From contig NZ_JADYUM010000001.1 of NCBI RefSeq assembly GCF_021531815.1, positions 124,001-188,000 of the forward strand: a DNA stretch of 64,000 nucleotides, given 5' to 3'. Origin of the DNA: Pseudoflavonifractor phocaeensis (lineage in GTDB: Bacteria; Bacillota; Clostridia; Oscillospirales; Oscillospiraceae). Numbering within the stretch: the first letter of the stretch is position 1; each line of letters opens with the position of its first letter. Shown here one piece after another: positions 1 to 64,000 of the stretch. A program made the position numbers and the translations under genes. The notes under the pieces were generated by a model, which saw only the letters and a list, made by a program, of their open reading frames with translations, made no database searches and had not been told where the DNA came from.

Positions 1-310
1 AAAACCAGGGGATGGGCGCCGGACGTGAGGCAGGCTTTTTTGTAGGACGCCCTTTGGGGTCCGGGCCCGCAGGCCCGGAGATTTTTTGGGTACTTTTGTA
101 TCTCTACAAAAGTACCTCGCCCGGGGGCGAAACATCCCCCATCTCCCGTCCCGCCTGTAGGCGAAGTGTTCAAGTACGCCAATTTATCCCAGTATTTGGT
201 CCACCCGGAAAAGGCAAGGACAGAGCCCTTGCCCTACATCACATGGGTTTCGGTTCCATGGGCAGCGAAACGAAAATTTACAGTGCTTTTTCCGCATAAG
301 CTACGGTATC
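1..310 (+). repeat. Dispersed hairpin-rich intergenic repeat, copy 1
   Basis: This stretch has no convincing gene. It is rich in inverted repeats, for example the arms GTACTTTTGTA at 90-100 and TACAAAAGTAC at 105-115, and a GGCAAGG...CCTTGCC arm pair near 213-232. A near-identical sequence lies in the opposite orientation at about 31985-32250, and a diverged copy in the same orientation at about 41440-41850. Short open frames in it are low-complexity artefacts. Function is unknown. Confidence 0.8.
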
Positions 311-335
311 ACTCTGAATGGAAAGGGGCCTCGCC

Positions 336-1280
336 ATGTATCCATTGGCCGTTGTCGACCTCCACTGCGACACCCTCACCGCATTTACTGCCCCCGGGCG
401 GTGTCAAAATACGCTGGATGACCCCTGTGCCTCCCTATCCCTGACCTGTCTGCCCCGGGGAACCCGCTGGTGCCAGTGCTTCGCCATTTTTATTCCCGAC
501 GGTCTGTCTCCGGCGGAGTCCGCCGGTTATTACCGCTGCCATCAGCAGAGCTTTATGCGGCAAATGGAGCTTTTTGCCTCCCGGGTCACCCCTTGCCGCA
601 CCGCCGCTGACATTGAGGCAGCTTGGGCGCAGGGCAAGACTGCCGCCCTTCTGACGGTGGAAAACGGGGCCGCTCTGGCCGGCGACCTGGACCGGGTCGA
701 CGTCCTGGTCCGGGACGGGGTACGGATGATGACCCTGACCTGGAACGGAGAAAACGAGATCGGCTCCGGCATCGCCTCCGACCATGGGCTGACCTCCTTT
801 GGCAAATCCCTGATCCCCTGCATGGAGGCAGCGGGCATTTTGGTGGACGTATCCCATCTCAACGACCGGGGCTTTGATGGCCTGCTGGAGGTAGCCAAGA
901 AACCCTTTGTGGCCTCCCACTCCAACGCGCGCCGGGTGTGCTCCCACAAACGGAACCTCACAGACAACCAAATCCGGGAACTGACCGCCCGGCACTGTCT
1001 CATCGGCTTGAACTACTATGTGGAATTTCTCCGGGACGATGGCCGCCCCACACCGGAGGACCTGTTCGCCCATGTGGACCACTTTTTGGCCTTGGGCGCA
1101 GAAGACTGTCTGGCCCTGGGCTCCGATTTTGACGGTGCGGACCTCCCTCCCTGGCTGGACAGCCCCGAAAAAGTGGCGGGGCTATACGGCCGCTTTTTGG
1201 AGCGCGGGTATGCTCCCGCTCTGTGTGATAAGATCTTTTTCGGCAACGCGCTGGTCTTTTTCCGGGAAAACCTGCATTGA
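336..1280 (+). CDS. Membrane dipeptidase (peptidase M19, renal dipeptidase family)
   Basis: A zinc-dependent dipeptidase of about 314 residues that hydrolyses dipeptides. The N-terminal DLHCDT carries the His-x-Asp metal ligands; TVENGAAL supplies the bridging Glu; VDVSHLND and ASHSNARRV carry further metal-binding His; GSDFDG near the C terminus is the conserved substrate-side motif. The ATG at 336 is preferred over one at 318 because GAAAGGGG lies 7 nt upstream and the family motif then starts right after the N terminus. No signal peptide is visible, so it is probably cytosolic in spite of the family name. It is followed by an AlbA-like gene on the same strand. Confidence 0.92.
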   Translation: MYPLAVVDLHCDTLTAFTAPGRCQNTLDDPCASLSLTCLPRGTRWCQCFAIFIPDGLSPAESAGYYRCHQQSFMRQMELFASRVTPCRTAADIEAAWAQGKTAALLTVENGAALAGDLDRVDVLVRDGVRMMTLTWNGENEIGSGIASDHGLTSFGKSLIPCMEAAGILVDVSHLNDRGFDGLLEVAKKPFVASHSNARRVCSHKRNLTDNQIRELTARHCLIGLNYYVEFLRDDGRPTPEDLFAHVDHFLALGAEDCLALGSDFDGADLPPWLDSPEKVAGLYGRFLERGYAPALCDKIFFGNALVFFRENLH

Positions 1281-1346
1281 CACCGGTTGAAATCCCCTCC
1301 CGCGCAGGGTATACTGGAATCAAAATACAAGGAGGGGAATGTGCCC

Positions 1347-1853
1347 ATGGCTTCTCTGGAACATCTGGATTTTCTGGACGAGTATCAGGAGGATAACCGT
1401 GTGGAGGCCAAGCGTGCCCAGGGGGGGCTGCCTCACAGCCTCTGGGAGACCTATTCCGCCTTCGCCAATACCCTGGGCGGGGTCATCCTGCTGGGCGTGG
1501 CCGAGGCGGAGGACAAATCCCTGTACTCTGTTCCCCTATTCGACCCCCAGGAGTTGGTGAATGAGTTCTGGGATATGGTCAACGATCCCGCCGTGGTCAG
1601 TTCCAATATTCTCCAACCTGAGGACGTGCAGATCCTGCGCAGCGGAGGCAACGACATCGTAGCGATTTTTGTGCCCCGGGCCGGCTTTCGGCAGCGGCCG
1701 GTCTACCTTGGCCAGGACCCGTACACAGGTACCTACTGCCGGCGCGGCGAGGGGGATTGCCGCTGTCCCCGTCACGAGGTGGAAGCCATGCTCCAGGACC
1801 GGGACAACCCCGCTCCGCTGGCCGGAATAGACCGCGGAACCAACCCACATTGA
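1347..1853 (+). CDS. AlbA_2 / Schlafen-type putative nucleic-acid-binding domain protein
   Basis: A 168-residue protein made almost wholly of the AlbA_2 (Schlafen-like) domain: VEAKRAQGGLPHSLWETYSAFANTLGG... followed by the ILLGV strand. In this family the N-terminal Glu/Lys helix and the SAFANT-GG turn form the signature. The usual C-terminal winged-helix extension is absent, so it is a short version. GGAGGGG at 1331 precedes ATG 1347; GTG 1341 is a possible alternative. Its gene runs towards the spoVT 3' half and shares a terminator with it. The cellular role is unknown. Confidence 0.8.
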   Translation: MASLEHLDFLDEYQEDNRVEAKRAQGGLPHSLWETYSAFANTLGGVILLGVAEAEDKSLYSVPLFDPQELVNEFWDMVNDPAVVSSNILQPEDVQILRSGGNDIVAIFVPRAGFRQRPVYLGQDPYTGTYCRRGEGDCRCPRHEVEAMLQDRDNPAPLAGIDRGTNPH

Positions 1854-1858
1854 TAAAA

Positions 1859-1890
1859 CGGACCCGGACAACAGTCCGGGTCCGTTTTTT
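1859..1890. terminator. Bidirectional intrinsic terminator between the AlbA-like gene and spoVT 3' half
   Basis: An 11-bp perfect stem CGGACCCGGAC / GTCCGGGTCCG with an AACA loop is followed by TTTTTT on the plus strand and AAAA before it, so it can stop both converging genes. The SpoVT stop codon (1889-1891) overlaps the T-run. Confidence 0.9.
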
Positions 1891-2338
1891 AACTCTCCAT
1901 ATGACGTCCCAGGAACCCGGCGATGGACTGGGCCAGCTTGTACTCCACCTCTCCGTTCTGGAGGTTCTCTCCTTCCCCGGCAAAAATAACGCAGCCCAGC
2001 ACGTCTCCCTCCGACAGGATCGGCGCGGCAGTCGCCAGGGCAAAGCGGGTCTCCCCCTCGCACAGCGGCACGGCCTCCTCTCCCTCCTTGTGCTGATAGA
2101 TCTGCCGTCCCTCCATCAACTGTTCCAGCTGCCGGGAGATGGGCTTGTCCAAAAGCTCCCGCCGGGGTGCTCCGGCCGCCGCCACACAGCTGTCCCGGTC
2201 CGTGATCACCGTTACCCGACCCGTGGTACGGTTCAGCGTCTCACACAGCTGCCCCGCAAAGTCCGTCAGTCCACCCATCAGGGAATATTTTTTGAAGATC
2301 ACACCGCCTTCTTTATCCGTGTAGATTTCCAGCGGGTC
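1889..2338 (-). pseudogene. spoVT: spoVT 3' half (GAF effector domain), separated from its 5' half
   Basis: Codons 32-180 of spoVT. The translation aligns along its length with Bacillus SpoVT: DPLEIYTDKEGGVIFKKY is the end of the swapped-hairpin DNA-binding domain, GRVTVITDRD..., DKPISRQLEQLMEGRQ and the C-terminal VEYKLAQSIAGFLGRHME are the GAF domain. It has no start of its own here and is made only as the tail of the recombinase. The first part of the gene is at 18301-18393. It is intact, with no stop or frameshift, so it is better seen as an interrupted gene than a dead one. Confidence 0.93.
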
Positions 2339-4045
2339 CCCACTATTGACAACATTGACAGTAAAGACCTTGCTCGGTCGGCGGGTGGCCGATTGAACAA
2401 TTTCTGTGGGAAGATTTGAGATATCTTTACTGTCCTGCGGAAAATTTTCGCTTTCCTCCCATACTCCGGTAGCCAGCAATCCATCCACATCAGGTTTGAG
2501 CTGAATGTCGATGTGGTCCTCATAGACCGTAATGCGATCCACAATCAGGGAGATATCCCGTTTGTCCAGCTTTGGCTTTGTCAGAATGTCATCAAACACC
2601 TCGATGACCGTTTTGGCGGCCCGGTTGGCTTGCAGGAGGTGATTGCGGGAGTCAATGTTGACATCAATCTGTTGTTCCAGACCGGCGATGCGACGGGTCA
2701 GGTCCTTTTCCAACTCCGTGTATGCTTCATCGATGATGGCGGCTTCATCGGGAGCCTTTCCCATGGTGTCAATCAGCTTGCGCTTGTACATGGCCTTGAG
2801 CTGTTCCTTGCTTTCGGCCAGTTGACGCTCCAGAGAGTCAATGGCGTTTCCAATCTCCTGCTCCCGTTCCGGCTGCCGCTTGATGGCATCCTGAAGCTGA
2901 TCCATCATGGAGGCGGAATTGTCCCGGACAACCTGTACATAGCGCTTGAGCAGCTCATCCAGCTTGTCCACGCGGACATGGTGGCTGGTACAGCCTTTAC
3001 GCCCTCTGCGGTGGTAGGTGCCGCAGGTATAGGCAGGCTTCAAATCAGGGCGTGACATGGAGAACATGGGCGCTCCGCAGTCCCCGCAATACAGGAAACC
3101 GGAGTAGTCAGTAGCGTACTTTTTCTCGCCGCGGTAGTTGCTTCTGGAGCGAAGCTTGAGCTGCTCCTGCGTATAGGCAAAGGTGCGGGCATCAATGATC
3201 GGGGTATGCGCATTTTCGATGACGATATGCTCCTCCTCGTCCAATCGCTTATCTTTGCCATTGATTTTGGCTCTGGTATACTTTTTTTGCCGCAGTGTCC
3301 CAACATAAAAATCGTTGCCGAGAATGCTTGAGACGGAGATAATGGACCATTCTGCTTTGGACTTGAGCTTGGTATGCTGGCCCAGAGCTTCTCTCCATGC
3401 AATTTCATTGGCCCGTGGAGTTGGGATTCCCTTATCCGTCAGGTAATTGGCAATCCGCTTATATCCCCAACCGCTGTTGTATAAAGCGAAGATCTCACGG
3501 ACGATCTCGGCGGCGGGAGGGTCGTTCTCGTAGGTCATCTCCTTGGTGTTGAGCATCCGGTAGCCGTAAGGCACGGCGCAGACCCATTCGCCGTTTTTTT
3601 GGCGATGCTGAATGATTGCTTTGATTTTTTTGCTTGTATCCGTGACGGGCATCTCGTTCATCAAAAATTTGAACTGAATGAGCGTCCAGTCATCTTTTGC
3701 GGGATAGTCAATGCCGTCATTGATGGCGATAATGCGAACGCCTGCGTCGCGCAGGTTTTCCAGCTCCAGTAATCCCAAACTGTTGCGTCGGGAAAAACGG
3801 GAAAAATCCTTGATAATCAGAATTTGTGATTCGCCGGAGAATAACTTGGGCCGCATTTGCTGATAGCCCTCGCGCTGCTCAAATGTATATCCGGAGCGAT
3901 CACGATCCTCGTACAAGGTGAGTTTTGCTTGGGGAAAATGATTTGCGACATAGTCCGTTATGATGGCCTTTTGGTTTTCGATGGATGTATTGTCGCGATC
4001 CTGCTCAATATCCACAGAAATTCGGGTGTATCCAGATATGTTCAT
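1889..4045 (-). CDS. Large serine recombinase fused in frame to the C-terminal GAF domain of SpoVT
   Basis: This 718-residue protein has two origins. Residues 1-569 are a large serine recombinase: GYTRIS near the start holds the catalytic Arg8 and Ser10, KDFSRFSRR is the second resolvase motif, then a Recombinase domain, a zinc ribbon around residues 318-350 (YCGDC...CGTYHRRGRKGC), and a long coiled coil (about 375-470). From Asp570 (GAC at 2338-2336) the reading frame becomes SpoVT: GDPLEIYTDKEGG... to GFLGRHMES, i.e. the second half of the AbrB hairpin and the GAF sensor domain. The switch is at the att core GACCCGCT. The start ATG has GGAG 7 nt upstream and a TTGATT-17-TACAAT promoter. Enzymes of this class catalyse skin-type excision in other spore formers. 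In the excised circle the frame would end after 26 different residues (595 in total). Confidence 0.95.
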   Translation of the reverse strand: MNISGYTRISVDIEQDRDNTSIENQKAIITDYVANHFPQAKLTLYEDRDRSGYTFEQREGYQQMRPKLFSGESQILIIKDFSRFSRRNSLGLLELENLRDAGVRIIAINDGIDYPAKDDWTLIQFKFLMNEMPVTDTSKKIKAIIQHRQKNGEWVCAVPYGYRMLNTKEMTYENDPPAAEIVREIFALYNSGWGYKRIANYLTDKGIPTPRANEIAWREALGQHTKLKSKAEWSIISVSSILGNDFYVGTLRQKKYTRAKINGKDKRLDEEEHIVIENAHTPIIDARTFAYTQEQLKLRSRSNYRGEKKYATDYSGFLYCGDCGAPMFSMSRPDLKPAYTCGTYHRRGRKGCTSHHVRVDKLDELLKRYVQVVRDNSASMMDQLQDAIKRQPEREQEIGNAIDSLERQLAESKEQLKAMYKRKLIDTMGKAPDEAAIIDEAYTELEKDLTRRIAGLEQQIDVNIDSRNHLLQANRAAKTVIEVFDDILTKPKLDKRDISLIVDRITVYEDHIDIQLKPDVDGLLATGVWEESENFPQDSKDISNLPTEIVQSATRRPSKVFTVNVVNSGDPLEIYTDKEGGVIFKKYSLMGGLTDFAGQLCETLNRTTGRVTVITDRDSCVAAAGAPRRELLDKPISRQLEQLMEGRQIYQHKEGEEAVPLCEGETRFALATAAPILSEGDVLGCVIFAGEGENLQNGEVEYKLAQSIAGFLGRHMES
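2331..2338 (-). other. Attachment-site core at the spoVT 3' side of the element
   Basis: Minus-strand core GACCCGCT, coding GAC-CCG-CT(G) for Asp-Pro-Leu. The same 8 bp and frame occur at 18293-18300. Upstream on the minus strand lies the element arm ACTGTCAATG-N4-CAATAG; downstream is spoVT. Crossover is predicted at the GA dinucleotide (plus-strand TC at 2337-2338). Confidence 0.9.
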
Positions 4046-4093
4046 ATGATTTCTCCAATGTTGATTTTTAAATTCAAATTGAATTATAATAAC

Positions 4094-4122
4094 ATTGTAA
4101 ATCAGAAAGCACGAGAAATCAA
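4094..4122 (-). promoter_or_regulatory. Sigma-A-like promoter of the recombinase
   Basis: On the minus strand TTGATT (4122-4117), a 17-nt gap and TACAAT (4099-4094) precede the recombinase ATG by about 50 nt. No clear sporulation-sigma motif was seen here. Confidence 0.6.
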
Positions 4123-4153
4123 GCCAGTATCCATAAACAAAGTTTTCCTGTAG

Positions 4154-4182
4154 TTGACTCTTTTCCCTAAAATGGGTATACT
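4154..4182 (+). promoter_or_regulatory. Sigma-A-like promoter for the small ORFs divergent from the recombinase
   Basis: TTGACT (4154-4159), a 17-nt gap and TATACT (4177-4182) read rightwards, back to back with the recombinase promoter. Divergent control of integrase and a small factor is common in mobile elements. Confidence 0.65.
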
Positions 4183-4268
4183 ACAGATAGTATCTTTTTG
4201 ATTTGTTTCTTTTCTCGCTGCATACAGGCAGCTATGTTTCTGTTGTTTTTATGTGTCTTTGGAGAAGT

Positions 4269-4358
4269 ATGCCGTTTTTCAAAAGCGGCTATGATATGGT
4301 TTCGGAGGAGCGTGTCAATTGGCACGCTTTTTTGCACCTTTTTACGGCAGGAGAATAG
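4269..4358 (+). CDS. Possible 29-residue leader ORF
   Basis: A short frame starting MPFFKSGYDM, with GGAG only 4 nt upstream of its ATG, on the transcript from the 4154 promoter. It overlaps a hairpin AGCGTG / CACGCT followed by TTTTTT (4309-4334) that looks like an attenuator. It may be a leader peptide, or chance. No family was recognised. Confidence 0.35.
   Translation: MPFFKSGYDMVSEERVNWHAFLHLFTAGE
4309..4334 (+). terminator. Attenuator-like hairpin inside the leader of the small-ORF transcript
   Basis: AGCGTG-TCAATTGG-CACGCT is followed directly by TTTTTT. It lies between the promoter at 4154 and the small gene at 4400, and inside the 29-codon frame, so it could make expression of the next gene conditional. 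Confidence 0.5.
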
Positions 4359-4399
4359 TCTGGAGAAGTTTGGCAATACTCATCTTGGAGGTTGCCATT

Positions 4400-4591
4400 G
4401 TGATTTATCAAAAGAAGAACCCCTCTCTGAATGCCGTAGAACTATGGGTAACAAAGGGAACAGACGAAAGCGAAGTACAATCTGCACTTCGCAAGTATCA
4501 GCAGCAAGGCATATTTGTTTGCATTTTTCGCTCAGGCACAAAAGATTGCGCAGAACTGACCCAGGAGCTTTTAAGAATGAACCTGACATAA
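4400..4591 (+). CDS. Small protein of unknown function; candidate recombination directionality factor
   Basis: A 63-residue frame with a GTG start, GGAGG 8 nt upstream. The sequence begins IYQKKNPSLNAVELWVTKG and has a predicted alpha/beta pattern; it is basic in the N-terminal half. No family was recognised. It is divergent from the recombinase, with a strong promoter of its own and a terminator at 4646. Small basic proteins in this position often set the direction of serine recombinases (SprB of SPbeta is an example), so that role is proposed by position only. It could equally be an unrelated conserved small protein of mobile elements. Confidence 0.6.
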   Translation: MIYQKKNPSLNAVELWVTKGTDESEVQSALRKYQQQGIFVCIFRSGTKDCAELTQELLRMNLT

Positions 4592-4645
4592 TATTATAAG
4601 CAGCCAAGCTTGATTCCGCTTTATACAACCGAGATGAGATAAGAT

Positions 4646-4681
4646 ACCCACCAATGGGCCAAAATGGCTTCACTGGTGGGT
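4646..4681 (+). terminator. Terminator after the small ORF
   Basis: ACCCACCA / TGGTGGGT arms with an inner GCCAAAATGGC hairpin are followed by TTTTATGTTTTC. It lies between the small ORF and the converging tyrosine-recombinase-like gene. Confidence 0.7.
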
Positions 4682-4690
4682 TTTATGTTT

Positions 4691-5650
4691 TCAAACCGCC
4701 AGAATGTAGTTGCAGACCGTGACGTCCAGGCGCCAGTGCGACAGATGGAAGACGCTCACAGCCATGAGGGCCAGTCGGTTGTATGCGGTGGGAAGATTGT
4801 GTTCTTGGGCAAACTTGCGGTTGCGACCGCGGAGGTAGTAAGTGCCTTCCAACTTCTCAGGATCCCAATTCTTCTTTTTGTTAAATTGCCAGCGGGCTTC
4901 CAGTTCTTTGATCAGATTTTCCCGGAACGCCGGATCCTGAATACCATTTAAGTAATAAAGATAGGCCCGCTTGGCCTGGCATGCGCGGAGGTGGTGCAGG
5001 TCAATCTTGTTTTTCATCTCTTCACGGGTAAAGAGATACTCATCGTCATCCTTTTCCTCAAAATAGGAACGAATGAAATCAATATCAGATGGAAGAATCC
5101 TCTGATACTGAATCTTTCCCCCCTTTCCTTTGACCCAAATGCACAGGTGTCCGGATTCGTCTTTCACCAGATCACCACCGCTGAGCTTCTGGTACTCCCG
5201 GCGGCGGAGTCCCACTTTGGCAGCAAAGTCGTACAACCGCGGAGAAGCCTCTCGCTGTGCGTCCTTTCGCTTGCCCACAGCTTTTTCGCCGCGGCTGCGG
5301 GTATTTTGGGACACATGCCGTTCGGGCTTTTGGATTGTGCTCATATCAACACTCCAAACCCGGCAGACCGCTGCCAGATAGGTATGGATCGTACTGGCGG
5401 AATAACCTTCTTTGATCAGAAAATCAGCATAATCCTGGATGTGCGACTTGCAATCATCAAAGTGCCGGCATTTATATTTTCCTTTGCACCAAAGTCCAAA
5501 TTTAATGGCATGATTCTTATATTGCCGTTCGCTCCTTTTTGTGATATCAACGGGTTCCGCCGGATTGCCGTTCTCATCTTTTTCCGGAGGTTTCAGATAT
5601 TTTGACTTATCATATATGTGGGTGGATATTTCATACACTAAGCTTGCCAT
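4691..5650 (-). CDS. Tyrosine-recombinase-like (phage integrase family) protein
   Basis: A 319-residue protein with an N-terminal SAM-like core-binding region (SASTIHTYLAAVCRVW) and a C-terminal catalytic region. GLRRREY holds the first Arg, KGKGGKIQ the beta-hairpin Lys, LHHLRACQAKR the His-x-x-Arg box, and LSHWRLDVTVCNYI the second His/Trp and the likely Tyr nucleophile. AAGGAG lies 7 nt before the ATG. It is a second recombinase within the element, next to the serine enzyme. Its site is not obvious; it may act on another element, resolve dimers or regulate. Closely related proteins often appear in Clostridia mobile DNA (family knowledge). Confidence 0.75.
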   Translation of the reverse strand: MASLVYEISTHIYDKSKYLKPPEKDENGNPAEPVDITKRSERQYKNHAIKFGLWCKGKYKCRHFDDCKSHIQDYADFLIKEGYSASTIHTYLAAVCRVWSVDMSTIQKPERHVSQNTRSRGEKAVGKRKDAQREASPRLYDFAAKVGLRRREYQKLSGGDLVKDESGHLCIWVKGKGGKIQYQRILPSDIDFIRSYFEEKDDDEYLFTREEMKNKIDLHHLRACQAKRAYLYYLNGIQDPAFRENLIKELEARWQFNKKKNWDPEKLEGTYYLRGRNRKFAQEHNLPTAYNRLALMAVSVFHLSHWRLDVTVCNYILAV

Positions 5651-5774
5651 GTGGTCACTCCTTTCTATTATTAAGATGCCTGTTTGTCATCGGCAAACAG
5701 ACCCAGCCGTTAGGCACGTTCAATGCGTAACATATTTTTTAGACATCGGAGGGTAAGGCTCACATTAAGATAAA

Positions 5775-6130
5775 CCAAACTATTTCCTTCCGAAGGGGAA
5801 TATAGAAACCCAGGTATAAGCGGTTGACCAGACCACCTATACCCCATAGCTGGTTATTTTCCGCTGGGCGCGGCAAATAACCAGCTGCAGATACCCGACT
5901 TTCAGAGCAGGTTCCAATGTTGGAAGGCGTCCCGGAACACATTATTCCGGGGTCCGAAAGCGGGTATCTGAAGAAAATGCGATACACTATTCTCTTGTCG
6001 ATATCGCTGGACAAGGCTATCTTACTAACGGAGAAGCATAGCAAACCGGTCGCAAGCGACATAATCCCAACAAGCCTTGTAGGCTTGCGCGGAGGGGGTG
6101 GCTGGCCCCCTACGCTGAGCGTTGTATTTA
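5775..6130. ncRNA. Candidate large structured non-coding RNA
   Basis: Several long stems can be seen: AGCTGGTTATTT (5848) with AAATAACCAGCT (5874); CAGATACCCG (5887) with CGGGTATCTG (5961) enclosing two smaller hairpins, one being TTCCAATGTTGGAA and one CCCGGAACA...TTCCGGGG; GCTTG...CAAGC and GGGGG...CCCCC pairs follow to about 6110. No open frame of quality covers it. The strand is not determined. It lies upstream of the tyrosine-recombinase-like gene. It is not a domain V-bearing group II intron as far as I can see. Match to raiA, ROOL or other Rfam families could not be tested. Confidence 0.5.
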
Positions 6131-6165
6131 CCGTCACAACACACAATAAGGGGGTGTTTCGTCCC

Positions 6166-6273
6166 ATGGTTCATTTCTGTCCGCGGCCAAGCGGATCAGG
6201 CGCCAATCTCCGAGGGCGCGAGCGGGTCACGTTAAGCGGCGTGGTGCTGGGGGAGGGGGAAATTGGGACATGA
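6166..6273 (+). CDS. Doubtful small ORF (35 residues)
   Basis: ATG at 6166 is preceded by AGGGGGTG at about 9 nt. The product begins MVHFCPRPSGSGANLRG and ends GEGEIGT. It lies at the edge of the structured region, so the coding signal may be accidental. No family is known to me. Confidence 0.25.
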   Translation: MVHFCPRPSGSGANLRGRERVTLSGVVLGEGEIGT

Positions 6274-6700
6274 TAACAGCTGGTCTCATGTCGTATATAT
6301 ATAAAATCGTCAGGATGCAAAACTGCCTCCTGACGATGGATTTTCTGTATCTCACCCACCAAGGTGGGCACATTGTAATTCTCTTTGATAATCATTGTTC
6401 TGATTCCAAATGAATCAGAATTAAACTCTGTGGAAAATAAAAAAGTCGAAGTAACTATGGATAGACATAGTACACCTCGACACAAACAAAAAAGCAAGGA
6501 AACTAATCGGCATAACAGACACGATTGATAGAAACAGTGTGTGAAAAATGAAATCACACATAAGAAAGAAACTTTGTAAATCAAGTATACATCAAGATGT
6601 TTTAAAATGCAAGAATAATTTTAAATTAATTGGTTTTGAATCAAAAATAAGGATTTTAAAGCGGATATTGTTCCGAAAACGGAATAACACGGATAAAATA

Positions 6701-6724
6701 GGGAGCCGGATTTCTCCGGCTCCC
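6701..6724 (-). terminator. Terminator of the GHKL ATPase gene
   Basis: A 10-bp perfect stem GGGAGCCGGA / TCCGGCTCCC with a 4-nt loop; on the minus strand it is followed by TATTTTAT. It lies 18 nt beyond the stop of the gene. Confidence 0.8.
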
Positions 6725-6741
6725 TAAGTGAGTTCTATGGA

Positions 6742-8216
6742 TTATTCCACATCGGGCGGGAGGACAATGCCCTCCTCTTCCCAAGTGGACAAGGCAAAGT
6801 GGTAGGGGTTGCCCTTCTTGTCGTTCTGGCGGTTCAGCTCCGCCAGCAGAGCCTTCACCGTTTCGGGATGGCGCTGGGCGATGAGCACCGCCTCTCGAAC
6901 TTCCATGTCATCGGCGATGCAGCCGTCGTGATACATCCGTAACTGGTACACGTCCTCCGCCTTGCTGCCGCCGGCTTTCGCCTCGTACAGGGTGACGCCC
7001 TCCATACTGCTGACAAACAGATCTGACTTGATCTGTAGCTTCAGGCACTGGTACAGGTTCTTCTCGGTGGAGACCCGCAGGACGTCCTCTTCCGCCGCCT
7101 TTTTCTCCGCCAACAGGCGTACCAGCATCTGCTCACGCCCCTCCTCCTTAATGGGCTCGGGAATATTGGTCCGGATCCAGAGGAACAGCGCGGCCACCTT
7201 CTCATCGTCCTCGCGCAGACCGTTTTCGCTGCCTTGGTGTCGGGCAGGGCGTCCACCTGATCACTTAGGATATCGATCTGGGCGATGAAGCGGTTCTGGT
7301 TGGGGTGGAGCGCCTTCCCCCAGATTTCGTTGTACAACCCATGCTGGATGGCGCGGCCGTTGATTCGGATTTCCGCGCCGCTGGAGGCCATATTCGCCCT
7401 ATAGAAGAACGCGTTTTTCTTTCCCCGGCGGATGCTGCCGTAGCGGCAGCAGATGGTCACGCTGCCGCCGCCCAAGTCGGTTTCCACCGGGGGCAGCACC
7501 GTGCACCCATCCTTCCAGTTGGGCTCCAGAGGCTCGGTGATCCACTCATCATCGGGGACGCCATCCTTGCTGATGGTCGTAAAGATGATGGAGAACACCT
7601 CGTCCCGGAGCAGATTGGCGTAAGTGTAGCGCAGGGTTTCCTTCAGGTACGCTGCCGTCTCCGTGAAGGTGGGGGTATCCTTACGCCCGGTGGGTTTCAG
7701 GGAGAGGAACTTGTGCATGGGGCAGCGCACACGGACCACCGTACCGGTGCTGCCCACGATGTCCCCGCTGCCCGGGACAAGATACACGGGCATACCGATG
7801 CCATAGGGGCTTTCCACTCTCTGGTAGCGGTCGTGAGCGGCGTCCTCCACCGTCCGGGTCTGGATGCTCCAGTGCTGGGTCTCTCCGGCGTCAATGGACG
7901 CCAGGGCGTGCTTCAGGCCCATGCCGTGCTCATTCAGAAGGGACTGAGCGCAGGACCGCGCAGCAATGGTCAGGGCGGTGTCCAGATCCCCGATACCGGT
8001 GCCGTTGTCGCGGATCATGACATCCACATAGCTGTCGTGATCCTCCAGGGTGAGCTCGATGAGACCCTGGATCTTGTGGGCCAGAAAGTTGGAGATCGGA
8101 TTGTCGATCAGCTCGCAGAGGGTCTGACCGAAGTCGTGGAAGTTACCGCTGATACCCTCAAAAAGTTCCTTGCCGTCGGGGATGTTACTGCTCTTACGGA
8201 TGGTGATTTCTGTCAT
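6742..8216 (-). pseudogene. GHKL-type ATPase with nuclease-like C-terminal region, frameshifted
   Basis: With one extra base the gene would give about 491 residues. The N-terminal two thirds are a GHKL (Hsp90/MORC-like) ATPase: CELIDNPISN is the N box, RDNGTGI the G1 box and EHGMGLKHAL the G2 box. The last part contains LYEAKAGG...EDVYQLRMYHDG, which looks like the E-x-K and following Gln of a PD-(D/E)xK nuclease. The frame breaks at a run of four A on the minus strand (plus-strand 7223-7226): adding one A restores AKNGLREDDEKVAALFLW. ATG 8216 has GGAGG 9 nt upstream. ATPase-nuclease pairs of this kind occur in anti-phage systems, so a defence role is possible. It may be dead, phase-variable or a sequencing error. 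Confidence 0.75.
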
Positions 8217-8584
8217 AATGTTTTCCTCCAAAATTTGTTTTTTGAAAACAAAACGCACGGTGCAGGCCATCGTCCTACATCGTGCGGGAGGATCTTACAA
8301 CATTCCTCTTGCCCCGCCTCGTAAAAAAGGATATACTATCCCTATCGGTGCGGGGAATCCCGTTGTGTAGGTGGTCGCATCACCTGCGCAGGTGGTGGAG
8401 TGGTCGCAACACTCCATCACTGCCGTGTTTTTTATTTTCTGATTATATCTTACAATATCTGCACTCAGATATCAATGCACGAATCTCACGAATATCTGAG
8501 TGCAGATATGTTAAAACTGACCATATAGACAAAGAAGTCAGAATGACTTATACTGATACCATCAATAGAAGGTGGAGGTGCGTA
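8217..8584. promoter_or_regulatory. Divergent intergenic region with a paired palindromic operator
   Basis: Between the leftward ATPase gene and the rightward Arc-type gene. Two 18-bp near-palindromes, each ATATCTG-N4-CAGATAT, lie at 8455-8472 and 8492-8509, and are inverted copies of each other. Arc/MetJ-type proteins bind such repeats, so autoregulation by the next gene is likely. GC-rich hairpins at 8370-8420 (GGTGGTCGCATCACC and GGAGTGGTCGCAACACTCC) have no clear role. Confidence 0.6.
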
Positions 8585-8791
8585 ATGTCTACTGATGAAG
8601 CCAAGCGCAGAGCAAAGAAAAAATTCATTGCCGAAAAACTGGAGGGAATCACTTTTCGGGTGCCTGTTGGACAGAAATCCCGCATTCAGGAGCACGCCAA
8701 GGCTCAGGGCGAATCCACCAACGCCTTTATCTATCGCGCGGTGAACGAAGCCATTGAGCGGGATGAGAAGAAAGCCAAAACAGAAGAATGA
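8585..8791 (+). CDS. Arc/ribbon-helix-helix DNA-binding protein
   Basis: A 68-residue basic protein. GITFRVPVGQKSRIQEHAKAQ fits the beta strand and first helix of a ribbon-helix-helix domain and ESTNAFIYRAVNEAIERDE the second helix. GGAGG lies 6 nt before ATG 8585. An upstream in-frame stretch has no ribosome site and is not counted. Paired palindromes at 8455-8509 are its probable operators. As a stand-alone repressor in a mobile element it could control the divergent ATPase gene. No partner toxin is seen. Confidence 0.8.
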   Translation: MSTDEAKRRAKKKFIAEKLEGITFRVPVGQKSRIQEHAKAQGESTNAFIYRAVNEAIERDEKKAKTEE

Positions 8792-9223
8792 TTGAATCAA
8801 AAAGGCCTTATACCCACGGAATGATTTCGTAGGTATATATAGTATTCTTCCATCAGCAATTTCCACACTCGATTCTTTCCTCTGCTATCATCCAGTCATA
8901 GTAGTCCGGAATGTGCGCCGTTGTAGGCAGGAAGATTTCTCTCATTTGCTCGTATTCGTTTTTATGATGACAGATTTCCTCTGATTCTTCAATGCCAGAC
9001 TGTAACTCTTTTATGTCCTTTTGCAGTACTGTATTGCGCTTCAGGAATATTTCTTCCGAGCAAACGCCTCCATTGGTTATAGGGTCATTTCGTCCTGATG
9101 AATGTGATGACTCTACCTGCCCTTTTCGATGGTGTCGCATTGAGAAGGACATTTTTTGAGCTGTACCATCAGTGCAGTTCTGCCGAACAATTCGCCGGCT
9201 TCGTTTTTTATGGAACAATGTAC
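8792..9223. other. Region without a clear gene
   Basis: A leftward frame at 8853-9239 (128 codons) has no good ribosome site, overlaps the next terminator and shows no motif that I know; it may be a gene remnant. Otherwise nothing stands out. Confidence 0.4.
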
Positions 9224-9269
9224 AAAGAAGCGGCGGCATGGAACATTCTATTCCAGCCGCCGCTTCTTT
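9224..9269 (-). terminator. Terminator of the SLH surface-protein gene
   Basis: A perfect 14-bp stem AAAGAAGCGGCGGC / GCCGCCGCTTCTTT with an 18-nt loop lies 47 nt beyond the stop codon. Confidence 0.75.
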
Positions 9270-9315
9270 TGCGCTTGCTTTGCCGTTGCTTTGCAGCGGC
9301 TTTTCCTGTATAGAG

Positions 9316-12300
9316 TTACTTCACGATCTCCGCACAGAAGCGCATCACCATAGTTGCCATTTGGGCGCGGGTGGTGCTGCCCTTGGGATCGAGAATCAGG
9401 CCGCTGCCATCGGCCGCGTCCTTGCCACCCACTACGCCGGAGCCGCAGGCCCACTGCATGGCGGGGATGGCGTATTCTGCCACGGTGGTCGCATCGCCGA
9501 AGGAGAGGATATTGGTGTACTCACCGACGCTCACATCGTAGCCCTTGCACTGGGCATAACGGAACAGTATCGTCACCATCTGCTCGCGGGTCAGCGTGCC
9601 GTTGGGACCAAACTTCCCGTTGCCGTAGCCACCGGCCACGCCTTCGGATTTCGCCCAGCGGACAGCCTCCGTATACCAGGCGTCTTCCGCCACATCGTCA
9701 AAGTCCAGTGCGTAATTGACCACGGGACTGCCGTTCAGACGCCACAGCATCACGATGAGCATGGAACGGGTGGTGGGCGCATCAGGCTTGAAGGTGTTGT
9801 CCCCATAGCCCACCATCAGCCCGTTTTCCAGGCAGAAGTGGACGCCGTCGTGATACCACGCCTTTGCATCCGCATCGGTGTAGGGCCAGATGGGGCAGGC
9901 GGTGTTCGCAGTGCAATCGCGGTAGTCCATGATGTATGTTTCTTCCTTGGTCGGCGGGGTAGGTCTGTTGCCCCCGGTAGAAGGAGCGGGCGGTGTGCGG
10001 ACAGTGACTGCCGCTGCGTCAGCCTCGGCCAGCTTCACAGTCGTCGAATCCGCTTTCGGCTGCGTGACCGATACATGGTTCACATAGGTTCCGGCGGCCG
10101 CGTCGGGAAGTTTGACCGTAAACTCGACCGTACCGCCTGCGGGTACTGAAAAGTCCGCGGGATCAATGCCGGCAGGCGCCGTGATGGCAATCCCCTCCAG
10201 ATCGTCGGTTAGCGTCAGCCCTTTGGCGTCATGGCTGCCGTTGTTTTCGACCGTAACCGTCCAGACCACATCGCTGCCTGCATACACCTCAATCTGCGCC
10301 GGGGTCTTGCTCACAGCGATACCCTCCGCCGCCTTGACGGTTAGCAGGCCGTCCACACGGGTGATGGCATAGTTTTCCGTCACATCCTGTCCGTCGCGCT
10401 TGATCACGACATCACCCACCGTATTGTCCACGCTGCCGATTTCTGTCAGGCTTCCGGTCGTCGTTGCTGTGAGTTCCTGTCCGCCCACAAGGCCCTCATG
10501 AGGCAGCGTCGATGTCGGCAGCGTGTAGGTGAACCCGCTTGTCAGCGCCGTGCCGTCGTAGAACTTCTCGCCGCTGTTCGCAGTAATCGTGATAGGGCGC
10601 TTCGTGATCTGAATGGTGACTGGATCACAGACCAGATCAACGTGTCCCGTCTGCGTTGCCTTGACGAGAACCGTCTTTTCCCCCTCTGCGGCGTTGGTCA
10701 CACTCGGCGCCGTTTCACTCCAGTTTGTGCCGTTATTCGTAGAATATCGGATCGTGTAGCCCGTTGCTTCATTCGTCAGCGTTGCAGTTACTGCAAACGG
10801 CGTTCCGTCGTAGACCTTGGAGCCGCCGGACACCACCACCGCCGCACCGCTGATCACCGTGCTCTTAATGGTGAAGGTTCCCGGAACGAGTGTGACTTCA
10901 TAGTTGCCGTTGGCCGTATAGCTTGCAGTCAGCACATCCTGATAGATGCCGACGCCGGAATCCGCCGGATTGGTTCTGGAATAGGTGATCGTGCCAAGGT
11001 CACCCGCGTTGACCAGGGATCCGCTTGTAATGCTGCCGGTAAAGGTCGGATCCGGTTCATGGTAGGACTTTTCCGCATTGTCCACCGTGATGGTGACCGG
11101 GCGCTTGGTGATGGTGATGGTCGCGCTGGCCGTGGCCGTCTTATAGTTCGGATTTTCCACCTTCACCCAGATGGTCTTCGCCTCCTGCACGTTGGTGCGC
11201 GTGGGCGGCGTCCCCGTCCATGTGGCGTTGTCCGTGCGGTAGGTCACCGTGTCGCCCTCCGTTGTACCGGTTACGGTGATCCCGTGGGCCTCGCCGTCAT
11301 AGGGCGCGTTGTAATCCGTCGCCGTGATCGTGCGGGTGGCCTTGTTGATCGTCAGTTTGCCGGGAATGACCTGCAGCGTATACGCATAAACTCCGGAGCT
11401 ATTCTTCACCGAAAAATCTCTGGCGCTCAGCGCCATCGTGTAGGTTCCAGCGTTAGTCTCGCTGGCGGTAACACAAGGTGCATTGCTGTCAGGCTCGGTC
11501 AAAGTGAGAAAGTCGGGCTTCGAGTTGCTCGTTGTGCCGTTCCAAGTATACGCAACGGAATAGCCGCTGACGCTGTGGGGGTTGCCGTCGTAGGTTACGG
11601 TTTCGCTGTTGCCCGTCACCGTGATCGCAACATTCTTTTTAAACCGCGCATAGTAAGTTTTAGTTTCGGTGATGGTATAGCTGATGGTCGCGCCGTCGTT
11701 GGTCAGCATGGAATCATCGACCGGAGTACCCTCAGCATTATACCAACCCACAAACTTGTAGCCCTCCCCTGCCCTCGCAGTGGAGCTGATCGGCGTGCCC
11801 ACCGCATCGGCATAGGTGTAGCGGCCGAGGGTGCCGATCGTATCGTCAGTTGTTTCTTCCCATGCCCTGCTGTCCACATCCATGACCTGCCGTTTGTAGG
11901 TCTGCGTCACCGTGTTGGAAAAGCGGGCATAGCAGGTCTTGACGCTGTTTGTCGTTACCGCATAGCTGTAAATTGGGTTTGTGGTGATGAGCTTGCCATC
12001 CTCGCCGTACCAGCCCTCAAAGACATAGCCGGATGCCGGCGTGGCCTTGACAGTCACTTGTTCATTGCCCGCAGCGAAATAGGCCTTGCCGCCGTTGCTA
12101 TTATAGGCATCGTTGTAATTCTCGTCAGAAGTATTCGTCACGCTGGTGATCTCCACCGTGCCGCCTTCGGCAGAAGCGACGTAGCCTTCGTCCGTGTGCT
12201 TCTGCGGCACAAAGGCCTGCCGCCAGCGCCACTGCGCCACCATGGTCAGGCCCTTGTGGAGATTGGCATAGGATGGGGTTGTTCCGCTGTTGTCCGTCGT

Positions 12301-14094
12301 CCAGGTCACACCGGTGACTCCGCTGGTAGCGTTCTGCTGAACCTGTTTGTTCAGCGTCACATAGCCGTTATAGATCTTGAAATACTGCGGCGCGCCTACA
12401 CCATTGTTCCCACCCAGTACATAGTCGCACGCTAAGGTGTGCTCGGCAGGCAGGATCAGCGAACCCAACTTGTCCGCGTTCACCTGAACGACACCGGACG
12501 GAATAGTATCCACCGTATCGCCGGTCAGCTTCCAGCCCATGAATTTCCATCCATCATTCTGCCCTTCCGCCGCATGGGAGACATACGGCGCGATGAAGCT
12601 GTTCTCAATTGATATTCCTTCGCCGGAATTTGGCTTGAAGCTGTAGACGTTGTTGTCCGTCTCACCATTGCCTGTTTGTCTAACCACATAAGGCAGACCA
12701 CCGTTGGGGTCATAGGTGATGGTCGGGTTCTTGATAAAGACAAAGTGCAGATCAACGCTTGACGTCAGGTTTCTCAGATAATAAGTGTAAGTGATATCGC
12801 CGTTAGTGCCTGTGGACTTGATCCACTTTCCGACCTTTTCTTCGTCAGTGGCAGATTCGCTGACTTCATTCCCGGCAAGCTGTAAGAAGTCGGTTTTCAA
12901 AGTGCCCGCGCCGTCGCGATAGGTGTAATAGAGTCCGACAAACTCGCAGCCCCCAGCAACGTCCGCCTGCTTGACGATCGCCTGTACGGTCAGTGTCTCG
13001 CCGTCTTTGATGTAAGTGGTCAGTCCGCCGGTGCTGCTGGCGTCGCCGCCGATGGCAGAGCCGTCGCTGCCTTTGATAACAGCGCTACCGTGGGTGGTAG
13101 AGCTTCCGGAGAAGGGATGGTAGAGCGTGAAATTGATGTTGTCCACGAAATTGCCGTAGGTCTTTGCCTTGTCAGCTGTCGTGATCGAATCCACATATCC
13201 CACGGACACAAAGCCGAACAGCGTCTTTGTTTGCCCCGCCGGAACAGTGTAGAGGTAATATTTGTTCAAATCCAGCCCGTTGCTCTGGGAACCGCTCGCA
13301 TTCTCTTCGTCGTTTTCCCCATTGGAGCCAAAGTGGCTCCACGGGTTTTCCGTAACGCCGGTGCCGGCCTTGTTGCTTGATAGGATCCAGATATGCCATT
13401 CTTCGGTATAGATCGTGCTGGGCGTCAGGCTGAAGGCGTTGTTGCCCTGATTGTCAAGAAAGGAGCCATGCGTACCGAATTTTTTACTGTAAAGGGTATA
13501 CTGCTGCGGTTCTGCGCCCGCTGCGATCCCGCTGATTGCATCTTTAATTTCGGGATTCGCATCAGAATTCAGCCAGTCTACCATCTGCATGAACTGGTCG
13601 CGCCCGTCCTTGCTGGGCTTGGAGGGGCGCTCACTTTGATTCGGCCCGATCACCAGAGCCATAATATCGGTGCCGTTGCGGGCGCCGTGATCCAGTCCCC
13701 ATTCGTACACGCTGGAGTCGTAGGTGTCAACGATCTGGTAGAGCGTACTCTCCTCGTCGGCGTTCAGCTCCGCCGCATATGTCCCGTCCGTCGGCTTCAG
13801 CTCAACACCCGGTATATAGATACCGGTATTTTTTCGGAACAGCTCGATCTTGCCCTGGAACGCCGTGGTGTTCCAGGCAGGAACCGCGCTCTGATCCGGC
13901 TGGCTATAATCACCGCTCCAGCTCTGCCCCTCCTCGAAGCTGCCGTTGAGCAGATTCTTCTGGATGCTCTGGGTGCCTTCCGCGGCATAGGCCGTGCCAC
14001 AGTACAGGCCTGCAGCAAGGGCAATCATCAAAAGAATGCTGAAAAGCACAGCGCCCAGTCTGTGCCACCACTGTTTTTTCTGTGTAGTTTCCAT
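9316..14094 (-). CDS. Giant SLH-anchored surface protein with InlB-type and MBG-type repeats
   Basis: A 1592-residue exported protein. Residues 1-38 form a signal peptide (basic KKQWWHR, hydrophobic core, cut after AYA). A beta-rich region starts NGSFEEGQSW and runs to about 350. Listeria-Bacteroides (InlB B) type repeats follow (GYVFEGWYGEDGK, YKFVGWYNAEGTP) around 680-860, then several MBG-type repeats (KLTINKATRTITATD, ITKRPVTITVDNAEKSY) to about 1300, a DUF11-like domain (GSDVVWTVTVENNGSHDAKG), and three SLH domains at the C terminus (WPYTDADAKAWYHD, FDDVAEDAWYTEAV, AEYAIPAMQWACGSG) that bind the cell-wall polymer. AGGAG lies 9 nt before the ATG. It is the largest cargo gene of the element and lies beside a sensor kinase system. 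Likely an adhesin or S-layer-associated protein; the ligand is unknown. Confidence 0.9.
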   Translation of the reverse strand: METTQKKQWWHRLGAVLFSILLMIALAAGLYCGTAYAAEGTQSIQKNLLNGSFEEGQSWSGDYSQPDQSAVPAWNTTAFQGKIELFRKNTGIYIPGVELKPTDGTYAAELNADEESTLYQIVDTYDSSVYEWGLDHGARNGTDIMALVIGPNQSERPSKPSKDGRDQFMQMVDWLNSDANPEIKDAISGIAAGAEPQQYTLYSKKFGTHGSFLDNQGNNAFSLTPSTIYTEEWHIWILSSNKAGTGVTENPWSHFGSNGENDEENASGSQSNGLDLNKYYLYTVPAGQTKTLFGFVSVGYVDSITTADKAKTYGNFVDNINFTLYHPFSGSSTTHGSAVIKGSDGSAIGGDASSTGGLTTYIKDGETLTVQAIVKQADVAGGCEFVGLYYTYRDGAGTLKTDFLQLAGNEVSESATDEEKVGKWIKSTGTNGDITYTYYLRNLTSSVDLHFVFIKNPTITYDPNGGLPYVVRQTGNGETDNNVYSFKPNSGEGISIENSFIAPYVSHAAEGQNDGWKFMGWKLTGDTVDTIPSGVVQVNADKLGSLILPAEHTLACDYVLGGNNGVGAPQYFKIYNGYVTLNKQVQQNATSGVTGVTWTTDNSGTTPSYANLHKGLTMVAQWRWRQAFVPQKHTDEGYVASAEGGTVEITSVTNTSDENYNDAYNSNGGKAYFAAGNEQVTVKATPASGYVFEGWYGEDGKLITTNPIYSYAVTTNSVKTCYARFSNTVTQTYKRQVMDVDSRAWEETTDDTIGTLGRYTYADAVGTPISSTARAGEGYKFVGWYNAEGTPVDDSMLTNDGATISYTITETKTYYARFKKNVAITVTGNSETVTYDGNPHSVSGYSVAYTWNGTTSNSKPDFLTLTEPDSNAPCVTASETNAGTYTMALSARDFSVKNSSGVYAYTLQVIPGKLTINKATRTITATDYNAPYDGEAHGITVTGTTEGDTVTYRTDNATWTGTPPTRTNVQEAKTIWVKVENPNYKTATASATITITKRPVTITVDNAEKSYHEPDPTFTGSITSGSLVNAGDLGTITYSRTNPADSGVGIYQDVLTASYTANGNYEVTLVPGTFTIKSTVISGAAVVVSGGSKVYDGTPFAVTATLTNEATGYTIRYSTNNGTNWSETAPSVTNAAEGEKTVLVKATQTGHVDLVCDPVTIQITKRPITITANSGEKFYDGTALTSGFTYTLPTSTLPHEGLVGGQELTATTTGSLTEIGSVDNTVGDVVIKRDGQDVTENYAITRVDGLLTVKAAEGIAVSKTPAQIEVYAGSDVVWTVTVENNGSHDAKGLTLTDDLEGIAITAPAGIDPADFSVPAGGTVEFTVKLPDAAAGTYVNHVSVTQPKADSTTVKLAEADAAAVTVRTPPAPSTGGNRPTPPTKEETYIMDYRDCTANTACPIWPYTDADAKAWYHDGVHFCLENGLMVGYGDNTFKPDAPTTRSMLIVMLWRLNGSPVVNYALDFDDVAEDAWYTEAVRWAKSEGVAGGYGNGKFGPNGTLTREQMVTILFRYAQCKGYDVSVGEYTNILSFGDATTVAEYAIPAMQWACGSGVVGGKDAADGSGLILDPKGSTTRAQMATMVMRFCAEIVK

Positions 14095-14252
14095 GAAAAG
14101 TTACTCCTTTGTTTCTCTCCTAAATTATTTTATCCATGCTCGTCCAAATCCAGGGCGAGAAACATTTGCTTTTTATCGTATAGCCGGCAAGGTACAACAA
14201 GCCGACAACAAATATGCGAAAAGCACTCTTGCAGAATGATGCGGTGATGCCC

Positions 14253-14608
14253 TTACTCTGCGTGTCCGTCCATTTCCCACAGGGCGCGGGTCGGGTCAAA
14301 GCCGGTCACGCCGGGCGTATCCACCTCCTTGGGTTATCCGCTGGATATTGAGAATGCTCCCCATACACAGGCTTTTCGCAGTCCGGGTACGCCATCCCGT
14401 AAGACCCCGCTCAGACTCTCCCGCAGCAGTTCTGCCCACCCAGATTCCCCATATCAAGCTGTAAGAAAACAGCATCCACACGGTTATTACGCACATCCTT
14501 TGGCGCTTGCAGCGGGTTGGTATGCTGGTAGATCACACTGCCGGGAAACGCTTCCAACAGCAGTCTGGTCAGCTCCGTAAGCCTTTCCCGGTTTTAATCC
14601 ACTGCCAT
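14253..14608 (-). pseudogene. Degenerate response-regulator-like gene
   Basis: Reading from ATG 14608 the frame is MAVD, then a stop in place of codon 5, then NRERLTELTRLLLEAFPG and a receiver-like stretch RNNRVDAVFLQLDMG, before a stop at 14411. In another frame the sequence continues with GVTGFDPTRALWEMDGHAE and a stop at 14253. The pattern helix-strand-helix-DAVFLQLDM resembles the receiver of the adjacent regulator, with Gln where the Asp is expected. It appears to be a broken paralogue or a fused remnant. No function is expected. Confidence 0.65.
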
Positions 14609-14700
14609 AAATGTTATTATATCACTTCCCATTCCCAAATGTCTACATTGTAATTTTAGCAATCCGAACGTTGCAGAACCGTTGCATATAGGCAAAAATA

Positions 14701-14728
14701 GGGCAGGAAATCAAAAAATTTCCTGCCC
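14701..14728 (-). terminator. Terminator of the two-component operon
   Basis: An 11-bp stem GGGCAGGAAAT / ATTTCCTGCCC with a 6-nt loop; on the minus strand ATTTTTG follows. It lies 20 nt past the response-regulator stop. Confidence 0.85.
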
Positions 14729-14747
14729 TGTTACGCGGTATTGTCCC

Positions 14748-15518
14748 TCAAGTTATCTGCTGCAGCGCGGCATTGGTGTATTCGCTCCAACCGTATTGGG
14801 CCATGTATTCCCCAAGATAGGCGTTTCCCATCTTTTTGCCGTCACACCAGTCGTAATAGTCGCAGCGGATGGCCTGGGGTACGATGCCCAATCTGCCCCG
14901 CTGCTGGGTGATGACATCTGCACACCCCGCCGCTTCCAGCGTGTCCAGCAGATCCTTCCGGAGACTGCGCAGATAAGCCTCATGGTTGTCGTCACCGAAC
15001 AGATTGGTGATGATCTCGCCATTGGTGCAGAGGGCGCCCTTCCGGTCCGCCAGATAGGCCAGCAGCTCCTTCGTCTTGTGGTATTTGAACTCCAGGGGAA
15101 TGCCGTCCAGGTAGACCTCAAAATTTCCGAAACACTGCACTTGAATGCGCTTCTCTTCCGGTACCGGGCGGCGCAGATTGTCCAGCTCTCTCTTCACCTT
15201 TTCCGCTGTGATGGGTTTCATCAGATAGCCGCTGGCGTGAAGGGCAAAGGCGCTGCCCTGGTAGCTGGAAAAGCCTGTGGCAAAGATGAGGTTGACGTCC
15301 GGATTGCGTAGCTTGAGCTGCTCGGCCAGCTCCACGCCGTTGATACCCGCCATCTCCACATCCAGAAAGGCCACGTCACAGCTATGATCCCGGAGGAACA
15401 CCAGCACATCCTCGGCATAGGAAAAGCCGTGCAGCTCCGCGTTTGGGGCACAGGCGCGGATCGCGGCCATCAGCCCTTCCAGCGCCAGTTCTTCATCATC
15501 CAACGCGATGATCTTCAT
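14748..15518 (-). CDS. Response regulator, receiver plus transcriptional-activator type output domain
   Basis: A 256-residue regulator. The N-terminal receiver starts MKIIALDDEEL (acidic pocket), FLDVEM holds the phosphorylated Asp near residue 54, FATG the switch Thr/Ser region and LMKPI the Lys. The C-terminal part (QVQCFGNFEVYLDG, KTKELLAYLADRKG, RSLRKDLLDTLEAAG) is an OmpR/SARP-like winged helix as found in two-domain activators of Clostridia. ATG 15518 overlaps the end of the kinase gene by 23 bp, so the two are translationally coupled. The likely target is the SLH protein gene or other surface genes nearby; this is inferred from position. Confidence 0.88.
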   Translation of the reverse strand: MKIIALDDEELALEGLMAAIRACAPNAELHGFSYAEDVLVFLRDHSCDVAFLDVEMAGINGVELAEQLKLRNPDVNLIFATGFSSYQGSAFALHASGYLMKPITAEKVKRELDNLRRPVPEEKRIQVQCFGNFEVYLDGIPLEFKYHKTKELLAYLADRKGALCTNGEIITNLFGDDNHEAYLRSLRKDLLDTLEAAGCADVITQQRGRLGIVPQAIRCDYYDWCDGKKMGNAYLGEYMAQYGWSEYTNAALQQIT

Positions 15519-17325
15519 TTCTGCCCGCCTCCTTTTTCGGGATTGTGACCACAGCCGTGGTCCCATTGCCGGGGGCGCTGGTGATGGAAAGGGTCCCATT
15601 TACCATATTTTGTAGCCGCTCCCGCACATTCTTGATGCCGATATGCACCTTGCCGTCCTCCGGATACCGCTCGGGGTCAAACCCCACCCCGGTATCAATG
15701 ACCATGACAAGGTACGCCTCCTCCGTCTCCCGGGTGGAGATGGTGACGGAGCCGCCGCCCCGTTTCTTGGTCACTCCGTGCTTCACGGCGTTTTCCACCA
15801 GAGGCTGCACCGTCAGCGGAGGCAGCATAAAGTTGACGATGTCAATATCGTAGATGATCTCCAGCGTCTTGAACCGGATCTTTTCCAGGGAGAGGTAGGC
15901 CTGGATATGCTGATACTCCTCTTCAAAGGGGATGGGCTCTTTCTGCTCAATGGATTTCATGTTGTTGCGCAGATAGTCGGAAAACTTGTCCACCGTCTCC
16001 TGGGCCAGCTTGGGATCCCGGTCACAGAGATGGTAGATGGAATTGAGCACATTATAGATGAAGTGGGGCTGCAGCTGGCTGAGGGTGATGGCGATGCGGC
16101 TGTCCTCCAGTTCCCGCTCCATCTGCTTTGCCTGTATGGATCCCCGGTGGTCGATCACGATATTCCTGACTACCCCCACCATATACAGCACGAACAGCAG
16201 GGCAAACACGGCCTTTGTGCAGGTGCCGTGGGAATAGATGCTCCGGCCCACGCCGGCAATGTCCAGCAAAACAGCAGACAGCAGGAATATATGAGAAAGC
16301 AGGACGATATGGTTTTTCTTTTTCTGATGATACCATTCCACAGCGGTACAGGCGATCAGCAGCGGACAGAGTACCATCTGCGAGACCGCCCAACAGAAAC
16401 CCGTGTCGTAGATGACCGTAACGCCGATAAAAGACGACATAATCAGAGTGGCGTCCAGCAGGGCGGAGAGGAGCATGGCGGCATTCGCAGTTTTTCGCGG
16501 TATTCCCGTAAGGGTATCGCACACACTCAGACCCAGGCAATAGACGGCCAGCATCATACACAGCTGCCGGGCGTAGGTGTTGAATACGACCAGTTCACTG
16601 ACAAAAGAGATCCCAATGGTGTCCAGTATCACAAAGCCGCCCATAAAAAAGGTCAGCAGACCGCACTTCCACAAGCTGCCGCCCATCGGGACACGCAGAA
16701 AGCAGGAGGCCAGCGCCGCGCCCAGCAGAATCAGCGCCGTGATGACGAGCACAATTCCCACGATCTGGAGGGGAGAGCTGTAGGGTTTCAGGAAGGATTC
16801 CAATATATAAGATGTGTTGGGGGAACCATAGAGCGTGTTCAGAAAGTCCCGGTATGCGCTGCTGTTGCCATGGCTGTGTGGGTTATGCAGACGGAACTCC
16901 ACCTCGTCCTCTGTGGTAATGCCGGGAGACATAATATAGTTCCATCGGCTGCCGCACAAAGATGGCTCCAGGACAAGCCCCTTCTCTTCGTACTCTGATA
17001 TGGTGTCAATGGACAGAAATTCACCATTGAGGTAGCTGGTGACGCCGATGTGGTTCTGGTAGTAGTAAAGCCGCCCTCCACCCATACTGTCATAACTGAG
17101 ATGTCCCCGAAGAAACAGGTCTCCATTCAGAGCGTTCAAATCGGCATTGTCATTCAGCGGATACCATGTCTCTCCATCCCGGCTGTATTCCCCGGTAAAG
17201 GTCTGGAGCATCGGCTTGGACAGAGAGGACTGGTTGCTCTTCAGTATCATGGTAAGCAGGCAGGTGGCGGCAAGGAGGAATAAGATCAAGCTCACAAGCC
17301 AGTTGTATGTTCGTTTGCTTTTCAT
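15496..17325 (-). CDS. LytS-type membrane sensor histidine kinase
   Basis: A 609-residue kinase. A first membrane segment (WLVSLILFLLAATCLLTMI) precedes an extracellular sensor region of about 180 residues, followed by seven or so membrane helices in the 7TMR-DISM style (about 220-410). LQPHFIYNVLNSIYHLCD is the phospho-acceptor His box of the LytS (His_kinase) family and PPLTVQPLVENAVKHG with DTGVGF the ATPase N and G1 boxes. ATG 17325 has AAGGAG 7 nt upstream; a longer frame has no ribosome site. It pairs with the overlapping response regulator. The signal is unknown. Confidence 0.9.
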   Translation of the reverse strand: MKSKRTYNWLVSLILFLLAATCLLTMILKSNQSSLSKPMLQTFTGEYSRDGETWYPLNDNADLNALNGDLFLRGHLSYDSMGGGRLYYYQNHIGVTSYLNGEFLSIDTISEYEEKGLVLEPSLCGSRWNYIMSPGITTEDEVEFRLHNPHSHGNSSAYRDFLNTLYGSPNTSYILESFLKPYSSPLQIVGIVLVITALILLGAALASCFLRVPMGGSLWKCGLLTFFMGGFVILDTIGISFVSELVVFNTYARQLCMMLAVYCLGLSVCDTLTGIPRKTANAAMLLSALLDATLIMSSFIGVTVIYDTGFCWAVSQMVLCPLLIACTAVEWYHQKKKNHIVLLSHIFLLSAVLLDIAGVGRSIYSHGTCTKAVFALLFVLYMVGVVRNIVIDHRGSIQAKQMERELEDSRIAITLSQLQPHFIYNVLNSIYHLCDRDPKLAQETVDKFSDYLRNNMKSIEQKEPIPFEEEYQHIQAYLSLEKIRFKTLEIIYDIDIVNFMLPPLTVQPLVENAVKHGVTKKRGGGSVTISTRETEEAYLVMVIDTGVGFDPERYPEDGKVHIGIKNVRERLQNMVNGTLSITSAPGNGTTAVVTIPKKEAGRNEDHRVG

Positions 17326-17706
17326 ACAGAACTCCTTTTCAACCCAAGCAGGCTTCTTCAGAGAGCCGGCCTGCCGTTTCCGGCTGGCTACCCTTTCGTC
17401 ATGGCAGGGTGTAGCGCACATTGTAACCATTAGTATAGCAGGAAAGAATCTATTTGGCACTTATTTTTTCAAGCGCCATCAACCGTATGTGTCTGAGAGC
17501 CCTCCAAGCGGCTTATCGCCCCTGTGCCCGGGTAGATCAAGATGATGGGCAGTCCTTTCCGCGCAGCCTTCTTGATTTTTCTTTGCAACAGTTACAACAC
17601 CAATATCAGATTCATTATGACATTATGGAGTTTTTGTTTTATAGAACTCGGACAGTCACGATGTCCAAAGAATGTGCAGATGTTCATTTGTAACTCCTAT
17701 TTTATA
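17326..17706. other. Intergenic region upstream of the sensor kinase
   Basis: About 380 bp without a supported gene. A rightward frame at 17454-17693 lacks a ribosome site and recognisable motifs. A TATACT on the minus strand near 17432 may be the -10 box of the kinase promoter, but its -35 is poor. Confidence 0.35.
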
Positions 17707-17807
17707 TAGTGATTTGTCACTAATAATATACCATATTTCCGCGGGTTAGTGAAATATCGCTAATAGGAGCGCCTCCATTCGTTTATCATATCAATAGTGA
17801 TAAATCG
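17707..17807 (+). promoter_or_regulatory. Repeated operator upstream of the XRE regulator
   Basis: Three related sites: TAGTGA-TTTG-TCACTA (17707-17722, perfect dyad), TTAGTGAAATATCGCTAA (17746-17763, near dyad) and TAGTGATAAATCG (17795-17807). Tandem dyads just before a helix-turn-helix gene suggest autoregulation in the manner of phage repressors. Confidence 0.65.
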
Positions 17808-17822
17808 ACCGGAGGCTTTCAA

Positions 17823-18065
17823 ATGAACACCAGAGAAGCAATAGCCAATCGAATACGGCAGCTCTGTAAAGAACGCGGCATCACCCCAAATGGGCTGAGC
17901 AATCTCGCCGCAGTTCCGCAAGCTACGGTGAAAAGTATCCTTAACGGCGAAAGCCAGAACCCGGGGACGGTAACGATTAAAAAGCTATGTGATGGATTGG
18001 AGATCACATTGGGCGAATTCTTCTCCACTCCGGAATTTAATGAGTTGGAACAGGAAATAAAGTAA
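17823..18065 (+). CDS. XRE-family helix-turn-helix regulator
   Basis: An 80-residue Cro/CI-type protein. Helix-turn-helix: EAIANRIRQLCKERGITPNG, LSNLAAVPQATVKSILNGES, then TIKKLCDGLEITLGEFF, which is the usual XRE end. GGAGG lies 7 nt before the ATG. It is the last gene before the right end of the element, and reads towards the att site on the plus strand. A repressor at the edge of an element commonly sets its quiescent state; whether it controls the recombinase 14 kb away (but neighbouring in the circle) is open. Confidence 0.88.
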   Translation: MNTREAIANRIRQLCKERGITPNGLSNLAAVPQATVKSILNGESQNPGTVTIKKLCDGLEITLGEFFSTPEFNELEQEIK

Positions 18066-18103
18066 CAGGCAACAGCAGATTGATTGAACTGCCGTTGCCT
18101 GTT
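18064..18103 (+). terminator. Terminator of the XRE gene
   Basis: AACAGGCAACAGCAG / CTGCCGTTGCCTGTT form a 15-bp stem with one mismatch, then TTTATATTTG. It begins at the stop codon. Confidence 0.85.
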
Positions 18104-18219
18104 TTATATTTGATGTAAAACAGCGACCACCGACTTTTAATAGCCGGCGGGCGCGATTGTTCCTATTTTCACGAAGTAAAACATTGCCCCACGCGTATTG
18201 CGTCGAACAAGGCCTTTCC

Positions 18220-18393
18220 TCAGCTACCCAGTCGTTTTCCGAGTTCAGTTATGTACTGGATTGCTCTTTCTTCAACTGTCAATGATTTCAATAGCGGGTC
18301 GCCTTCCCTTATTCTCATGGTGCGCCGAATCTCCTTTGGGATCACGACCCGTCCCAGATCGTCGATCCGGCGCACGATCCCTGTTGCTTTCAT
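18220..18393 (-). CDS. spoVT: SpoVT 5' half: truncated AbrB-type DNA-binding domain with an element-encoded tail
   Basis: The product is 57 residues. It starts MKATGIVRRIDDLGRVVIPK and continues EIRRTMRIREGDPL, which is the highly conserved SpoVT/AbrB N terminus; after the att core the frame runs into element sequence (LKSLTVEERAIQYITELG) and stops. GGAGGG lies 9 nt before ATG 18393. The second half of the swapped-hairpin fold and the GAF domain are missing, so the short protein is probably not a working regulator. The rest of the gene is at 1889-2338. The tail residues become the C terminus of the recombinase in the excised circle. Confidence 0.93.
   Translation of the reverse strand: MKATGIVRRIDDLGRVVIPKEIRRTMRIREGDPLLKSLTVEERAIQYITELGKRLGS
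18293..18300 (-). other. Attachment-site core at the spoVT 5' side of the element
   Basis: Minus-strand GACCCGCT, preceded by spoVT (AGGGAAGGC) and followed by the element arm ATTGAAATCATTGACAGT. With the arm at the other end this makes the dyad CAATAG-N10-CTATTG inside the larger half-sites. Confidence 0.9.
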
Positions 18394-18437
18394 ATTACAA
18401 ATCCCTCCAGTGGCTCTGTATTTTGGTAAGCAAAACC

Positions 18438-18466
18438 TAGTATCCGCAGGAATTGTTGCGCTATGC
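18438..18466 (-). promoter_or_regulatory. Sigma-G-like promoter of spoVT
   Basis: On the minus strand GCATA (18466-18462), a 17-nt gap and GATACTA (18444-18438) match the forespore sigma-G pattern (GHATR and CATNHTA) with one mismatch in the -10. The expected start is about 40 nt before the ATG. spoVT is sigma-G controlled in B. subtilis (established), which fits. Confidence 0.6.
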
Positions 18467-18715
18467 AGGATTTTGCCTGGGTATGTTTTCCGAATCCGTA
18501 CCCCAAATTCCAGACAAATCAAACTGCGCCTCAGGCCATGCACAGGCTGTTTTTATGCGCCCCCGGGGACAAAGTACCGCGTCCCGGCCCAAACGGTCCT
18601 TCCGGTCTTTTCACTCCAGCCTGTCGTTTTCGGGCAAGATAGACACTCAAACACTCCAGCTGCAGAAAAAATCCTGATTCTTCCGTTCTGACATATCAAT
18701 TTGCCTCCTTTAGCA

Positions 18716-18850
18716 CATTGCGAAGCGGGTAGAGGTCTACCGGGACTACAAACTGCACATTGATTTCAACATTGACTTTGAGCAGTTCAGCTGGGCATGG
18801 ACATCATTGCCATCGCCACATAAAGCGAAAACCTCACTCCCGAAGGAGTG
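18716..18850 (+). pseudogene. C-terminal remnant of another serine recombinase
   Basis: Reading from about 18716, HIAKRVEVYRDYKLHIDFNI followed by DFEQF matches the typical C-terminal end of Tn4451/TndX-type serine recombinases. It is followed by unrelated codons into the terminator. No other part of such a gene is present nearby. It points to an older element that was inserted upstream of spoVT. Confidence 0.6.
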
Positions 18851-18859
18851 AGGTTTTCG
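18826..18859. terminator. Intrinsic terminator upstream of tRNA-Ala
   Basis: A 15-bp perfect stem CGAAAACCTCACTCC / GGAGTGAGGTTTTCG with a CGAA loop. On the minus strand it can end the tRNA-Ala transcript, whose 3' end is at 18878. Confidence 0.85.
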
Positions 18860-18877
18860 TTCACAATCTCTTTGTGA

Positions 18878-18953
<76 letters not shown>

Positions 18954-19002
18954 ATATTTATTTTTCAGTGGATTTTCCATCCAGCACTCAAGTGCAGGTG
19001 TT

Positions 19003-19030
19003 ATTATACCATATTTCTCTCTCTTGTCAA
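19003..19030 (-). promoter_or_regulatory. Promoter of tRNA-Ala copy 1
   Basis: TTGACA (19030-19025), a 16-nt gap and TATAAT (19008-19003) on the minus strand: full consensus boxes about 50 nt before the tRNA. Confidence 0.85.
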
Positions 19031-19106
19031 CCCCTAAAATTTCTTTTCTTTCCGTGTTATAATAGAATCATACGCACAGGTTCTCGTTCGCCAAACTGTT
19101 GAAGCG

Positions 19107-19130
19107 AGGAGGTGTGCCGGGTCCGCCCGG
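19107..19130 (+). promoter_or_regulatory. Unusual ribosome site: SD and start separated by a small hairpin
   Basis: AGGAGGTG (19107-19114) is 25 nt from ATG 19140, too far for normal use. The hairpin CCGGG-TCCG-CCCGG (19117-19130) lies between and, if folded, brings the spacing to about 11 nt. There is no other Shine-Dalgarno near the start supported by homologues. Confidence 0.45.
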
Positions 19131-19139
19131 CAACGAGCT

Positions 19140-19757
19140 ATGGGATATTTTCCTTTTTTTATGGAGCTGGACGGTCAGCCGGGACTCATTGTCGGTGGGG
19201 GGACGGTGGCCCTGCGGAAGGTGCAGAAGCTGCTGCCCTACGGCCCCCGCCTCACGGTTGTCTCCCCCCATATTCTGCCGGAGCTGGAACAGGTCCCGGG
19301 TCTCATTCTATCCCGGCGTGAGTTTTCTCCCGACGATCTGGCGGGCGTCTTTTTTGCGGTCGCGGCCACCGACGACCAGGTCCTCAACCGCACAGTCTCC
19401 GCCCTTTGCCGGGCACGCAATATTCCGGTAAACGCAGTGGACGACCGGGATGCCTGCTCTTTTCTGTTCCCCGCCCTGGTCAAGCGCGGCGGTCTGTCTG
19501 TGGGGATTTCTACCAGCGGCGCCAGCCCTACCGCCGCCATCTGGCTGAAGGAGCAGATAAACGCACTCCTCCCGGAGCGTTTTGACCGTATTCTCGACTG
19601 GCTGGAAGAGCAGCGCCCCCGCTTGAAATCTCTCATCCCCGGGGAAGTCCAGCGTTCCCGCCTGTTTGCCGCGTTATTCACCGCCTGTCTGGATCAGGGC
19701 AGACCGCTGACCGAAGCGGAATTTTTGGAACTGCTGCAGGAGGAGGGATTGAAATGA
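19140..19757 (+). CDS. Precorrin-2 dehydrogenase / sirohydrochlorin ferrochelatase-type protein (Met8/SirC family)
   Basis: A 205-residue protein of siroheme synthesis, oxidising precorrin-2 to sirohydrochlorin with NAD; some members also insert iron. GLIVGGGTVALRKVQKLLPYG is the Rossmann NAD-binding start, AATDDQVLN and VNAVDDRDACSFLFPA contain the conserved Asp of the active site, and SVGISTSGASPTAAIWLKEQ is the signature of the dimerisation domain. The C-terminal helical domain is present. It overlaps the next gene by 4 nt (ATGA), so the two are coupled. Confidence 0.92.
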   Translation: MGYFPFFMELDGQPGLIVGGGTVALRKVQKLLPYGPRLTVVSPHILPELEQVPGLILSRREFSPDDLAGVFFAVAATDDQVLNRTVSALCRARNIPVNAVDDRDACSFLFPALVKRGGLSVGISTSGASPTAAIWLKEQINALLPERFDRILDWLEEQRPRLKSLIPGEVQRSRLFAALFTACLDQGRPLTEAEFLELLQEEGLK

Positions 19758-21217
19758 CTGCCGGATGCGTCTATCTTATTGGCGCGGGCTGCGGCCCCGC
19801 GGACCTCATCACCTTGCGTGGAATGGAGCGTCTGGGCCGCTGTGACGCCGTGGTCTATGATGACCTAATCGACTCTAAGCTGCTGGAATTGGCCCCACCC
19901 AAGGCGCAGCGCATCTATATGGGCAAACGGCAGGGGCGGCACTCCGCCCCTCAGTCTGAGATCAACGAGACACTGATCTCCCTCGCCCGTGAGGGCAAGC
20001 GGGTGGCCCGTCTCAAGGGCGGAGACCCCTTTGTCTTCGGCCGGGGCGGCGAGGAGATCTTGGCCCTTCAGGCCGCCGGCATCTCCTATGAGGAGATTCC
20101 CGGCATCTCCTCCGCCATTGCGATCCCCGCCCTGGCCGGCATCCCCGTCACTCACCGTGGGATCAGTCAGAGCGTTCACATCGTCACCGGACACACCGCC
20201 CGCACCCCTGACAGTCTGCCGGACCAGTTGGGGCAGCTGGCCAAGCTGGATGGGACTCTGGTTTTTCTCATGGGGCTGAGCCAGCTCTCCAAACTGGCAG
20301 ACGGGCTGATGGCAGCCGGGAAAGCGCCCTCCACCCCGGCGGCGGTCATCTCCGGCGGAAACGCCCCCCATCCCGCCACGGTGCGGGGCACGCTGGATTC
20401 CATTACCCAACTTGCCCGTGAAGTGCAGCCCCCTGCCGTCATCGTGGTGGGACCGGTGGCGGCCATGGACCTGTCCCCCACCCTGTCCGGCCCTCTTGGG
20501 GGAATACGGGTGGGGATCACCGGGACCGCCGCTGTCACCGGGCGGCTGGAAGCGGCATTAACCGATCTGGGCGCCGCGGTGGTCCAGGCCGAACGCACCC
20601 TGCTGCGGACATTGGAACCGGACCTCTCTTTCCTGCGCGACGAACACCAGCGTTGGCTGGTCTTTACCAGCGCCAACGGGGTAGAGCTGTTCTTCCGGCT
20701 TCTGTGGGAACAGCAAGTGGACCTGCGCCGGCTCCATCCCTGTAAATTCGCCGTGATCGGTGCTGCCACCGGGGCCGCTCTGGCACGGCACGGCTTCCAG
20801 GCCGACCTGTGCCCGCCGGAATACACCAGCCGGGGGTTGGGCCTGGCGCTGCGGAAGCAAGCAAAACCGGAGGAAGAATTGCTCCTCCTCCGGTCTTTCC
20901 AGGGTTCTCCCGTCCTTCCCGCCCTGCTGCGGGAGCAGGATCTCGACGTTCGGGAAATCCCTCTTTACGATTTACAGTCAGACCCCGACCTGACTTCCTG
21001 CGATCTCTCCCAGCTGGATTACCTCACCTTCTCCAGCGCCAGCGGCGTAGAGCTGTTCTTTCGGCGGTATGGCAGGGTCCCCTCCCAGGTCAAATGCGTC
21101 TGTATTGGGGGAATCACGGCACAGGCGCTGCTGGACCGGGGCGGCCCCGTCCCCCTGGTCCCCATGGACACCTCCGTGCAGGGAATGGTCCGGGCCATCC
21201 TGGCTGACCGCGCTTAG
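19754..21217 (+). CDS. Fused uroporphyrinogen-III C-methyltransferase / uroporphyrinogen-III synthase
   Basis: 487 residues with two enzymes. Residues 1-245 are the SAM-dependent methyltransferase (CobA/SUMT): VYLIGAGCGPADLITLRG, DDLID, GKRQGRH, LKGGDPFVFGRGGEE and IPALAGIPVTHRG are its conserved boxes. Residues 250-487 are HemD, which closes the tetrapyrrole ring (VFTSANGVELFF, AVIGAATGAALARHG, LTFSSASGVELFF). With the upstream dehydrogenase it forms the route from hydroxymethylbilane to sirohydrochlorin. CobA-HemD fusion is common in Clostridia. The stop overlaps the convergent binding-protein gene by 4 bp. Confidence 0.93.
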   Translation: MTAGCVYLIGAGCGPADLITLRGMERLGRCDAVVYDDLIDSKLLELAPPKAQRIYMGKRQGRHSAPQSEINETLISLAREGKRVARLKGGDPFVFGRGGEEILALQAAGISYEEIPGISSAIAIPALAGIPVTHRGISQSVHIVTGHTARTPDSLPDQLGQLAKLDGTLVFLMGLSQLSKLADGLMAAGKAPSTPAAVISGGNAPHPATVRGTLDSITQLAREVQPPAVIVVGPVAAMDLSPTLSGPLGGIRVGITGTAAVTGRLEAALTDLGAAVVQAERTLLRTLEPDLSFLRDEHQRWLVFTSANGVELFFRLLWEQQVDLRRLHPCKFAVIGAATGAALARHGFQADLCPPEYTSRGLGLALRKQAKPEEELLLLRSFQGSPVLPALLREQDLDVREIPLYDLQSDPDLTSCDLSQLDYLTFSSASGVELFFRRYGRVPSQVKCVCIGGITAQALLDRGGPVPLVPMDTSVQGMVRAILADRA

Positions 21218-22149
21218 CGCTCCGGATACAGAATATCCGCCAGATTTTGGTATGCCTCCCCCCAGCGGGCGTTGGGCTTCAGATTATACAGCTGGTGGTC
21301 CATCACATGATAGCGCCCCTCCTTCACGGCGGTGAGGCTCTGCCAGGCCGGGTCCGATAAAAGAGTCCGGTCCAGCGTCTCCTGGGCGGCGGTGGGGTCC
21401 GCTCCCTGGAGAACCACAAAAATGAACCGGGGATCGGCATCCAAGATAGCCTCCATGCTCAGTTCCTCCAGCAGGCCGGTCTCGCTGTCCGCCACGTTGA
21501 CACAGTCCAGATCGGCCAGCATCTCCCCCAGCACACTGTCCTGGCTGTTTTTCACCTTGCAGCTGGAGCCCGTGGCCCGCACATAGAGCACCGTGGGCCG
21601 ACTGCCATCCGCCCGGTCAATGGCCGCCTGACGCTGCTCCTCCAGGTCCTGGCCGTATTTCACATAGTTCTCCCGCTGACCGGTGATCTGGGTACAGACG
21701 TCCAGCATCCGGAGGTAATCGCCAAAATCGGCCACCTTAAAATAGGCCACGTTGAGGCCGCTGCCCTCCAGCGCCTCCAACAGGTCGACCTGGGCCCCGG
21801 TGTTGGCGCTGGCCAGGACCAGATCGGGCTGCGAGGCCAGCAGAAGCTCTAAATTGGGCTCCTTGATCTCGCCCAGGTCGGCCACTGTCTGGTCCAGTCC
21901 CAGGTCGAAGCTGGTCCAGGTATCGTGGGCCGCCGCCACCAACGTCTCTTTTCCGCCTGCCAGACACCAGATGTCCGCAAAGCTGCCGATCAGCGCGGCC
22001 ACTCGCTTCGGCTCGTCCACCGTCACGGCACGGCCCAGATCGTCGGTAAACGTCACCCCCTTTTCCGCCGCAGTGGGCTCACTTTTCGCGGTTCCCCCGC
22101 AGCCTGCCAGCAAAAATGCCGTCAATATAAAACACAACAACTTTCGCAT
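21214..22149 (-). CDS. ABC transporter substrate-binding lipoprotein, iron-siderophore/cobalamin type
   Basis: About 311 residues. The N terminus is a lipoprotein signal (MRKLLCFILTAFLLAGC), so the protein is anchored on the outer face of the membrane. RVAALIGSFADIWCLAGG, PDLVLASANTG and the C-terminal VKEGRYHVMDHQLYNL are typical for PBP2 proteins of the BtuF/FhuD class. AGGAGG precedes ATG 22149. No permease or ATPase gene is adjacent, so its transporter lies elsewhere. Nearness to siroheme genes suggests tetrapyrrole or iron import, which is inference. Confidence 0.85.
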   Translation of the reverse strand: MRKLLCFILTAFLLAGCGGTAKSEPTAAEKGVTFTDDLGRAVTVDEPKRVAALIGSFADIWCLAGGKETLVAAAHDTWTSFDLGLDQTVADLGEIKEPNLELLLASQPDLVLASANTGAQVDLLEALEGSGLNVAYFKVADFGDYLRMLDVCTQITGQRENYVKYGQDLEEQRQAAIDRADGSRPTVLYVRATGSSCKVKNSQDSVLGEMLADLDCVNVADSETGLLEELSMEAILDADPRFIFVVLQGADPTAAQETLDRTLLSDPAWQSLTAVKEGRYHVMDHQLYNLKPNARWGEAYQNLADILYPER

Positions 22150-22275
22150 TCTGTTCTCCTCCTTTTCCACTTCCAACCGGCTCCCTTGTAGTTTATCCTG
22201 CTGATCGGATTTCTAACGTCAGCGCACGGCACAACCTGCCGCATTCTTATTCCTCTGCTTTAGAAAAAGAAAAGA

Positions 22276-22305
22276 AAAACCTGTAACTTTTCAGTTACAG
22301 GTTTT
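22276..22305 (-). terminator. Terminator of tRNA-Ala copy 2
   Basis: A 13-bp stem AAAACCTGTAACT / AGTTACAGGTTTT with a 4-nt loop directly past the CCA end (minus strand). Confidence 0.85.
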
Positions 22306-22307
22306 CT

Positions 22308-22383
<76 letters not shown>

Positions 22384-22429
22384 ATTTTGTTGCCGAGCCG
22401 AAACTGCCGTGTCGTTCAGCGCAAGTAAT

Positions 22430-22458
22430 ATCTTATCAGATATTGTCGAGTTTGTCAA
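22430..22458 (-). promoter_or_regulatory. Promoter of tRNA-Ala copy 2
   Basis: TTGACA (22458-22453), 17-nt gap, TAAGAT (22435-22430) on the minus strand, about 45 nt before the tRNA. Confidence 0.8.
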
Positions 22459-22499
22459 TCCCAAATTTTAATTTTTTCATTTTTGTTTTCCGTTTGAAA

Positions 22500-22529
22500 A
22501 AACCGCCGCAGCTTTCGCTGCGGCGGTTT
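22500..22529 (-). terminator. Terminator of rpsU
   Basis: A 13-bp perfect stem AAACCGCCGCAGC / GCTGCGGCGGTTT, followed on the minus strand by TTTTTTC. Confidence 0.9.
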
Positions 22530-22534
22530 ACGGC

Positions 22535-22717
22535 TTAGTAGAACTTCTTGCGGTTCTTGCGGGCAGCCTCAGACTTCTTGCGGCGCTTGACGCTGGGGCT
22601 CTCGTAATGCTCACGCTTACGGACCTCGGCCAGCACGCCGGACTTGGCGCAGCTGCGCTTGAAGCGCTTCAGGGCGCTCTCCAGAGACTCGTTCTCTCTG
22701 ACACGGACTTCAGACAT
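22535..22717 (-). CDS. rpsU: 30S ribosomal protein S21
   Basis: A 60-residue, very basic protein: [20 protein letters not shown] followed by [17 protein letters not shown] is the S21 signature. It binds late to the small subunit and aids initiation. GGAGGGAGGG lies upstream of ATG 22717. It is a single-gene unit with its own terminator. Confidence 0.97.
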
Positions 22718-22847
22718 TTATATTTCCCTCCCTCCGGCGCGGCGGGGCGTCCCCTGCCACGTAAGGGCCATATTTATGGCTTTAACAGTGATATTATATT
22801 CATTTTTCGCCGCTCTGTCAAGAGGAGATTTATGAACGGGGTGTAAA

Positions 22848-22960
22848 TTACGCCTGGGGCTTGAAGATCAGGCTCACCAGCTTGCCCTTGACCACGATAG
22901 ACTTCACCAGCTTCATGCCCTCCGCCAGCTTGGCCACCTTGGGATCGGCCAGGGCGGCAG
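22848..22960 (-). repeat. Displaced duplicate of the leuS 3' end
   Basis: 113 bp that repeat the last 37 codons of leuS (23106-23218) with only a few changes; it still encodes [20 protein letters not shown] and the LeuRS C terminus with its stop. The frame runs on upstream into the 145-bp intervening sequence as a 73-codon ORF (22848-23069) with no good start. It is best read as a duplicated end, not a gene. Confidence 0.9.
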
Positions 22961-23105
22961 CTTTCCCCACGGAGCTTTCGCTCCGCGGGGACCCCTTTAC
23001 TTTCAAATGCTCGAGCGAAGTGAATTCGCCCTGCGCAATTCTCCGCTTCGCTCCGAATTTACGCGCCACCCGGCGCGCCGCGCTTTCGCGCGGTCGTGGC
23101 CGCCG
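22961..23105. other. GC-rich palindromic insert between the two leuS 3' ends
   Basis: Hairpins: CCCCACGGAGC-TTTC-GCTCCGCGGGG near 22975-23000, CGAGCGAAGTGAATTCGC near 23010-23030, and GCGCCGCGC-TTTC-GCGCGGTCG near 23080. No gene is seen. It may be a small repeat element whose arrival produced the duplication. Confidence 0.55.
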
Positions 23106-25535
23106 TTACGCCTGGGGCTTGAAGATCAGGCTCACCAGTTTCCCCTTGACCACGATGGACTTCACCAGCTTCATGCCCTCCGCCAGCTTGGCCACCTTGG
23201 GATCGGCCAGGGCGGCGGCCACGATGTCCTCGTCGGAGGCGTCGGCGGGCACCACGATGTTGGCCTTTACCTTGCCGCTGACCTGGACGGCCATCTGGAC
23301 GGTGGCGGTGACGGTCTTGGACTCGTCATAATCGGGCCAGGGCTGGAGGCAGACCTGACCGCCGTAACCGGCCATCTCCCACAGCTCCTCACACATGTGG
23401 GGTGCGAAGGGGGACAGCATCAGCAGCAGGGCTTTCATATCCCCCCGGCTAGCGCCGTTGGCATAGAAGTCGTTGACCAGGGCCATCAGCGCGGCAATGG
23501 CGGTGTTGAACTTCATGGCCTCAATGTCCTCGGATACCTTCTTAATAGCCTTGTGGACGGCCACCTCGTTGACCTTGGAATACTCATCGCCCACGTGCTC
23601 CTGCTCGGTAGCCAGGTTCCAGACCCGGTCCAGGAACCGCTTGCAGCCCTTGACGGCATTGGCGGACCAGGCGGCGGCCTTCTCAAAGTCGCCGATAAAC
23701 ATGATATAGGTGCGCATGGTATCGGCGCCGTACTGCTCGATAATGTCGTTGGGGTTGACCACGTTGCCGCGGCTCTTGGACATCTTCTCGCCGCCCTCGC
23801 CCAGGATCATGCCGTGGGAGGTGCGCTTCTGGTAGGGCTCCTTGGTGGGCACCACGCCGATGTCGTAGAGGAACTTGTGCCAGAACCGGCTGTACAGCAG
23901 GTGGAGAGTGGTGTGCTCCATGCCGCCGTTGTACCAGTCCACGGGGGACCAGTACTCCAGCGCCTCCTTGGAGGCCAGCTCCTTGTCGTTGTGGGGGTCC
24001 ATATACCGCAGGAAGTACCAGGAGGAACCCGCCCACTGGGGCATGGTGTCGGTCTCACGCTTGGCGGGGCCGCCGCAGCAGGGGCAGGTGGTGTTCACCC
24101 AATCGGTCATCTTGGAGATGGGGGACTCGCCGTCGTCGGTGGGCTCGTAGCTCTCCACCTCGGGCAGCAGCAGGGGCAGCTGGTCCTCGGGGATGGGCTG
24201 CCAGCCGCACTTGTCACACCAGACCATGGGGATGGGCTCGCCCCAGTAGCGCTGGCGGGAGAACACCCAGTCGCGCAGCTTGTAGTTGACCTTGGCATGG
24301 CCGATGCCCTTCTCCTCCAGCCACTTGGTGATGACGGGGATGGCGTCCTTGACGGTCAGGCCGTTGAGGAAGTCGGAATTGACCATGATGCCGGTATCGT
24401 CCTTGGCGGTAAAGGCGGCCTGCTGCACGTCCTCGCCGCCGGAGACCACCTCGATGATCTCACAGCCGAACTTCTTGGCGAACTCCCAGTCGCGGTCATC
24501 GTGGGCGGGAACGGCCATGATGGCGCCGGTGCCGTAGGTGGCCAGGACGTAGTCGGAGATGAAGATGGGGATCTCCTTGCCGTTGACGGGGTTGACGCCC
24601 CGGACGCCGTCCAGGCACACGCCGGTCTTTTCCTTGTTCAGCTCGGTGCGCTCCAGGTCGGACTTGGAGGCGGCAGCCTTCTGGTAGGCCACCACATCAT
24701 CGGCGTTGGCCAGCTTACCGCTCTCCAGCCACTTGCGGATGAGCTCATGCTCAGGGGACAGCACCATATAAGTGGCGCCGAACAGGGTGTCAGGACGGGT
24801 GGTGTACACCACGATGTCCTCGCCGGTGGTGGCCTTGAAGGTGACCTCGGCGCCGGTGGACCGGCCGATCCAGTTCTTCTGCTGGATCTTCACCCGCTCG
24901 ATGAAGTCCAAATCGTCCAGGTCATCAATGAGCCGCTGGGCGTAGGCGGTGATCTTCAGCATCCACTGGCTCTTCTCCTTGCGGATGACGGGAGAGCCGC
25001 AGCGCTCACACACGCCCTCTACCACTTCCTCGTTGGCCAGGACGCACTTGCAGGAGGTGCACCAGTTGACAGGCATGGTGGTCTTATAGGCCAGACCCTT
25101 CTTCCACAGCTGGAGGAAGATCCACTGGGTCCACTTGTAGTAGCTGGGGTCAGTGGTGTTGACCACCCGGTCCCAATCGAAGGAGTAGCCCAGCATCTCC
25201 AGCTGCTTAGTGAAATTGGCGATGTTGTCGTGGGTCACCTTGGCGGGGTGGATGTGGTTCTTGATGGCAAAGTTCTCCGTGGGCAGGCCGAAGGCGTCGA
25301 AGCCGATGGGGAACAGCACGTTATAGCCGTCCATCCGCTTCTTCCGGGCCACCACATCCATGGCGGTGTAGGGCCGGGCATGGCCCACGTGCAGGCCGTT
25401 TCCGGAGGGATAGGGGAACTCCACCAGGCCGTAGAACTTGGGCTTGCTGGTGTCGCCGGTCTGACAGGCGAAGGTCTTTTCTTCCTTCCACTTAGTCTGC
25501 CACTTTTTCTCAATCGCGGTAAAATCGTACTTCAA
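23106..25535 (-). CDS. leuS: Leucyl-tRNA synthetase
   Basis: 809 residues, normal for bacterial LeuRS. It charges tRNA-Leu. [18 protein letters not shown] is the HIGH region, [13 protein letters not shown] the KMSKS loop; an editing domain (CP1) with the Thr-rich [13 protein letters not shown] motif and the zinc/leucine-specific parts are present. The start is uncertain: TTG 25535 gives MKYDF as in related species and lies 12 nt from AGGAG; GTG 25544 is possible but only 3 nt from it. No T-box leader is seen in the short upstream region. The last 113 bp are duplicated downstream. Confidence 0.96.
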
Positions 25536-25685
25536 ATCTATCACGCTCTCCTGTATTGTTTGGCCGGAAACCGGCTCATATTTGAAACGATTCCGTAATA
25601 TTATACCGGAAGGGGCCTCTGATTGCAAGGGCTGAGGCGGAAAAATACGGCTATTTTGCGGAAAACGGCCTCGTTTTTTCAGTGT

Positions 25686-25889
25686 TCAAATACCATCCGG
25701 CGGACCGAACAGATCCTCCTCTGTCAGCTCAATGGGACCGTTTTCCCGTTCATAGCGCGCAATTTCTTTTTTGACCAGATATTCGATCATATTGGTCATG
25801 GAACGTTCCTCTTCCATTGCGATTTTCTTCAGCTTTGCGTGGCTTTCCAGGCTCAGCCGCAGCGTGAACTGTGTTTTGATCACTGCCAT
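25686..25889 (-). CDS. Small ribbon-helix-helix (Arc/CopG-type) protein
   Basis: 67 residues: TQFTLRLSLESHAKLKKIAM is the strand and first helix, SMTNMIEYLVKKEIARYE the second; the tail reads ENGPIELTEEDLF, much like the tail of the protein at 51019-51201. AGGAG lies before ATG 25889. No partner gene is adjacent. Overlapping GGTGTC/GACACC palindromes upstream are likely its own operators. Confidence 0.75.
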   Translation of the reverse strand: MAVIKTQFTLRLSLESHAKLKKIAMEEERSMTNMIEYLVKKEIARYERENGPIELTEEDLFGPPDGI

Positions 25890-25938
25890 GATACCATCTC
25901 CTTATGGAAATATGGTATCAATATTGTCTCAATTTGTA

Positions 25939-25967
25939 TGGTGTCCTATTGACACCATATTGGTGTC
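25939..25967 (-). promoter_or_regulatory. Overlapping palindromic operator upstream of the small RHH gene
   Basis: ATGGTGTC-N5-GACACCAT (25939-25959) overlaps GACACCA-TAT-TGGTGTC (25951-25967): three equally spaced GGTGTC half-sites, the arrangement favoured by ribbon-helix-helix dimers bound in tandem. Confidence 0.6.
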
Positions 25968-26013
25968 TTATTAAAATCAAACATGAAAATGCCATTAAAT
26001 TTCCGTAAAGCCG

Positions 26014-26042
26014 TTGACCCTATCTTTTGGAATGATTATAAT
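26014..26042 (+). promoter_or_regulatory. Promoter of the stalk-domain protein gene
   Basis: TTGACC (26014-26019), 17-nt gap, TATAAT (26037-26042), about 57 nt before ATG 26099. Confidence 0.85.
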
Positions 26043-26098
26043 GCTTTTATAGGAAAGGAACATGGTTTTGCTTCAAAAATCAATAAGGAGTTGTATGT

Positions 26099-27565
26099 AT
26101 GAAAAAGCTGTTCCGCACACTGCTCTGCGGCGCTGTACTGACACTCTCTCTGAGCGTCTCCGCTTTCGCCGCCGAGAGCGACCTGCTCATCAGCCCCGCC
26201 CCCAGCTTTCTCCCCGAGCAGCTGGAAAACTGTTCCATGCTGGTCAACGGAGAGCCTGCCGTCTTCACCGACGCGGTGCCGAAGCTCCGGGACGGCCGTC
26301 CCTCCGTTCCTTACATCGCCCTGCTCCAGAATCTGGGCTTCGCGGCAGAGGACATGACCTGGGACAGCGCCACTGAAACCGTCACCGCCACCAAGGGAGA
26401 CACCACCGTCTCCCTCACCATCGGTAAGAACCAGATCACCCTGACCAAGGGCGGCGAGACCACTGTAGTTGAGACCGACGTGACCCCCTATGTGGACACC
26501 TCCGTCTACCGCACCTACGTCTCCCCCGATTTTGCGGCCGAGGTTCTGGGCTGCCGCGTGGGCTGGGACGCCTACCAAAACACCGTCATCATCGATGACG
26601 TGGACGCCATCCTGGCCGCCAATGATGAGACCTACACCCTGATGGACAAATACCTGGCCTACAGCAAGCGCTTCATGGATCAGAACCAGAAGGTCACCGG
26701 CGGATATGCCTTCGACATGAATATGAACGCCGCCGGCGAGGATTCCACCATGGACATGGGCTTCACTGTGGACGGTGACTACAGCATGGTGATATCCGGT
26801 TCCACTGCCTTCCAGTTCGACACCGACATGACCATGGACATGAGCATGCTGATGGACGGTCAGGACCTCACCGCCGCCATGGCCGGGCAAGAGGGTATGC
26901 CCCAGTTCCCCCTGAGCATTGACTTTGAGATGCGTGGCGATATGACCGACGGCATCTTCTATTTCCAGTCTGCCGCTCTGGCCCAGCTCATGGAACAGCC
27001 CGACATGGCCAACGCCTGGTTCAAGCTGGACATGGGCGCCATGTTCGACCAGATGAGCGATGTGCTGGGTATGGATTACGCCTCCCTGATACAGCTGTCC
27101 ACCAACTCCCTGAACGCCAGCTTTGAGGAGACCCTGGCCGCCATGCTGAAGGTCATGCCCCTCACCAGCGCCGACCTGACCACCTCCGACTATCTGGCCC
27201 AGCTCAACGCCCTGCTGGGTGACAGCGCCTTCCGGAAGTCCGGCTCCAGCTACGTGAGCACCCTGGAACAAGACGGCGTGGTCATGACCTTCGTCCTGTA
27301 TACCAGCGGCTCCCAGATCAACGGCTATGAAGTCACCATGGCCGCCCTGGACCCCGACGCCGCCATGGAGATGAACGTCACCATGAAGGACAAGACGCTG
27401 GAAATGGATCTGAGCATGGAGATGGTTATGGGTGACATGTTCTCCCTCAACATGTACATGAATATGGACGGAACCTACCAATCCACCAAGCTCAAGCCTG
27501 TCACCGCTCCCCCCACCGGCGCCGTTGTGGTCGATCTGACCCAGATGCTGGCCGGTCTGGAATAA
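26099..27565 (+). CDS. Exported stalk-domain (copper amine oxidase N-like) protein with Met-rich body
   Basis: 488 residues. Signal peptide MKKLFRTLLCGAVLTLSLSV ending in AFA; then the stalk (copper amine oxidase N-terminal-like) domain: VNGEPAVFTDAVPKLRDGRP, VPYIALLQNLGF, WDSATETVTATKGDTTV, TYVSPDFAAEVLGCRVGWD. The rest (200-488) is a beta-rich region with many Met-Asp pairs (MDMGFTVDGDYSM, DMTMDMSMLMDG) and resembles DUF6612-like lipoprotein folds. AAGGAG lies before the ATG. It is probably cell-surface or secreted; the function is unknown and copper binding is not implied by the domain name. Confidence 0.8.
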   Translation: MKKLFRTLLCGAVLTLSLSVSAFAAESDLLISPAPSFLPEQLENCSMLVNGEPAVFTDAVPKLRDGRPSVPYIALLQNLGFAAEDMTWDSATETVTATKGDTTVSLTIGKNQITLTKGGETTVVETDVTPYVDTSVYRTYVSPDFAAEVLGCRVGWDAYQNTVIIDDVDAILAANDETYTLMDKYLAYSKRFMDQNQKVTGGYAFDMNMNAAGEDSTMDMGFTVDGDYSMVISGSTAFQFDTDMTMDMSMLMDGQDLTAAMAGQEGMPQFPLSIDFEMRGDMTDGIFYFQSAALAQLMEQPDMANAWFKLDMGAMFDQMSDVLGMDYASLIQLSTNSLNASFEETLAAMLKVMPLTSADLTTSDYLAQLNALLGDSAFRKSGSSYVSTLEQDGVVMTFVLYTSGSQINGYEVTMAALDPDAAMEMNVTMKDKTLEMDLSMEMVMGDMFSLNMYMNMDGTYQSTKLKPVTAPPTGAVVVDLTQMLAGLE

Positions 27566-27590
27566 TGTTCAAGAAATCACAGAGAAACAA

Positions 27591-27618
27591 GCGCCGCCGC
27601 CCGGTTGGGCGGCGGCGC
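27591..27618. terminator. Shared terminator of the stalk-protein gene and clpE
   Basis: A 12-bp perfect GC stem GCGCCGCCGCCC / GGGCGGCGGCGC with a GGTT loop, then TTCTTTCTC on the plus strand. It lies between converging genes. Confidence 0.85.
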
Positions 27619-27643
27619 TTCTTTCTCTTCTTTTGTTCTGCAT

Positions 27644-29956
27644 TTACATCGCCAGCAGCTGGATCTTGCCGTCCTCGGCCACGGCCTTCAGCTGGGAGAT
27701 GGGATGGGCGTAGCCCTCGATGAGCCGGACGGCGATGGCGTCCTCCAGCTCCTTCTGGATGAGCCGGCGCAGGTTCCGGGCGCCGTAGGCGGCGGAGTAG
27801 GACTTCTGGACCAGGTAGTCCAGCAGGGAATCCTCCCAGGAGAAGGTGATGCCCTTGTCCGCCAGCGCCCCGGCCAGTTCCTTGAGCATCAGCACGGCGA
27901 TCCCCTTGAAGTTGTCCTCGGTGAGCTGGTTAAAGTAGACGATCTCGTCCACCCGGTTGATAAACTCGGGGCGCAGGAATTCGTTGAGGGCCTTCAGGGC
28001 CCGCTCTTTCCCCTGCTCATTGGCGGTGCGGCCAAAGCCCACGGAGCCGACCTTGGTGTTGCTGCCGGCGTTGGTGGTCATGACGATGACGGTGTTCTCA
28101 AAGTTCACGGTCCGGCCGTGGGCGTCGGTAATGCGGCCATCGTCCAGGATCTGGAGCAGAATGTTCAGCACATCGGGATGGGCCTTCTCGATCTCGTCAA
28201 ACAGCACCACGGAATAGGGCTTCCGCCGGATCTTCTCGGTGAGCTGCCCCGCCTCGTCATAGCCCACATAGCCCGGAGGAGAGCCGATGATCCGGGAGAC
28301 GGCGTGTTTCTCCATAAACTCGGACATATCCAGGCGGATGAGGGATTCAGGGGTGTCAAACAGATCCGCGGCCAGCTGCTTCACCAATTCGGTCTTGCCA
28401 ACGCCGGTGGAGCCCACGAAGATGAAGGAGACCGGTTTGTGCTTGGGGGAGATCCCCACCCGGCCACGGCGGACGGCGGCGGCCACGGCGGCCACAGCCT
28501 CGTCCTGGCCGATAATATGTCCCTTGAGCCGCTCCTCCAGCTGGGCCAAACGCTGGAACTCCTGCTCCTGGATGCGGCTGGCGGGGATATTGGTCCACAG
28601 TTCGATCACATTGGCCAGATGCTCCTGGGTCAGAGCGGGCTGCTCCTTCTCCTCCAGGCCCTGCTGCTCCGCCTCCAGGCGCAGCTCCATGCTCCGGATG
28701 GAGGCCAGACGCTGGTAGGACTCGTCGGTGGCGGCGGCCATCATGACCTCTCTCTCCTTGGCCAGATCGGCCAGTTCCTTTTTCACCTCGGCCAGACGGG
28801 CCAGGTATTTGTTGTTCAGGTTCACATTGGAACAGGCCTCGTCAATGAGGTCGATGGCCTTGTCCGGGAGATAGCGGTCAGTGATATACCGCTCGCTCAT
28901 GACAACGGCCTGGCGGCACATCTCCTGGGAGACAGTCACCTGGTGGTAGGCCTCGTAGTAGGGGGCGATGCCCTCCAGGATCTTCACGCTGTCCTCAATG
29001 GAGGGCTCCTCCACGATGACGGGCTGGAATCGCCGCTCCAGGGCGGTGTCCTTTTCGATGTGCTTCCGGTACTCGTTGAGGGTGGTGGCGCCGATGACCT
29101 GGAGTTCGCCCCGGGAGAGGGCAGGCTTCAGGATATTGGCGGCGTTCATGGAGCCCTCGGCATCGCCGGCGCCCACAATATTGTGGACCTCGTCGATGAC
29201 CAGAATGATGTTGCCCAGCTTCCGGATCTCCTCGATCAGGCCCTTCATCCGGCTCTCAAACTGCCCGCGGAACTGGGTACCCGCCACCAGGGCGGTCAGG
29301 TCCAGGAGGTAGACCTCCTTGTCCAGCAGCTTATAGGGCACTTCGCCCTGGACGATCTTCTGGGCCAGACCCTCGGCAATGGCGGTCTTGCCCACGCCGG
29401 GCTCACCGATGAGGCAGGGGTTGTTTTTCTGCCGGCGGTTCAGAATCTGGATGACCCGCAGCACCTCCCGCTCCCGGCCGATCAGTTTATCCAGCTTTCC
29501 CTCTTTGGCCTTCCGGGTCAGAGAGATACAGTAGCTGTCCAAAAACTTCCGCTTGGGCTGCTTGGGGGAGCCGTTCTTTTCCGGCCGCGGCGGTGTGCTT
29601 CCATCGCCGGAAGCGGGCTGCTGGGGGGCGGCAGGCGCACCTCCGCCGAACAGCTGGTTCAGGAAGGGGAAGGTGGCGGTACGGCCATCGTCCTCCTCGC
29701 CGTCGTCGGTGGGCTGATTCATCAGCCCCTCCATCCCCTCGGCCCCGCCGAAGGCGGACATCATCTCATTGGTCAGATTATCCAGGTCCTCGTCGGTGAT
29801 GCCCATTTTCTTCATCATATCATCAATGGGCTTAATGCCCAGCTCTCTGGCACATTTCAGGCACAGCCCCTCATTTTTCGAGGTGCCGTTTTCCAGCTTG
29901 GTGATAAAGATCACAGCCACATTTTTTCCGCAGCGGCTGCACATAGTAGGCTGCAT
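27644..29956 (-). CDS. clpE: ClpE-type AAA+ unfoldase of the Clp protease
   Basis: 770 residues. The start is a zinc finger typical of Clp[14 protein letters not shown]...CLKCA, in place of the ClpC N domain. The first AAA+ module has Walker [10 protein letters not shown] and Walker [10 protein letters not shown]; a middle coiled coil follows (about 395-470, shorter than ClpB); the second module has GSTGVGKTE and [13 protein letters not shown]. It unfolds substrates for ClpP. ATG 29956 has AAAGGAG 9 nt upstream; a longer frame lacks a ribosome site. No CtsR box was seen upstream. Confidence 0.92.
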
Positions 29957-30045
29957 AAGCGTGCGCTCCTTTCCGGGAAAACTCCATTTGGGGATGATGA
30001 TACACCCCAATTATGAACTGGTCATGAATATTGCTCTGTAAAGTT

Positions 30046-30741
30046 TTAGAAAAGCAGGGTCAGCGGGCTGACGGTGCAGAAAAATTTCAGCAGATAGCTG
30101 TTTTGGATGGCGTCCTGAGGCAGGACGCTCCCTTTCAGCAGCCAGCAGGCGATAAAGATAAACAGGCCGCCCCGGAACAGGCCAAGAGCCGCGCCGCTCC
30201 AGCGGTTCAGGGCGGAGAGGACCGGCAGGCGGAAGGCCAGGTCCAGCGCATGGCTGATGAGATACCAGGCCGCCAGAAGGAGCACAAAGGAAACCAGGAA
30301 CAGGAGCATCTGCGCCACCTGTCTGGCAATGTAGTCGGAGATGACCCGGGCGGCGTTGGCCGTGGCGGCTACCATCCCGTCATTCACCGACTTCTGGAAG
30401 GCGTCGGCGAAGCCCTTGTACAGTTTGGTGTCCTTCAACAGGTCCAGTGCCTCCTGAAGCGGTATGGAAATATGTTCCGCCGCTGTTTCCCCGGCGGCGG
30501 CCGCGGCACTGGACGCTTTCTCGTCCAGCACCTGCTGGATCTGCTGCTCCACAATGGGCCGAATGCTGCGGGCCACCGGCTCAGCCAGGGCGTTGGAGAC
30601 CACAGTAGCGCCAATAAAGGCAACGAACAGGGCCAAAAAACCGCACAGGGTCAAAACGAATCCCTTTTTATAGCCCCGCCAGACGGCCAGGAGCAGCAAG
30701 CCAACGATAACAGCGTCAAAAATCAGATAGGAATATGTCAT
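30046..30741 (-). CDS. CvpA family membrane protein
   Basis: 231 residues. Four membrane segments: DAVIVGLLLLAVWRGYKKGF and LCGFLALFVAFIGATVV at the start, MLLFLVSFVLLLAAWYL and LGLFRGGLFIFIACWLL near the end, separated by a long soluble loop (65-150). The WRGYKKGF after the first helix is the CvpA signature. The family was first linked to colicin V production; its general role is unclear. GGAGG lies 7 nt before ATG 30741. It follows the DUF5711 gene at 28 nt, so they form an operon. Confidence 0.88.
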   Translation of the reverse strand: MTYSYLIFDAVIVGLLLLAVWRGYKKGFVLTLCGFLALFVAFIGATVVSNALAEPVARSIRPIVEQQIQQVLDEKASSAAAAAGETAAEHISIPLQEALDLLKDTKLYKGFADAFQKSVNDGMVAATANAARVISDYIARQVAQMLLFLVSFVLLLAAWYLISHALDLAFRLPVLSALNRWSGAALGLFRGGLFIFIACWLLKGSVLPQDAIQNSYLLKFFCTVSPLTLLF

Positions 30742-30769
30742 AGAGTGCCTCCGAATCGCGTTGGGTGGG

Positions 30770-31939
30770 TCAATCAGGAATATAGAGCCAGGCCTGCTGG
30801 GCATCGGCCAACAGAGCGGAGCCATTGGGGGACAAGGCGGCATGGCGGGCCGCCTGGGTATCAGGCAGGTCCGCATAAGGAGTCAGGTCCCGGGTGTAGA
30901 TGGTGAGATCGCTTCCGGTGAGTAAAGCGCAATAGCCCCCAGCACTGTCAAAGGAGAGGACCTGGCTCGACAGATTCAGGGAAGCGCTGGCCGTGCCGTC
31001 GGGTAGGATGGTCAAGGCCTGGTCGGCGGCCCCCGCCCGGTAACGGCTCAGGAGCAGCAGGGCGAAGCCATCCCCGCCGAAATCGCATCCCTTCAGATAG
31101 GAGCGTCCAAAGGAATACGTTTGAACGGTGCCCGCCTTGGGATCGGCAATAAGCATGCGGTCCTCTCCCAGGACCCACAGGGCCCCGTTTTCATAGTCCA
31201 GATCCAGTACCGCGCAGCTGCCCAGATCCACTGTCGCCTGGGGTTCCTTCTGGTCCACCGGGTAGAACAGGACCTTGCTGCGGAACGCGCCGCCCTCCTG
31301 GTCCATGGTGACCACAGCTACGGTCTTACAGTCAGGAGACAGGGCAGCATCCACCACAAAGGTGGAGGACAGGCTGATCCGGATGACTTCGCCGCCGTGG
31401 TTGTTGTAAACGGTGACGGCCCCCTTGAATCCACTCTGCTGGGCGGTGACCGCCAGCCAGCCGCTGTCGTTGACCCGGGCAGACAGGAGGTCAGCGCCGC
31501 CGTCCAAAGTCAGGTTGAACACTTCCTCAGTACCCCGGAACAGGAACAGGGACTGGCCGCCGGCATCGTAGACCACCCCCGTCTTGTCCGAAGCGGAGAG
31601 GACCGGATTCTCCATGGCCAGAACCTCCTCGGCGTACTTTTCACCGGAAAAGGAGTAGTAGTGGGCCCCGGTGGCGGAAGACATCAGAACGCCATTCTCC
31701 AGATAAGCCACCGACAGCTTGTCGCCTCCGGCGTGGGTGAAGGGCAAGGCCTCGCCGGTCTCCCCCGTCTCCAGATTACGGTAGGACAACCAGCGCTTCA
31801 GCGCGTTCAAATTAAAACGGTCCCGGTAAACTACCAGGGCCAGTGCTCCAAGTACCAGTGCCGCCGTTACCAGCAGGGCAAGCAACCGGAGAATGATATT
31901 CGGTTTTTTCGGCTTCTTGGCCGTCGTTTCTTGGTTCAT
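30770..31939 (-). CDS. DUF5711-type membrane-anchored beta-propeller-like protein
   Basis: 389 residues. A cytosolic basic start, one membrane segment (ILRLLALLVTAALVLGALAL) and a large extracellular region with repeated strands of the WD40-like kind (ASDKTGVVYDAGGQSLFLFR, VNDSGWLAVTAQQSGF, LSPDCKTVAVVTMDQEGG). This matches the DUF5711 family in Oscillospiraceae as I know it. Start ATG 31939 has AGGGGA upstream; a longer frame lacks support. It is co-transcribed with cvpA, which also is a membrane protein of unknown role. Confidence 0.78.
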   Translation of the reverse strand: MNQETTAKKPKKPNIILRLLALLVTAALVLGALALVVYRDRFNLNALKRWLSYRNLETGETGEALPFTHAGGDKLSVAYLENGVLMSSATGAHYYSFSGEKYAEEVLAMENPVLSASDKTGVVYDAGGQSLFLFRGTEEVFNLTLDGGADLLSARVNDSGWLAVTAQQSGFKGAVTVYNNHGGEVIRISLSSTFVVDAALSPDCKTVAVVTMDQEGGAFRSKVLFYPVDQKEPQATVDLGSCAVLDLDYENGALWVLGEDRMLIADPKAGTVQTYSFGRSYLKGCDFGGDGFALLLLSRYRAGAADQALTILPDGTASASLNLSSQVLSFDSAGGYCALLTGSDLTIYTRDLTPYADLPDTQAARHAALSPNGSALLADAQQAWLYIPD

Positions 31940-31984
31940 GGTGTGTTCCCCTACAGATGAGGTATGTGGACATAACATATAAAC

Positions 31985-32440
31985 AGATTGAAGCGGTAAA
32001 TTTTAGTAGGGCAAGGGCTCTGCCCTTGCCTTTTCCGGGTGGACCAAATACCGGGAGAAATCTGCGCGCTTGAACACTTCGCCTGCGGGCGGGACGGGGG
32101 AGTGGGGAAGTTTCGCCCCCGGGCGAGGTACTTTTGTAGAGATACAAAAGTACCCAAAAAATCTCCGGGGCTTCGGCCCCGGTCCCCAAGGGCGTCCTAC
32201 AAAAAAGCCTGCCTCATGTCCGGCGCACATCCCCTGGTTTTGCTGCCCCTCCTTCCGAGCCTTCGGCCCTGAGTGGAACAAACCGGAATCCGGATTGCCG
32301 CTAATACTGGCGCCTGAGTTTCCGAATCCCGCAGCGTGGTCCCCGACTGCGTTGATCCCCTCCGCTACGTGCAGCTTATTCAGCGGACACACGCACCGGT
32401 TCGTCCCGCAGAGTAAAGACTCGCTGATCTATAAACTAAA
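31985..32440 (-). repeat. Dispersed hairpin-rich intergenic repeat, copy 2 (inverted)
   Basis: Reverse complement of copy 1 over most of its length: the GTACTTTTGTA stem, the CGCCCGGGGGCGAAAC block and the GGCAAGGGC/GCCCTTGCC arms recur in the same order. About 190 bp beyond the matching part (32250-32440) hold no gene that I can see. Copies 1 and 2 are inverted with respect to each other around 31 kb of sequence. Confidence 0.8.
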
Positions 32441-32442
32441 AT

Positions 32443-33195
32443 TTACAGCACGTCCTCGTCGTACCACAGTCTGGTCATGTACAGCCCCCCGGGCGGGACG
32501 GTGGGGCCGGCCAAAGTCCGGTTGCCCGACTCCAGAATGGCGGGAATATCTTCCGGGGACAGCTTGCCCTCGGCGGCGTAGACGATGGTGCCCACCATGG
32601 CCCGGACCATGTTATAGAGAAAACCGTTGGCGCACACCTTACACTCTATCAAATCTCCCTGGCGGGACACGTCGAAATAGTAGACCGTGCGCACTGTTGT
32701 TTTCGTCTCTGTGCCCACGGAACGGACCGCCCGGAAGTCGTGAATCCCCACGAACTGCTCCGCCGCCCGTCTCATCACCGACTCGTCCAAGTGCTTGGGG
32801 TAGAACCAGGCCCGGTCCACATAGAATGGATTGCCCAGACGGGAGTTGTAGATCCGGTAGGTGTACTCCTTCCGGTGGCAGGAGCCGATGGCGTTGAACT
32901 CCATGGGCACCTGAGTGGCTTTGACCACCACGATGTCATTGGGGAGCCGGGTATTGACCGCCAGGGGGATGCGGTCACAGGGAATGGTGGAGGTGGTACG
33001 GAAATTGGCCACATAGGTCTCGGCATGGACCCCCGCGTCGGTGCGTCCCGCTCCGGTGCATTTCACCGGGTGGCACACCACCGTGGACAGGGCCTTTTCC
33101 AAGGTCTCCGCCACCGAAACGGCATTTTTCTGTACCTGCCAGCCGTGGTAGGCGGTGCCGTTATACATCAGCTTTAAAGCGATATTGCGTTCCAT
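32443..33195 (-). CDS. truA: tRNA pseudouridine synthase A
   Basis: 250 residues; modifies U38-40 in the anticodon arm of tRNAs. YNGTAYHGWQVQ is the N-terminal family motif, GAGRTDAGVHA holds the catalytic Asp, and the C-terminal FLYNMVRAMVGTIV is the second signature. ATG 33195 with GAGGAG upstream; it starts 11 nt after ecfT. The gene order ecfA1-ecfA2-ecfT-truA is the same as in Bacillus and other Firmicutes. Confidence 0.95.
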   Translation of the reverse strand: MERNIALKLMYNGTAYHGWQVQKNAVSVAETLEKALSTVVCHPVKCTGAGRTDAGVHAETYVANFRTTSTIPCDRIPLAVNTRLPNDIVVVKATQVPMEFNAIGSCHRKEYTYRIYNSRLGNPFYVDRAWFYPKHLDESVMRRAAEQFVGIHDFRAVRSVGTETKTTVRTVYYFDVSRQGDLIECKVCANGFLYNMVRAMVGTIVYAAEGKLSPEDIPAILESGNRTLAGPTVPPGGLYMTRLWYDEDVL

Positions 33196-33205
33196 GGCCC
33201 ACTCC

Positions 33206-34015
33206 TCAGAGACCGAACCGGGCCAGCACAAACACCGCGGCGGTGACCACCAGGAAGAAGGCGATGGTCATATAGTCGATGCCCCGGTAGCGCAGCTGGC
33301 GCAGGCGGGTGCGCCCTTCGCCGCCATGGTAGCAGCGGCACTCCATGGCCACCGCCAGCTCGTCGGCCCGGCGGAAGGCGGAGATGAACAGGGGCACCAG
33401 CAGGGGGATCAGGGCCTTGGCCCGCTGGATCAGGTTGCCGCTCTCAAAGTCGGCGCCCCGGGCCCGCTGGGCGGACATGATCTTGTCCGTCTCCTCGATC
33501 AGAGTGGGAATAAACCGCAGGGCGATGGACATCATCATAGCCAGCTCATGGACGGGGACCTTGATTTTCTTCAGCGGGTTCAGCAGGGACTCCAGGCCGT
33601 CGGTGAGCAGGATGGGAGACGTAGTATAGGTCAGCAGGAAGGTACCGGAAATGAGCATCATGATCCGGACCACCATGAAAAACGCCTGGAACACGCCCTC
33701 CAAAGTGATGGTGAAGATCCAGAAATGGACCAGCACATGGGTGCCGGTGGTGTAAAACAGGTTGAGCACCGCCGTGAAGATGGCGATGAACAGCACCGGC
33801 TTCAAGCCCCGGAGAATGGATTTCAGCGGCACGTGGGAGATCGCGATGGACAGGGCCAGGACCCCGAACATGATGGCGTAGGTGACGAAATACTTGGCCA
33901 GGAACAGGGCCACGATATACAGCACCACGGCGATGAGCTTGGTGCGGGGGTCCAGCCGGTGGACCAGGGAATTCCCGGGGAAATACTGGCCCAGGGTGAT
34001 GTCTTTCAATGCCAT
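33206..34015 (-). CDS. ecfT: Energy-coupling factor transporter transmembrane protein EcfT
   Basis: 269 residues with about six hydrophobic segments. HRLDPRTKLIAVVLYIVALF at the start and AQRARGADFESG (Ala-Arg-Gly coupling helix) are the EcfT signatures; the latter binds the two ATPases. It forms with EcfA1 and EcfA2 the shared ECF module used by several vitamin-binding S components encoded elsewhere. ATG 34015 abuts the stop of ecfA2. Confidence 0.95.
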   Translation of the reverse strand: MALKDITLGQYFPGNSLVHRLDPRTKLIAVVLYIVALFLAKYFVTYAIMFGVLALSIAISHVPLKSILRGLKPVLFIAIFTAVLNLFYTTGTHVLVHFWIFTITLEGVFQAFFMVVRIMMLISGTFLLTYTTSPILLTDGLESLLNPLKKIKVPVHELAMMMSIALRFIPTLIEETDKIMSAQRARGADFESGNLIQRAKALIPLLVPLFISAFRRADELAVAMECRCYHGGEGRTRLRQLRYRGIDYMTIAFFLVVTAAVFVLARFGL

Positions 34016-34885
34016 TTACACCGCCCCCTTTCCGGATCTCAGCTTGCGGAGGATCGCTTCCTTGGCCTGGTCGATGGTGTACACCGAGGGATCGATGTCC
34101 ACCCCCATGTTCCGGAGGCGGTGGAACACCCGGGTCATCTGGGGCACGCCCAGGCCCATGCGCTCCAGCTCGCCACCGTGCTGGAACACCTCCCGGGGCG
34201 TACCGTGGAAGGGGATGCGGCCGTCGTTGACCACCACCAGGCGGTCGACCGTCCGGGCCACCTCCTCCATAGAGTGGGAGACCAGGATGATGGTGGCGTT
34301 GTGGACCTGATGGTAGTCCCGAATGTTGCCCAGAATGGACTCCACGCCCACCGGGTCCAGACCGGCGGTGGGTTCATCCAGGATCAGCACCTTGGGCTCC
34401 ATGGCGATGACGCCGGCGATGGCCACCCGGCGCTTCTGTCCGCCGGACAGCTCAAAGGGGGACTTGTCCAGCTGGTCGTCCCGCAGGCCCACAAAATAGG
34501 CGGCCTCCCGGACCCGGCGGTCGATCTCCTTCTCGTCCAGCCCCATATTTTTGGGGCCGAAGGCAATGTCATTATACACCGTCTCCTCAAAAAGCTGGTA
34601 CTCCGGGTACTGGAACACCAGCCCCACCTGAAACCGGGTAAAGCGGGTGAGCTTGGGGTCGGACCAGATGTCCTGGCCCTGGAACAGCACCTGGCCGGAG
34701 GTGGGCTTGAGCAGGCCGTTCAGGTGCTGGATCAGGGTGGACTTGCCCGAACCGGTGTGGCCGATAATGCCCAAATACTCGCCCTTGTAGGCGGTGAAGT
34801 CCACGTCAACCAGAGCCCCCCGCTCAAAGGGAGTTCCGGCGGAGTAGATGTGTGAGAGCTGTTTGGTTTCAATGATCGCTTCCAT
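34016..34885 (-). CDS. ecfA2: Energy-coupling factor transporter ATPase EcfA2
   Basis: 289 residues, ABC ATPase. GHTGSGKST is Walker A, LVFQYPEYQLF the Q loop of the ECF type, LSGGQKRR the signature, VLILDEPTAGLDP Walker B, and VSHSMEE the switch His. The N terminus with IYSAGTPFERGALVDVDF is usual for the A2 subunit. It lies between ecfA1 and ecfT in one operon. Confidence 0.95.
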   Translation of the reverse strand: MEAIIETKQLSHIYSAGTPFERGALVDVDFTAYKGEYLGIIGHTGSGKSTLIQHLNGLLKPTSGQVLFQGQDIWSDPKLTRFTRFQVGLVFQYPEYQLFEETVYNDIAFGPKNMGLDEKEIDRRVREAAYFVGLRDDQLDKSPFELSGGQKRRVAIAGVIAMEPKVLILDEPTAGLDPVGVESILGNIRDYHQVHNATIILVSHSMEEVARTVDRLVVVNDGRIPFHGTPREVFQHGGELERMGLGVPQMTRVFHRLRNMGVDIDPSVYTIDQAKEAILRKLRSGKGAV

Positions 34886-34958
34886 TGCAGACCGTCCTTG
34901 TTCAAAATGGTGTATGCCCCTTGGGGTCATACCCGAAGGATAGAAGAATCGGGATGTC

Positions 34959-35807
34959 TTATCGTTTCAACAGGGTATACAGGACCCGGGCGCACTCCTC
35001 GTCGCTGAGGGCGTCAAGGGGCACGTCACAACCCTCCTGACGCAGCTCCCACAGCAGCTGGGTGGTGTGGGGAACGGTGAGCCCCACGGCCTTCAGGCCC
35101 TCCACATCGGAAAAGACCTCCTTGGGCGTGCCGTCCGCCACCACCCTGCCCTTAGCCATGACAATGAGCCTGTCGGCCTGGGCCGCCTCGTCCATGTGGT
35201 GGGTGATGAGGACCACGGTGACGCCCCGGGTCCGGTTCAGTTCCTTGATGGTGCGCAGGACGTCGGCCCGTCCGATGGGGTCCAGCATGGCGGTGGGCTC
35301 GTCCAACACGATGCACCGGGGCTGCATGGCGATGACCCCGGCGATGGCGATGCGCTGCTTCTGCCCGCCGGACAGCAGATGGGGGGCATGCTCCCGGAAC
35401 TCATACATCCCAACGGCCTTCAGGGCGTCATCCACCCGCCGGCGGATCTCCTCGGGGGGGATGCCCAGGTTCTCCGGGGCGAAGGCCACGTCCTCCTCCA
35501 CCACGTTGGCCACGATCTGGTTATCCGGATTCTGGAACACCATGCCCACGGTGCGGCGGATGTCCAGCAGCTTGTCCTCGTTTGCGGTGTCCATGCCGTC
35601 CACATACACTGTGCCGCCGGAGGGCAGGAGAATGGCGTTCATATGCTTGGCCAGGGTGGATTTCCCGCTGCCGTTGTGGCCCAGAATGGCCACGAAGGAG
35701 CCCTCCTCAATGGCCACATCCACGCCGTCCAGCACGGTGGGCGCCACCCCCTCGGCGGTGGTATAGGAAAAACGCAGGCCGTTTGTTTCGATGATTGGAT
35801 GATTCAT
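34959..35807 (-). CDS. ecfA1: Energy-coupling factor transporter ATPase EcfA1
   Basis: 282 residues, ABC ATPase. GHNGSGKST is Walker A, MVFQNPDNQIVANVVEEDVA the Q loop typical of EcfA1, LSGGQKQR the signature and CIVLDEPTAMLDP Walker B; ITHHMDEA has the switch His. It heads the ECF unit 73 nt before ecfA2. Confidence 0.95.
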   Translation of the reverse strand: MNHPIIETNGLRFSYTTAEGVAPTVLDGVDVAIEEGSFVAILGHNGSGKSTLAKHMNAILLPSGGTVYVDGMDTANEDKLLDIRRTVGMVFQNPDNQIVANVVEEDVAFAPENLGIPPEEIRRRVDDALKAVGMYEFREHAPHLLSGGQKQRIAIAGVIAMQPRCIVLDEPTAMLDPIGRADVLRTIKELNRTRGVTVVLITHHMDEAAQADRLIVMAKGRVVADGTPKEVFSDVEGLKAVGLTVPHTTQLLWELRQEGCDVPLDALSDEECARVLYTLLKR

Positions 35808-35904
35808 AGCTCAAATACCTCGTTGTGGTGAGAGATTGGGACCCCGCGCAAGCCCATCGGAACGGGTTTGGTGGGAGAGGAGGAGCAACGGGAAGCTTTT
35901 CCCG

Positions 35905-36798
35905 TCAGCGGGAAACAGAATGGCGCGGGCTTTGCGGCGACGCGGTCCAGCGCCCTGTAGCTCCGCAGGGCAGGGCCAGACCGCTCTCGGTGACGGGCAG
36001 GCCCAGCTCCTGACTCTCGGTATGGCCGCCGTATTTTTTGGAGATCAGCGTCTCCAGGATATAAGTGACCACGCTGGGGGCCAGACCGGTGGTATAGGAG
36101 TTCAAAATAATAAACAGAGGGTCGTCGGACAGCACGCCGGAGACCAATTCCACAAAGGGATACAGGTTTTCTTCCAGCTTCCACACCTCGCCTGTGGGTC
36201 CCCGGCCATAGGATGGCGGGTCCATGATGATGGCGTCGTACTTCCGGCCCCGGCGGATCTCCCGCTCCACGAATTTGGCACAGTCATCCACGATCCAACG
36301 GATGGGCGCGTCTTCCAGGCCGGAGCTTTTGGCGTTCTCCCTGGCCCACTGGACCATCCCCCGGGCCGCGTCCACATGGCAGACGCTGGCTCCCGCGGCG
36401 GCGCAGGCCACTGTGGCCCCGCCGGTATAGGCGAACAGATTGAGCACGCTGATGGGCCGGCCCGCCTTCTGGATCTGCTCCCGGGCAAAGTCCCAGTTAG
36501 CGGCCTGTTCGGGAAACAGTCCGGTGTGCTTAAAGTTCATGGGCTTGATGTTGAAGGTCAGGTCCCGGTAAGAGACAGTCCACCGCTCAGGCATGGATTT
36601 GTTCTGCCACTGGCCTCCCCCGGTGGAGGAACGGGCGTACCGCCCCGCGTTCACCTTCCAGCCGCGGTGGGTCCTGGGCGTATTCCAAATGGCCTGGGGG
36701 TCGGGCCGAACCAGCAATTGATCTCCCCAGCGCTCCAGTTTCTCACCCCGGCCGCAGTCGATCAGTTCATAATCCTTCCATTGATTGGAAAGCCACAT
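35905..36798 (-). CDS. Class I SAM-dependent methyltransferase, RlmI/RlmK-like
   Basis: About 297 residues. A beta-rich N-terminal part (YELIDCGRGEKLERWGDQLL) is followed by a Rossmann methyltransferase: FKHTGLFPEQAANWDF, VLNLFAYTGGATVACAAAGA (SAM-binding), VDAARGMVQWARENA and IIMDPPSYGRG (catalytic motif IV). These match the 23S rRNA m5C methyltransferase group, but without a full PUA domain. The start is ATG 36798 or GTG 36807. It lies upstream of the ECF genes on the same strand; a link in function is not evident. Confidence 0.85.
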   Translation of the reverse strand: MWLSNQWKDYELIDCGRGEKLERWGDQLLVRPDPQAIWNTPRTHRGWKVNAGRYARSSTGGGQWQNKSMPERWTVSYRDLTFNIKPMNFKHTGLFPEQAANWDFAREQIQKAGRPISVLNLFAYTGGATVACAAAGASVCHVDAARGMVQWARENAKSSGLEDAPIRWIVDDCAKFVEREIRRGRKYDAIIMDPPSYGRGPTGEVWKLEENLYPFVELVSGVLSDDPLFIILNSYTTGLAPSVVTYILETLISKKYGGHTESQELGLPVTESGLALPCGATGRWTASPQSPRHSVSR

Positions 36799-36908
36799 AA
36801 AAGGCACACCTTTCCAGCTTAATACAAATTAAAACTAAGATAGTATATCATTTCAAAGGATTTCAGTCAATGAATTTGGGGACCCACCCGGGAACTTTCC
36901 CTGAAAAA

Positions 36909-36931
36909 AATCCGGACACTTTCGTGTCCGG
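36909..36931 (-). terminator. Hairpin terminator at the left edge of the prophage remnant
   Basis: TCCGGACAC-TTTC-GTGTCCGGA followed on the minus strand by TTTTTTTC. No minus-strand gene ends just upstream of it now, so it may have served the tRNA-Gln side before the prophage arrived. Confidence 0.6.
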
Positions 36932-36933
36932 AA

Positions 36934-37520
36934 ATGGGGCGACTCCTGTTTCAGATTCTGTATGACGGCAGCGCAGTCCATATCTCCGCCAAATTTTCCG
37001 AAAGGTGTACGTATACGGTCAACACATCACAGCTGCCCGCCCTGGGTAAGGGGGGATATTATCATACCATGATTATTTTTAGCAACTGGCAGATCACAGC
37101 TCCACGAGGCGTCATCGCCCGGCAGTACGACAACCTGTCCCGCCGCCTGGAGGTGGTGGGCGAGCTCCCGGAGGGCTACACCTGGTCCATACTGGTCCAG
37201 GTCGGTGAGGACATGGACGTCATCACCCTGGAGTCCATGGAGGGCGGCGCAGGCGTCACGCTGACGGCGGACTGGATAATCCGGCCTCTGTTGATATTCG
37301 CGGCCCCGCAGGCCCAACAGGCGCGCAGGGCCCTCAGGGCGAGGCCGGCCCCCAGGGGCCCCAGGGGGCGCCGGGAGCGCAAGGAGAACCCGGTCCTCAG
37401 GGTGAGCCCGGGACCGGTCTTCCCGCGGTGACAGAGGCAGACAACGGGAAATTTGCCCGTGTCATAGGCGGCGTGTGGACGGCACAGGCCATCACAAACG
37501 CGGAGGAGGCGGAATACTGA
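36934..37520 (+). pseudogene. Phage tail fibre / collagen-like protein, broken by an internal deletion and frameshift
   Basis: The first part (to about 37280) reads LLFQILYDGSAVHISAKF, QLPALGKGGYYHTMIIF, GVTLTADWI, which fits the N-terminal domain of phage head/tail fibre proteins in Clostridia. Then the frame shifts by one: DNPASVDIRGPAGPTGAQGP leads to Gly-X-Y repeats and ends VWTAQAITNAEEAEY with stop TGA at 37518. Domains expected between are missing, so a deletion has joined two ends out of frame. ATG 36934 has no ribosome site. Confidence 0.7.
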
Positions 37521-38755
37521 TGAGTGAGGTTTTGGTGCGGGATTCCAGCCTGCAGAGCATTGCCGATGCCATCCGGTCCAAAAACGGACTCACGAACCTC
37601 TACAAGCCCGCCGAAATGGCGGCGGCTATCCGGGCTATTCAAACGGGTTCCGGCGGCGGTGCCACATCATCCGTTGACCTGAAGGACGTCAATTTCTATG
37701 ATTATGACGGAACCCTTGTGGCCTCTTACACCCTGGCGGAAGCCCAGGCATTGACCGCCCTGCCGGACGGCCCCACCCATGATGGCCTGGTGTTCCAGGG
37801 ATGGAACTGGTCTTTGGCGGACATCAACGCCTTGACCAGGCCAATGAATGTGGGCGCTATGTACATCACCGACGACGGCAAGACCAGACTGCATATCCGC
37901 GTGTGGGATACGGCCCGGAGCCATGTGCCGCTGTATTTCTCCCAGACCGTGGCCAACGGCGTGACCATCGACTGGGGAGACGGAAGCGCAACGGAAACCT
38001 TGGCTGGGACCGGCAATGTAAACACCACTCACCAATACACGGAGGCGGGGGATTACACGATTACGCTGAACCCGGCAGAGGGCTGTACGCTGGGGCTTGG
38101 GGCTGCTTCGTCTTCGTACTGCGTCATGGGCAGTACGGGAAATAACGGAATAGTTTACTGCAATCTACTGCAAGATGTAAAAATTGGTTCTAATGTCACC
38201 AGCATCGATATCCATGCGTTCCGTTACTGCTATTCTCTGGCAAGTATAACTATCCCAGACGGTGTAACCAGCATCAAAGGCTATGCGTTCCAGTACTGCT
38301 ATTCTCTGGCAAGTATAACTATCCCGGACGGTGTAACCAGCATCGGCATCAGTGCGTTCAGTAGCTGCTCCTCGCTGGCAAGTATAACTATCCCAGACAG
38401 TGTAACTGGCATCGGCAACAGTGCGTTCAGTAGCTGCTCCTCGCTGGCAAGTATAACTATCCCAGACGGTGTAGCCATCATCAACAACGAGACGTTCAAC
38501 AAATGCCCCTCGCTGTCAAGTCTCACCATCCCTGACAGTGTAGCCAGCATCGGCTCCTATGTGTTCCAGTACTGCTACGGCATAGCCAAGTATCACCTCA
38601 AGCCCACAAAGCCGCCTACGCTGTACAACACCAACGCATTCACCAGTATACCCTCCGACTGCGTTATCTACGTCCCGGTGGGGTTCCTGGAGGCATACCA
38701 AACAGCCACGAACTGGACTACTTATGCTTCTTATATGCAGGAGGAACCGGCATGA
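37520..38755 (+). CDS. BspA-type leucine-rich-repeat phage tail-associated protein
   Basis: 411 residues. The start (SEVLVRDSSLQSIADAIRSK, YKPAEMAAAIRAIQ) is the short domain often found at the N terminus of phage tail-tip proteins in Clostridia. A PKD-like domain follows (VTIDWGDGSATETLAGTG), then about seven LRR_5 units of 23 residues (SLASITIPDGVTSI.G..AF), nearly identical also as DNA (69-bp unit, 38200-38560). TGATG overlap with the upstream frame and GGAGGAGG give coupled translation. It could bind surface sugars or proteins of the host. It may have been kept because of a surface role, but no signal peptide is present. Confidence 0.8.
   Translation: MSEVLVRDSSLQSIADAIRSKNGLTNLYKPAEMAAAIRAIQTGSGGGATSSVDLKDVNFYDYDGTLVASYTLAEAQALTALPDGPTHDGLVFQGWNWSLADINALTRPMNVGAMYITDDGKTRLHIRVWDTARSHVPLYFSQTVANGVTIDWGDGSATETLAGTGNVNTTHQYTEAGDYTITLNPAEGCTLGLGAASSSYCVMGSTGNNGIVYCNLLQDVKIGSNVTSIDIHAFRYCYSLASITIPDGVTSIKGYAFQYCYSLASITIPDGVTSIGISAFSSCSSLASITIPDSVTGIGNSAFSSCSSLASITIPDGVAIINNETFNKCPSLSSLTIPDSVASIGSYVFQYCYGIAKYHLKPTKPPTLYNTNAFTSIPSDCVIYVPVGFLEAYQTATNWTTYASYMQEEPA
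38200..38560 (+). repeat. 69-bp tandem repeats in the LRR gene
   Basis: Five to six units with TCTGGCAAGTATAACTATCC as the most constant block, differing mostly in the two codons before GCGTTC. They code for the LRR_5 units. Slippage or recombination can alter the number. Confidence 0.85.
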
Positions 38756-38937
38756 TAAAAACAGAAGCTGTCACGATTCGAGACAAACAGTATCAGCGCA
38801 CCTGGTCTGACGCAGGAATGATGATCGAACGGAACGGGGCGAGGTACAGCGAGGCCGTTGATCCGCTGAACAGCGGGCGCACATACACTGAAACGGACGA
38901 ACCAATAGAACAGGAGATCGATTATGAATCTGCATAA
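38752..38937 (+). CDS. Small phage protein of unknown function
   Basis: 61 residues, starting MIKTEAVTIRDKQYQRTWSD. It overlaps the LRR gene by 4 nt (ATGA) and the amidase by 14 nt, the place where XkdX-like or holin-adjacent proteins occur, but no membrane segment is present and I do not recognise the family. Confidence 0.65.
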   Translation: MIKTEAVTIRDKQYQRTWSDAGMMIERNGARYSEAVDPLNSGRTYTETDEPIEQEIDYESA

Positions 38938-39691
38938 ATGCATCCTGACCAACAACGACTGTTACCGCGCCGGGCGTACCATCACCCCCAAGGGCGTCAT
39001 GGTCCACTCCACTGGGGCCAACAACCCCCGTCTGAGCCGCTACGTGGCCCCCAACGACGGGTTACTGGGAGAGCCGTCCCTCCGGCACTGGAACCAGAGT
39101 GGGGTGGGTGCCTGTCCCCATGCCTTTATCGGCAAGCTGGCGGACGGCTCCGTGGCCACCTACCAGACTCTGCCCTGGACCATGCGGGGCTGGCACTGCG
39201 GCACAGGCACCAGCGGCATCAGCGCCAACAACACCCACATCTCCTTTGAGATCTGCGAGGACGGCCTAACAGATGCCAGCTACTTTCAGGCGGTGTACCG
39301 GGAGGCCGTGGAGCTGACGGCTTACCTCTGCAAGGAGTACGGCCTGGACCCGCTGGCCGATGGCGTGGTCATCTGCCACGCAGAGGGCTATCAGCGCGGC
39401 ATCGCCAGCAACCACGCCGACGTGCTCCACTGGTTTCCCAAGTTCGGCAAGAGTATGGATGACTTCCGGGCTGACCTGGCCCGGACGATGGAAGGAGATG
39501 AGACTGTGACCTACGAACAGTGGCTGGAGTACATGACCCGGTATCGTCAGGAGCTGGCCCAGCAAGAAGCGGCCATGCCCGGTCTGCTGGCCGACGCCAA
39601 GGCAATGGGCCTGACCGACGGGAGCCGCCCCCGGGATCTGGTGACCCGGGAGGAAGCTGCCATCATGGCCAGAGCGGCCGCAAACCGGTAA
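38924..39691 (+). CDS. N-acetylmuramoyl-L-alanine amidase (phage endolysin type)
   Basis: 255 residues. Amidase_2 domain: GVMVHSTGAN has the first zinc His, HAFIGKLADGSVATYQTLPW and WHCGTG the second region, ISFEICEDG the Glu, and VICHAEGYQRGIASNHADVLHW the last His and Asp/Lys positions. The C-terminal 70 residues are helical with no known binding domain (an SLH-like LTDGSRPRDLVTREEAAIM end). It cuts the bond between muramic acid and the peptide stem. It is part of the phage remnant and intact. Confidence 0.88.
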   Translation: MNLHKCILTNNDCYRAGRTITPKGVMVHSTGANNPRLSRYVAPNDGLLGEPSLRHWNQSGVGACPHAFIGKLADGSVATYQTLPWTMRGWHCGTGTSGISANNTHISFEICEDGLTDASYFQAVYREAVELTAYLCKEYGLDPLADGVVICHAEGYQRGIASNHADVLHWFPKFGKSMDDFRADLARTMEGDETVTYEQWLEYMTRYRQELAQQEAAMPGLLADAKAMGLTDGSRPRDLVTREEAAIMARAAANR

Positions 39692-39692
39692 A

Positions 39693-39866
39693 GCATACGC
39701 TGTCCTGTTCCTCCAGAATGGGGACGATGTGAAAACCGTGCAGGGGAATCTGGGTCATGCCACGGCAGCGTTCACCCTGGATGTCTACGGTCATGTCTCC
39801 GACCGGATGAAAGAGGACAGCGCCAACCGTATGCAGGGCTACATTGAGAGCGTTTCTGGGCTGTAA
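39693..39866 (+). pseudogene. C-terminal fragment of a phage tyrosine integrase
   Basis: 58 codons without start: FLQNGDDVKTVQGNLGHATA is the second His box, AAFTLDVYGHVSDRMKEDSA has the nucleophile Tyr. The frame begins directly after the amidase stop, so everything between the lysis gene and the integrase C terminus is deleted. It lies 78 nt from tRNA-Gln. Confidence 0.85.
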
Positions 39867-39907
39867 AGGGAAAACGTAAAGGAAAATAGCTGAAAAAAGC
39901 AAACGAA

Positions 39908-39938
39908 AAACCCTAGAACCGTTGAGGCTCTAGGGTTT
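39908..39938 (-). terminator. Terminator of tRNA-Gln
   Basis: AAACCCTAGA / TCTAGGGTTT stem followed on the minus strand by TTTTTCG. It lies just past the CCA end. Confidence 0.8.
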
Positions 39939-39943
39939 CTTCA

Positions 39944-40017
39944 TGGCAGCGGGAGAAGGATTCGAACCCTCACAAACAGAGTCAGAGTCTGTCGTGCTAC
40001 CCTTACACAATCCCGCT
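39944..40017 (-). tRNA. tRNA-Gln (CTG)
   Basis: 74 nt with CCA. AGCGGGA pairs with TCCCGCT; the anticodon arm ACAGA-CTCTGAC-TCTGT gives CTG; the T arm is GAGGGTTCGAATCCTTC. It flanks the phage remnant. Confidence 0.93.
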
Positions 40018-40049
40018 ATTTGTACTCGCTTGCCGCAAGCACAAGTGAT

Positions 40050-40077
40050 ATTATAGCAAACAATTTCGAAATGTCAA
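40050..40077 (-). promoter_or_regulatory. Promoter of tRNA-Gln
   Basis: TTGACA (40077-40072), 16-nt gap, TATAAT (40055-40050) on the minus strand. Confidence 0.85.
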
Positions 40078-40224
40078 GGGGAAATTTCAGTTTTTTCTTC
40101 CGGCGGCAAAATTTTCGAAAATCGATCAAATACGGCGCAAGGCATCCGGTGTACCGGTTTCTTTGAAGAAACGGGCCCCAGAGCGAACAAAAGAGAGGTT
40201 TCCTGACGAACCCGCGGGAAAAGA

Positions 40225-40253
40225 TTGTAATTGTCGTCACCCTGTGTTAAAAT
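40225..40253 (+). promoter_or_regulatory. Promoter of the DivIVA-like gene
   Basis: TTGTAA (40225-40230), 17-nt gap, TAAAAT (40248-40253), about 57 nt before ATG 40310. Confidence 0.6.
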
Positions 40254-40309
40254 ATGAAAAAATCGACATGAGCAAATGTTTCAAGCATTACTTGAGAGAG
40301 GTGCGTACC

Positions 40310-41005
40310 ATGGATCATCCCTTCCGCAGCGCAGTATTCGGCGGCTTCAACCGGCAGGACGTTTTAACATATCTGGAAGCCACCGCCCAGGAGGCGGCCC
40401 GTCAGCAGGAGGAGCTCCAGCAAAAGCTGGATAGTTCTTTGGAAACCGTGACCCGGCAGGATGCCGACCTGACGGATCAGCAGGAACAGCTGGAGCGGTT
40501 GGGGCAGGAAAACGAGAGTCTGAAGGCCCAACTGGAGCAGGCCAATGTGGCCTTGTCCTCCTGCCGGACAGAGTGTAGCCAGAAGAACGGAGAGTTGGCG
40601 GCTGCTCAATGCGAGATCGACGCTCTGAAAGCACGGGTCGCCGCACTGGAGCCCGATGCCTCCGCCTACGCCGCCGTCAAGGAGCGGACCGCCGGCGTGG
40701 AGTTGGAGGCCCACCGCCGTGCTCAAGCCGTTCAGGAGGAGGCGGAACAACAGGCCAGCCAGCTCCGGCGGCAAATGGAACAGTGGTTTCAGAAAGTGGA
40801 GCGGGAATATGACGCCCTGCGCGCTCAAATTGAGTCTACCGTTTCCCACGCCGCGGATCAACTTGGCAAGGCGGAAGCAAGTCTGGAAAAAGTAACGGTT
40901 CTCATGGAGGAGCAGGATGTGGCGCTGGCAGCTATCGCCCAGGACTACAGCCGCACCGACCCGGCTAAAATAGCCGCGCCCATGCCCATCCCGGAAAATG
41001 AATGA
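40310..41005 (+). CDS. DivIVA-like coiled-coil protein
   Basis: 231 residues. The start FRSAVFGGFNRQDVLTYLEA resembles the DivIVA/GpsB membrane-curvature motif (F-x-x-x-x-x-GY/F-x-x-x-x-V). Residues 25-200 are almost wholly coiled coil with heptads rich in Glu, Gln and Ala. It has no membrane segment. By family analogy it may mark septa or poles. ATG 40310 has AGAGAGGTG upstream. A single gene with its own promoter and terminator. Confidence 0.7.
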   Translation: MDHPFRSAVFGGFNRQDVLTYLEATAQEAARQQEELQQKLDSSLETVTRQDADLTDQQEQLERLGQENESLKAQLEQANVALSSCRTECSQKNGELAAAQCEIDALKARVAALEPDASAYAAVKERTAGVELEAHRRAQAVQEEAEQQASQLRRQMEQWFQKVEREYDALRAQIESTVSHAADQLGKAEASLEKVTVLMEEQDVALAAIAQDYSRTDPAKIAAPMPIPENE

Positions 41006-41014
41006 CCAATCACC

Positions 41015-41044
41015 AGCCCCCTGTCCTTCTCAGGACAGGGGGCT
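41015..41044 (+). terminator. Terminator of the DivIVA-like gene
   Basis: AGCCCCCTGTCCT / AGGACAGGGGGCT, a 13-bp perfect stem with a 4-nt loop, followed by GTTAG; the T-run is weak. Confidence 0.8.
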
Positions 41045-41049
41045 GTTAG

Positions 41050-41860
41050 CGTCGTATCAAAATATCCTCTAACAAAATTTTCGTTTATAGGGGTAAGGGA
41101 TTTCACCCTGGGGGGCGAGTTCCTTTTGCAGCGATGCAAAAGGAACCAACGGCCCAGGCCGCAAAATTCGAATGGACTCACACCGCCTTTTTGCTTCGCA
41201 AAATCCGGAGGTTTTACGTGGGATCAGCAATACAGCCCGCCTCGATACGGGCAAAAGCTGCTTTTGATGTGCCTTACAGCCGGGGCCGCCCGGTGGGAAG
41301 TGCCACTGAATCAAGTTTTGCACAGCGGGGCGTGGCAGCGCAGTCAGGAACCACGCCGCACAATTCGGAAATGCAGTCGCTGATATTCAGTGGCAGTCCT
41401 TATTCAAACTCGTTTCACTCAGGGCCGAAGGCCCGGAAGACGGGGCACCAAAACCAGGGAATAGGCGCCGGACGCGAGTGTACCGGGCCAGGAGAACACC
41501 CCCGTAAAAAGGGGTCCGGGGACAGGCGGCATGAAAGTGCGGAAAAATTTCCAACGGGAGAAATTTTTCGTGCTTTCTTGGGCCGGCGTCCCCGGCGGCG
41601 TTCTGGTTACTTTGCCGCCGCAGGCAAAGTAACTCGCCCCGCAGGGCGAAATATCCCCATCCTCGTCCCGCCCGCAGGCGAGATTTTCCACTCTTTACCA
41701 TTCTGGGACGGCGGCCCCAAGGGGCCGCCCCGCCTGAACGCAGAATAACGTTCGTCAAAGCAGCACCTCCGTCAAAGGCAAGGGCAGAGCCCTTGCCCTA
41801 CATCACATAGGGTTCCGCTTCCATGAGCAGCGAAACTAAAATTTACGCCTTCACAAAAAG
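41050..41860 (+). repeat. Dispersed hairpin-rich intergenic repeat, copy 3 (long, diverged)
   Basis: About 800 bp without a gene. The second half matches copies 1 and 2 in parts: ACCAAAACCAGGGA, GGCGCCGGACGCGAG, a TTACTTTGC/GCAAAGTAA stem in place of the GTACTTTTG stem, GGGCGAAATATCCCC, and GGCAAGGGCAGAGCCCTTGC followed by CCTACATCACAT and GCAGCGAAACTAAAATTTA. The first half has another pair of arms (TTCCTTTTGCA / TGCAAAAGGAA at 41120-41145). The function is unknown. Confidence 0.75.
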
Positions 41861-41897
41861 CGCGGCCCCGGGAACAGGGCCGCGCTTCTTCATACAC

Positions 41898-43133
41898 TCA
41901 GTGGCTCAGAAGAACTTTCTGACCCTTATACGTGACATAGAGGGTCTTATCCTTAAAATAACTCGCAGGGTCCACCCGGCTTCCGTTGACCCGGATCTCA
42001 AAATGGAGATGGTTGCCGGTGGAAGATCCGGTGGTGCCCACTGCACCCAGCTTTTGGCCCTGCTTGACCGTCTGGCCTTCGCTGACGCTCCGCGCGCTCA
42101 TATGGGCATAGAGGGTGCTGGTGCCGTCGCTGTGGGACACCACCACATAGTTGCCATAAGATCTGTTTTTGGTGGAGATGGATACCACACCGCTTTTGGC
42201 CGCCAGGATGGGTGTTCCCTTGGGCGCGGGGATGTCAATGCCGGTATGGTTATTGGGCTTGCCCGTAATGGGATGGATCCGGTTTCCGAACAGGGAGGAC
42301 AAGGTATTGTAGTTGGTCAGGGGCCAGAGGAAACCGGATTCACTGGGAACATTCTTGATCTGGCTGGCCAGCTCCTGCTCCTTCTTCTTGATCTCCGCGT
42401 TGGCCGCGTCGGCCGCTTTTTTCAGGTCAGCCTCTATCTTCTCCAGCTGGTCCTCCTGTGCGCTGATCTCTCCGATGAGCTTGTCCACCTCGGACTCCTG
42501 GGATTTCAGCTCCTGCCGGGCCGCCACCTGGGCCGCTTTGGCAGACTCCTGTTCCGCCTTGGCCGACTCCAGCGCCGCCTTGTCCTCCTCGATCTGCCTC
42601 TGGAGGGCCAGCAGATTCTCCATGATGCCGTTGTCGTACTCAATGATCTCCTCGATCATCATAAAGTTATCCAACAAGTCAGAGAAGTCGCTGGAGGAGA
42701 ACAGGATGGACCAGTATGAGACCTCCCCCTCCTCTTCCATGGTGCGGACCCTCTGGCAGAACAGCTCATACTGCTTCTGCCGGTCCGCCTCGTTTTCCGC
42801 CAGCTCTGTCTCTTTCTCTCCGATCAGCTCGCTGTACTTGCTGATCTGGGCGTCCAGATTGCTGATCTCATTGACGATGACGTCGATCTGCTGCTCCAGC
42901 AGCTCCTTCTGATCCAACGCCTTGCTCTTGTCCGCGCGAACAGATTTCAGCTGATTTTGAATGTCCTTTTTCTGGTCGTTCAGCTTGCTTGCATCCGATT
43001 TCAGGGCGTCGATCTCCGCCTGAGTCACGGCGCCGGCCTCCATGACCACCGCGGGTCCGGTCAGGGGGAGCACCAATGCCAGGGTCAAAGCCAGCGCCAG
43101 GAACTTTCGGAACCCGGTATGTCTCTTTTTCAT
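41898..43133 (-). CDS. PcsB/EnvC-like murein hydrolase activator: coiled coil plus M23 peptidase
   Basis: 411 residues, exported (signal peptide from KKRHTGFRKFLALALTLALV to about residue 36). Residues 38-270 are a coiled coil as in PcsB and EnvC; residues 285-411 are the LytM/M23 domain with HTGIDIPAP (H-x-x-x-D) and HLHFEIRVNG (H-x-H), all zinc ligands present. In streptococci and others FtsEX drives such proteins to split the septum. The gene follows ftsE-ftsX and a 33-residue ORF in one operon, which supports that role. Confidence 0.93.
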   Translation of the reverse strand: MKKRHTGFRKFLALALTLALVLPLTGPAVVMEAGAVTQAEIDALKSDASKLNDQKKDIQNQLKSVRADKSKALDQKELLEQQIDVIVNEISNLDAQISKYSELIGEKETELAENEADRQKQYELFCQRVRTMEEEGEVSYWSILFSSSDFSDLLDNFMMIEEIIEYDNGIMENLLALQRQIEEDKAALESAKAEQESAKAAQVAARQELKSQESEVDKLIGEISAQEDQLEKIEADLKKAADAANAEIKKKEQELASQIKNVPSESGFLWPLTNYNTLSSLFGNRIHPITGKPNNHTGIDIPAPKGTPILAAKSGVVSISTKNRSYGNYVVVSHSDGTSTLYAHMSARSVSEGQTVKQGQKLGAVGTTGSSTGNHLHFEIRVNGSRVDPASYFKDKTLYVTYKGQKVLLSH

Positions 43134-43156
43134 TCTGTTACCTCTTGAAATGCGGG

Positions 43157-43258
43157 TCAGCGGATCAGGATATTGGCCAGGATGGGCAGCAGCATGGCCA
43201 CCACCATCAGCCCCGCCAGCACCGCCATCATGATACGCTGTCTCTTTTGACGTTTCAT
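43157..43258 (-). CDS. 33-residue membrane peptide between ftsX and the M23 hydrolase gene
   Basis: Basic start MKRQKRQR followed by one hydrophobic helix (IMMAVLAGLMVVAMLLPILA). GAGGTGAGC lies before the ATG; it starts 18 nt after ftsX and ends 23 nt before the hydrolase gene. It is too short for most gene finders. It may be a small partner of FtsX in the membrane; that is a suggestion from the position only. Confidence 0.7.
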   Translation of the reverse strand: MKRQKRQRIMMAVLAGLMVVAMLLPILANILIR

Positions 43259-43276
43259 GTGCTCACCTCTTCCCCA

Positions 43277-44167
43277 TCAGACCTGAAGGAACTTCCGGAT
43301 GGCAAGCAGGGAGCCGCCCACGCCGATCAGGGCGCCGGTCCCGCAGAACACCGGAAGGATCGTCTTGATCATGTCGGCGTAGGGAAGGATGGTCACCAGA
43401 GACAGGCCGTTGCCCTGGATGATGAGCTTGCCCACCAGCTGGTACAAGCCCCACTGGGCAAAGAAGGCGATCAGCGCCCCCGTCAGGCCCAGAATCATGC
43501 CTTCCACCACAAAAGGCCACTGAATAAAGGCGTTGGTGGCGCCGCACATCTTCATGATGGCGATCTCTTCCCGGCGGTAGAAGGTGGCCAGCTTAATGGT
43601 GTTGGCAATGATAAACAGGGAGACCACCGCCAGGATCGCGATCAGCACCACAGCCACGCCGGTGGCGATGTTGCGGACCAGTACGAAGCCTTGAGCGATC
43701 TCCACAGCCGCCCGCACATTGGCCACCCCAGCCACCTGCCGCACCGCCTCCGAAGTCTCTTTCAGCCGCTCAATATCCGTGACATGGATCCGGTAGCGGT
43801 CCCGCAGCACCTCGGCAGGCAGAGAGTTGAGCAGGTCGTTGGTCTCCCGCCCCTCCAGAAAGTCATCCAGCGCCTCCTGACGGGTCACAAACGTGACCTG
43901 GGAGACGTTGGGCACCGCCTCGATCTTGGTCTGCAGCGACCGGGCCTGCTCCTCGGTATAGTCCTCCTCTATGTAGGCCAAAAACTCATTTTCCGCCTCC
44001 AGGTCCCCCAGCATGTGGTCCAGATTGACCGCCAGCAGAGAGAAGGAGCCCATGATCAGTAGACAGGCTACGATCATGCACACGGCGGCAAAGGACATAA
44101 AGCCGTGGGTAAAAATGGAGTGGAAGCCTTCGCTGAAATAATATCCCGCATCAAATTTTCTCGCCAT
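43277..44167 (-). CDS. ftsX: Cell division protein FtsX
   Basis: 296 residues, four membrane segments (FMSFAAVCMIVACLLIMGSF near the N terminus, three at 170-290) and an extracellular loop (45-170) with EEDYTEEQARSLQTKIEAVP. YRREEIAIMKMCGATNAFIQ is the conserved FtsX/MacB motif. With FtsE it passes the signal for septal hydrolysis. It overlaps ftsE by 17 bp. Confidence 0.95.
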   Translation of the reverse strand: MARKFDAGYYFSEGFHSIFTHGFMSFAAVCMIVACLLIMGSFSLLAVNLDHMLGDLEAENEFLAYIEEDYTEEQARSLQTKIEAVPNVSQVTFVTRQEALDDFLEGRETNDLLNSLPAEVLRDRYRIHVTDIERLKETSEAVRQVAGVANVRAAVEIAQGFVLVRNIATGVAVVLIAILAVVSLFIIANTIKLATFYRREEIAIMKMCGATNAFIQWPFVVEGMILGLTGALIAFFAQWGLYQLVGKLIIQGNGLSLVTILPYADMIKTILPVFCGTGALIGVGGSLLAIRKFLQV

Positions 44168-44840
44168 TGTAGTACCCGCCTGTCTCGTCGCTGATGATCC
44201 GTCCGTCCTGGATGGCTACCACCCGCTTGGTAAATTTGTTGACCAGCTCTTCCTCGTGGGTGACCACCAGCACAGTGGTGCCCAGCTCGTTGATCCGTTC
44301 CAGCAGCATCATGATCTCCAGCGAGCGCTGGGGATCCAGATTGCCCGTGGGCTCGTCGGCGATGATCATGCTGGGGTTGTTCACCAGAGCGCGGGCGATG
44401 GCCACACGCTGCTGCTCGCCGCCGGACAGCTGGCCGGGGTAGCGGTCCGCTTTCTGCTCCAGGCCCACCAACTGGAGCACATAGGGGATGCGCCGCCGCA
44501 GTTCCCGGTTGGAGGCTCCGATGGCCCGCATGACAAAGGCCAGGTTTTCATAGACCGTCTTCTTCTCGATCAGGCGGAAATCCTGGAAGATGATGCCCAG
44601 GGTACGCCGCATGTAAGGGATCTGCCGGGGGGCAATGTTGTTCAGGTTGTAGCCGTTGACCATCAGCCGCCCCTCGGTGGCCGCGATCTCTCCGGTGATG
44701 AGTTTGATAACCGTGGATTTCCCGGAGCCGGACGGCCCCACCAAAAAGACAAATTCCCCGTCATCAATGCGCATATTGACCCCTTTCAGGGCCTTTGTTC
44801 CGTTATCGTACTCTTTATATACATCAATGAGCCGTATCAT
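44151..44840 (-). CDS. ftsE: Cell division ATP-binding protein FtsE
   Basis: 229 residues. GPSGSGKST is Walker [20 protein letters not shown] the FtsE Q loop, LSGGEQQR the signature and [13 protein letters not shown]alker B; VVTHEEE has the switch His. It forms the FtsEX complex. First gene of the four-gene operon. Confidence 0.96.
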
Positions 44841-45118
44841 GTGCTCCTCCGAATCCTGTTCTTATGTTATCAGACGTTTTTCTCAGGAAAATGTTACGGC
44901 AAAAGAGCCGCTTTGTAAAAAGTGTACCACAGTTCCTGCGTTATGTAAATGACAATTTCAAGGGGATTTCGTTTTCTTTCGTGAATTTTGTAACGCTGTC
45001 CCTCCCCTGCTTTTGTAACTTTTCAGTAATTTTTGTTACTATATTGTAACTTTTAATCCTCCACTTGCCGATTGGCCCCAGCAAAGGCGGAGGTTTTTTC
45101 TCCCTTTTGCGCAAAAAA
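44841..45118. other. Intergenic region upstream of ftsE
   Basis: About 280 bp, AT-rich, with repeated TTGTAAC/GTTACAA motifs around 44985-45055. The ftsE promoter should lie here, but I could not choose one with confidence. Confidence 0.4.
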
Positions 45119-45144
45119 GCGCCGCCCATCTGCATGGGCGGCGC
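45119..45144 (-). terminator. Terminator of the CdaR-type regulator gene
   Basis: GCGCCGCCCAT / ATGGGCGGCGC with a CTGC loop; TTTTTT follows on the minus strand. Confidence 0.9.
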
Positions 45145-45160
45145 GGCTTTCCATTCAAAA

Positions 45161-46252
45161 TCAGGACTCAATTCCCCGGGAAATCAGGTACTTTTTGACC
45201 ATCAGAGCCACCTTGAAGGTGATGGCGTCATCAAACTCCCGCAGGTCCAAACCTGTGAGCTTCTTGATCTTCTCCAGACGGTACACCAGGGTGTTCCGGT
45301 GGACAAAGAGCTTCCGGGCGGTTTCAGACACGTTCAGGTTGTTCTCGAAGAACTTGTTGATGGTGAGCAGCGTCTCCTGATCCAGGGCGTCGATGGGATT
45401 CTTCTTGAAGACCTCCTGCAGGAACATCTGGCACAGGATGGTGGGCAGCTGATAGATCAGACGGCCAATGCCCAGATTTTCATAGTTGATGACGGTCTTT
45501 TCCGTCTCAAAAACCTTGCCCACGTCGATAGCCACCCCGGCCTCCTTATAGGCACGGGCCAGGTCCCGGATGTGGTTGACCACGGTACCGATACCGATAA
45601 CCACCTTGATGCCCAGTTCCTGGGTGACAGCGGTGGAGATCTGCTTGGCGATCTTCTGCAGATCCTTGGCGTCCGCGCCCTCTGGCAACTGCTTGATCAG
45701 GGCCACATCCGTCTCATTGATGGAGATGACGAAATCCGTCTGCTTATCAGGGAACAGATTCTGGATCACATCGATGGTGCTCACGTCGGCGGGCCCCAGC
45801 TGACGCACCAGGAAAGCGGCGCGGGGGGCCTCGGAGACAAAGTGCAGCTCCTTCGCCTGGGTGTAGATGTCACCCAGAAGAATATTATCCGAGATGATAT
45901 TTTTCACAAAGGTGGCCTTGTCGTGCTTTTCCTCATAATAGGTCTTGGCTCCGTTAAAGGCCACCACAGCCATGGCACACAGGGACGCAGCCACGTCATC
46001 CTCGCCCTTGACGAAGGCGGCGTAGTCAAATTGAGCCCCCCAGCCGGCCAGCGGCTTAAAGGTTTTTCCTTCAAAATAAGCGGTACCGTTATCCGCGGCA
46101 TTGACCGCGGCCACAGCTCCGGACCAGTGTTCACCAATGCAGGTCAGCTCGCTGCAGGCAACGACAATTCCATCGGAATCAATGACACCCACCATACGAT
46201 TGACGCTGTCCTTCATCTGAAGGACGACACCCTGGAACATCCTGCTCGACAC
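45161..46252 (-). CDS. CdaR/PucR-family transcriptional regulator
   Basis: About 363 residues. An N-terminal sensor region (MVGVIDSDGIVVACSEL) resembles GAF/PAS, a middle part is GGDEF-like without its active site, and the C terminus is the HTH_30 domain: NNLNVSETARKLFVHRNTLV and YRLEKIKKLTGLDLREFDDA. Such proteins control sugar-acid, purine or amino-acid use. GTG 46252 is preferred as start since AGGAGG is 7 nt upstream. No target operon is adjacent. Confidence 0.85.
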   Translation of the reverse strand: MSSRMFQGVVLQMKDSVNRMVGVIDSDGIVVACSELTCIGEHWSGAVAAVNAADNGTAYFEGKTFKPLAGWGAQFDYAAFVKGEDDVAASLCAMAVVAFNGAKTYYEEKHDKATFVKNIISDNILLGDIYTQAKELHFVSEAPRAAFLVRQLGPADVSTIDVIQNLFPDKQTDFVISINETDVALIKQLPEGADAKDLQKIAKQISTAVTQELGIKVVIGIGTVVNHIRDLARAYKEAGVAIDVGKVFETEKTVINYENLGIGRLIYQLPTILCQMFLQEVFKKNPIDALDQETLLTINKFFENNLNVSETARKLFVHRNTLVYRLEKIKKLTGLDLREFDDAITFKVALMVKKYLISRGIES

Positions 46253-46356
46253 ATCGATCCCTCCTAAAACTTCCAAACGCTGGTACTATTATAACGGGTC
46301 CGCCCCCGGTTTGGCAAGAGGTTTTCGCTATTTTTTTGTGGAAAACGACCAAACTC

Positions 46357-47082
46357 TCAGGACAGCTCCACAGCCCTTTTCAGTTTTCCCGTCTCCTCAG
46401 ACGTCAATGGGCGCCATTCCCCCGGATTTAGTTCCTCATCCAGGCACAAAGGGCCCATGGACAACCGTTTCAGCGCCAAAACAGGTTTTCCCCGGGCGGC
46501 CAGCATCCGTTTGACCTGGTGATACTTCCCCTCCCGGAGGGTGACCAGACAGGAGGAGCCATCCCCCAGTGGTTCCAGTCCGGCGGGCAGGCATTGCAGC
46601 CCGTCCCCCAGCACCATACCGGCAGCCAGTGCGGCCACATCGGCCTCGTCCACTTTCCCCTCCACCCGGGCCAGATACACCTTGTCCACATGCTTTTTGG
46701 GGGAGAGCAATTCATGGGCCAGAGGGCCGTCATCGGTGAGCAGGAGCAGCCCGGTGGTGTCCTTGTCCAGCCGTCCCACCGGGAACAGGCCCCGGCGGCG
46801 CAGGTGGGGCGGCAGCAAGTCCAGCACCGTCTTTTGCGTCCGGTCCTCAGTGGCGGACAGCAATCCCTCCGGCTTGTGGAGCATGAGATAGACGAAGGGG
46901 GCGCAGTCCACCTCCGCCCCATCCACCTGAATGGAGTCAGTCTGGGGATCAAATTTTTCCTCCGGCTTCCGCACCGGTACGCCGCCGGCCAAGACCCGGC
47001 CCTGACGGACCAGGTCCTTGACCTCTTTCCGGGACCAGAGCCCGGTGGAGGCCAGCAGTTTATCCAGACGTTCCCGCGCCAT
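46357..47082 (-). CDS. 16S rRNA pseudouridine synthase, RsuA family
   Basis: 241 residues. S4 domain at the start (RLDKLLASTGLWSRKEVKDL) and catalytic domain with GRLDKDTTGLLLLTDDG (catalytic Asp), KVYLARVEG and REGKYHQVKRML. The RsuA/RluE group makes pseudouridine in rRNA; the exact site cannot be told from sequence alone. Confidence 0.9.
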   Translation of the reverse strand: MARERLDKLLASTGLWSRKEVKDLVRQGRVLAGGVPVRKPEEKFDPQTDSIQVDGAEVDCAPFVYLMLHKPEGLLSATEDRTQKTVLDLLPPHLRRRGLFPVGRLDKDTTGLLLLTDDGPLAHELLSPKKHVDKVYLARVEGKVDEADVAALAAGMVLGDGLQCLPAGLEPLGDGSSCLVTLREGKYHQVKRMLAARGKPVLALKRLSMGPLCLDEELNPGEWRPLTSEETGKLKRAVELS

Positions 47083-47245
47083 GTCGGTTCCTCCTTCCTA
47101 CAGAACAAAGCGGTCCCAGGACTCTGGCGACCGGACCGCGTCATAACCCGCTCCGGCACCCGAATGCCCTGTAAAAATACGTATAAACCCCTCCTCCGCC
47201 GCATACCTTGAAGGGAGAACAAGCCGACGGAAGGAGAAATGCGCT

Positions 47246-47722
47246 GTGTTGATCGTAACCGCGAAGGTGCCCCGGCGGAAGCTGGCCGTTGGGGTGGCGC
47301 TGGCGGCTCTGGCCTGCTGCTGCGCCCTGGTGCTCAACCTGGGCAGCGGGGTCGTCCGGGAGGCGGCCGCCACGGCCGCGCCCAATCCCAAAGGGGTCCG
47401 CTCCAATGCAGACCGGGTGGAGTATCTGCGCTCCTACGGCTGGGAGGTAATGGAGGAGCCCGTGGCCACCCAGGAGCTTCTGATCCCCGAAGAACTGGAC
47501 GAAAGTTATACGGAGTATCTGGCCCTTCAGAGCGAACAGGGCTTTCATCTGGAAAAATACGCCGGGAAACGGGCGAAACGGTACACCTATGAGATCACCA
47601 ATTATCCCACAGGGGAGGCCGGAGTCCAGGCCAACCTGCTGATTTCCAAGAACACCGTCATTGCCGGAGAGGTACTTTCCCCCCAGCTGGACGGCTTCCT
47701 CCACGGGCTGGCCATGCCCTGA
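47246..47722 (+). CDS. DUF4830-type exported protein
   Basis: 158 residues. Start GTG with AAGGAG 9 nt upstream. One membrane segment or signal (KLAVGVALAALACCCALVLN) and a small extracellular domain: RVEYLRSYGWEVMEEPV, EYLALQSEQGFHLEKYAGK and RYTYEITNYP, which fits DUF4830, a family of sporulating Clostridia. The function is unknown. Confidence 0.8.
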   Translation: MLIVTAKVPRRKLAVGVALAALACCCALVLNLGSGVVREAAATAAPNPKGVRSNADRVEYLRSYGWEVMEEPVATQELLIPEELDESYTEYLALQSEQGFHLEKYAGKRAKRYTYEITNYPTGEAGVQANLLISKNTVIAGEVLSPQLDGFLHGLAMP

Positions 47723-47754
47723 AGGCCCCGGGGGCTGGGGGTGCGGCAGATCGC

Positions 47755-48612
47755 TTACTTGTCCAGAATGTGGACGTTCAGATGGTCGTAAGTCATCTCT
47801 ACTCCGTGGCGCTGGAAGGACTCCCGAACGCCCTCCTGGATGGCGAAGTAGACTGCCCAGTAGTCGGCGGCGGTGGTCCAGGCCCGGACGGTGTACTGGA
47901 TGCTGCTGCTCTGATACTCCGTCAGCCAGATCTCCGGGGCGGGATCGGCCATGATCTGGGGAATGGTGTCCAGCACCTCCCGAATGGCTCCCTTCACCGC
48001 GGCGGTGGATGCCTCATAGGAGGCGGTGAAGCTCAAGTCCACCCGGCGTCTGCCCAAAGCGGTATAGTTGACCACCTTGGCGGAGGACAGCTGGCTGTTG
48101 GGGACAAAGATCTCCTTGTTGTCCACGGTGACAAAGGTGGTGTAGGACAGGTCCACCGCGGAGACGGTGCCGCTGACCCCGTCGGCCTCCACATAGTCCC
48201 CCACCTGGAAGGGCTTAGCCACCAGCAGCATGATGCCGCCGGCCAGGTTGGAGAGCGTGTTCTGCAAGGCCAGGGAGACGGCCAAACCGGCCACACTCAG
48301 CATGGCGATCAGGGAGGTGGTATCGATGCCCAGGGAACTGGCCACCATCAGCACCAGCAGGAACCACAGCACCACCTTAGTCACGGAGCGGATGTAGACT
48401 TTCAGGGAAGACAGCGACTTGGAGTTGTCCAGCATCCGGTCTACCAGCTTCAGCAGGACCCGGATGACCATCATACCCACCAACACCAGCAGGACCACCC
48501 GGAGGATGCCCCCCAGCGTCAGTGCGCCCAGATTCACATGGATTCCGGCGCTGGCTAAAATATCCTCTGCATTCAACGTTAAAACCCTCTTTTCGTCAGA
48601 TTTTGCCCCCAT
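47755..48612 (-). CDS. Small-conductance mechanosensitive channel (MscS family)
   Basis: 285 residues. Three N-terminal membrane helices, the third being the pore helix VAGLAVSLALQNTLSNLAGG; then the MscS beta domain (KPFQVGDYVEADGVSGTVSA, FVPNSQLSSAKVVNY) and a C-terminal alpha/beta part. It opens under membrane tension and releases solutes. Confidence 0.93.
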   Translation of the reverse strand: MGAKSDEKRVLTLNAEDILASAGIHVNLGALTLGGILRVVLLVLVGMMVIRVLLKLVDRMLDNSKSLSSLKVYIRSVTKVVLWFLLVLMVASSLGIDTTSLIAMLSVAGLAVSLALQNTLSNLAGGIMLLVAKPFQVGDYVEADGVSGTVSAVDLSYTTFVTVDNKEIFVPNSQLSSAKVVNYTALGRRRVDLSFTASYEASTAAVKGAIREVLDTIPQIMADPAPEIWLTEYQSSSIQYTVRAWTTAADYWAVYFAIQEGVRESFQRHGVEMTYDHLNVHILDK

Positions 48613-48713
48613 GGGGCACAGCGGAGAGTATTATATCAGGTTCTCTTTCTGTGCGCAAGAGGCCGTGAAAGTCCGGAACACCGGAGCAAACGCCCCGGTG
48701 TTCCACTCTTTTT

Positions 48714-49082
48714 TCAGTTGCTTTTTTCCGCATGTGCCTTGAGACAGCGGAAGGTCTCCGGGCTGATGTCGTGTTCGATCTTACAGGCGTCCTCCGCCGC
48801 AGTCTCAGGCGGCACGCCCAGACGGACAAGCCAGTCGGTGAGCAGCCGGTGCCGCTCGTAGATCTCCCGGGCCACCTGGTCCCCCGCCTGGGTCAATTCC
48901 AGACGTCCGTCCTTCTCCATGGTAATATAGCCGCTGGAGCGGAGAATGGACACGGCCCGGCTGATGGAGGGCTTGGAAAAGCCCAGGTGCTGCGCCACAT
49001 CGATGGACCGGACGGTCCCCTTTTCCTCCTTGAGCACCAGGATCGCCTCCAGGTAATCCTCGCCCGATTGATGCAGAGCCAC
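48714..49082 (-). CDS. DtxR/MntR-family metal-dependent regulator
   Basis: 122 residues. Winged helix: SGEDYLEAILVLKEEKGTVR, IDVAQHLGFSKPSISRAVSI, and dimerisation/metal region REIYERHRLLTDWLVRLG with the AAEDACKIEHDISPET that carries Cys, Glu and His ligands. Length and ligands fit the MntR-like short form that senses manganese or iron. It is preceded by the mreB terminator. Confidence 0.88.
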   Translation of the reverse strand: MALHQSGEDYLEAILVLKEEKGTVRSIDVAQHLGFSKPSISRAVSILRSSGYITMEKDGRLELTQAGDQVAREIYERHRLLTDWLVRLGVPPETAAEDACKIEHDISPETFRCLKAHAEKSN

Positions 49083-49120
49083 AGTCTCCGCCCCCTTTCC
49101 AGTTTCTCTCTATGGAAAAA

Positions 49121-49156
49121 ACAGCCGGCCAGCGCCCCATGGGGCTGGCCGGCTGT
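49121..49156 (-). terminator. Terminator of mreB
   Basis: ACAGCCGGCCAGC / GCTGGCCGGCTGT, a 13-bp perfect stem, with TTTTTTCC downstream on the minus strand. Confidence 0.88.
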
Positions 49157-49180
49157 TGTCGTAGGATGCTGCGCCGCGGA

Positions 49181-50212
49181 TCAGTAATTCATCTGCTTGC
49201 GGCGGGACAGGTTCATGGTGCCGTCCTGCATCTGGTCCAGGCTGTCCAGGCTCTTGCCGGTGCCGAAGGCCACGCAGGAGATGGCGTCGTCGGCCACATG
49301 GGTCTCGATGCCGGTGTGGGACTCGATCAGCTTGTCAAAGCCCCAGACCAGAGAGCCGCCGCCGGTCATGACGATGCCGTTGGTGGAGATGTCGGCCACC
49401 AGCTCGGGAGGCGTGCGCTCCAGAACGGCATGGATGGCCTCCAGGATGCGGCTGGAAACCTCCTCAAAGGCCTCTATCATCTCGCTGGAGGAGACAGAGA
49501 ACACTCGGGGCAGGCCGGTCATCAGGCAGCGGCCCTTAATCTCCATGGTGACTTCCTCGGGGCGGGGGAAGACACAGCCGATGGTCTTTTTCAGCTCCTC
49601 GGCGGTGCGGTCGCCAATGAGAACGTTGTGCTTGCGGCGAATATACTTGACCACCGCCTCGTCGAACTTGTCGCCGGCGGTCTTGATGGAGGCGGACTCC
49701 ACTACGCCGCCCAGGGAGATGACGGCGATGTCGGCGGTGCCGCCGCCGATGTCCACCACCATATGTCCATCGGGCTTGGTGATGTCGATGCCGGCGCCGA
49801 TGGCGGCGGCCACAGGCTCCTCGATCAGGTAAGCCCGGCGGGCGCCCGCCTGGATGCCGGCGTCCACCACGGCGCGCTCCTCCACCTCAGTGATGCCGGA
49901 GGGGACACAGATCAGCAGACGGGGCTTGAACAGGGAGAAGGTGGTGACCTTCTTGATAAACTCCTTGAGCATCCGCTCGGTCATGTCGTAGTCGGAGATG
50001 ACGCCGTCCCGGAGGGGGCGCATGGCCACGATGTTGCCGGGGGTACGGCCCAGCATGGCCTCGGCCTCGGTGCCCACCTTCAGCAGCTTGCCGGTGTTCT
50101 TGTCCATGGCCACCACGGAGGGCTCCCGGAGCACCACGCCCTTGCCCTTGATATATACCAAAACAGAAGCGGTACCCAGATCGATACCGATATCTTTGCT
50201 GAACAAACTCAT
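49181..50212 (-). CDS. mreB: Rod-shape protein MreB/Mbl, bacterial actin
   Basis: 343 residues. IGIDLGTASVLVY is the first phosphate loop, VVDIGGGTADIAVISLGG the second and MTGGGSLVWGFDKLIE the adenosine motif of the actin fold. It forms filaments under the membrane that guide wall synthesis. It stands alone, without mreC and mreD, so it may be the second (Mbl-like) copy. Confidence 0.93.
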   Translation of the reverse strand: MSLFSKDIGIDLGTASVLVYIKGKGVVLREPSVVAMDKNTGKLLKVGTEAEAMLGRTPGNIVAMRPLRDGVISDYDMTERMLKEFIKKVTTFSLFKPRLLICVPSGITEVEERAVVDAGIQAGARRAYLIEEPVAAAIGAGIDITKPDGHMVVDIGGGTADIAVISLGGVVESASIKTAGDKFDEAVVKYIRRKHNVLIGDRTAEELKKTIGCVFPRPEEVTMEIKGRCLMTGLPRVFSVSSSEMIEAFEEVSSRILEAIHAVLERTPPELVADISTNGIVMTGGGSLVWGFDKLIESHTGIETHVADDAISCVAFGTGKSLDSLDQMQDGTMNLSRRKQMNY

Positions 50213-50344
50213 ATGACTCGCTCCACCTTACATCTGGATTTGTAGAATCGAAAACGCACGGTTAGTATAACCGGTTTCAAAACGCCTATTTTACGTTATG
50301 TAATATTATAGACGCTCTTGTCCCGCTTTTCAACCGTTTTTTCC

Positions 50345-51022
50345 TTAATTTTTCCGGTCCTCCCCGGTCCCCCGTGCCTGGGCCAGCGTCAGGCACCAGA
50401 TCCGGTCCGCCCCGCCCAGCAGAAGGGCCCGGGCGCACTCCCCCAGGGTGGAGCCTGTTGTGACCACATCGTCCACCAGGAGCAGCCGCTTCCCCGCCGG
50501 TTCCGCACCGGGCAGCAGGGTGTAAGCGCCCCGGACGTTGGCGCGGCGCTCCCGCTCATCCTCCAGGTCCGACTGCGCCCCGGTGTGGCGCACCTTCTCC
50601 AGCATGGGGGCCGCGGGGAGGTCCAGCGCCTCCCCCGCCGCCCGGGCCATCAGTTCCGCCTGGTCGAACCCCCGCTCCCGTAAACGACGGCGGCTCAGGG
50701 GGACCCAGGTCACGACGTCGGGACGCTGGGGCAGGTGGTCCCGGACGCACTGAGCCGCCAGCAGGCCGAAGGGCCTACCGTAGGCTTTTACCCGGGCGAA
50801 CTTATAGCGGCGGACCGCCTCAGGCACCCGGTCCCGGTAGGCCAGGGGTGAGAAACAGCCGTCAGCAAAATCCACCTTCCGCTCCGCCGCCTTTCCCGCC
50901 AGCCAGGGCAGCTTGTTCTGGCAGTCAGGGCACACCAGGTCTTCCGGCCTGTCCAGGATCTTTTGACAGAAGGGACACTTGATGGGAAACAGCAGCTCCT
51001 TGGCCCCCGTCCACAGGTTCAT
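50345..51022 (-). CDS. ComF family phosphoribosyltransferase-like protein
   Basis: 225 residues. N-terminal zinc finger KCPFCQKIL...LVCPDCQNKL, then a PRT domain with VTWVPLSRRRLRERGFDQAE and the PRPP loop LLLVDDVVTTGSTLGECARA. In competent species ComFC takes part in DNA uptake; in others the role is unclear. It overlaps the next upstream small gene by 4 nt (ATGA). Confidence 0.92.
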   Translation of the reverse strand: MNLWTGAKELLFPIKCPFCQKILDRPEDLVCPDCQNKLPWLAGKAAERKVDFADGCFSPLAYRDRVPEAVRRYKFARVKAYGRPFGLLAAQCVRDHLPQRPDVVTWVPLSRRRLRERGFDQAELMARAAGEALDLPAAPMLEKVRHTGAQSDLEDERERRANVRGAYTLLPGAEPAGKRLLLVDDVVTTGSTLGECARALLLGGADRIWCLTLAQARGTGEDRKN

Positions 51023-51201
51023 TTCAGATCGTCCTCGGTGATGGGACCGTGCTCTTTTTCAAAGTCGCGGATACATGACAGGATAAGATAATACGCCTGC
51101 CCGTTGATCGTTCGTCCTTCGTACCGTGCGATATACTGGAGCTTCTTGTGAATCTCCGGACTGACCCGCAGCCCAATATTCTTGATTTCTTTTTTCTGCA
51201 T
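51019..51201 (-). CDS. Small ribbon-helix-helix protein coupled to comF
   Basis: 60 residues: IKNIGLRVSPEIHKKLQYIA is strand and helix one, TINGQAYYLILSCIRDFEK helix two, and the tail EHGPITEDDLK resembles that of the protein at 25686-25889. GGAG lies upstream. The ATGA overlap couples it to comF, so it may regulate that gene. Confidence 0.75.
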   Translation of the reverse strand: MQKKEIKNIGLRVSPEIHKKLQYIARYEGRTINGQAYYLILSCIRDFEKEHGPITEDDLK

Positions 51202-51299
51202 ACTACATACTCCGTTCCGCGTACAACAGTACGGTCAGGAATATGGTATATAATATGCACACTTTTATTTTAATTTGCATGCTTTTGCATGCTTTTATT

Positions 51300-51345
51300 T
51301 TGTGAAAACAAGGCAAGGGCAGAGCCCTTGCCCTACATTATATAT
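51300..51345 (+). repeat. Short fragment of the dispersed repeat
   Basis: GGCAAGGGCAGAGCCCTTGC, followed by CCTACAT, is the same palindrome as in copies 1-3. The rest of the 250-bp gap (51202-51454) shows no gene. Confidence 0.7.
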
Positions 51346-51454
51346 ACATATAATAAACATCATCGCTATATGGGCATCCCGAATCCGGCCCCGAGGCTCA
51401 ACAAAAGCCCGCACACGGCACATCCGCCCCCTCCGCGGTCCTCCGGCGGAGGAC

Positions 51455-52465
51455 TCAGTCCAGAAAGGTCTGGTAATCCCGATAGTTTTCCTCCAGCAGC
51501 CGGGGAATGTCCAGGCCATAGGGGCACCGCGACTGGCACCGTCCGCAGTGGCGGCAGTTCCGGGTCCGCTCCATCTCGGCCCGCCACTTTGGCGTCAGCC
51601 AATCCCGGGCGGGCGCCCGGCGCAGCATCAAAGACATGCGGGCGCAGGCGCTGATCTGGATGCCCTCGGGGCAGGGCATGCAGTAGCCGCAGCCCCGGCA
51701 GAAGTCCCCCGCCAGCTCCTTCCGGTCCCGGCGGATGACCGCGCGGTACTCCTCTGTCATGGCGGGCGGCTCCTTGATGCAGGCCAAGAACTGGTCCAGC
51801 TCCCACTGGTGCTGGATGCCCCAGATGGGGACCACTTGGGGCCGCTGGGCCATAAAGGCCGCGGCGGCAAAGCCGTTTCGGATTAGCCCCCCGGCCAGTC
51901 CTTTCATGGCCACAAAGCCCATCCCCGCCCTGACACAGTCATCCAGCAGCATCTCCTCCTGGACCCCGGACAGGTAGCTGAAGGGAAATTGGAGCAGGGC
52001 ATACAGCCCGGAGTCCACAGCCTCCTGGGCCACCGCCAGACGGTGGTTGCTGATGCCGATCTCCCGGATCTTTCCCTGGGCGCGGGCCTCCACGGCGGCA
52101 TCGTACAGGCCGTCCTCGCCGCCCGGCTTGGGGCAGAAGGGGGGATTGTGGAACTGGTACACGTCGATGTAATCGGTACCCAGCGCCCGCAGGCTGGCCT
52201 CAATGTCCCGCTTCAGCTCCACGCCGGTCTTAGCCTGACTTTTGGTGGCAATGACCACCTTGTCCCGGATGCCCGCGAACGCGCAGCCCATTTTCTCCTC
52301 GCTGTCGCTGTAGGCCCGACCGCTGTCAAAATAGTTCATTCCGCCGTCTACCGCTCCCCGCAGCAGGCGGACGGCCTCCTCCCGGGAAATCCGCTGGATG
52401 GGCAGACAGCCAAAGCCGTTTTGCTCCACCAGAAGTCCGGTATTTCCCAATCGGACTTGTGCCAT
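51455..52465 (-). CDS. Aldo/keto reductase with C-terminal ferredoxin-like iron-sulfur domain
   Basis: 336 residues. The TIM-barrel starts VRLGNTGLLVEQNGFGCLPI, with DSGRAYSDSEEKMG (catalytic Asp/Tyr), VVIATKSQAK (Lys) and YQFHNP (His). The C terminus has two Cys clusters, CRGCGYCMPCPEGI and CRHCGRCQSRCPYGL, that should hold two 4Fe-4S centres. Such proteins are common in anaerobes; the substrate is unknown. ATG 52465 with GGGAGGAG upstream. Confidence 0.9.
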   Translation of the reverse strand: MAQVRLGNTGLLVEQNGFGCLPIQRISREEAVRLLRGAVDGGMNYFDSGRAYSDSEEKMGCAFAGIRDKVVIATKSQAKTGVELKRDIEASLRALGTDYIDVYQFHNPPFCPKPGGEDGLYDAAVEARAQGKIREIGISNHRLAVAQEAVDSGLYALLQFPFSYLSGVQEEMLLDDCVRAGMGFVAMKGLAGGLIRNGFAAAAFMAQRPQVVPIWGIQHQWELDQFLACIKEPPAMTEEYRAVIRRDRKELAGDFCRGCGYCMPCPEGIQISACARMSLMLRRAPARDWLTPKWRAEMERTRNCRHCGRCQSRCPYGLDIPRLLEENYRDYQTFLD

Positions 52466-52553
52466 ACCGCTCTCCTCCCTCATCCATTTCTTTCTTCTCT
52501 TATTAAAATGCCTGGGGCAGCGAAAGTCAAGTAGGTGCGGAAATCTTATCAAA

Positions 52554-52583
52554 CGGACCGCCGCGTGAACACGCGGCGGTCCG
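52554..52583 (-). terminator. Terminator of the ABC importer operon
   Basis: CGGACCGCCGCGT / ACGCGGCGGTCCG, 13-bp perfect stem with a GAAC loop, 15 nt past the ATPase stop; T-run TTTGAT is weak. Confidence 0.8.
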
Positions 52584-52597
52584 AGAAATTCCATTCC

Positions 52598-53401
52598 TTA
52601 TTCAGACAGGAGAATCCGGTCGTTGTCCAGTTCCTTGCCCGCACCGGCCCGGAAGCGCTCCAGCAGGTCGCCCACCGTCATGCCGGCCCTCTCCTCCCCG
52701 CTGACGTCCAGCACGATATGGCCGCTGTCCATCATCAGGGTCCGGTTGCCCAGTTCCAGGGCCTGATTCATATTGTGGGTCACCATCAGGGTGGTGATGT
52801 GGTCCCGCTCCACGATCTGCCGGGTCAGGGCCAGCACCTTGTCCGCTGTGCCGGGGTCCAGGGCGGCGGTGTGCTCATCCAGCATCAGGATCTTAGGCGC
52901 CACCAGGGTGGCCATGAGCAGGGTCAGGGCCTGCCGCTGCCCGCCGGAGAGAAGACCCACCGGCTGCTTCATCCGGTCCTCCAACCCCATGTCCAGCAGG
53001 GCCAGCCGGTCCCGGAACAGCTGCCGCTCCGCCTTGGTGGTGCGGCTGAAGAAGGCGTTCTGATTTTTGGCGGTGCGCAGATAAGCCAGGGCCAGGTTCT
53101 CCTCAATGGTCATGTGGGGCGCGGTACCCCGCATGGGGTCCTGGAACAGGCGGCCCATCTCCCGGCTGCGCTTGTACTCCGGCTTGAAGGTGACGTCCTC
53201 CCCCGCCAACTCCACGGAGCCCTGATCCACATAGAACGCCCCCGAGATGGCGTTGAACAGGGTGGACTTGCCAGCCCCGTTGGAGCCCACGATGGTGACA
53301 AAATCCCCCGGCGCCAGATGGAGGGAGACGTCCTCCAGGGCCTTTTTCTCATTGACTGTGCCGGGATTAAAGGTTTTGGAAATGTGGTTCAGCGTCAGCA
53401 T
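52598..53401 (-). CDS. ABC transporter ATP-binding protein, tryptophan/tyrosine-type importer (TrpZ-like)
   Basis: 267 residues. GSNGAGKST Walker A, LFQDPMRGTAPHMTIEENLA Q loop, LLSGGQRQALTLLMATL signature and ILMLDEHTAALDP Walker B (Glu-His instead of Glu-Pro, typical of this subfamily); VTHNMNQA switch. ATG 53401 has GGAGGTGC 7 nt upstream and overlaps the permease stop. Third gene of the T-box operon. Confidence 0.9.
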   Translation of the reverse strand: MLTLNHISKTFNPGTVNEKKALEDVSLHLAPGDFVTIVGSNGAGKSTLFNAISGAFYVDQGSVELAGEDVTFKPEYKRSREMGRLFQDPMRGTAPHMTIEENLALAYLRTAKNQNAFFSRTTKAERQLFRDRLALLDMGLEDRMKQPVGLLSGGQRQALTLLMATLVAPKILMLDEHTAALDPGTADKVLALTRQIVERDHITTLMVTHNMNQALELGNRTLMMDSGHIVLDVSGEERAGMTVGDLLERFRAGAGKELDNDRILLSE

Positions 53402-54333
53402 TTCTGAGCACCTCCCGCCTTTCTGGCCGCCAGCTTCTGACGCTGGAGGGCGATCAGCTTCCGGCCCTGGGGGGTGGCGATGGCCACCGCCACGATCAGG
53501 GCGGACACCAGCTTGAAGCACTCGGTGGGCACGTCTGCGCCGATGGCCACGGCGATAATGATCCGGTACAGGCAGGCCCCCAGCACCACACCCAGCACCC
53601 GGCGGGGGATGGAGCCCCGGCCCATCAGGCTCTCCCCGATGACCAGGCTGGCCAGTGCCACCGTCACCATGCCGGTGCCCAGGTTGATGTCGCAGCTCTT
53701 GTTCAGCAGGCCGTACAGGCACCCGCCCAGAGCGGTCAGGGAGTTGGACAGACACAGGCCCACCGTGATGGTGAAGGAAGGATTGATGGAGGAAGCCCGC
53801 ACCATGTCAGCGTTGTCCCCGGTGGCCCGGATGGACAGGCCCAAGCGGGTCCCGAAGAAGAAGACCACCAGCAGGCAGATCACCAGCAGGATCCCGGCCA
53901 GCACGATGAGTTCATGCCACTTGACCCACCAGCCCGCGCCGCTCAGACCCTTGGCCAGGGAAAACAGGCTGTCGCTGCCATAGATGGACAGGTTGGAGGA
54001 CCAGCCCATTACCGCTAGGTTGACGGTGTACAGGCCGGTGTTGACGATGATGCCGGCCAGAATACTCTCCACCCCCAGCTTGGTCTGGAGCATAGCGGTG
54101 ACAAATCCGGAGCACACGCCCGCCAGCATGGCCGCAGGCAGCGCCAGAAAGGGGTGGCCTGCCAAAGTGACGGTGGCCCCCACGGCAAAGCCCAGGGTAT
54201 AACAGCCGTCCGTGGACAGATCCGCGATATTCAGGATGGAAAAGCTGATAAACAGCGCCAGGGCCACCAGGGAATAGATGGCCCCCACTTCCAGGGCGGT
54301 CTGGAGGGTGGTCAGGGACAAAATGGACGCCAT
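53395..54333 (-). CDS. ABC transporter permease, tryptophan/tyrosine-type importer (TrpY-like)
   Basis: 312 residues with eight or nine membrane helices. ISFSILNIADLSTDGCYTLG and TRLGLSIRATGDNADMVRAS are typical for the LivH/BMP-like permease group, the latter being the coupling loop. It works with the preceding lipoprotein and the next ATPase. Confidence 0.9.
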   Translation of the reverse strand: MASILSLTTLQTALEVGAIYSLVALALFISFSILNIADLSTDGCYTLGFAVGATVTLAGHPFLALPAAMLAGVCSGFVTAMLQTKLGVESILAGIIVNTGLYTVNLAVMGWSSNLSIYGSDSLFSLAKGLSGAGWWVKWHELIVLAGILLVICLLVVFFFGTRLGLSIRATGDNADMVRASSINPSFTITVGLCLSNSLTALGGCLYGLLNKSCDINLGTGMVTVALASLVIGESLMGRGSIPRRVLGVVLGACLYRIIIAVAIGADVPTECFKLVSALIVAVAIATPQGRKLIALQRQKLAARKAGGAQKC

Positions 54334-54406
54334 GGGGGTTCCTCCTTAAAGACGAGACGGCGGGACGCCGCGCTGCAGCGGCGTCCCGGTCCCGGTTTTT
54401 GTTGGT

Positions 54407-55513
54407 TTAGCTGAAGCTCTTGGCGGTGGCGATCTCCACCACACCGATGCCCAGAGTACCAAAAGCGGCCTTGATGTCGTCCAGATTCAGGCCGATGGCC
54501 TCGCAGGTCTCCGTGTTGATGGTGGCAGCCTCATGGGCCAGGATCACCACGGGGGTGGTGGCGGGATCCGCCCCGTTGACCAGCAGGTCCACCACCATAT
54601 TGGCGGTCTCAGCGCCCAGGTCATCATAGTCCACGCCGTAGCCGAAGAAGGCGCCGTTCAAAGCGAAGGAATTGGCTCCGGTGTAGTGGGGGATCTTGGC
54701 GTCGTTCAGCTTCTCAAAGATGGACAGTTCCGCGCTCATCACCGTGTTGTCGGTGGGAGTGAAGACAGCCTCCACCTTCTCGCCGATCAGGGCGTCCACC
54801 GCGGAATTGACCTCGTCGGTATTGGTGCCGGTCTTCTCCACATAGGAGATATTGTGGGCGTCCAGGTAGGCCTTGGCCTCTTCAATGGGCTTCTTGGAGG
54901 AGTCTTCGGACTTGGAGTACAGCAGGCCCACCTTCTGGATGTCAGGCTTCACAGCCACCATCATATCCATGATCATGTTGGTGTTCAGCGCGTCGCTGAC
55001 GCCGGTGATGCTGCCGCCGGGCACTTCCAGGGAGTCCACCAGCTTGGCGGTGACAGGATCGGAGACAGCGGCGAAGATGATGGGGATGCCCTCGTCAGTG
55101 ACCACGGACTGCATCACCTGGGCGGCGGGAGTGGCGATGGGGACCACCACGTCCACCTGGTCCGCTACCAGCTGGGCGGCGATCTGGCTCAGGGTGGTGC
55201 TGTCGCCCTGGCCGTTATAGGTATAATCGGCATAATCGAAGTTCACACCCAGCTCGGCGCTCTTGGCGTCCAGCTGCTCCTGGATCTTCTTCTCGATCTG
55301 GTCCAGAGAGGCGTGGTCCATAAACTTGACGATACCCACTTTGTACTCTTTGGTATCCTCCGCGGAGGCGCTGGCGGCAGACCCGGAGGAGGCGGCAGCG
55401 CTGGACTTGGAGGCGCCGGAGTTGCTGCCGCTGGAACAGGCAGCCAGAGACAGGGCCAAAGACAGAGACAGGGCGGCAGAGAGAACTTTCTTGATCAGGT
55501 TGTGCTTCTTCAT
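54407..55513 (-). CDS. ABC transporter substrate-binding lipoprotein (ABC_sub_bind; TrpX-like)
   Basis: 368 residues. Lipobox LSLAAC after a 25-residue signal; Ser/Ala linker; then two Rossmann-like lobes: EYKVGIVKFMDHASLDQIEK, DQVDVVVPIATPAAQVMQSV, PIIFAAVSDPVTAKLVDSL, VGLLYSKSEDSSKKPIEEAK. This is the PF04392 family, whose members controlled by Trp T-boxes are called TrpX. GGAGG 8 nt before ATG 55513. A tryptophan T-box leader precedes it, which points to tryptophan or a precursor as the ligand. Confidence 0.9.
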   Translation of the reverse strand: MKKHNLIKKVLSAALSLSLALSLAACSSGSNSGASKSSAAASSGSAASASAEDTKEYKVGIVKFMDHASLDQIEKKIQEQLDAKSAELGVNFDYADYTYNGQGDSTTLSQIAAQLVADQVDVVVPIATPAAQVMQSVVTDEGIPIIFAAVSDPVTAKLVDSLEVPGGSITGVSDALNTNMIMDMMVAVKPDIQKVGLLYSKSEDSSKKPIEEAKAYLDAHNISYVEKTGTNTDEVNSAVDALIGEKVEAVFTPTDNTVMSAELSIFEKLNDAKIPHYTGANSFALNGAFFGYGVDYDDLGAETANMVVDLLVNGADPATTPVVILAHEAATINTETCEAIGLNLDDIKAAFGTLGIGVVEIATAKSFS

Positions 55514-55615
55514 GGTTTTTTCCTCCAAAATTTTGTATTTAGGCGGCAGATGAGGGGTCTTGCCGTTGACCCGGATTTGTTGGAGCATGGTCGGAACCAT
55601 CCTTGAGGAATAAAA

Positions 55616-55880
55616 AATGGCCCCTTATCCCACATGGGACAAGAGCCATACTCCTGCGATACCACCCAAATTGACGTTAAAAACGTCCGCTCGCTTCACG
55701 CGCCATCACGCGTGCCCGGTGGATAACGGGTGGGTCCCCGTCGGCATCTACTTGGCGAACGCCGTTCAAGCCGCCCTCGGAAGTCCATTCACACGACCGC
55801 TCCCCGTCCTGATCTCACCACCCAGGACTCTCTGCAGGTTCGCCGCGCCGGTTACTAATCTCCCTCATAGGTTTCAACAG
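55616..55880 (-). promoter_or_regulatory. T-box riboswitch leader, specifier UGG (tryptophan)
   Basis: On the minus strand: AGTA (in GATTAGTAACC) and later GAA-TGG-A form the specifier loop, with codon UGG at 55787-55785; AGAGAG follows in stem I; the T-box GGGTGGTATCGC is at 55667-55656; then the terminator hairpin TTGTCCCA-TG-TGGGATAAG with TGGC/GCCA arms and TTTTTT (55650-55616). Uncharged tRNA-Trp would pair and favour the antiterminator, allowing the importer to be made when tryptophan is low. Confidence 0.92.
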
Positions 55881-55897
55881 ATTTTGTTGTTGGGGTC

Positions 55898-55926
55898 ATT
55901 ATAGCCGCCTGCCGCTGCTTTGTCAA
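55898..55926 (-). promoter_or_regulatory. Consensus promoter of the T-box operon
   Basis: TTGACA (55926-55921), 17-nt gap, TATAAT (55903-55898): perfect sigma-A boxes on the minus strand, just before the T-box leader. Confidence 0.92.
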
Positions 55927-55961
55927 GGGCTTTCCCGAAAAAATTTTAGCTTGATAAAGAA

Positions 55962-55990
55962 TTGAGACCGCGGCCCAGCCGCGGTCTCAA
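55962..55990 (-). terminator. Terminator of coaBC
   Basis: TTGAGACCGC / GCGGTCTCAA 10-bp stem with inner GGC pairs, followed on the minus strand by TTCTTTATC. Confidence 0.75.
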
Positions 55991-55995
55991 CAGAT

Positions 55996-57192
55996 TTATT
56001 TCCCGAGCATCCCGGCCGCCCGGTCCAGGATACGGCCAGCAGCCTTCTCCTTGGACATGAGGGGCAGCTCCTCCACGCCCCCGGCGGTGATCACCGTAAG
56101 GACATTGGTGTCCACGCCGAAGCCCGCGCCCGCCACTTTCAGATTGTTGGCGCAGATCATGTCCACCTTCTTCTTGGCCAGCTTGGCGCGGCTGTTTTCC
56201 ACCATGTCCCGGGTCTCCATGGAGAAACCGCAGATGACCTGGCCCTCCCGCCGGTGTTCTCCCAGGTATTTCAGAATATCCTGGGTCCGCTTCAGGGGGA
56301 TGGACATGTCGCTGTCCTTCTTCTTGATCTTATCGTCGCTGTAACCGGCCGGGGTGTAGTCGGCCACTGCTGCGGCTTTGAAGATCAGGTCCGACTGCTC
56401 ACACCGGGCCGCCACCGCCTCAAACATATCCTGGGCGGAACGCACGTCCACCACTTCCACGAAGGGCGGCTTTTCCAGCGCGGTAGGACCGGAGATCAGC
56501 GTCACCTCCGCGCCCCGAAGCATGGCCATTTTGGCGATGGCGTAGCCCATCTTTCCGGTGGAGTGGTTTGTCAGGTAACGCACCGGGTCCAGGGATTCCT
56601 GGGTGGGCCCCGCTGTCACCAGCACCTTTTTCCCCGTCAAGTCGTGGGGAAGAGCCACAGCCCGGAGAATATGCTGGAGCAGCAGATCAGGCTCCGGCAG
56701 CTTGCCCGGTCCCACCGCGCCGCAGGCCAGCCGGCCGGAGGCAGGGGCAATGACCTCCCAGCCGTAGCGGGCCAGAATGTCCAGATTATCCTGGGTCACC
56801 GGATTCTCATACATGTTGGTATTCATGGCGGGCGCGATCAATTTGGGACAGCGGCAGGCCAACACCGTGGTGGTCAGCATGTCGTCAGCCAAGCCGTGGG
56901 CCAGTTTGGCGCACACATTGGCGGTGGCTGGGGCGATCATGACCAGGTCAGTCCGATCAGCCAGCGCGATATGCTCCACCTGGTGGGAAAAATTCCGGTC
57001 AAAGGTATCCACCATACACCGGTTTCCTGTCAGCTGTTCAAACGTAAGCGGCGTAATAAATTGCGTGGCGTGTTCCGTCATGATGACCTCCACACTAGCA
57101 TGGAGCTTGACCAACGCCGACGTCAGATAAGCTGCCTTATAAGCGGCAATGCCGCCTGTAACACCCAGCAGAATCGTTTTTCCCTTGAGCAC
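55996..57192 (-). CDS. coaBC: Bifunctional phosphopantothenoylcysteine decarboxylase / phosphopantothenate-cysteine ligase
   Basis: 398 residues. The N-terminal flavoprotein (CoaC) has VTGGIAAYKA, NFSHQVEHIALADRTD with the active-site His, APATANVCAKLAHGLADD and APAMNTNMYENP. The C-terminal ligase (CoaB) has VTAGPTQESLDPVRYLTNHS, TGKMGYAIAK and AAVADYTPAGYSDDKIKK. It makes 4'-phosphopantetheine on the way to CoA. GTG 57192 with AAGGAGG 7 nt upstream is the likely start. Confidence 0.94.
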   Translation of the reverse strand: MLKGKTILLGVTGGIAAYKAAYLTSALVKLHASVEVIMTEHATQFITPLTFEQLTGNRCMVDTFDRNFSHQVEHIALADRTDLVMIAPATANVCAKLAHGLADDMLTTTVLACRCPKLIAPAMNTNMYENPVTQDNLDILARYGWEVIAPASGRLACGAVGPGKLPEPDLLLQHILRAVALPHDLTGKKVLVTAGPTQESLDPVRYLTNHSTGKMGYAIAKMAMLRGAEVTLISGPTALEKPPFVEVVDVRSAQDMFEAVAARCEQSDLIFKAAAVADYTPAGYSDDKIKKKDSDMSIPLKRTQDILKYLGEHRREGQVICGFSMETRDMVENSRAKLAKKKVDMICANNLKVAGAGFGVDTNVLTVITAGGVEELPLMSKEKAAGRILDRAAGMLGK

Positions 57193-57233
57193 GATGATAC
57201 CTCCTTGAGGCACAACACCCCAGTATTGTGTCT

Positions 57234-57262
57234 ATTATAATGCGTACTGAACAAAGCCGCAA
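57234..57262 (-). promoter_or_regulatory. coaBC promoter whose -35 lies in a repeat end
   Basis: TTGCGG (57262-57257), 17-nt gap, TATAAT (57239-57234) on the minus strand. The -35 box is inside the terminal repeat of the multi-hairpin element. Confidence 0.55.
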
Positions 57263-57486
57263 GCCTTGAAAGCCAAGTCTTTCAAGGCCAATTGGCTTTG
57301 TTCAAGTGCAAGGATTTCGGCAAAATTGTCCAAAATCCTTGCACCTTCCGCTGGAGCGCCTCAGCGTTCCAGCGGAAATACGCATTGTAACAATGTCTAA
57401 ATTTCACAAAACAGCTAAAATTAGCTGCTTTTGCGAAATTGCGCGGCGCTTGCCGCGCGAATAAACCGCTTTGCGGTTTATTCAGT
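57244..57486. repeat. MITE-like multi-hairpin sequence with terminal inverted repeats
   Basis: About 243 bp with ends TACTGAACAAAGCCGCAA and, inverted at the right end, TACTGAATAAACCGCAA. In between are stems GAACAAAGCC/GGCTTTGTTC, CCTTGAAAG/CTTTCAAGG, GTGCAAGGATTT/AAATCCTTGCAC, TTCCGCTGGA/TCCAGCGGAA, CAGCTAA/TTAGCTG, GCGCGGC/GCCGCGC and AATAAACCGC/GCGGTTTATT. No gene is present and no target duplication is clear. Confidence 0.65.
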
Positions 57487-57566
57487 AAACATTATTATAT
57501 AAATTTCCCCCGTCCCTGTAAAGAGGCGGGAGAAAAAGTTCCCTGCGGCAGCAGAAAGTATAGTCA

Positions 57567-57639
57567 AAAAACCGGGCTTCCAAAGAAGGCCGATTGAGCG
57601 TCAAGAAACGAAATTACCCGTTGATCCCGATAACAGCGC
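57567..57639 (-). repeat. Degenerate duplicate of the tuf 3' end and terminator
   Basis: 73 bp that resemble 57680-57752: the last codons of tuf (read as AVIGING-stop in place of AVIEINE-stop), the spacer TTTCGTTTCTTGA and the terminator arms. It lies about 113 bp beyond the true end of tuf. Confidence 0.85.
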
Positions 57640-57681
57640 TTTTCCCGCGGTGCTGCAAACACCGTGGCGACAGGATATAAA

Positions 57682-57707
57682 AAACGGGCTTCCGAAGAAG
57701 CCCGTTT
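57682..57707 (-). terminator. Terminator of tuf
   Basis: AAACGGGCTTC-CGAA-GAAGCCCGTTT; on the minus strand TTTTTTATA follows. Confidence 0.92.
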
Positions 57708-57726
57708 AAGCAATCAAGAAACGAAA

Positions 57727-58929
<1,203 letters not shown>

Positions 58930-59052
58930 TGGAATTTCCTCCTTATTTACAATTCAAATCAAAATACTATGCGGGGGTTACATCGTATCGGAGATATTTT
59001 ATCCTATTCTGACAGCAAATGCAACCCCATTTTCCAGCAAACCGCTTCAGAA

Positions 59053-61158
59053 TTAGTCCTGATTGCGGCCACGCTCGGCGATGATCTTGTCCGCGATGCT
59101 CTTGGGGATCTCCACATAGCTGTGGGGCTCCATGGAATACTGGCCGCGGCCCTGAGTGGAAGAACGCAGGTCAGTGGCATAGCCAAACATGTTGGCCAGA
59201 GGCACCAGAGCATCGATCTGGGTAGCGCCGGGACGGCTCTCCTGGCCCTGGATCTGACCACGGCGGCTGTTCAGGTCGCCGATGACATTGCCCAGGTACT
59301 CGTCAGGGACGATGACGGAGACCTTCATCATGGGCTCCAGCAGACAGGGAGTTGCCTTGCGGCAGGCCTCCTTGAAGGCCATGGAACCGGCGATCTTAAA
59401 GGCCATCTCAGAGGAGTCGACCTCGTGGTAGGAACCGAAGGTAAGGTGGACCTTCACATCCACAACGGGATAGCCAGCCAGAACACCGGCCTGCATGGCA
59501 CCCTGGATACCAGCGTCGACAGCGGGGATATACTCCTTGGGGATGACGCCGCCGGTGATCTCGTTGAGGAACTCATAGCCCTTGCCGGGCTCGTTGGGCT
59601 CCACAGTGATGCGGACATGGCCGTACTGGCCCTTACCGCCGGACTGACGGGCATACTTGGTGTCCTGCTCCACGGACTTCTTGATAGTCTCCTTGTAAGC
59701 GACCTGGGGAGCGCCAACATTGGCCTCCACCTTGTACTCACGGAGCAGACGGTCCACGATGATCTCCAGATGGAGCTCGCCCATGCCGGCGATGATGGTC
59801 TGACCAGTCTCCTCGTCGGTGTAGGTCTTAAAGGTGGGGTCCTCCTCAGCCAGCTTCATCAGGGCGATGCCCATCTTCTCCTGGCCAGCCTTGGTCTTGG
59901 GCTCGATGGCCACGCGGATAACAGGCTCGGGGAACTCCATGGACTCCAGAATGATGGGAGCCTTCTCATCACAGAGGGTGTCGCCGGTGGTGGTGTTCTT
60001 CAGGCCGATGACGGCGCAGATGTCGCCGGCATAGCAGCACTCGATGTCCTCCCGGTGATTGGCGTGCATCTGCAGGATACGGCCAATGCGCTCCTTCTGC
60101 TTCTTGGTGGAGTTCAGGACGGTGGTGCCGGTATTCAGGATACCGGAGTACACACGCACGAAGGACAGGCGGCCCACGAAGGGGTCGGTGGCGATCTTGA
60201 AGGCCAGACCGGAGAAGGGGGCATTGTCATCGGCGTGACGGGCGTCGGCCTCGTCAGTCTCGGGGTTGACACCCTCGATGGCGGGGATGTCAACGGGAGA
60301 GGGCATATAGTCCACGATGGCGTCCAGCAGCTTCTGCACACCCTTGTTCTTGTAAGAGGTGCCGCAGGTGACAGGGACCAGACGGTTGTCGATGGTGCCC
60401 TTGCGCAGAGCCTTGCGGATCATATCCTGGGGAACATCCTGCTCCTCCAGGACCAGCATCATGATCTCCTCGTCGATGTCGGCGCAGGCGTCCAACAGCT
60501 TGGTGCGGTACTCCTGGGCCAGCTCCACCATGTCCTCGGGGATGGGCTCCACACGCATGTCCTTGCCCAGCTCATCGTAGTAGATGTCGGCGTCCATTTC
60601 CACCAGGTCGATGATGCCCTTGAAGGTATCCTCAGAGCCGATGGGCAGCTGGATGGGCACGGCGTTGCACTTCAGACGGTCATGGATCATGTGCAGCACG
60701 TTGTAGAAGTCGGCACCCATGATGTCCATCTTGTTGACGTAGATCATGCGGGGAACATGGTAGTTATCCGCCTGGCGCCACACAGTCTCAGACTGGGGCT
60801 CCACGCCGCCCTTGGCGCACATGACGGTGACAGAGCCGTCCAGTACGCGCAGGGAGCGCTCCACTTCCACGGTGAAGTCCACGTGGCCCGGAGTGTCAAT
60901 GATGTTCAGACGGGTCTGGGGGAACTGGTTCTTGGTTCCCTTCCAGTAGCAGGTGGTGGCGGCGGAGGTGATGGTGATGCCGCGCTCCTGCTCCTGAGCC
61001 ATCCAGTCCATGGTGGCGGTACCCTCATGGGTCTCGCCGATCTTGTAGTTGACGCCGGTATAGTAGAGAATACGCTCGGTGGTGGTCGTCTTGCCCGCGT
61101 CGATGTGGGCCATGATGCCAATGTTGCGAGTGTTCTCAAGAGAAACTTTTCTAGGCAT
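59053..61158 (-). CDS. fusA: Elongation factor G
   Basis: 701 residues. [15 protein letters not shown] is the P loop, DTPGHVDF G3 and NKMD G4; domains II-V are all present ([13 protein letters not shown] in domain [19 protein letters not shown] in domain [15 protein letters not shown] in domain V). It drives translocation. Between rpsG and tuf in the usual order. Confidence 0.98.
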
Positions 61159-61176
61159 ACTTTCTCTCCTTTGTGA

Positions 61177-61647
61177 TTACCAGCGGTAGTGAGCGAAAGC
61201 CTTGTTGGACTCGGCCATCTTGTGGGTATCCTCGCGCTTCTTCACGGCGGAACCGGTGTTGTTGGCGGCGTCCATGATCTCGCCGGCCAGACGCTCCTTC
61301 ATGGTCTTCTCGCCGCGGGCGCGGGCGTAAGTGGTCAGCCAGCGCAGACCCAGGGTCTGACGGCGCTCAGGCCGGACCTCGATAGGCACCTGGTAGGTGG
61401 CACCGCCCACACGGCGGGCCTTGACCTCCAGGGAGGGCATGATGTTCTCAAGAGCCTGGGTATAGACCTCCATGGGCTCCTTGCCGGTCTTTTCCTTGAT
61501 GATGTCGAAGGCGCCGTAGACCACCTTCTGAGCCACGCCCTTCTTGCCATCCAGCATGATGCTGTTGGTGAGCTTGGTAACCAGGACGGAGTTGTAAAGC
61601 GGATCGGGCAGAACCTCCCGCTTGGGTACATTTCCTCTTCTGGGCAC
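61177..61647 (-). CDS. rpsG: 30S ribosomal protein S7
   Basis: 156 residues. Start [19 protein letters not shown] and [20 protein letters not shown] are S7 signatures; basic beta hairpin and C-terminal helix complete. It nucleates the head of the small subunit and can repress its own operon in other bacteria. Confidence 0.98.
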
Positions 61648-61836
61648 TTTGCTTCCCTCCTTCTTATAAATATAGAAATCATAGGTACTCGAAACAGTGT
61701 GTTCCGTGTAATGCCTGTCCGAGGTCTGCCCATATCAATATAGGTAAACGCTCGGCAAGGCGGTTTGCCTTGCGCAAACGCACAATGCAATTCAGGTTGG
61801 ACTTTCGTCCGGAAGCGATCTTACACCAAGGTAAAA

Positions 61837-62262
<426 letters not shown>

Positions 62263-62348
62263 GATTTTCCTCCTTTCTCGAAAGCTGCCCCGTGGGGCAT
62301 GATATATATTTTAACAAAATAAGGAAACCTTATTCTGCTAAAATCAAA

Positions 62349-62588
62349 TTACAGGAGCGCGGCCACCGCGCTCCCCACGGCAATGCCGCAGGCGGAGCCC
62401 AACTCCTTCATGGTGGGCACCAGTTCCACGGCGACGTGCTTGTCGACCGCGAGCTGGGCCAGAGGCTGGGTAACACGGGGATCGGCGTCGCCGGCCACGA
62501 AAAGCTTTTTCGCCCGGCCGTCGTTCAGGGCGCGCCGCGCCTGCTTGGCACCGACCACCTTATTGGGACTGTTCAGTTCAGAGATCAT
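62349..62588 (-). CDS. L7Ae/L30e-family ribosomal-like protein (YbxF type)
   Basis: 79 residues. KVVGAKQARRALNDGRAKKL and LGSACGIAVGSAVAALL are the conserved start and the RNA-binding G-x-A-C-G-I-x-V-G motif. YbxF-like proteins bind K-turn RNA. Its place between rpoC and rpsL is the standard one in Firmicutes. Start ATG 62588. Confidence 0.93.
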   Translation of the reverse strand: MISELNSPNKVVGAKQARRALNDGRAKKLFVAGDADPRVTQPLAQLAVDKHVAVELVPTMKELGSACGIAVGSAVAALL

Positions 62589-62768
62589 TCGGTGCCCTCC
62601 TCTCCCCTGCCTTCGCAAGCTCCATATCTGTCGCTGTACCGCTTGCGGCCCAGCGCATCCACGTCGCTGCTCCAGCTTTCCCGCCTGCCTGATTCTCAGG
62701 ACAAGCCGGGTTTTCTAGGGCGTTTCATCGGGTAAAAGGGCGCAAAGCCCCTACCACCGCAATTTGGT

Positions 62769-62797
62769 ATTATACCAGCTTGTCAAGCCCCCGTCAA
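62769..62797 (-). promoter_or_regulatory. Promoter of the L7Ae-rpsL-rpsG-fusA-tuf operon
   Basis: TTGACG (62797-62792), 17-nt gap, TATAAT (62774-62769) on the minus strand. The leader of about 180 nt before the L7Ae-like gene has no further feature that I can name. Confidence 0.75.
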
Positions 62798-62924
62798 GCA
62801 TAAATCTTTCAGAAATCCACAAAGTTTTCCACCGCTTCCTCTCCATTTCGACTGAAGCCGACCCTCCCTCTCTTCTTTTTCAAAAGAGGACCGCCTCGTT
62901 TCCTCTCCATTCAGCCGGAAAAAT

Positions 62925-62967
62925 AAAATACCGGAGACGGTTTGTGATACGCCGCCTCCGGTATTTT
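62925..62967 (-). terminator. Terminator of the ferredoxin gene
   Basis: AAAATACCGGAG / CTCCGGTATTTT, 12-bp perfect stem with a long loop, just past the stop. Confidence 0.85.
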
Positions 62968-62972
62968 CCGGG

Positions 62973-63155
62973 TCAATCCACCTCGATGGCATCCACGGGA
63001 CAGCCGTCCGCCGCCTCCCGGACCATTTCCTCCTGGCCGGGGTCGATCTCGTCCCGGGCCGCGGCCACTCCTTCGTCAGTCAGGGTAAATACGTCGGGAC
63101 AGACGCTGGCGCACAGGCCGCAGCCGATACAGTTGCCGTTGACATGGGCGTTCAT
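62973..63155 (-). CDS. Small 4Fe-4S ferredoxin
   Basis: 60 residues. CIGCGLCASVCPDVF binds one cluster with the last ligand from GCPVDAIEVD. This single-cluster type is common in Clostridia and Thermotoga. GGAGGTG lies before ATG 63155. Its place between rpoC and the str operon looks incidental. Confidence 0.93.
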   Translation of the reverse strand: MNAHVNGNCIGCGLCASVCPDVFTLTDEGVAAARDEIDPGQEEMVREAADGCPVDAIEVD

Positions 63156-63235
63156 GGGACACCTCCTTATTCTTAGCGTCAGGATAGTATGCCCTGATTC
63201 TGTTTCTTTCATTCCGGCACCCCGGGAGATCGACA

Positions 63236-63271
63236 AAAAACAGGAGCGCCCTGACGGACGCTCCTGTTTTT
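63236..63271 (-). terminator. Terminator of rpoC
   Basis: AAAAACAGGAGCG / CGCTCCTGTTTTT with a 10-nt loop, between rpoC and the ferredoxin gene. Confidence 0.9.
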
Positions 63272-63296
63272 GTTCCATATTCTTTCCCGGCGGAAA

Positions 63297-64000
63297 TCAG
63301 ACCGTGGGTTCCTCGTCCTTGGCTTCGGCGGGAGCCTCCAGCTCCATGGAGCCGGTCTCAAAGAACAGGCTGTCGCCGTCCTCCTCGGGCTCCTCCAGGG
63401 CGTCGGCCACCACGGCGCCGCCCTGCTCCCGGAGCAGGTTGCCCTCGTCGTCGATCACGTCGGCCTTGCGGTACTGGGCCAGGCCGGAACCGGCGGGGAT
63501 CAGCTTACCGATGATGACGTTCTCCTTCAGGCCGATCAGATGGTCCACCTTACCCTTGATGGCAGCCTCGGTCAGGACCTTGGTGGTCTCCTGGAAGGAG
63601 GCGGCGGACAGGAAGGAGTCGGTGGCCAGGGAGGCCTTGGTGATGCCCATCAGGATGCGGGTGCAGGTGGGCAGGCGCAGGTCCTCACCCATCTCGTTCT
63701 TCTCTCCGGCGTCGATGCGGGCCTTGACGGCCTCCTCGGCATCCAGGAACTCGATGATGTCGATGGTGGAGCCGGACAGCAGATCGGAATCCCCGGCGTC
63801 TTCCACCCGGACCTTCCGCATCATCTGGCGGACAATGACCTCGATATGCTTATCGTTGGTGTCAACGCCCTGCTGACGGTACACCTTCTGGACCTCGCGG
63901 ATCAGATAGTTGTGACAGTCGGACAAGCCGCGGATGCGCAGGACCTCGTGGGGAGACAGGGCGCCCTCGGTGAGCTGCTCGCCCTTGGGCACCACGTCGC
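63297..64000 (-). CDS. rpoC: RNA polymerase beta' subunit, C-terminal part (cut by the window)
   Basis: The last 234 codons of rpo[75 protein letters not shown] and [18 protein letters not shown] are conserved beta' motifs up to the jaw/clamp end; an acidic tail follows. The gene runs out of the window at the right edge. Confidence 0.97.

What the first reader, a model, noticed from the sequence alone, without database searches (positions are those of the whole stretch)
1889..18393. A 15,962-bp skin-like element interrupts spoVT and should be removed precisely to rebuild the gene
Seen: spoVT codons 1-31 at 18393-18301 and codons 32-180 at 2338-1889, same strand, both ending in the shared core GACCCGCT in the same frame; a large serine recombinase of the SpoIVCA class is encoded at one end. 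Known: skin elements in sigK and a few other sporulation genes are removed by such enzymes. Inference: this is a developmental element in a sporulation gene for which I do not recall a described case.
Basis: partly seen in the sequence, partly recalled or inferred. Interest (0 to 1): 0.97.

Follow-up and report, generated by a model that had tools for sequence, protein, structure and literature searches.

The report
Spore-gene-splitting element with recombinase–gene fusion
In this bacterium and dozens of its relatives a DNA element splits spoVT, a gene known to matter for making spores, at one fixed codon and joins its own recombinase gene in frame to the second half; it is likely mobile and is predicted to cut itself out cleanly so that spores can form, which would be surprising because spoVT is thought to work inside the future spore itself.

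Summary
spoVT codons 1-31 (18393-18301) and 32-180 (2338-1889) lie 15,962 bp apart, same strand, sharing GACCCGCT; no other SpoVT match over the cut-off was found in the genome. The same fusion at the same codon is in 21 of 64 genomes of the genus, 30 of 34 carriers among 394 genomes sampled in the order, and 117 of the 120 best protein hits. Rejoining an element's ends gives a near-palindromic attP lying inside the recombinase gene, and swaps the SpoVT part for a conserved ~25-aa tail; a natural protein with such a tail exists (P0052). Recombinase and SpoVT halves have different histories, so these look like repeated integrations. Both spoVT halves show purifying selection, and the window's copy keeps a forespore-type promoter-like site. 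Excision is inferred, not shown; cell type and timing are untested. The published sporulation elements seen here sit in mother-cell genes; spoVT is a forespore gene in studied species, so loss there would hit the germ line. Verdict: real, widespread, apparently undescribed variant of the skin kind.

The parts
18301..18393 (-). spoVT 5' part, codons 1-31 (start codon to Gly31)
   Evidence: residues 2-34 of the reading frame match TIGR02851 positions 1-33
18438..18466 (-). sigma-F/G-type (forespore) promoter-like site GCATA-17-GATACTA, 51 nt upstream of the spoVT start
   Evidence: 11 of 12 consensus positions, p 0.01 against 100 shuffles; the same score and spacer in 4 of 4 uninterrupted relatives examined, 47-48 nt upstream. 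Consensus recalled
18293..18300 (-). shared core GACCCGCT, right copy (attR side)
18220..18297 (-). tail-coding stretch: continues the spoVT 5' part in frame now; would be the recombinase C-terminus in the circle; its first bases are the right arm of attP
   Evidence: 30 tails compared, pN/pS 0.41 in frame against 1.13 and 1.39 in the other two frames of the strand
2331..2338 (-). shared core GACCCGCT, left copy (attL side)
1889..4045 (-). fusion open frame of 718 aa: large serine recombinase running in frame into spoVT
1889..2338 (-). spoVT 3' part, codons 32-180 and stop
2336..18297 (.). the inserted element, 15,962 bp from junction to junction
4319..4591 (+). 90-aa ORF, weak homologue of the small companion gene of the element family; candidate recombination directionality factor (function inferred)
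   Evidence: (HMM E 2.7e-4; companion found in 13 of 13 complete elements, 9 of which were used to build the HMM). This ORF has no NCBIfam or PHROG match at E<=0.1; it was not scanned with Pfam
4691..5650 (-). cargo: 319-aa protein with weak tyrosine-recombinase similarity
   Evidence: (NF040815, E 2.3e-5, 24.1 bits against a cut-off of 220)
7041..8270 (-). cargo: 409-aa protein with weak HATPase-type similarity, overlapped in another frame by ORF 6742-7197
9316..14094 (-). cargo: 1592-aa protein with SLH, MBG, Flg_new_2 and DUF11 domains
14748..15599 (-). cargo: response regulator
15496..17460 (-). cargo: sensor histidine kinase
17823..18065 (+). small Cro/C1-type (XRE) regulator at the right end

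Best explanation
A DNA element encoding a large serine recombinase, whose gene runs in frame into spoVT, splits spoVT at codon 31/32; it was likely inserted there by that recombinase and is predicted to excise precisely during sporulation and so rebuild the gene. Shown by sequence: precise ends with a shared core, a near-palindromic junction (attP) that can only be assembled from the two ends and that lies inside the recombinase gene, the in-frame fusion, the conserved alternative tail, recurrence at the same codon with discordant recombinase and SpoVT histories, and conservation of both spoVT halves. Inferred: (1) the free circle makes the recombinase with its own ~25-aa tail, which would carry out attP x attB integration; (2) integration replaces that tail by the SpoVT C-terminal part; (3) attL x attR excision by the fused form, probably helped by the small companion protein, would restore spoVT and the tailed recombinase in one step; (4) because spoVT is a forespore gene in studied species, excision would have to happen in the forespore or before division, so the element would need to re-integrate after germination or be lost from that lineage.
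For: Geometry and frame. Fusion at the same place in 21 of 64 genus genomes, 28 of 31 named loci, 30 of 34 carriers among 394 genomes of the order, 117 of the 120 best protein hits, the only ones listed of 7,999. Both spoVT halves on one contig and strand in 13 elements, about 15 to 81 kb apart (in G021 the 5' part matched only over residues 9-36); one of them, G012, is a single 2.9-Mb contig. attP: 28 of 29 own-end pairs have the same centre of symmetry; mean 16.7 of 23 positions complementary against 10.0 for shuffled arms; none of 20,000 re-pairings of ends reached the own-pair score. Tail: pN/pS 0.41 in frame, 1.13 and 1.39 out of frame. Free form: P0052 (596 aa) and, internally deleted, P0121. 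Mobility: of 2,850 protein pairs 50 with recombinase >=95% and SpoVT half <75% identical, 7 the other way round; 13 changes of state on the spoVT tree, at least 7 forced by supported branches. Function kept: 13 of 13 distinct interrupted 5' parts encode the same 30 residues, pN/pS 0.020 against 0.023 intact; 3' part 0.207 (19 of 21 sequences) against 0.300 (22 of 28); forespore-type promoter-like site; SpoIVA in 43 of 43 and SASP in 41 of 43 genomes, 35 of the 43 interrupted. Of 32 carriers outside the genus, a continuous spoVT was seen only in G186 and G250, the two whose recombinase has another C-terminus.
Against: No excised form was seen directly: attP pattern in 0 of 394 genomes and in 0 viral contigs; the window's own predicted circle-form C-terminus matched no protein. 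P0052 stands for a 90% cluster, so its 86 members on 102 contigs were not checked one by one. Gain and loss look frequent, so much of the purifying selection may predate each insertion. The spoVT 5' part was found in only 23 of the 30 carriers outside the genus that lack a continuous gene. G417 (stop codons in both halves) and G098 (halves on opposite strands, not fused) look decayed or rearranged, and G253 has its halves on opposite strands. No convincing sporulation-type promoter was found before the recombinase in the 13 elements. The window's companion gene is a weak match on the other strand.
Confidence: 0.7

Rival explanations
1. A plain integrative element that uses spoVT as a conserved docking site. 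It excises only at a low rate for transfer, not as part of sporulation; carriers sporulate through the few cells that lost it, or sporulate poorly.
For: Variable cargo; relaxases in G012 and G361 and a NikA-like protein in G361; frequent gain and loss; no convincing sporulation-type promoter before the recombinase.
Against: No continuous spoVT was seen in 30 of 32 carriers outside the genus; the 35 interrupted genomes tested all have SpoIVA; both halves are conserved; in C. difficile a spoVT mutant gave no heat-resistant spores (PMC3789822, passages read).
Confidence: 0.22
2. spoVT is permanently broken in these lineages, which have given up sporulation or replaced SpoVT; the fusion is a by-product.
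For: Seven of 64 genus genomes show no spoVT match (at most an AbrB-like paralogue); two of them, G035 and G009, 97% and 94% complete, still have SpoIVA; decayed or rearranged cases G417, G098.
Against: Purifying selection on both halves in interrupted genomes, as strong as in intact ones; SpoIVA 43 of 43 and SASP 41 of 43. Caveat: part of that selection may be older than the insertions.
Confidence: 0.06
3. An assembly artefact or chimeric contig.
For: spoVT codons 29-36 resemble an Illumina adapter (recalled) and five genus assemblies break or lose bases there.
Against: The window's contig is 285 kb; G012 is one 2.9-Mb contig with both halves; P0030 lies on a 3.18-Mb contig of Intestinimonas butyriciproducens; same junction with different recombinases in 27 genera.
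Confidence: 0.01

Closest known systems
skin elements in sigK (B. subtilis, C. difficile), SPbeta in spsM, vfbin in spoVFB, an element in spoVR, gin in gerE, phi3T-type prophages in kamA, yin in yabG (PMC10747680, PMC5025042, PMC6957869, PMC5595907; passages read)
   Same: Recombinase-bearing element inside a sporulation gene, short shared core, removal restores the frame; inverted repeats at the site (reported for kamA).
   Different: The targets named in those passages are mother-cell genes; spoVT is a forespore gene in studied species. Here the recombinase is fused in frame to the target's 3' part, attP lies inside its gene, and the family spans many genera. Excision is reported for several of those, only inferred here.
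Archaeal 'suicidal' tyrosine integrases, SSV type (PMC8371274, passages read)
   Same: attP lies within the integrase gene, so integration rewrites that gene.
   Different: Those are tyrosine recombinases split into two pseudogenes on integration; here a serine recombinase loses only a short tail and gains a host part. [quoted passage not shown]
Integrative and mobilizable elements (IMEs)
   Same: Serine recombinase plus relaxase in G012 and G361, and a NikA-like protein in G361.
   Different: No relaxase among the nine window ORFs scanned with Pfam; ORFs 5760-6167 and 6171-6584 were not scanned.
Heterocyst elements in nifD, fdxN, hupL (named in PMC6957869)
   Same: Recombinase family (NF041201 XisF, E 1.1e-22, below its cut-off); developmental gene rebuilding.
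   Different: Other bacteria and targets; excision here not shown.
SPbeta integrase YokA structures 9dxh, 9dxd
   Same: Recombinase part aligns over residues 2-456, E about 1e-18.
   Different: The molecule name of 9dxd suggests an engineered fusion to a second SPbeta protein (YotN, the directionality factor by recall); here the natural fusion partner is SpoVT.

Membership tests
skin-type intervening element of a sporulation gene | Interrupts a sporulation gene within its coding region; removal restores the frame | tested here: met
skin-type intervening element of a sporulation gene | Encodes a large serine recombinase | tested here: met
   alignment (Ser10, taken as catalytic from recall, invariant in 12 of 12)
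skin-type intervening element of a sporulation gene | Encodes a recombination directionality factor | tested here: inconclusive
   conserved companion gene in 13 of 13 complete elements, weak in the window; no structural match at E<=0.001
skin-type intervening element of a sporulation gene | No intact copy of the gene elsewhere | tested here: met
   (98.84% complete draft genome)
skin-type intervening element of a sporulation gene | Target expressed in the terminal mother cell (usual, 'almost all' in PMC6957869, rather than defining) | tested here: inconclusive
   points against: spoVT is sigma-F/G controlled in C. difficile (PMC3789822) and sigma-G, forespore in Bacillus (PMC5061766); window promoter-like site of that type. 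Expression in this host not measured
skin-type intervening element of a sporulation gene | Excision during sporulation | not testable with these tools
   no expression, PCR or read data
Integrative and mobilizable element | Relaxase/mobilization genes | tested here: not met
   window: none among nine ORFs scanned, two small ORFs unscanned; met in relatives G012 and G361
Archaeal suicidal integrase | attP inside the integrase gene, tyrosine recombinase split into inactive parts | tested here: not met
   attP inside the gene yes, but serine recombinase left nearly whole
SpoVT (TIGR02851) | Full-length profile match of the rebuilt protein | tested here: inconclusive
   207.9 bits over positions 1-180, below the curated cut-off 235.9, as is the intact congener at 203.5

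The most novel reading that the evidence does not exclude
The recombinase carries a built-in memory of its own position. Free, it ends in a 25-aa tail and integrates; integrated, it carries the host's SpoVT sensor domain in place of the tail, and that borrowed domain times or directs excision. Because spoVT is needed in the forespore, the element leaves the germ line itself at sporulation and re-enters after germination: a reversible germ-line rearrangement, not the disposable mother-cell one of skin.
Probability: 0.22. Interest if true: 0.95.

Novelty: new variant of a known kind. Interest (0 to 1): 0.86.

Why it matters
The published explanation of skin-type elements is that they sit in mother-cell genes, so the excised copy dies with the mother cell and the spore keeps the element (PMC6957869). 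A family placed in what is elsewhere a forespore regulator would break that rule and makes the question testable: does the spore lose its element, or does the element come back? A recombinase whose C-terminus is exchanged with each integration is a natural experiment in how serine integrases choose direction, and a possible source of self-switching recombinases. It also bears on sporulation in this order, where 34 of 394 sampled genomes carry the family, and it explains database entries that name a recombinase after stage V sporulation protein T (P0030, P0051).

Tried and rejected
Contig ends at codons 31-38 as a sign of a mixed excised/integrated population (G010, G026, G032, G060): rejected, because the site resembles an Illumina adapter and one contig ends in what I recall as a transposase adapter; these four are more likely intact genes split by assembly. 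G025 and G077, which hold a fused and an intact spoVT: rejected as excised/integrated pairs of one strain, the two copies are only 82.8% and 80.8% identical. Search for free elements in viral contigs and in 394 genomes: nothing. Phage and plasmid records with P0052: matches only below 60% identity. Circle form of the window's own recombinase: nothing. Fold of the companion protein: model with mean pLDDT 87.1, pTM 0.50, no structural match at E <= 0.001. Sporulation-type promoter upstream of the recombinase: none convincing in 13 elements; sigma-A-like sites recur but do not beat shuffles. Separating selection before and after insertion in 13 pairs: dN/dS of the SpoVT half 0.04-0.11, but co-inheritance not proven. 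Rows dropped before counts: one search left out G098 and G417 and could use only genomes with both ends legible (29); one search removed identical sequences and, for the 3' part, kept only the commonest length; one search left out G098; one search compared 76 of 118 proteins that could be split. Literature: ten searches; no title or abstract start in their listings is about an element in spoVT, in a library that lacks most subscription journals.
Full report
What is there. On the minus strand, spoVT starts at 18393 and runs for 31 codons to 18301; codons 32-180 lie at 2338-1889. Both ends share GACCCGCT in the same frame, and the interval between the two copies is 15,962 bp. Joining the flanks in a script gives a 180-aa SpoVT without a break. 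It scores as well against the SpoVT model TIGR02851 as the uninterrupted protein of a congener (207.9 and 203.5 bits, both under the curated cut-off of 235.9). In the assembled genome (98.84% complete, 45 contigs) the only SpoVT_C match over the cut-off is this one.

The recombinase does not stop at the junction. ORF 4045-1889 is a single 718-aa frame: Resolvase, Recombinase, Zn-ribbon, then SpoVT_C at residues 593-717. On the other side the spoVT 5' part does not stop at the core either but runs on in frame into the element, to a stop at 18220.

It recurs. In the genus (64 genomes) I count from the printed matches: 32 with an intact spoVT (G071 matched from residue 8 on), 21 with recombinase sequence running in frame into SpoVT (two of these, G025 and G077, also have an intact copy of different sequence; in several the contig ends inside the recombinase), one (G008) with the 5' part plus tail only, four split by contig ends near the junction (G010, G026, G032, G060), one (G085) with a short gap there, and seven without a spoVT match. 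All 21 join at GDP-LE. In a sample of 394 genomes of the order, 34 genomes in 27 of 168 genera carry a recombinase of this family at E <= 1e-120. Of these 34, 30 are fused to SpoVT: 28 of the 30 loci read, plus G123 and G442 from their open frames. G186 and G250 have another C-terminus; G098 and G417 are not cleanly fused. In a phylum sample, 4 of 398 genomes match: the window's own and three of one other genus, all fused. In a named scan, 28 of 31 loci are fused to SpoVT, one (L120) is fused in frame into what looks from recall like a type IV pilus/GspE-type ATPase gene, one (L123) has another C-terminus, and one (L140) is cut by the contig end. In the protein database 117 of the 120 listed hits are fusions; P0045, P0052 and P0066 are not.

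Carriers and intact genes. Of 32 carriers outside the genus, a continuous spoVT was seen only in G186 and G250, exactly the two whose recombinase is not in spoVT. Of the other 30, the 5' part was found in 23 and not in 7 (G092, G106, G129, G161, G177, G213, G370) at E <= 1e-9. G173 has a further SpoVT-like N-terminal match in a 152-aa frame that I did not examine.

attP lies inside the recombinase gene. Rejoining the element's ends gives a near-palindrome whose left arm encodes the last recombinase residues before the core and whose right arm encodes the first residues of the tail. In 28 of 29 pairs the centre of symmetry is at the same base (G201 differs); the mean is 16.7 of 23 complementary positions against 10.0 for shuffled arms (maximum 15 in 2,000). 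Own pairs exceed permuted pairs (16.55 against 15.50 of 21; none of 20,000 permutations reached it), with and without the window. The window's arms, which differ from the consensus, still match each other at 18 of 21. Where both ends lie on one contig the arms are about 15 to 81 kb apart, so this agreement is best explained by a circular stage.

The tail. The stretch after the core encodes about 25 residues of a recognizable pattern. Over codons 10-22, beyond the palindrome, pN/pS is 0.41 in this frame and 1.13 and 1.39 in the other two (30 tails; G098 left out). G098, G123 and G417 have other or no tails. P0052, 93% identical to the window's recombinase over 80% of the query, ends in such a tail and has no SpoVT part; it is the form expected of the circle. 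P0121, closer by eye to another recombinase lineage and internally deleted, has a similar tail. The window's own predicted circle form was not found, and the attP pattern was in none of 394 genomes nor in the viral contigs.

The elements look mobile. Among 2,850 protein pairs (76 of the 118 proteins that could be split, the window included), 50 have recombinases at least 95% identical but SpoVT halves under 75% (down to about 50%), and 7 have SpoVT halves at least 95% identical with recombinases under 75%. On a tree of the spoVT 3' part (50 sequences, 21 interrupted) the state changes at least 13 times, 7 of them forced by supported branches; the label is only weakly clustered (29 of 500 shuffles as low).

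What else they carry. In 13 complete elements the recombinase alone is shared by all in the first comparison; a small gene is in 9. A profile built from those 9 finds it in the other 4 as well, in the window weakly (E 2.7e-4) and on the opposite strand to the recombinase, and in 23 of 31 named loci. Two members of the family had no Pfam match over a cut-off, and none in NCBIfam or PHROGs among those scanned; the model of one has no structural match at E <= 0.001. I take it as the candidate directionality factor by position and conservation only; in G201 it lies far from the recombinase. G012 and G361 have relaxases, G361 a NikA-like protein. The window carries a sensor kinase, a response regulator, an S-layer-domain protein and a small XRE regulator.

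Is the split gene still used? The 13 distinct interrupted 5' parts from the genus encode the same 30 residues while differing at many synonymous sites (pN/pS 0.020; 28 intact ones 0.023). The 3' part has 0.207 (19 sequences) against 0.300 in intact genes (22). The window's spoVT keeps a sigma-F/G-type promoter-like site about where four uninterrupted relatives have it. SpoIVA is in 43 of 43 and SASP in 41 of 43 genomes tested (not found in G371 and G129, both interrupted), 35 of the 43 being interrupted. The caveat is that insertions come and go, so part of this selection may be older than the insertion.

How it likely works. Shown: site, core, palindromic joined ends, fusion, tail, recurrence, discordant histories. 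Inferred: the tailed recombinase integrates; the fused one excises, probably with the companion protein; excision rebuilds spoVT. In C. difficile spoVT depends on sigma-F and sigma-G and its mutant gave no heat-resistant spores (PMC3789822, passages); in B. cereus it is essential for sporulation and is described as forespore-expressed under sigma-G (PMC5061766, passages). If the same holds here, the gene must be whole in the forespore, so the element cannot rely on a dying mother cell as skin does (PMC5025042, PMC6957869, passages). Either it excises in the forespore lineage and re-integrates later, or it is lost from that lineage and regained by transfer. The patchy distribution fits both.

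Novelty. The passages read name sigK, spsM, spoVFB, spoVR, gerE, kamA and yabG as interrupted sporulation genes. None of the listings of ten paper searches shows a paper on an element in spoVT; the library is partial. A survey of serine-recombinase targets has no 'SpoVT' in its main text (PMC10083194, term search); its supplements were not seen.

Noticed in passing
spoVT codons 29-36 in several genomes: L099/L100 (G010), L101/L102 (G026), L104/L105 (G060), L097/L098 (G032), L103 (G085): The DNA here resembles an Illumina flow-cell adapter (recalled); five assemblies break or lose bases there, which may make spoVT look broken in public genomes.
   Followed up: partly
L120:137-2320: A relative of the recombinase is fused in frame, at a similar GE motif, into what looks from recall like a type IV pilus/GspE ATPase gene, so the same fusion may have been turned to another target.
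   Followed up: no
L123:2292-4259 and L146: Relative recombinase with another C-terminus, not in spoVT; genome G186 (L146) has a continuous spoVT.
   Followed up: partly
L189-L190 (G253), L192-L193 (G098): The two spoVT halves are on opposite strands, in G253 with what look by eye like housekeeping genes between; an inversion or misassembly involving the element.
   Followed up: partly
L191 (G123), positions 60 and 10576: Two spoVT 5' parts about 10.5 kb apart on one contig, one running into a tail-like stretch at the contig end, the other into a short different end; perhaps nested or successive insertions.
   Followed up: no
G035 and G009 (same genus): No spoVT match in genomes 97% and 94% complete that keep SpoIVA.
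   Followed up: no
L065-L069 (G074): An element of about 81 kb in the same spoVT site; one of its proteins looks by eye like a sugar-nucleotide enzyme shared with G201 and G429.
   Followed up: no
window 18878-18953 and 22308-22383: Two tRNA-Ala (GGC) genes near each other just outside the element.
   Followed up: no
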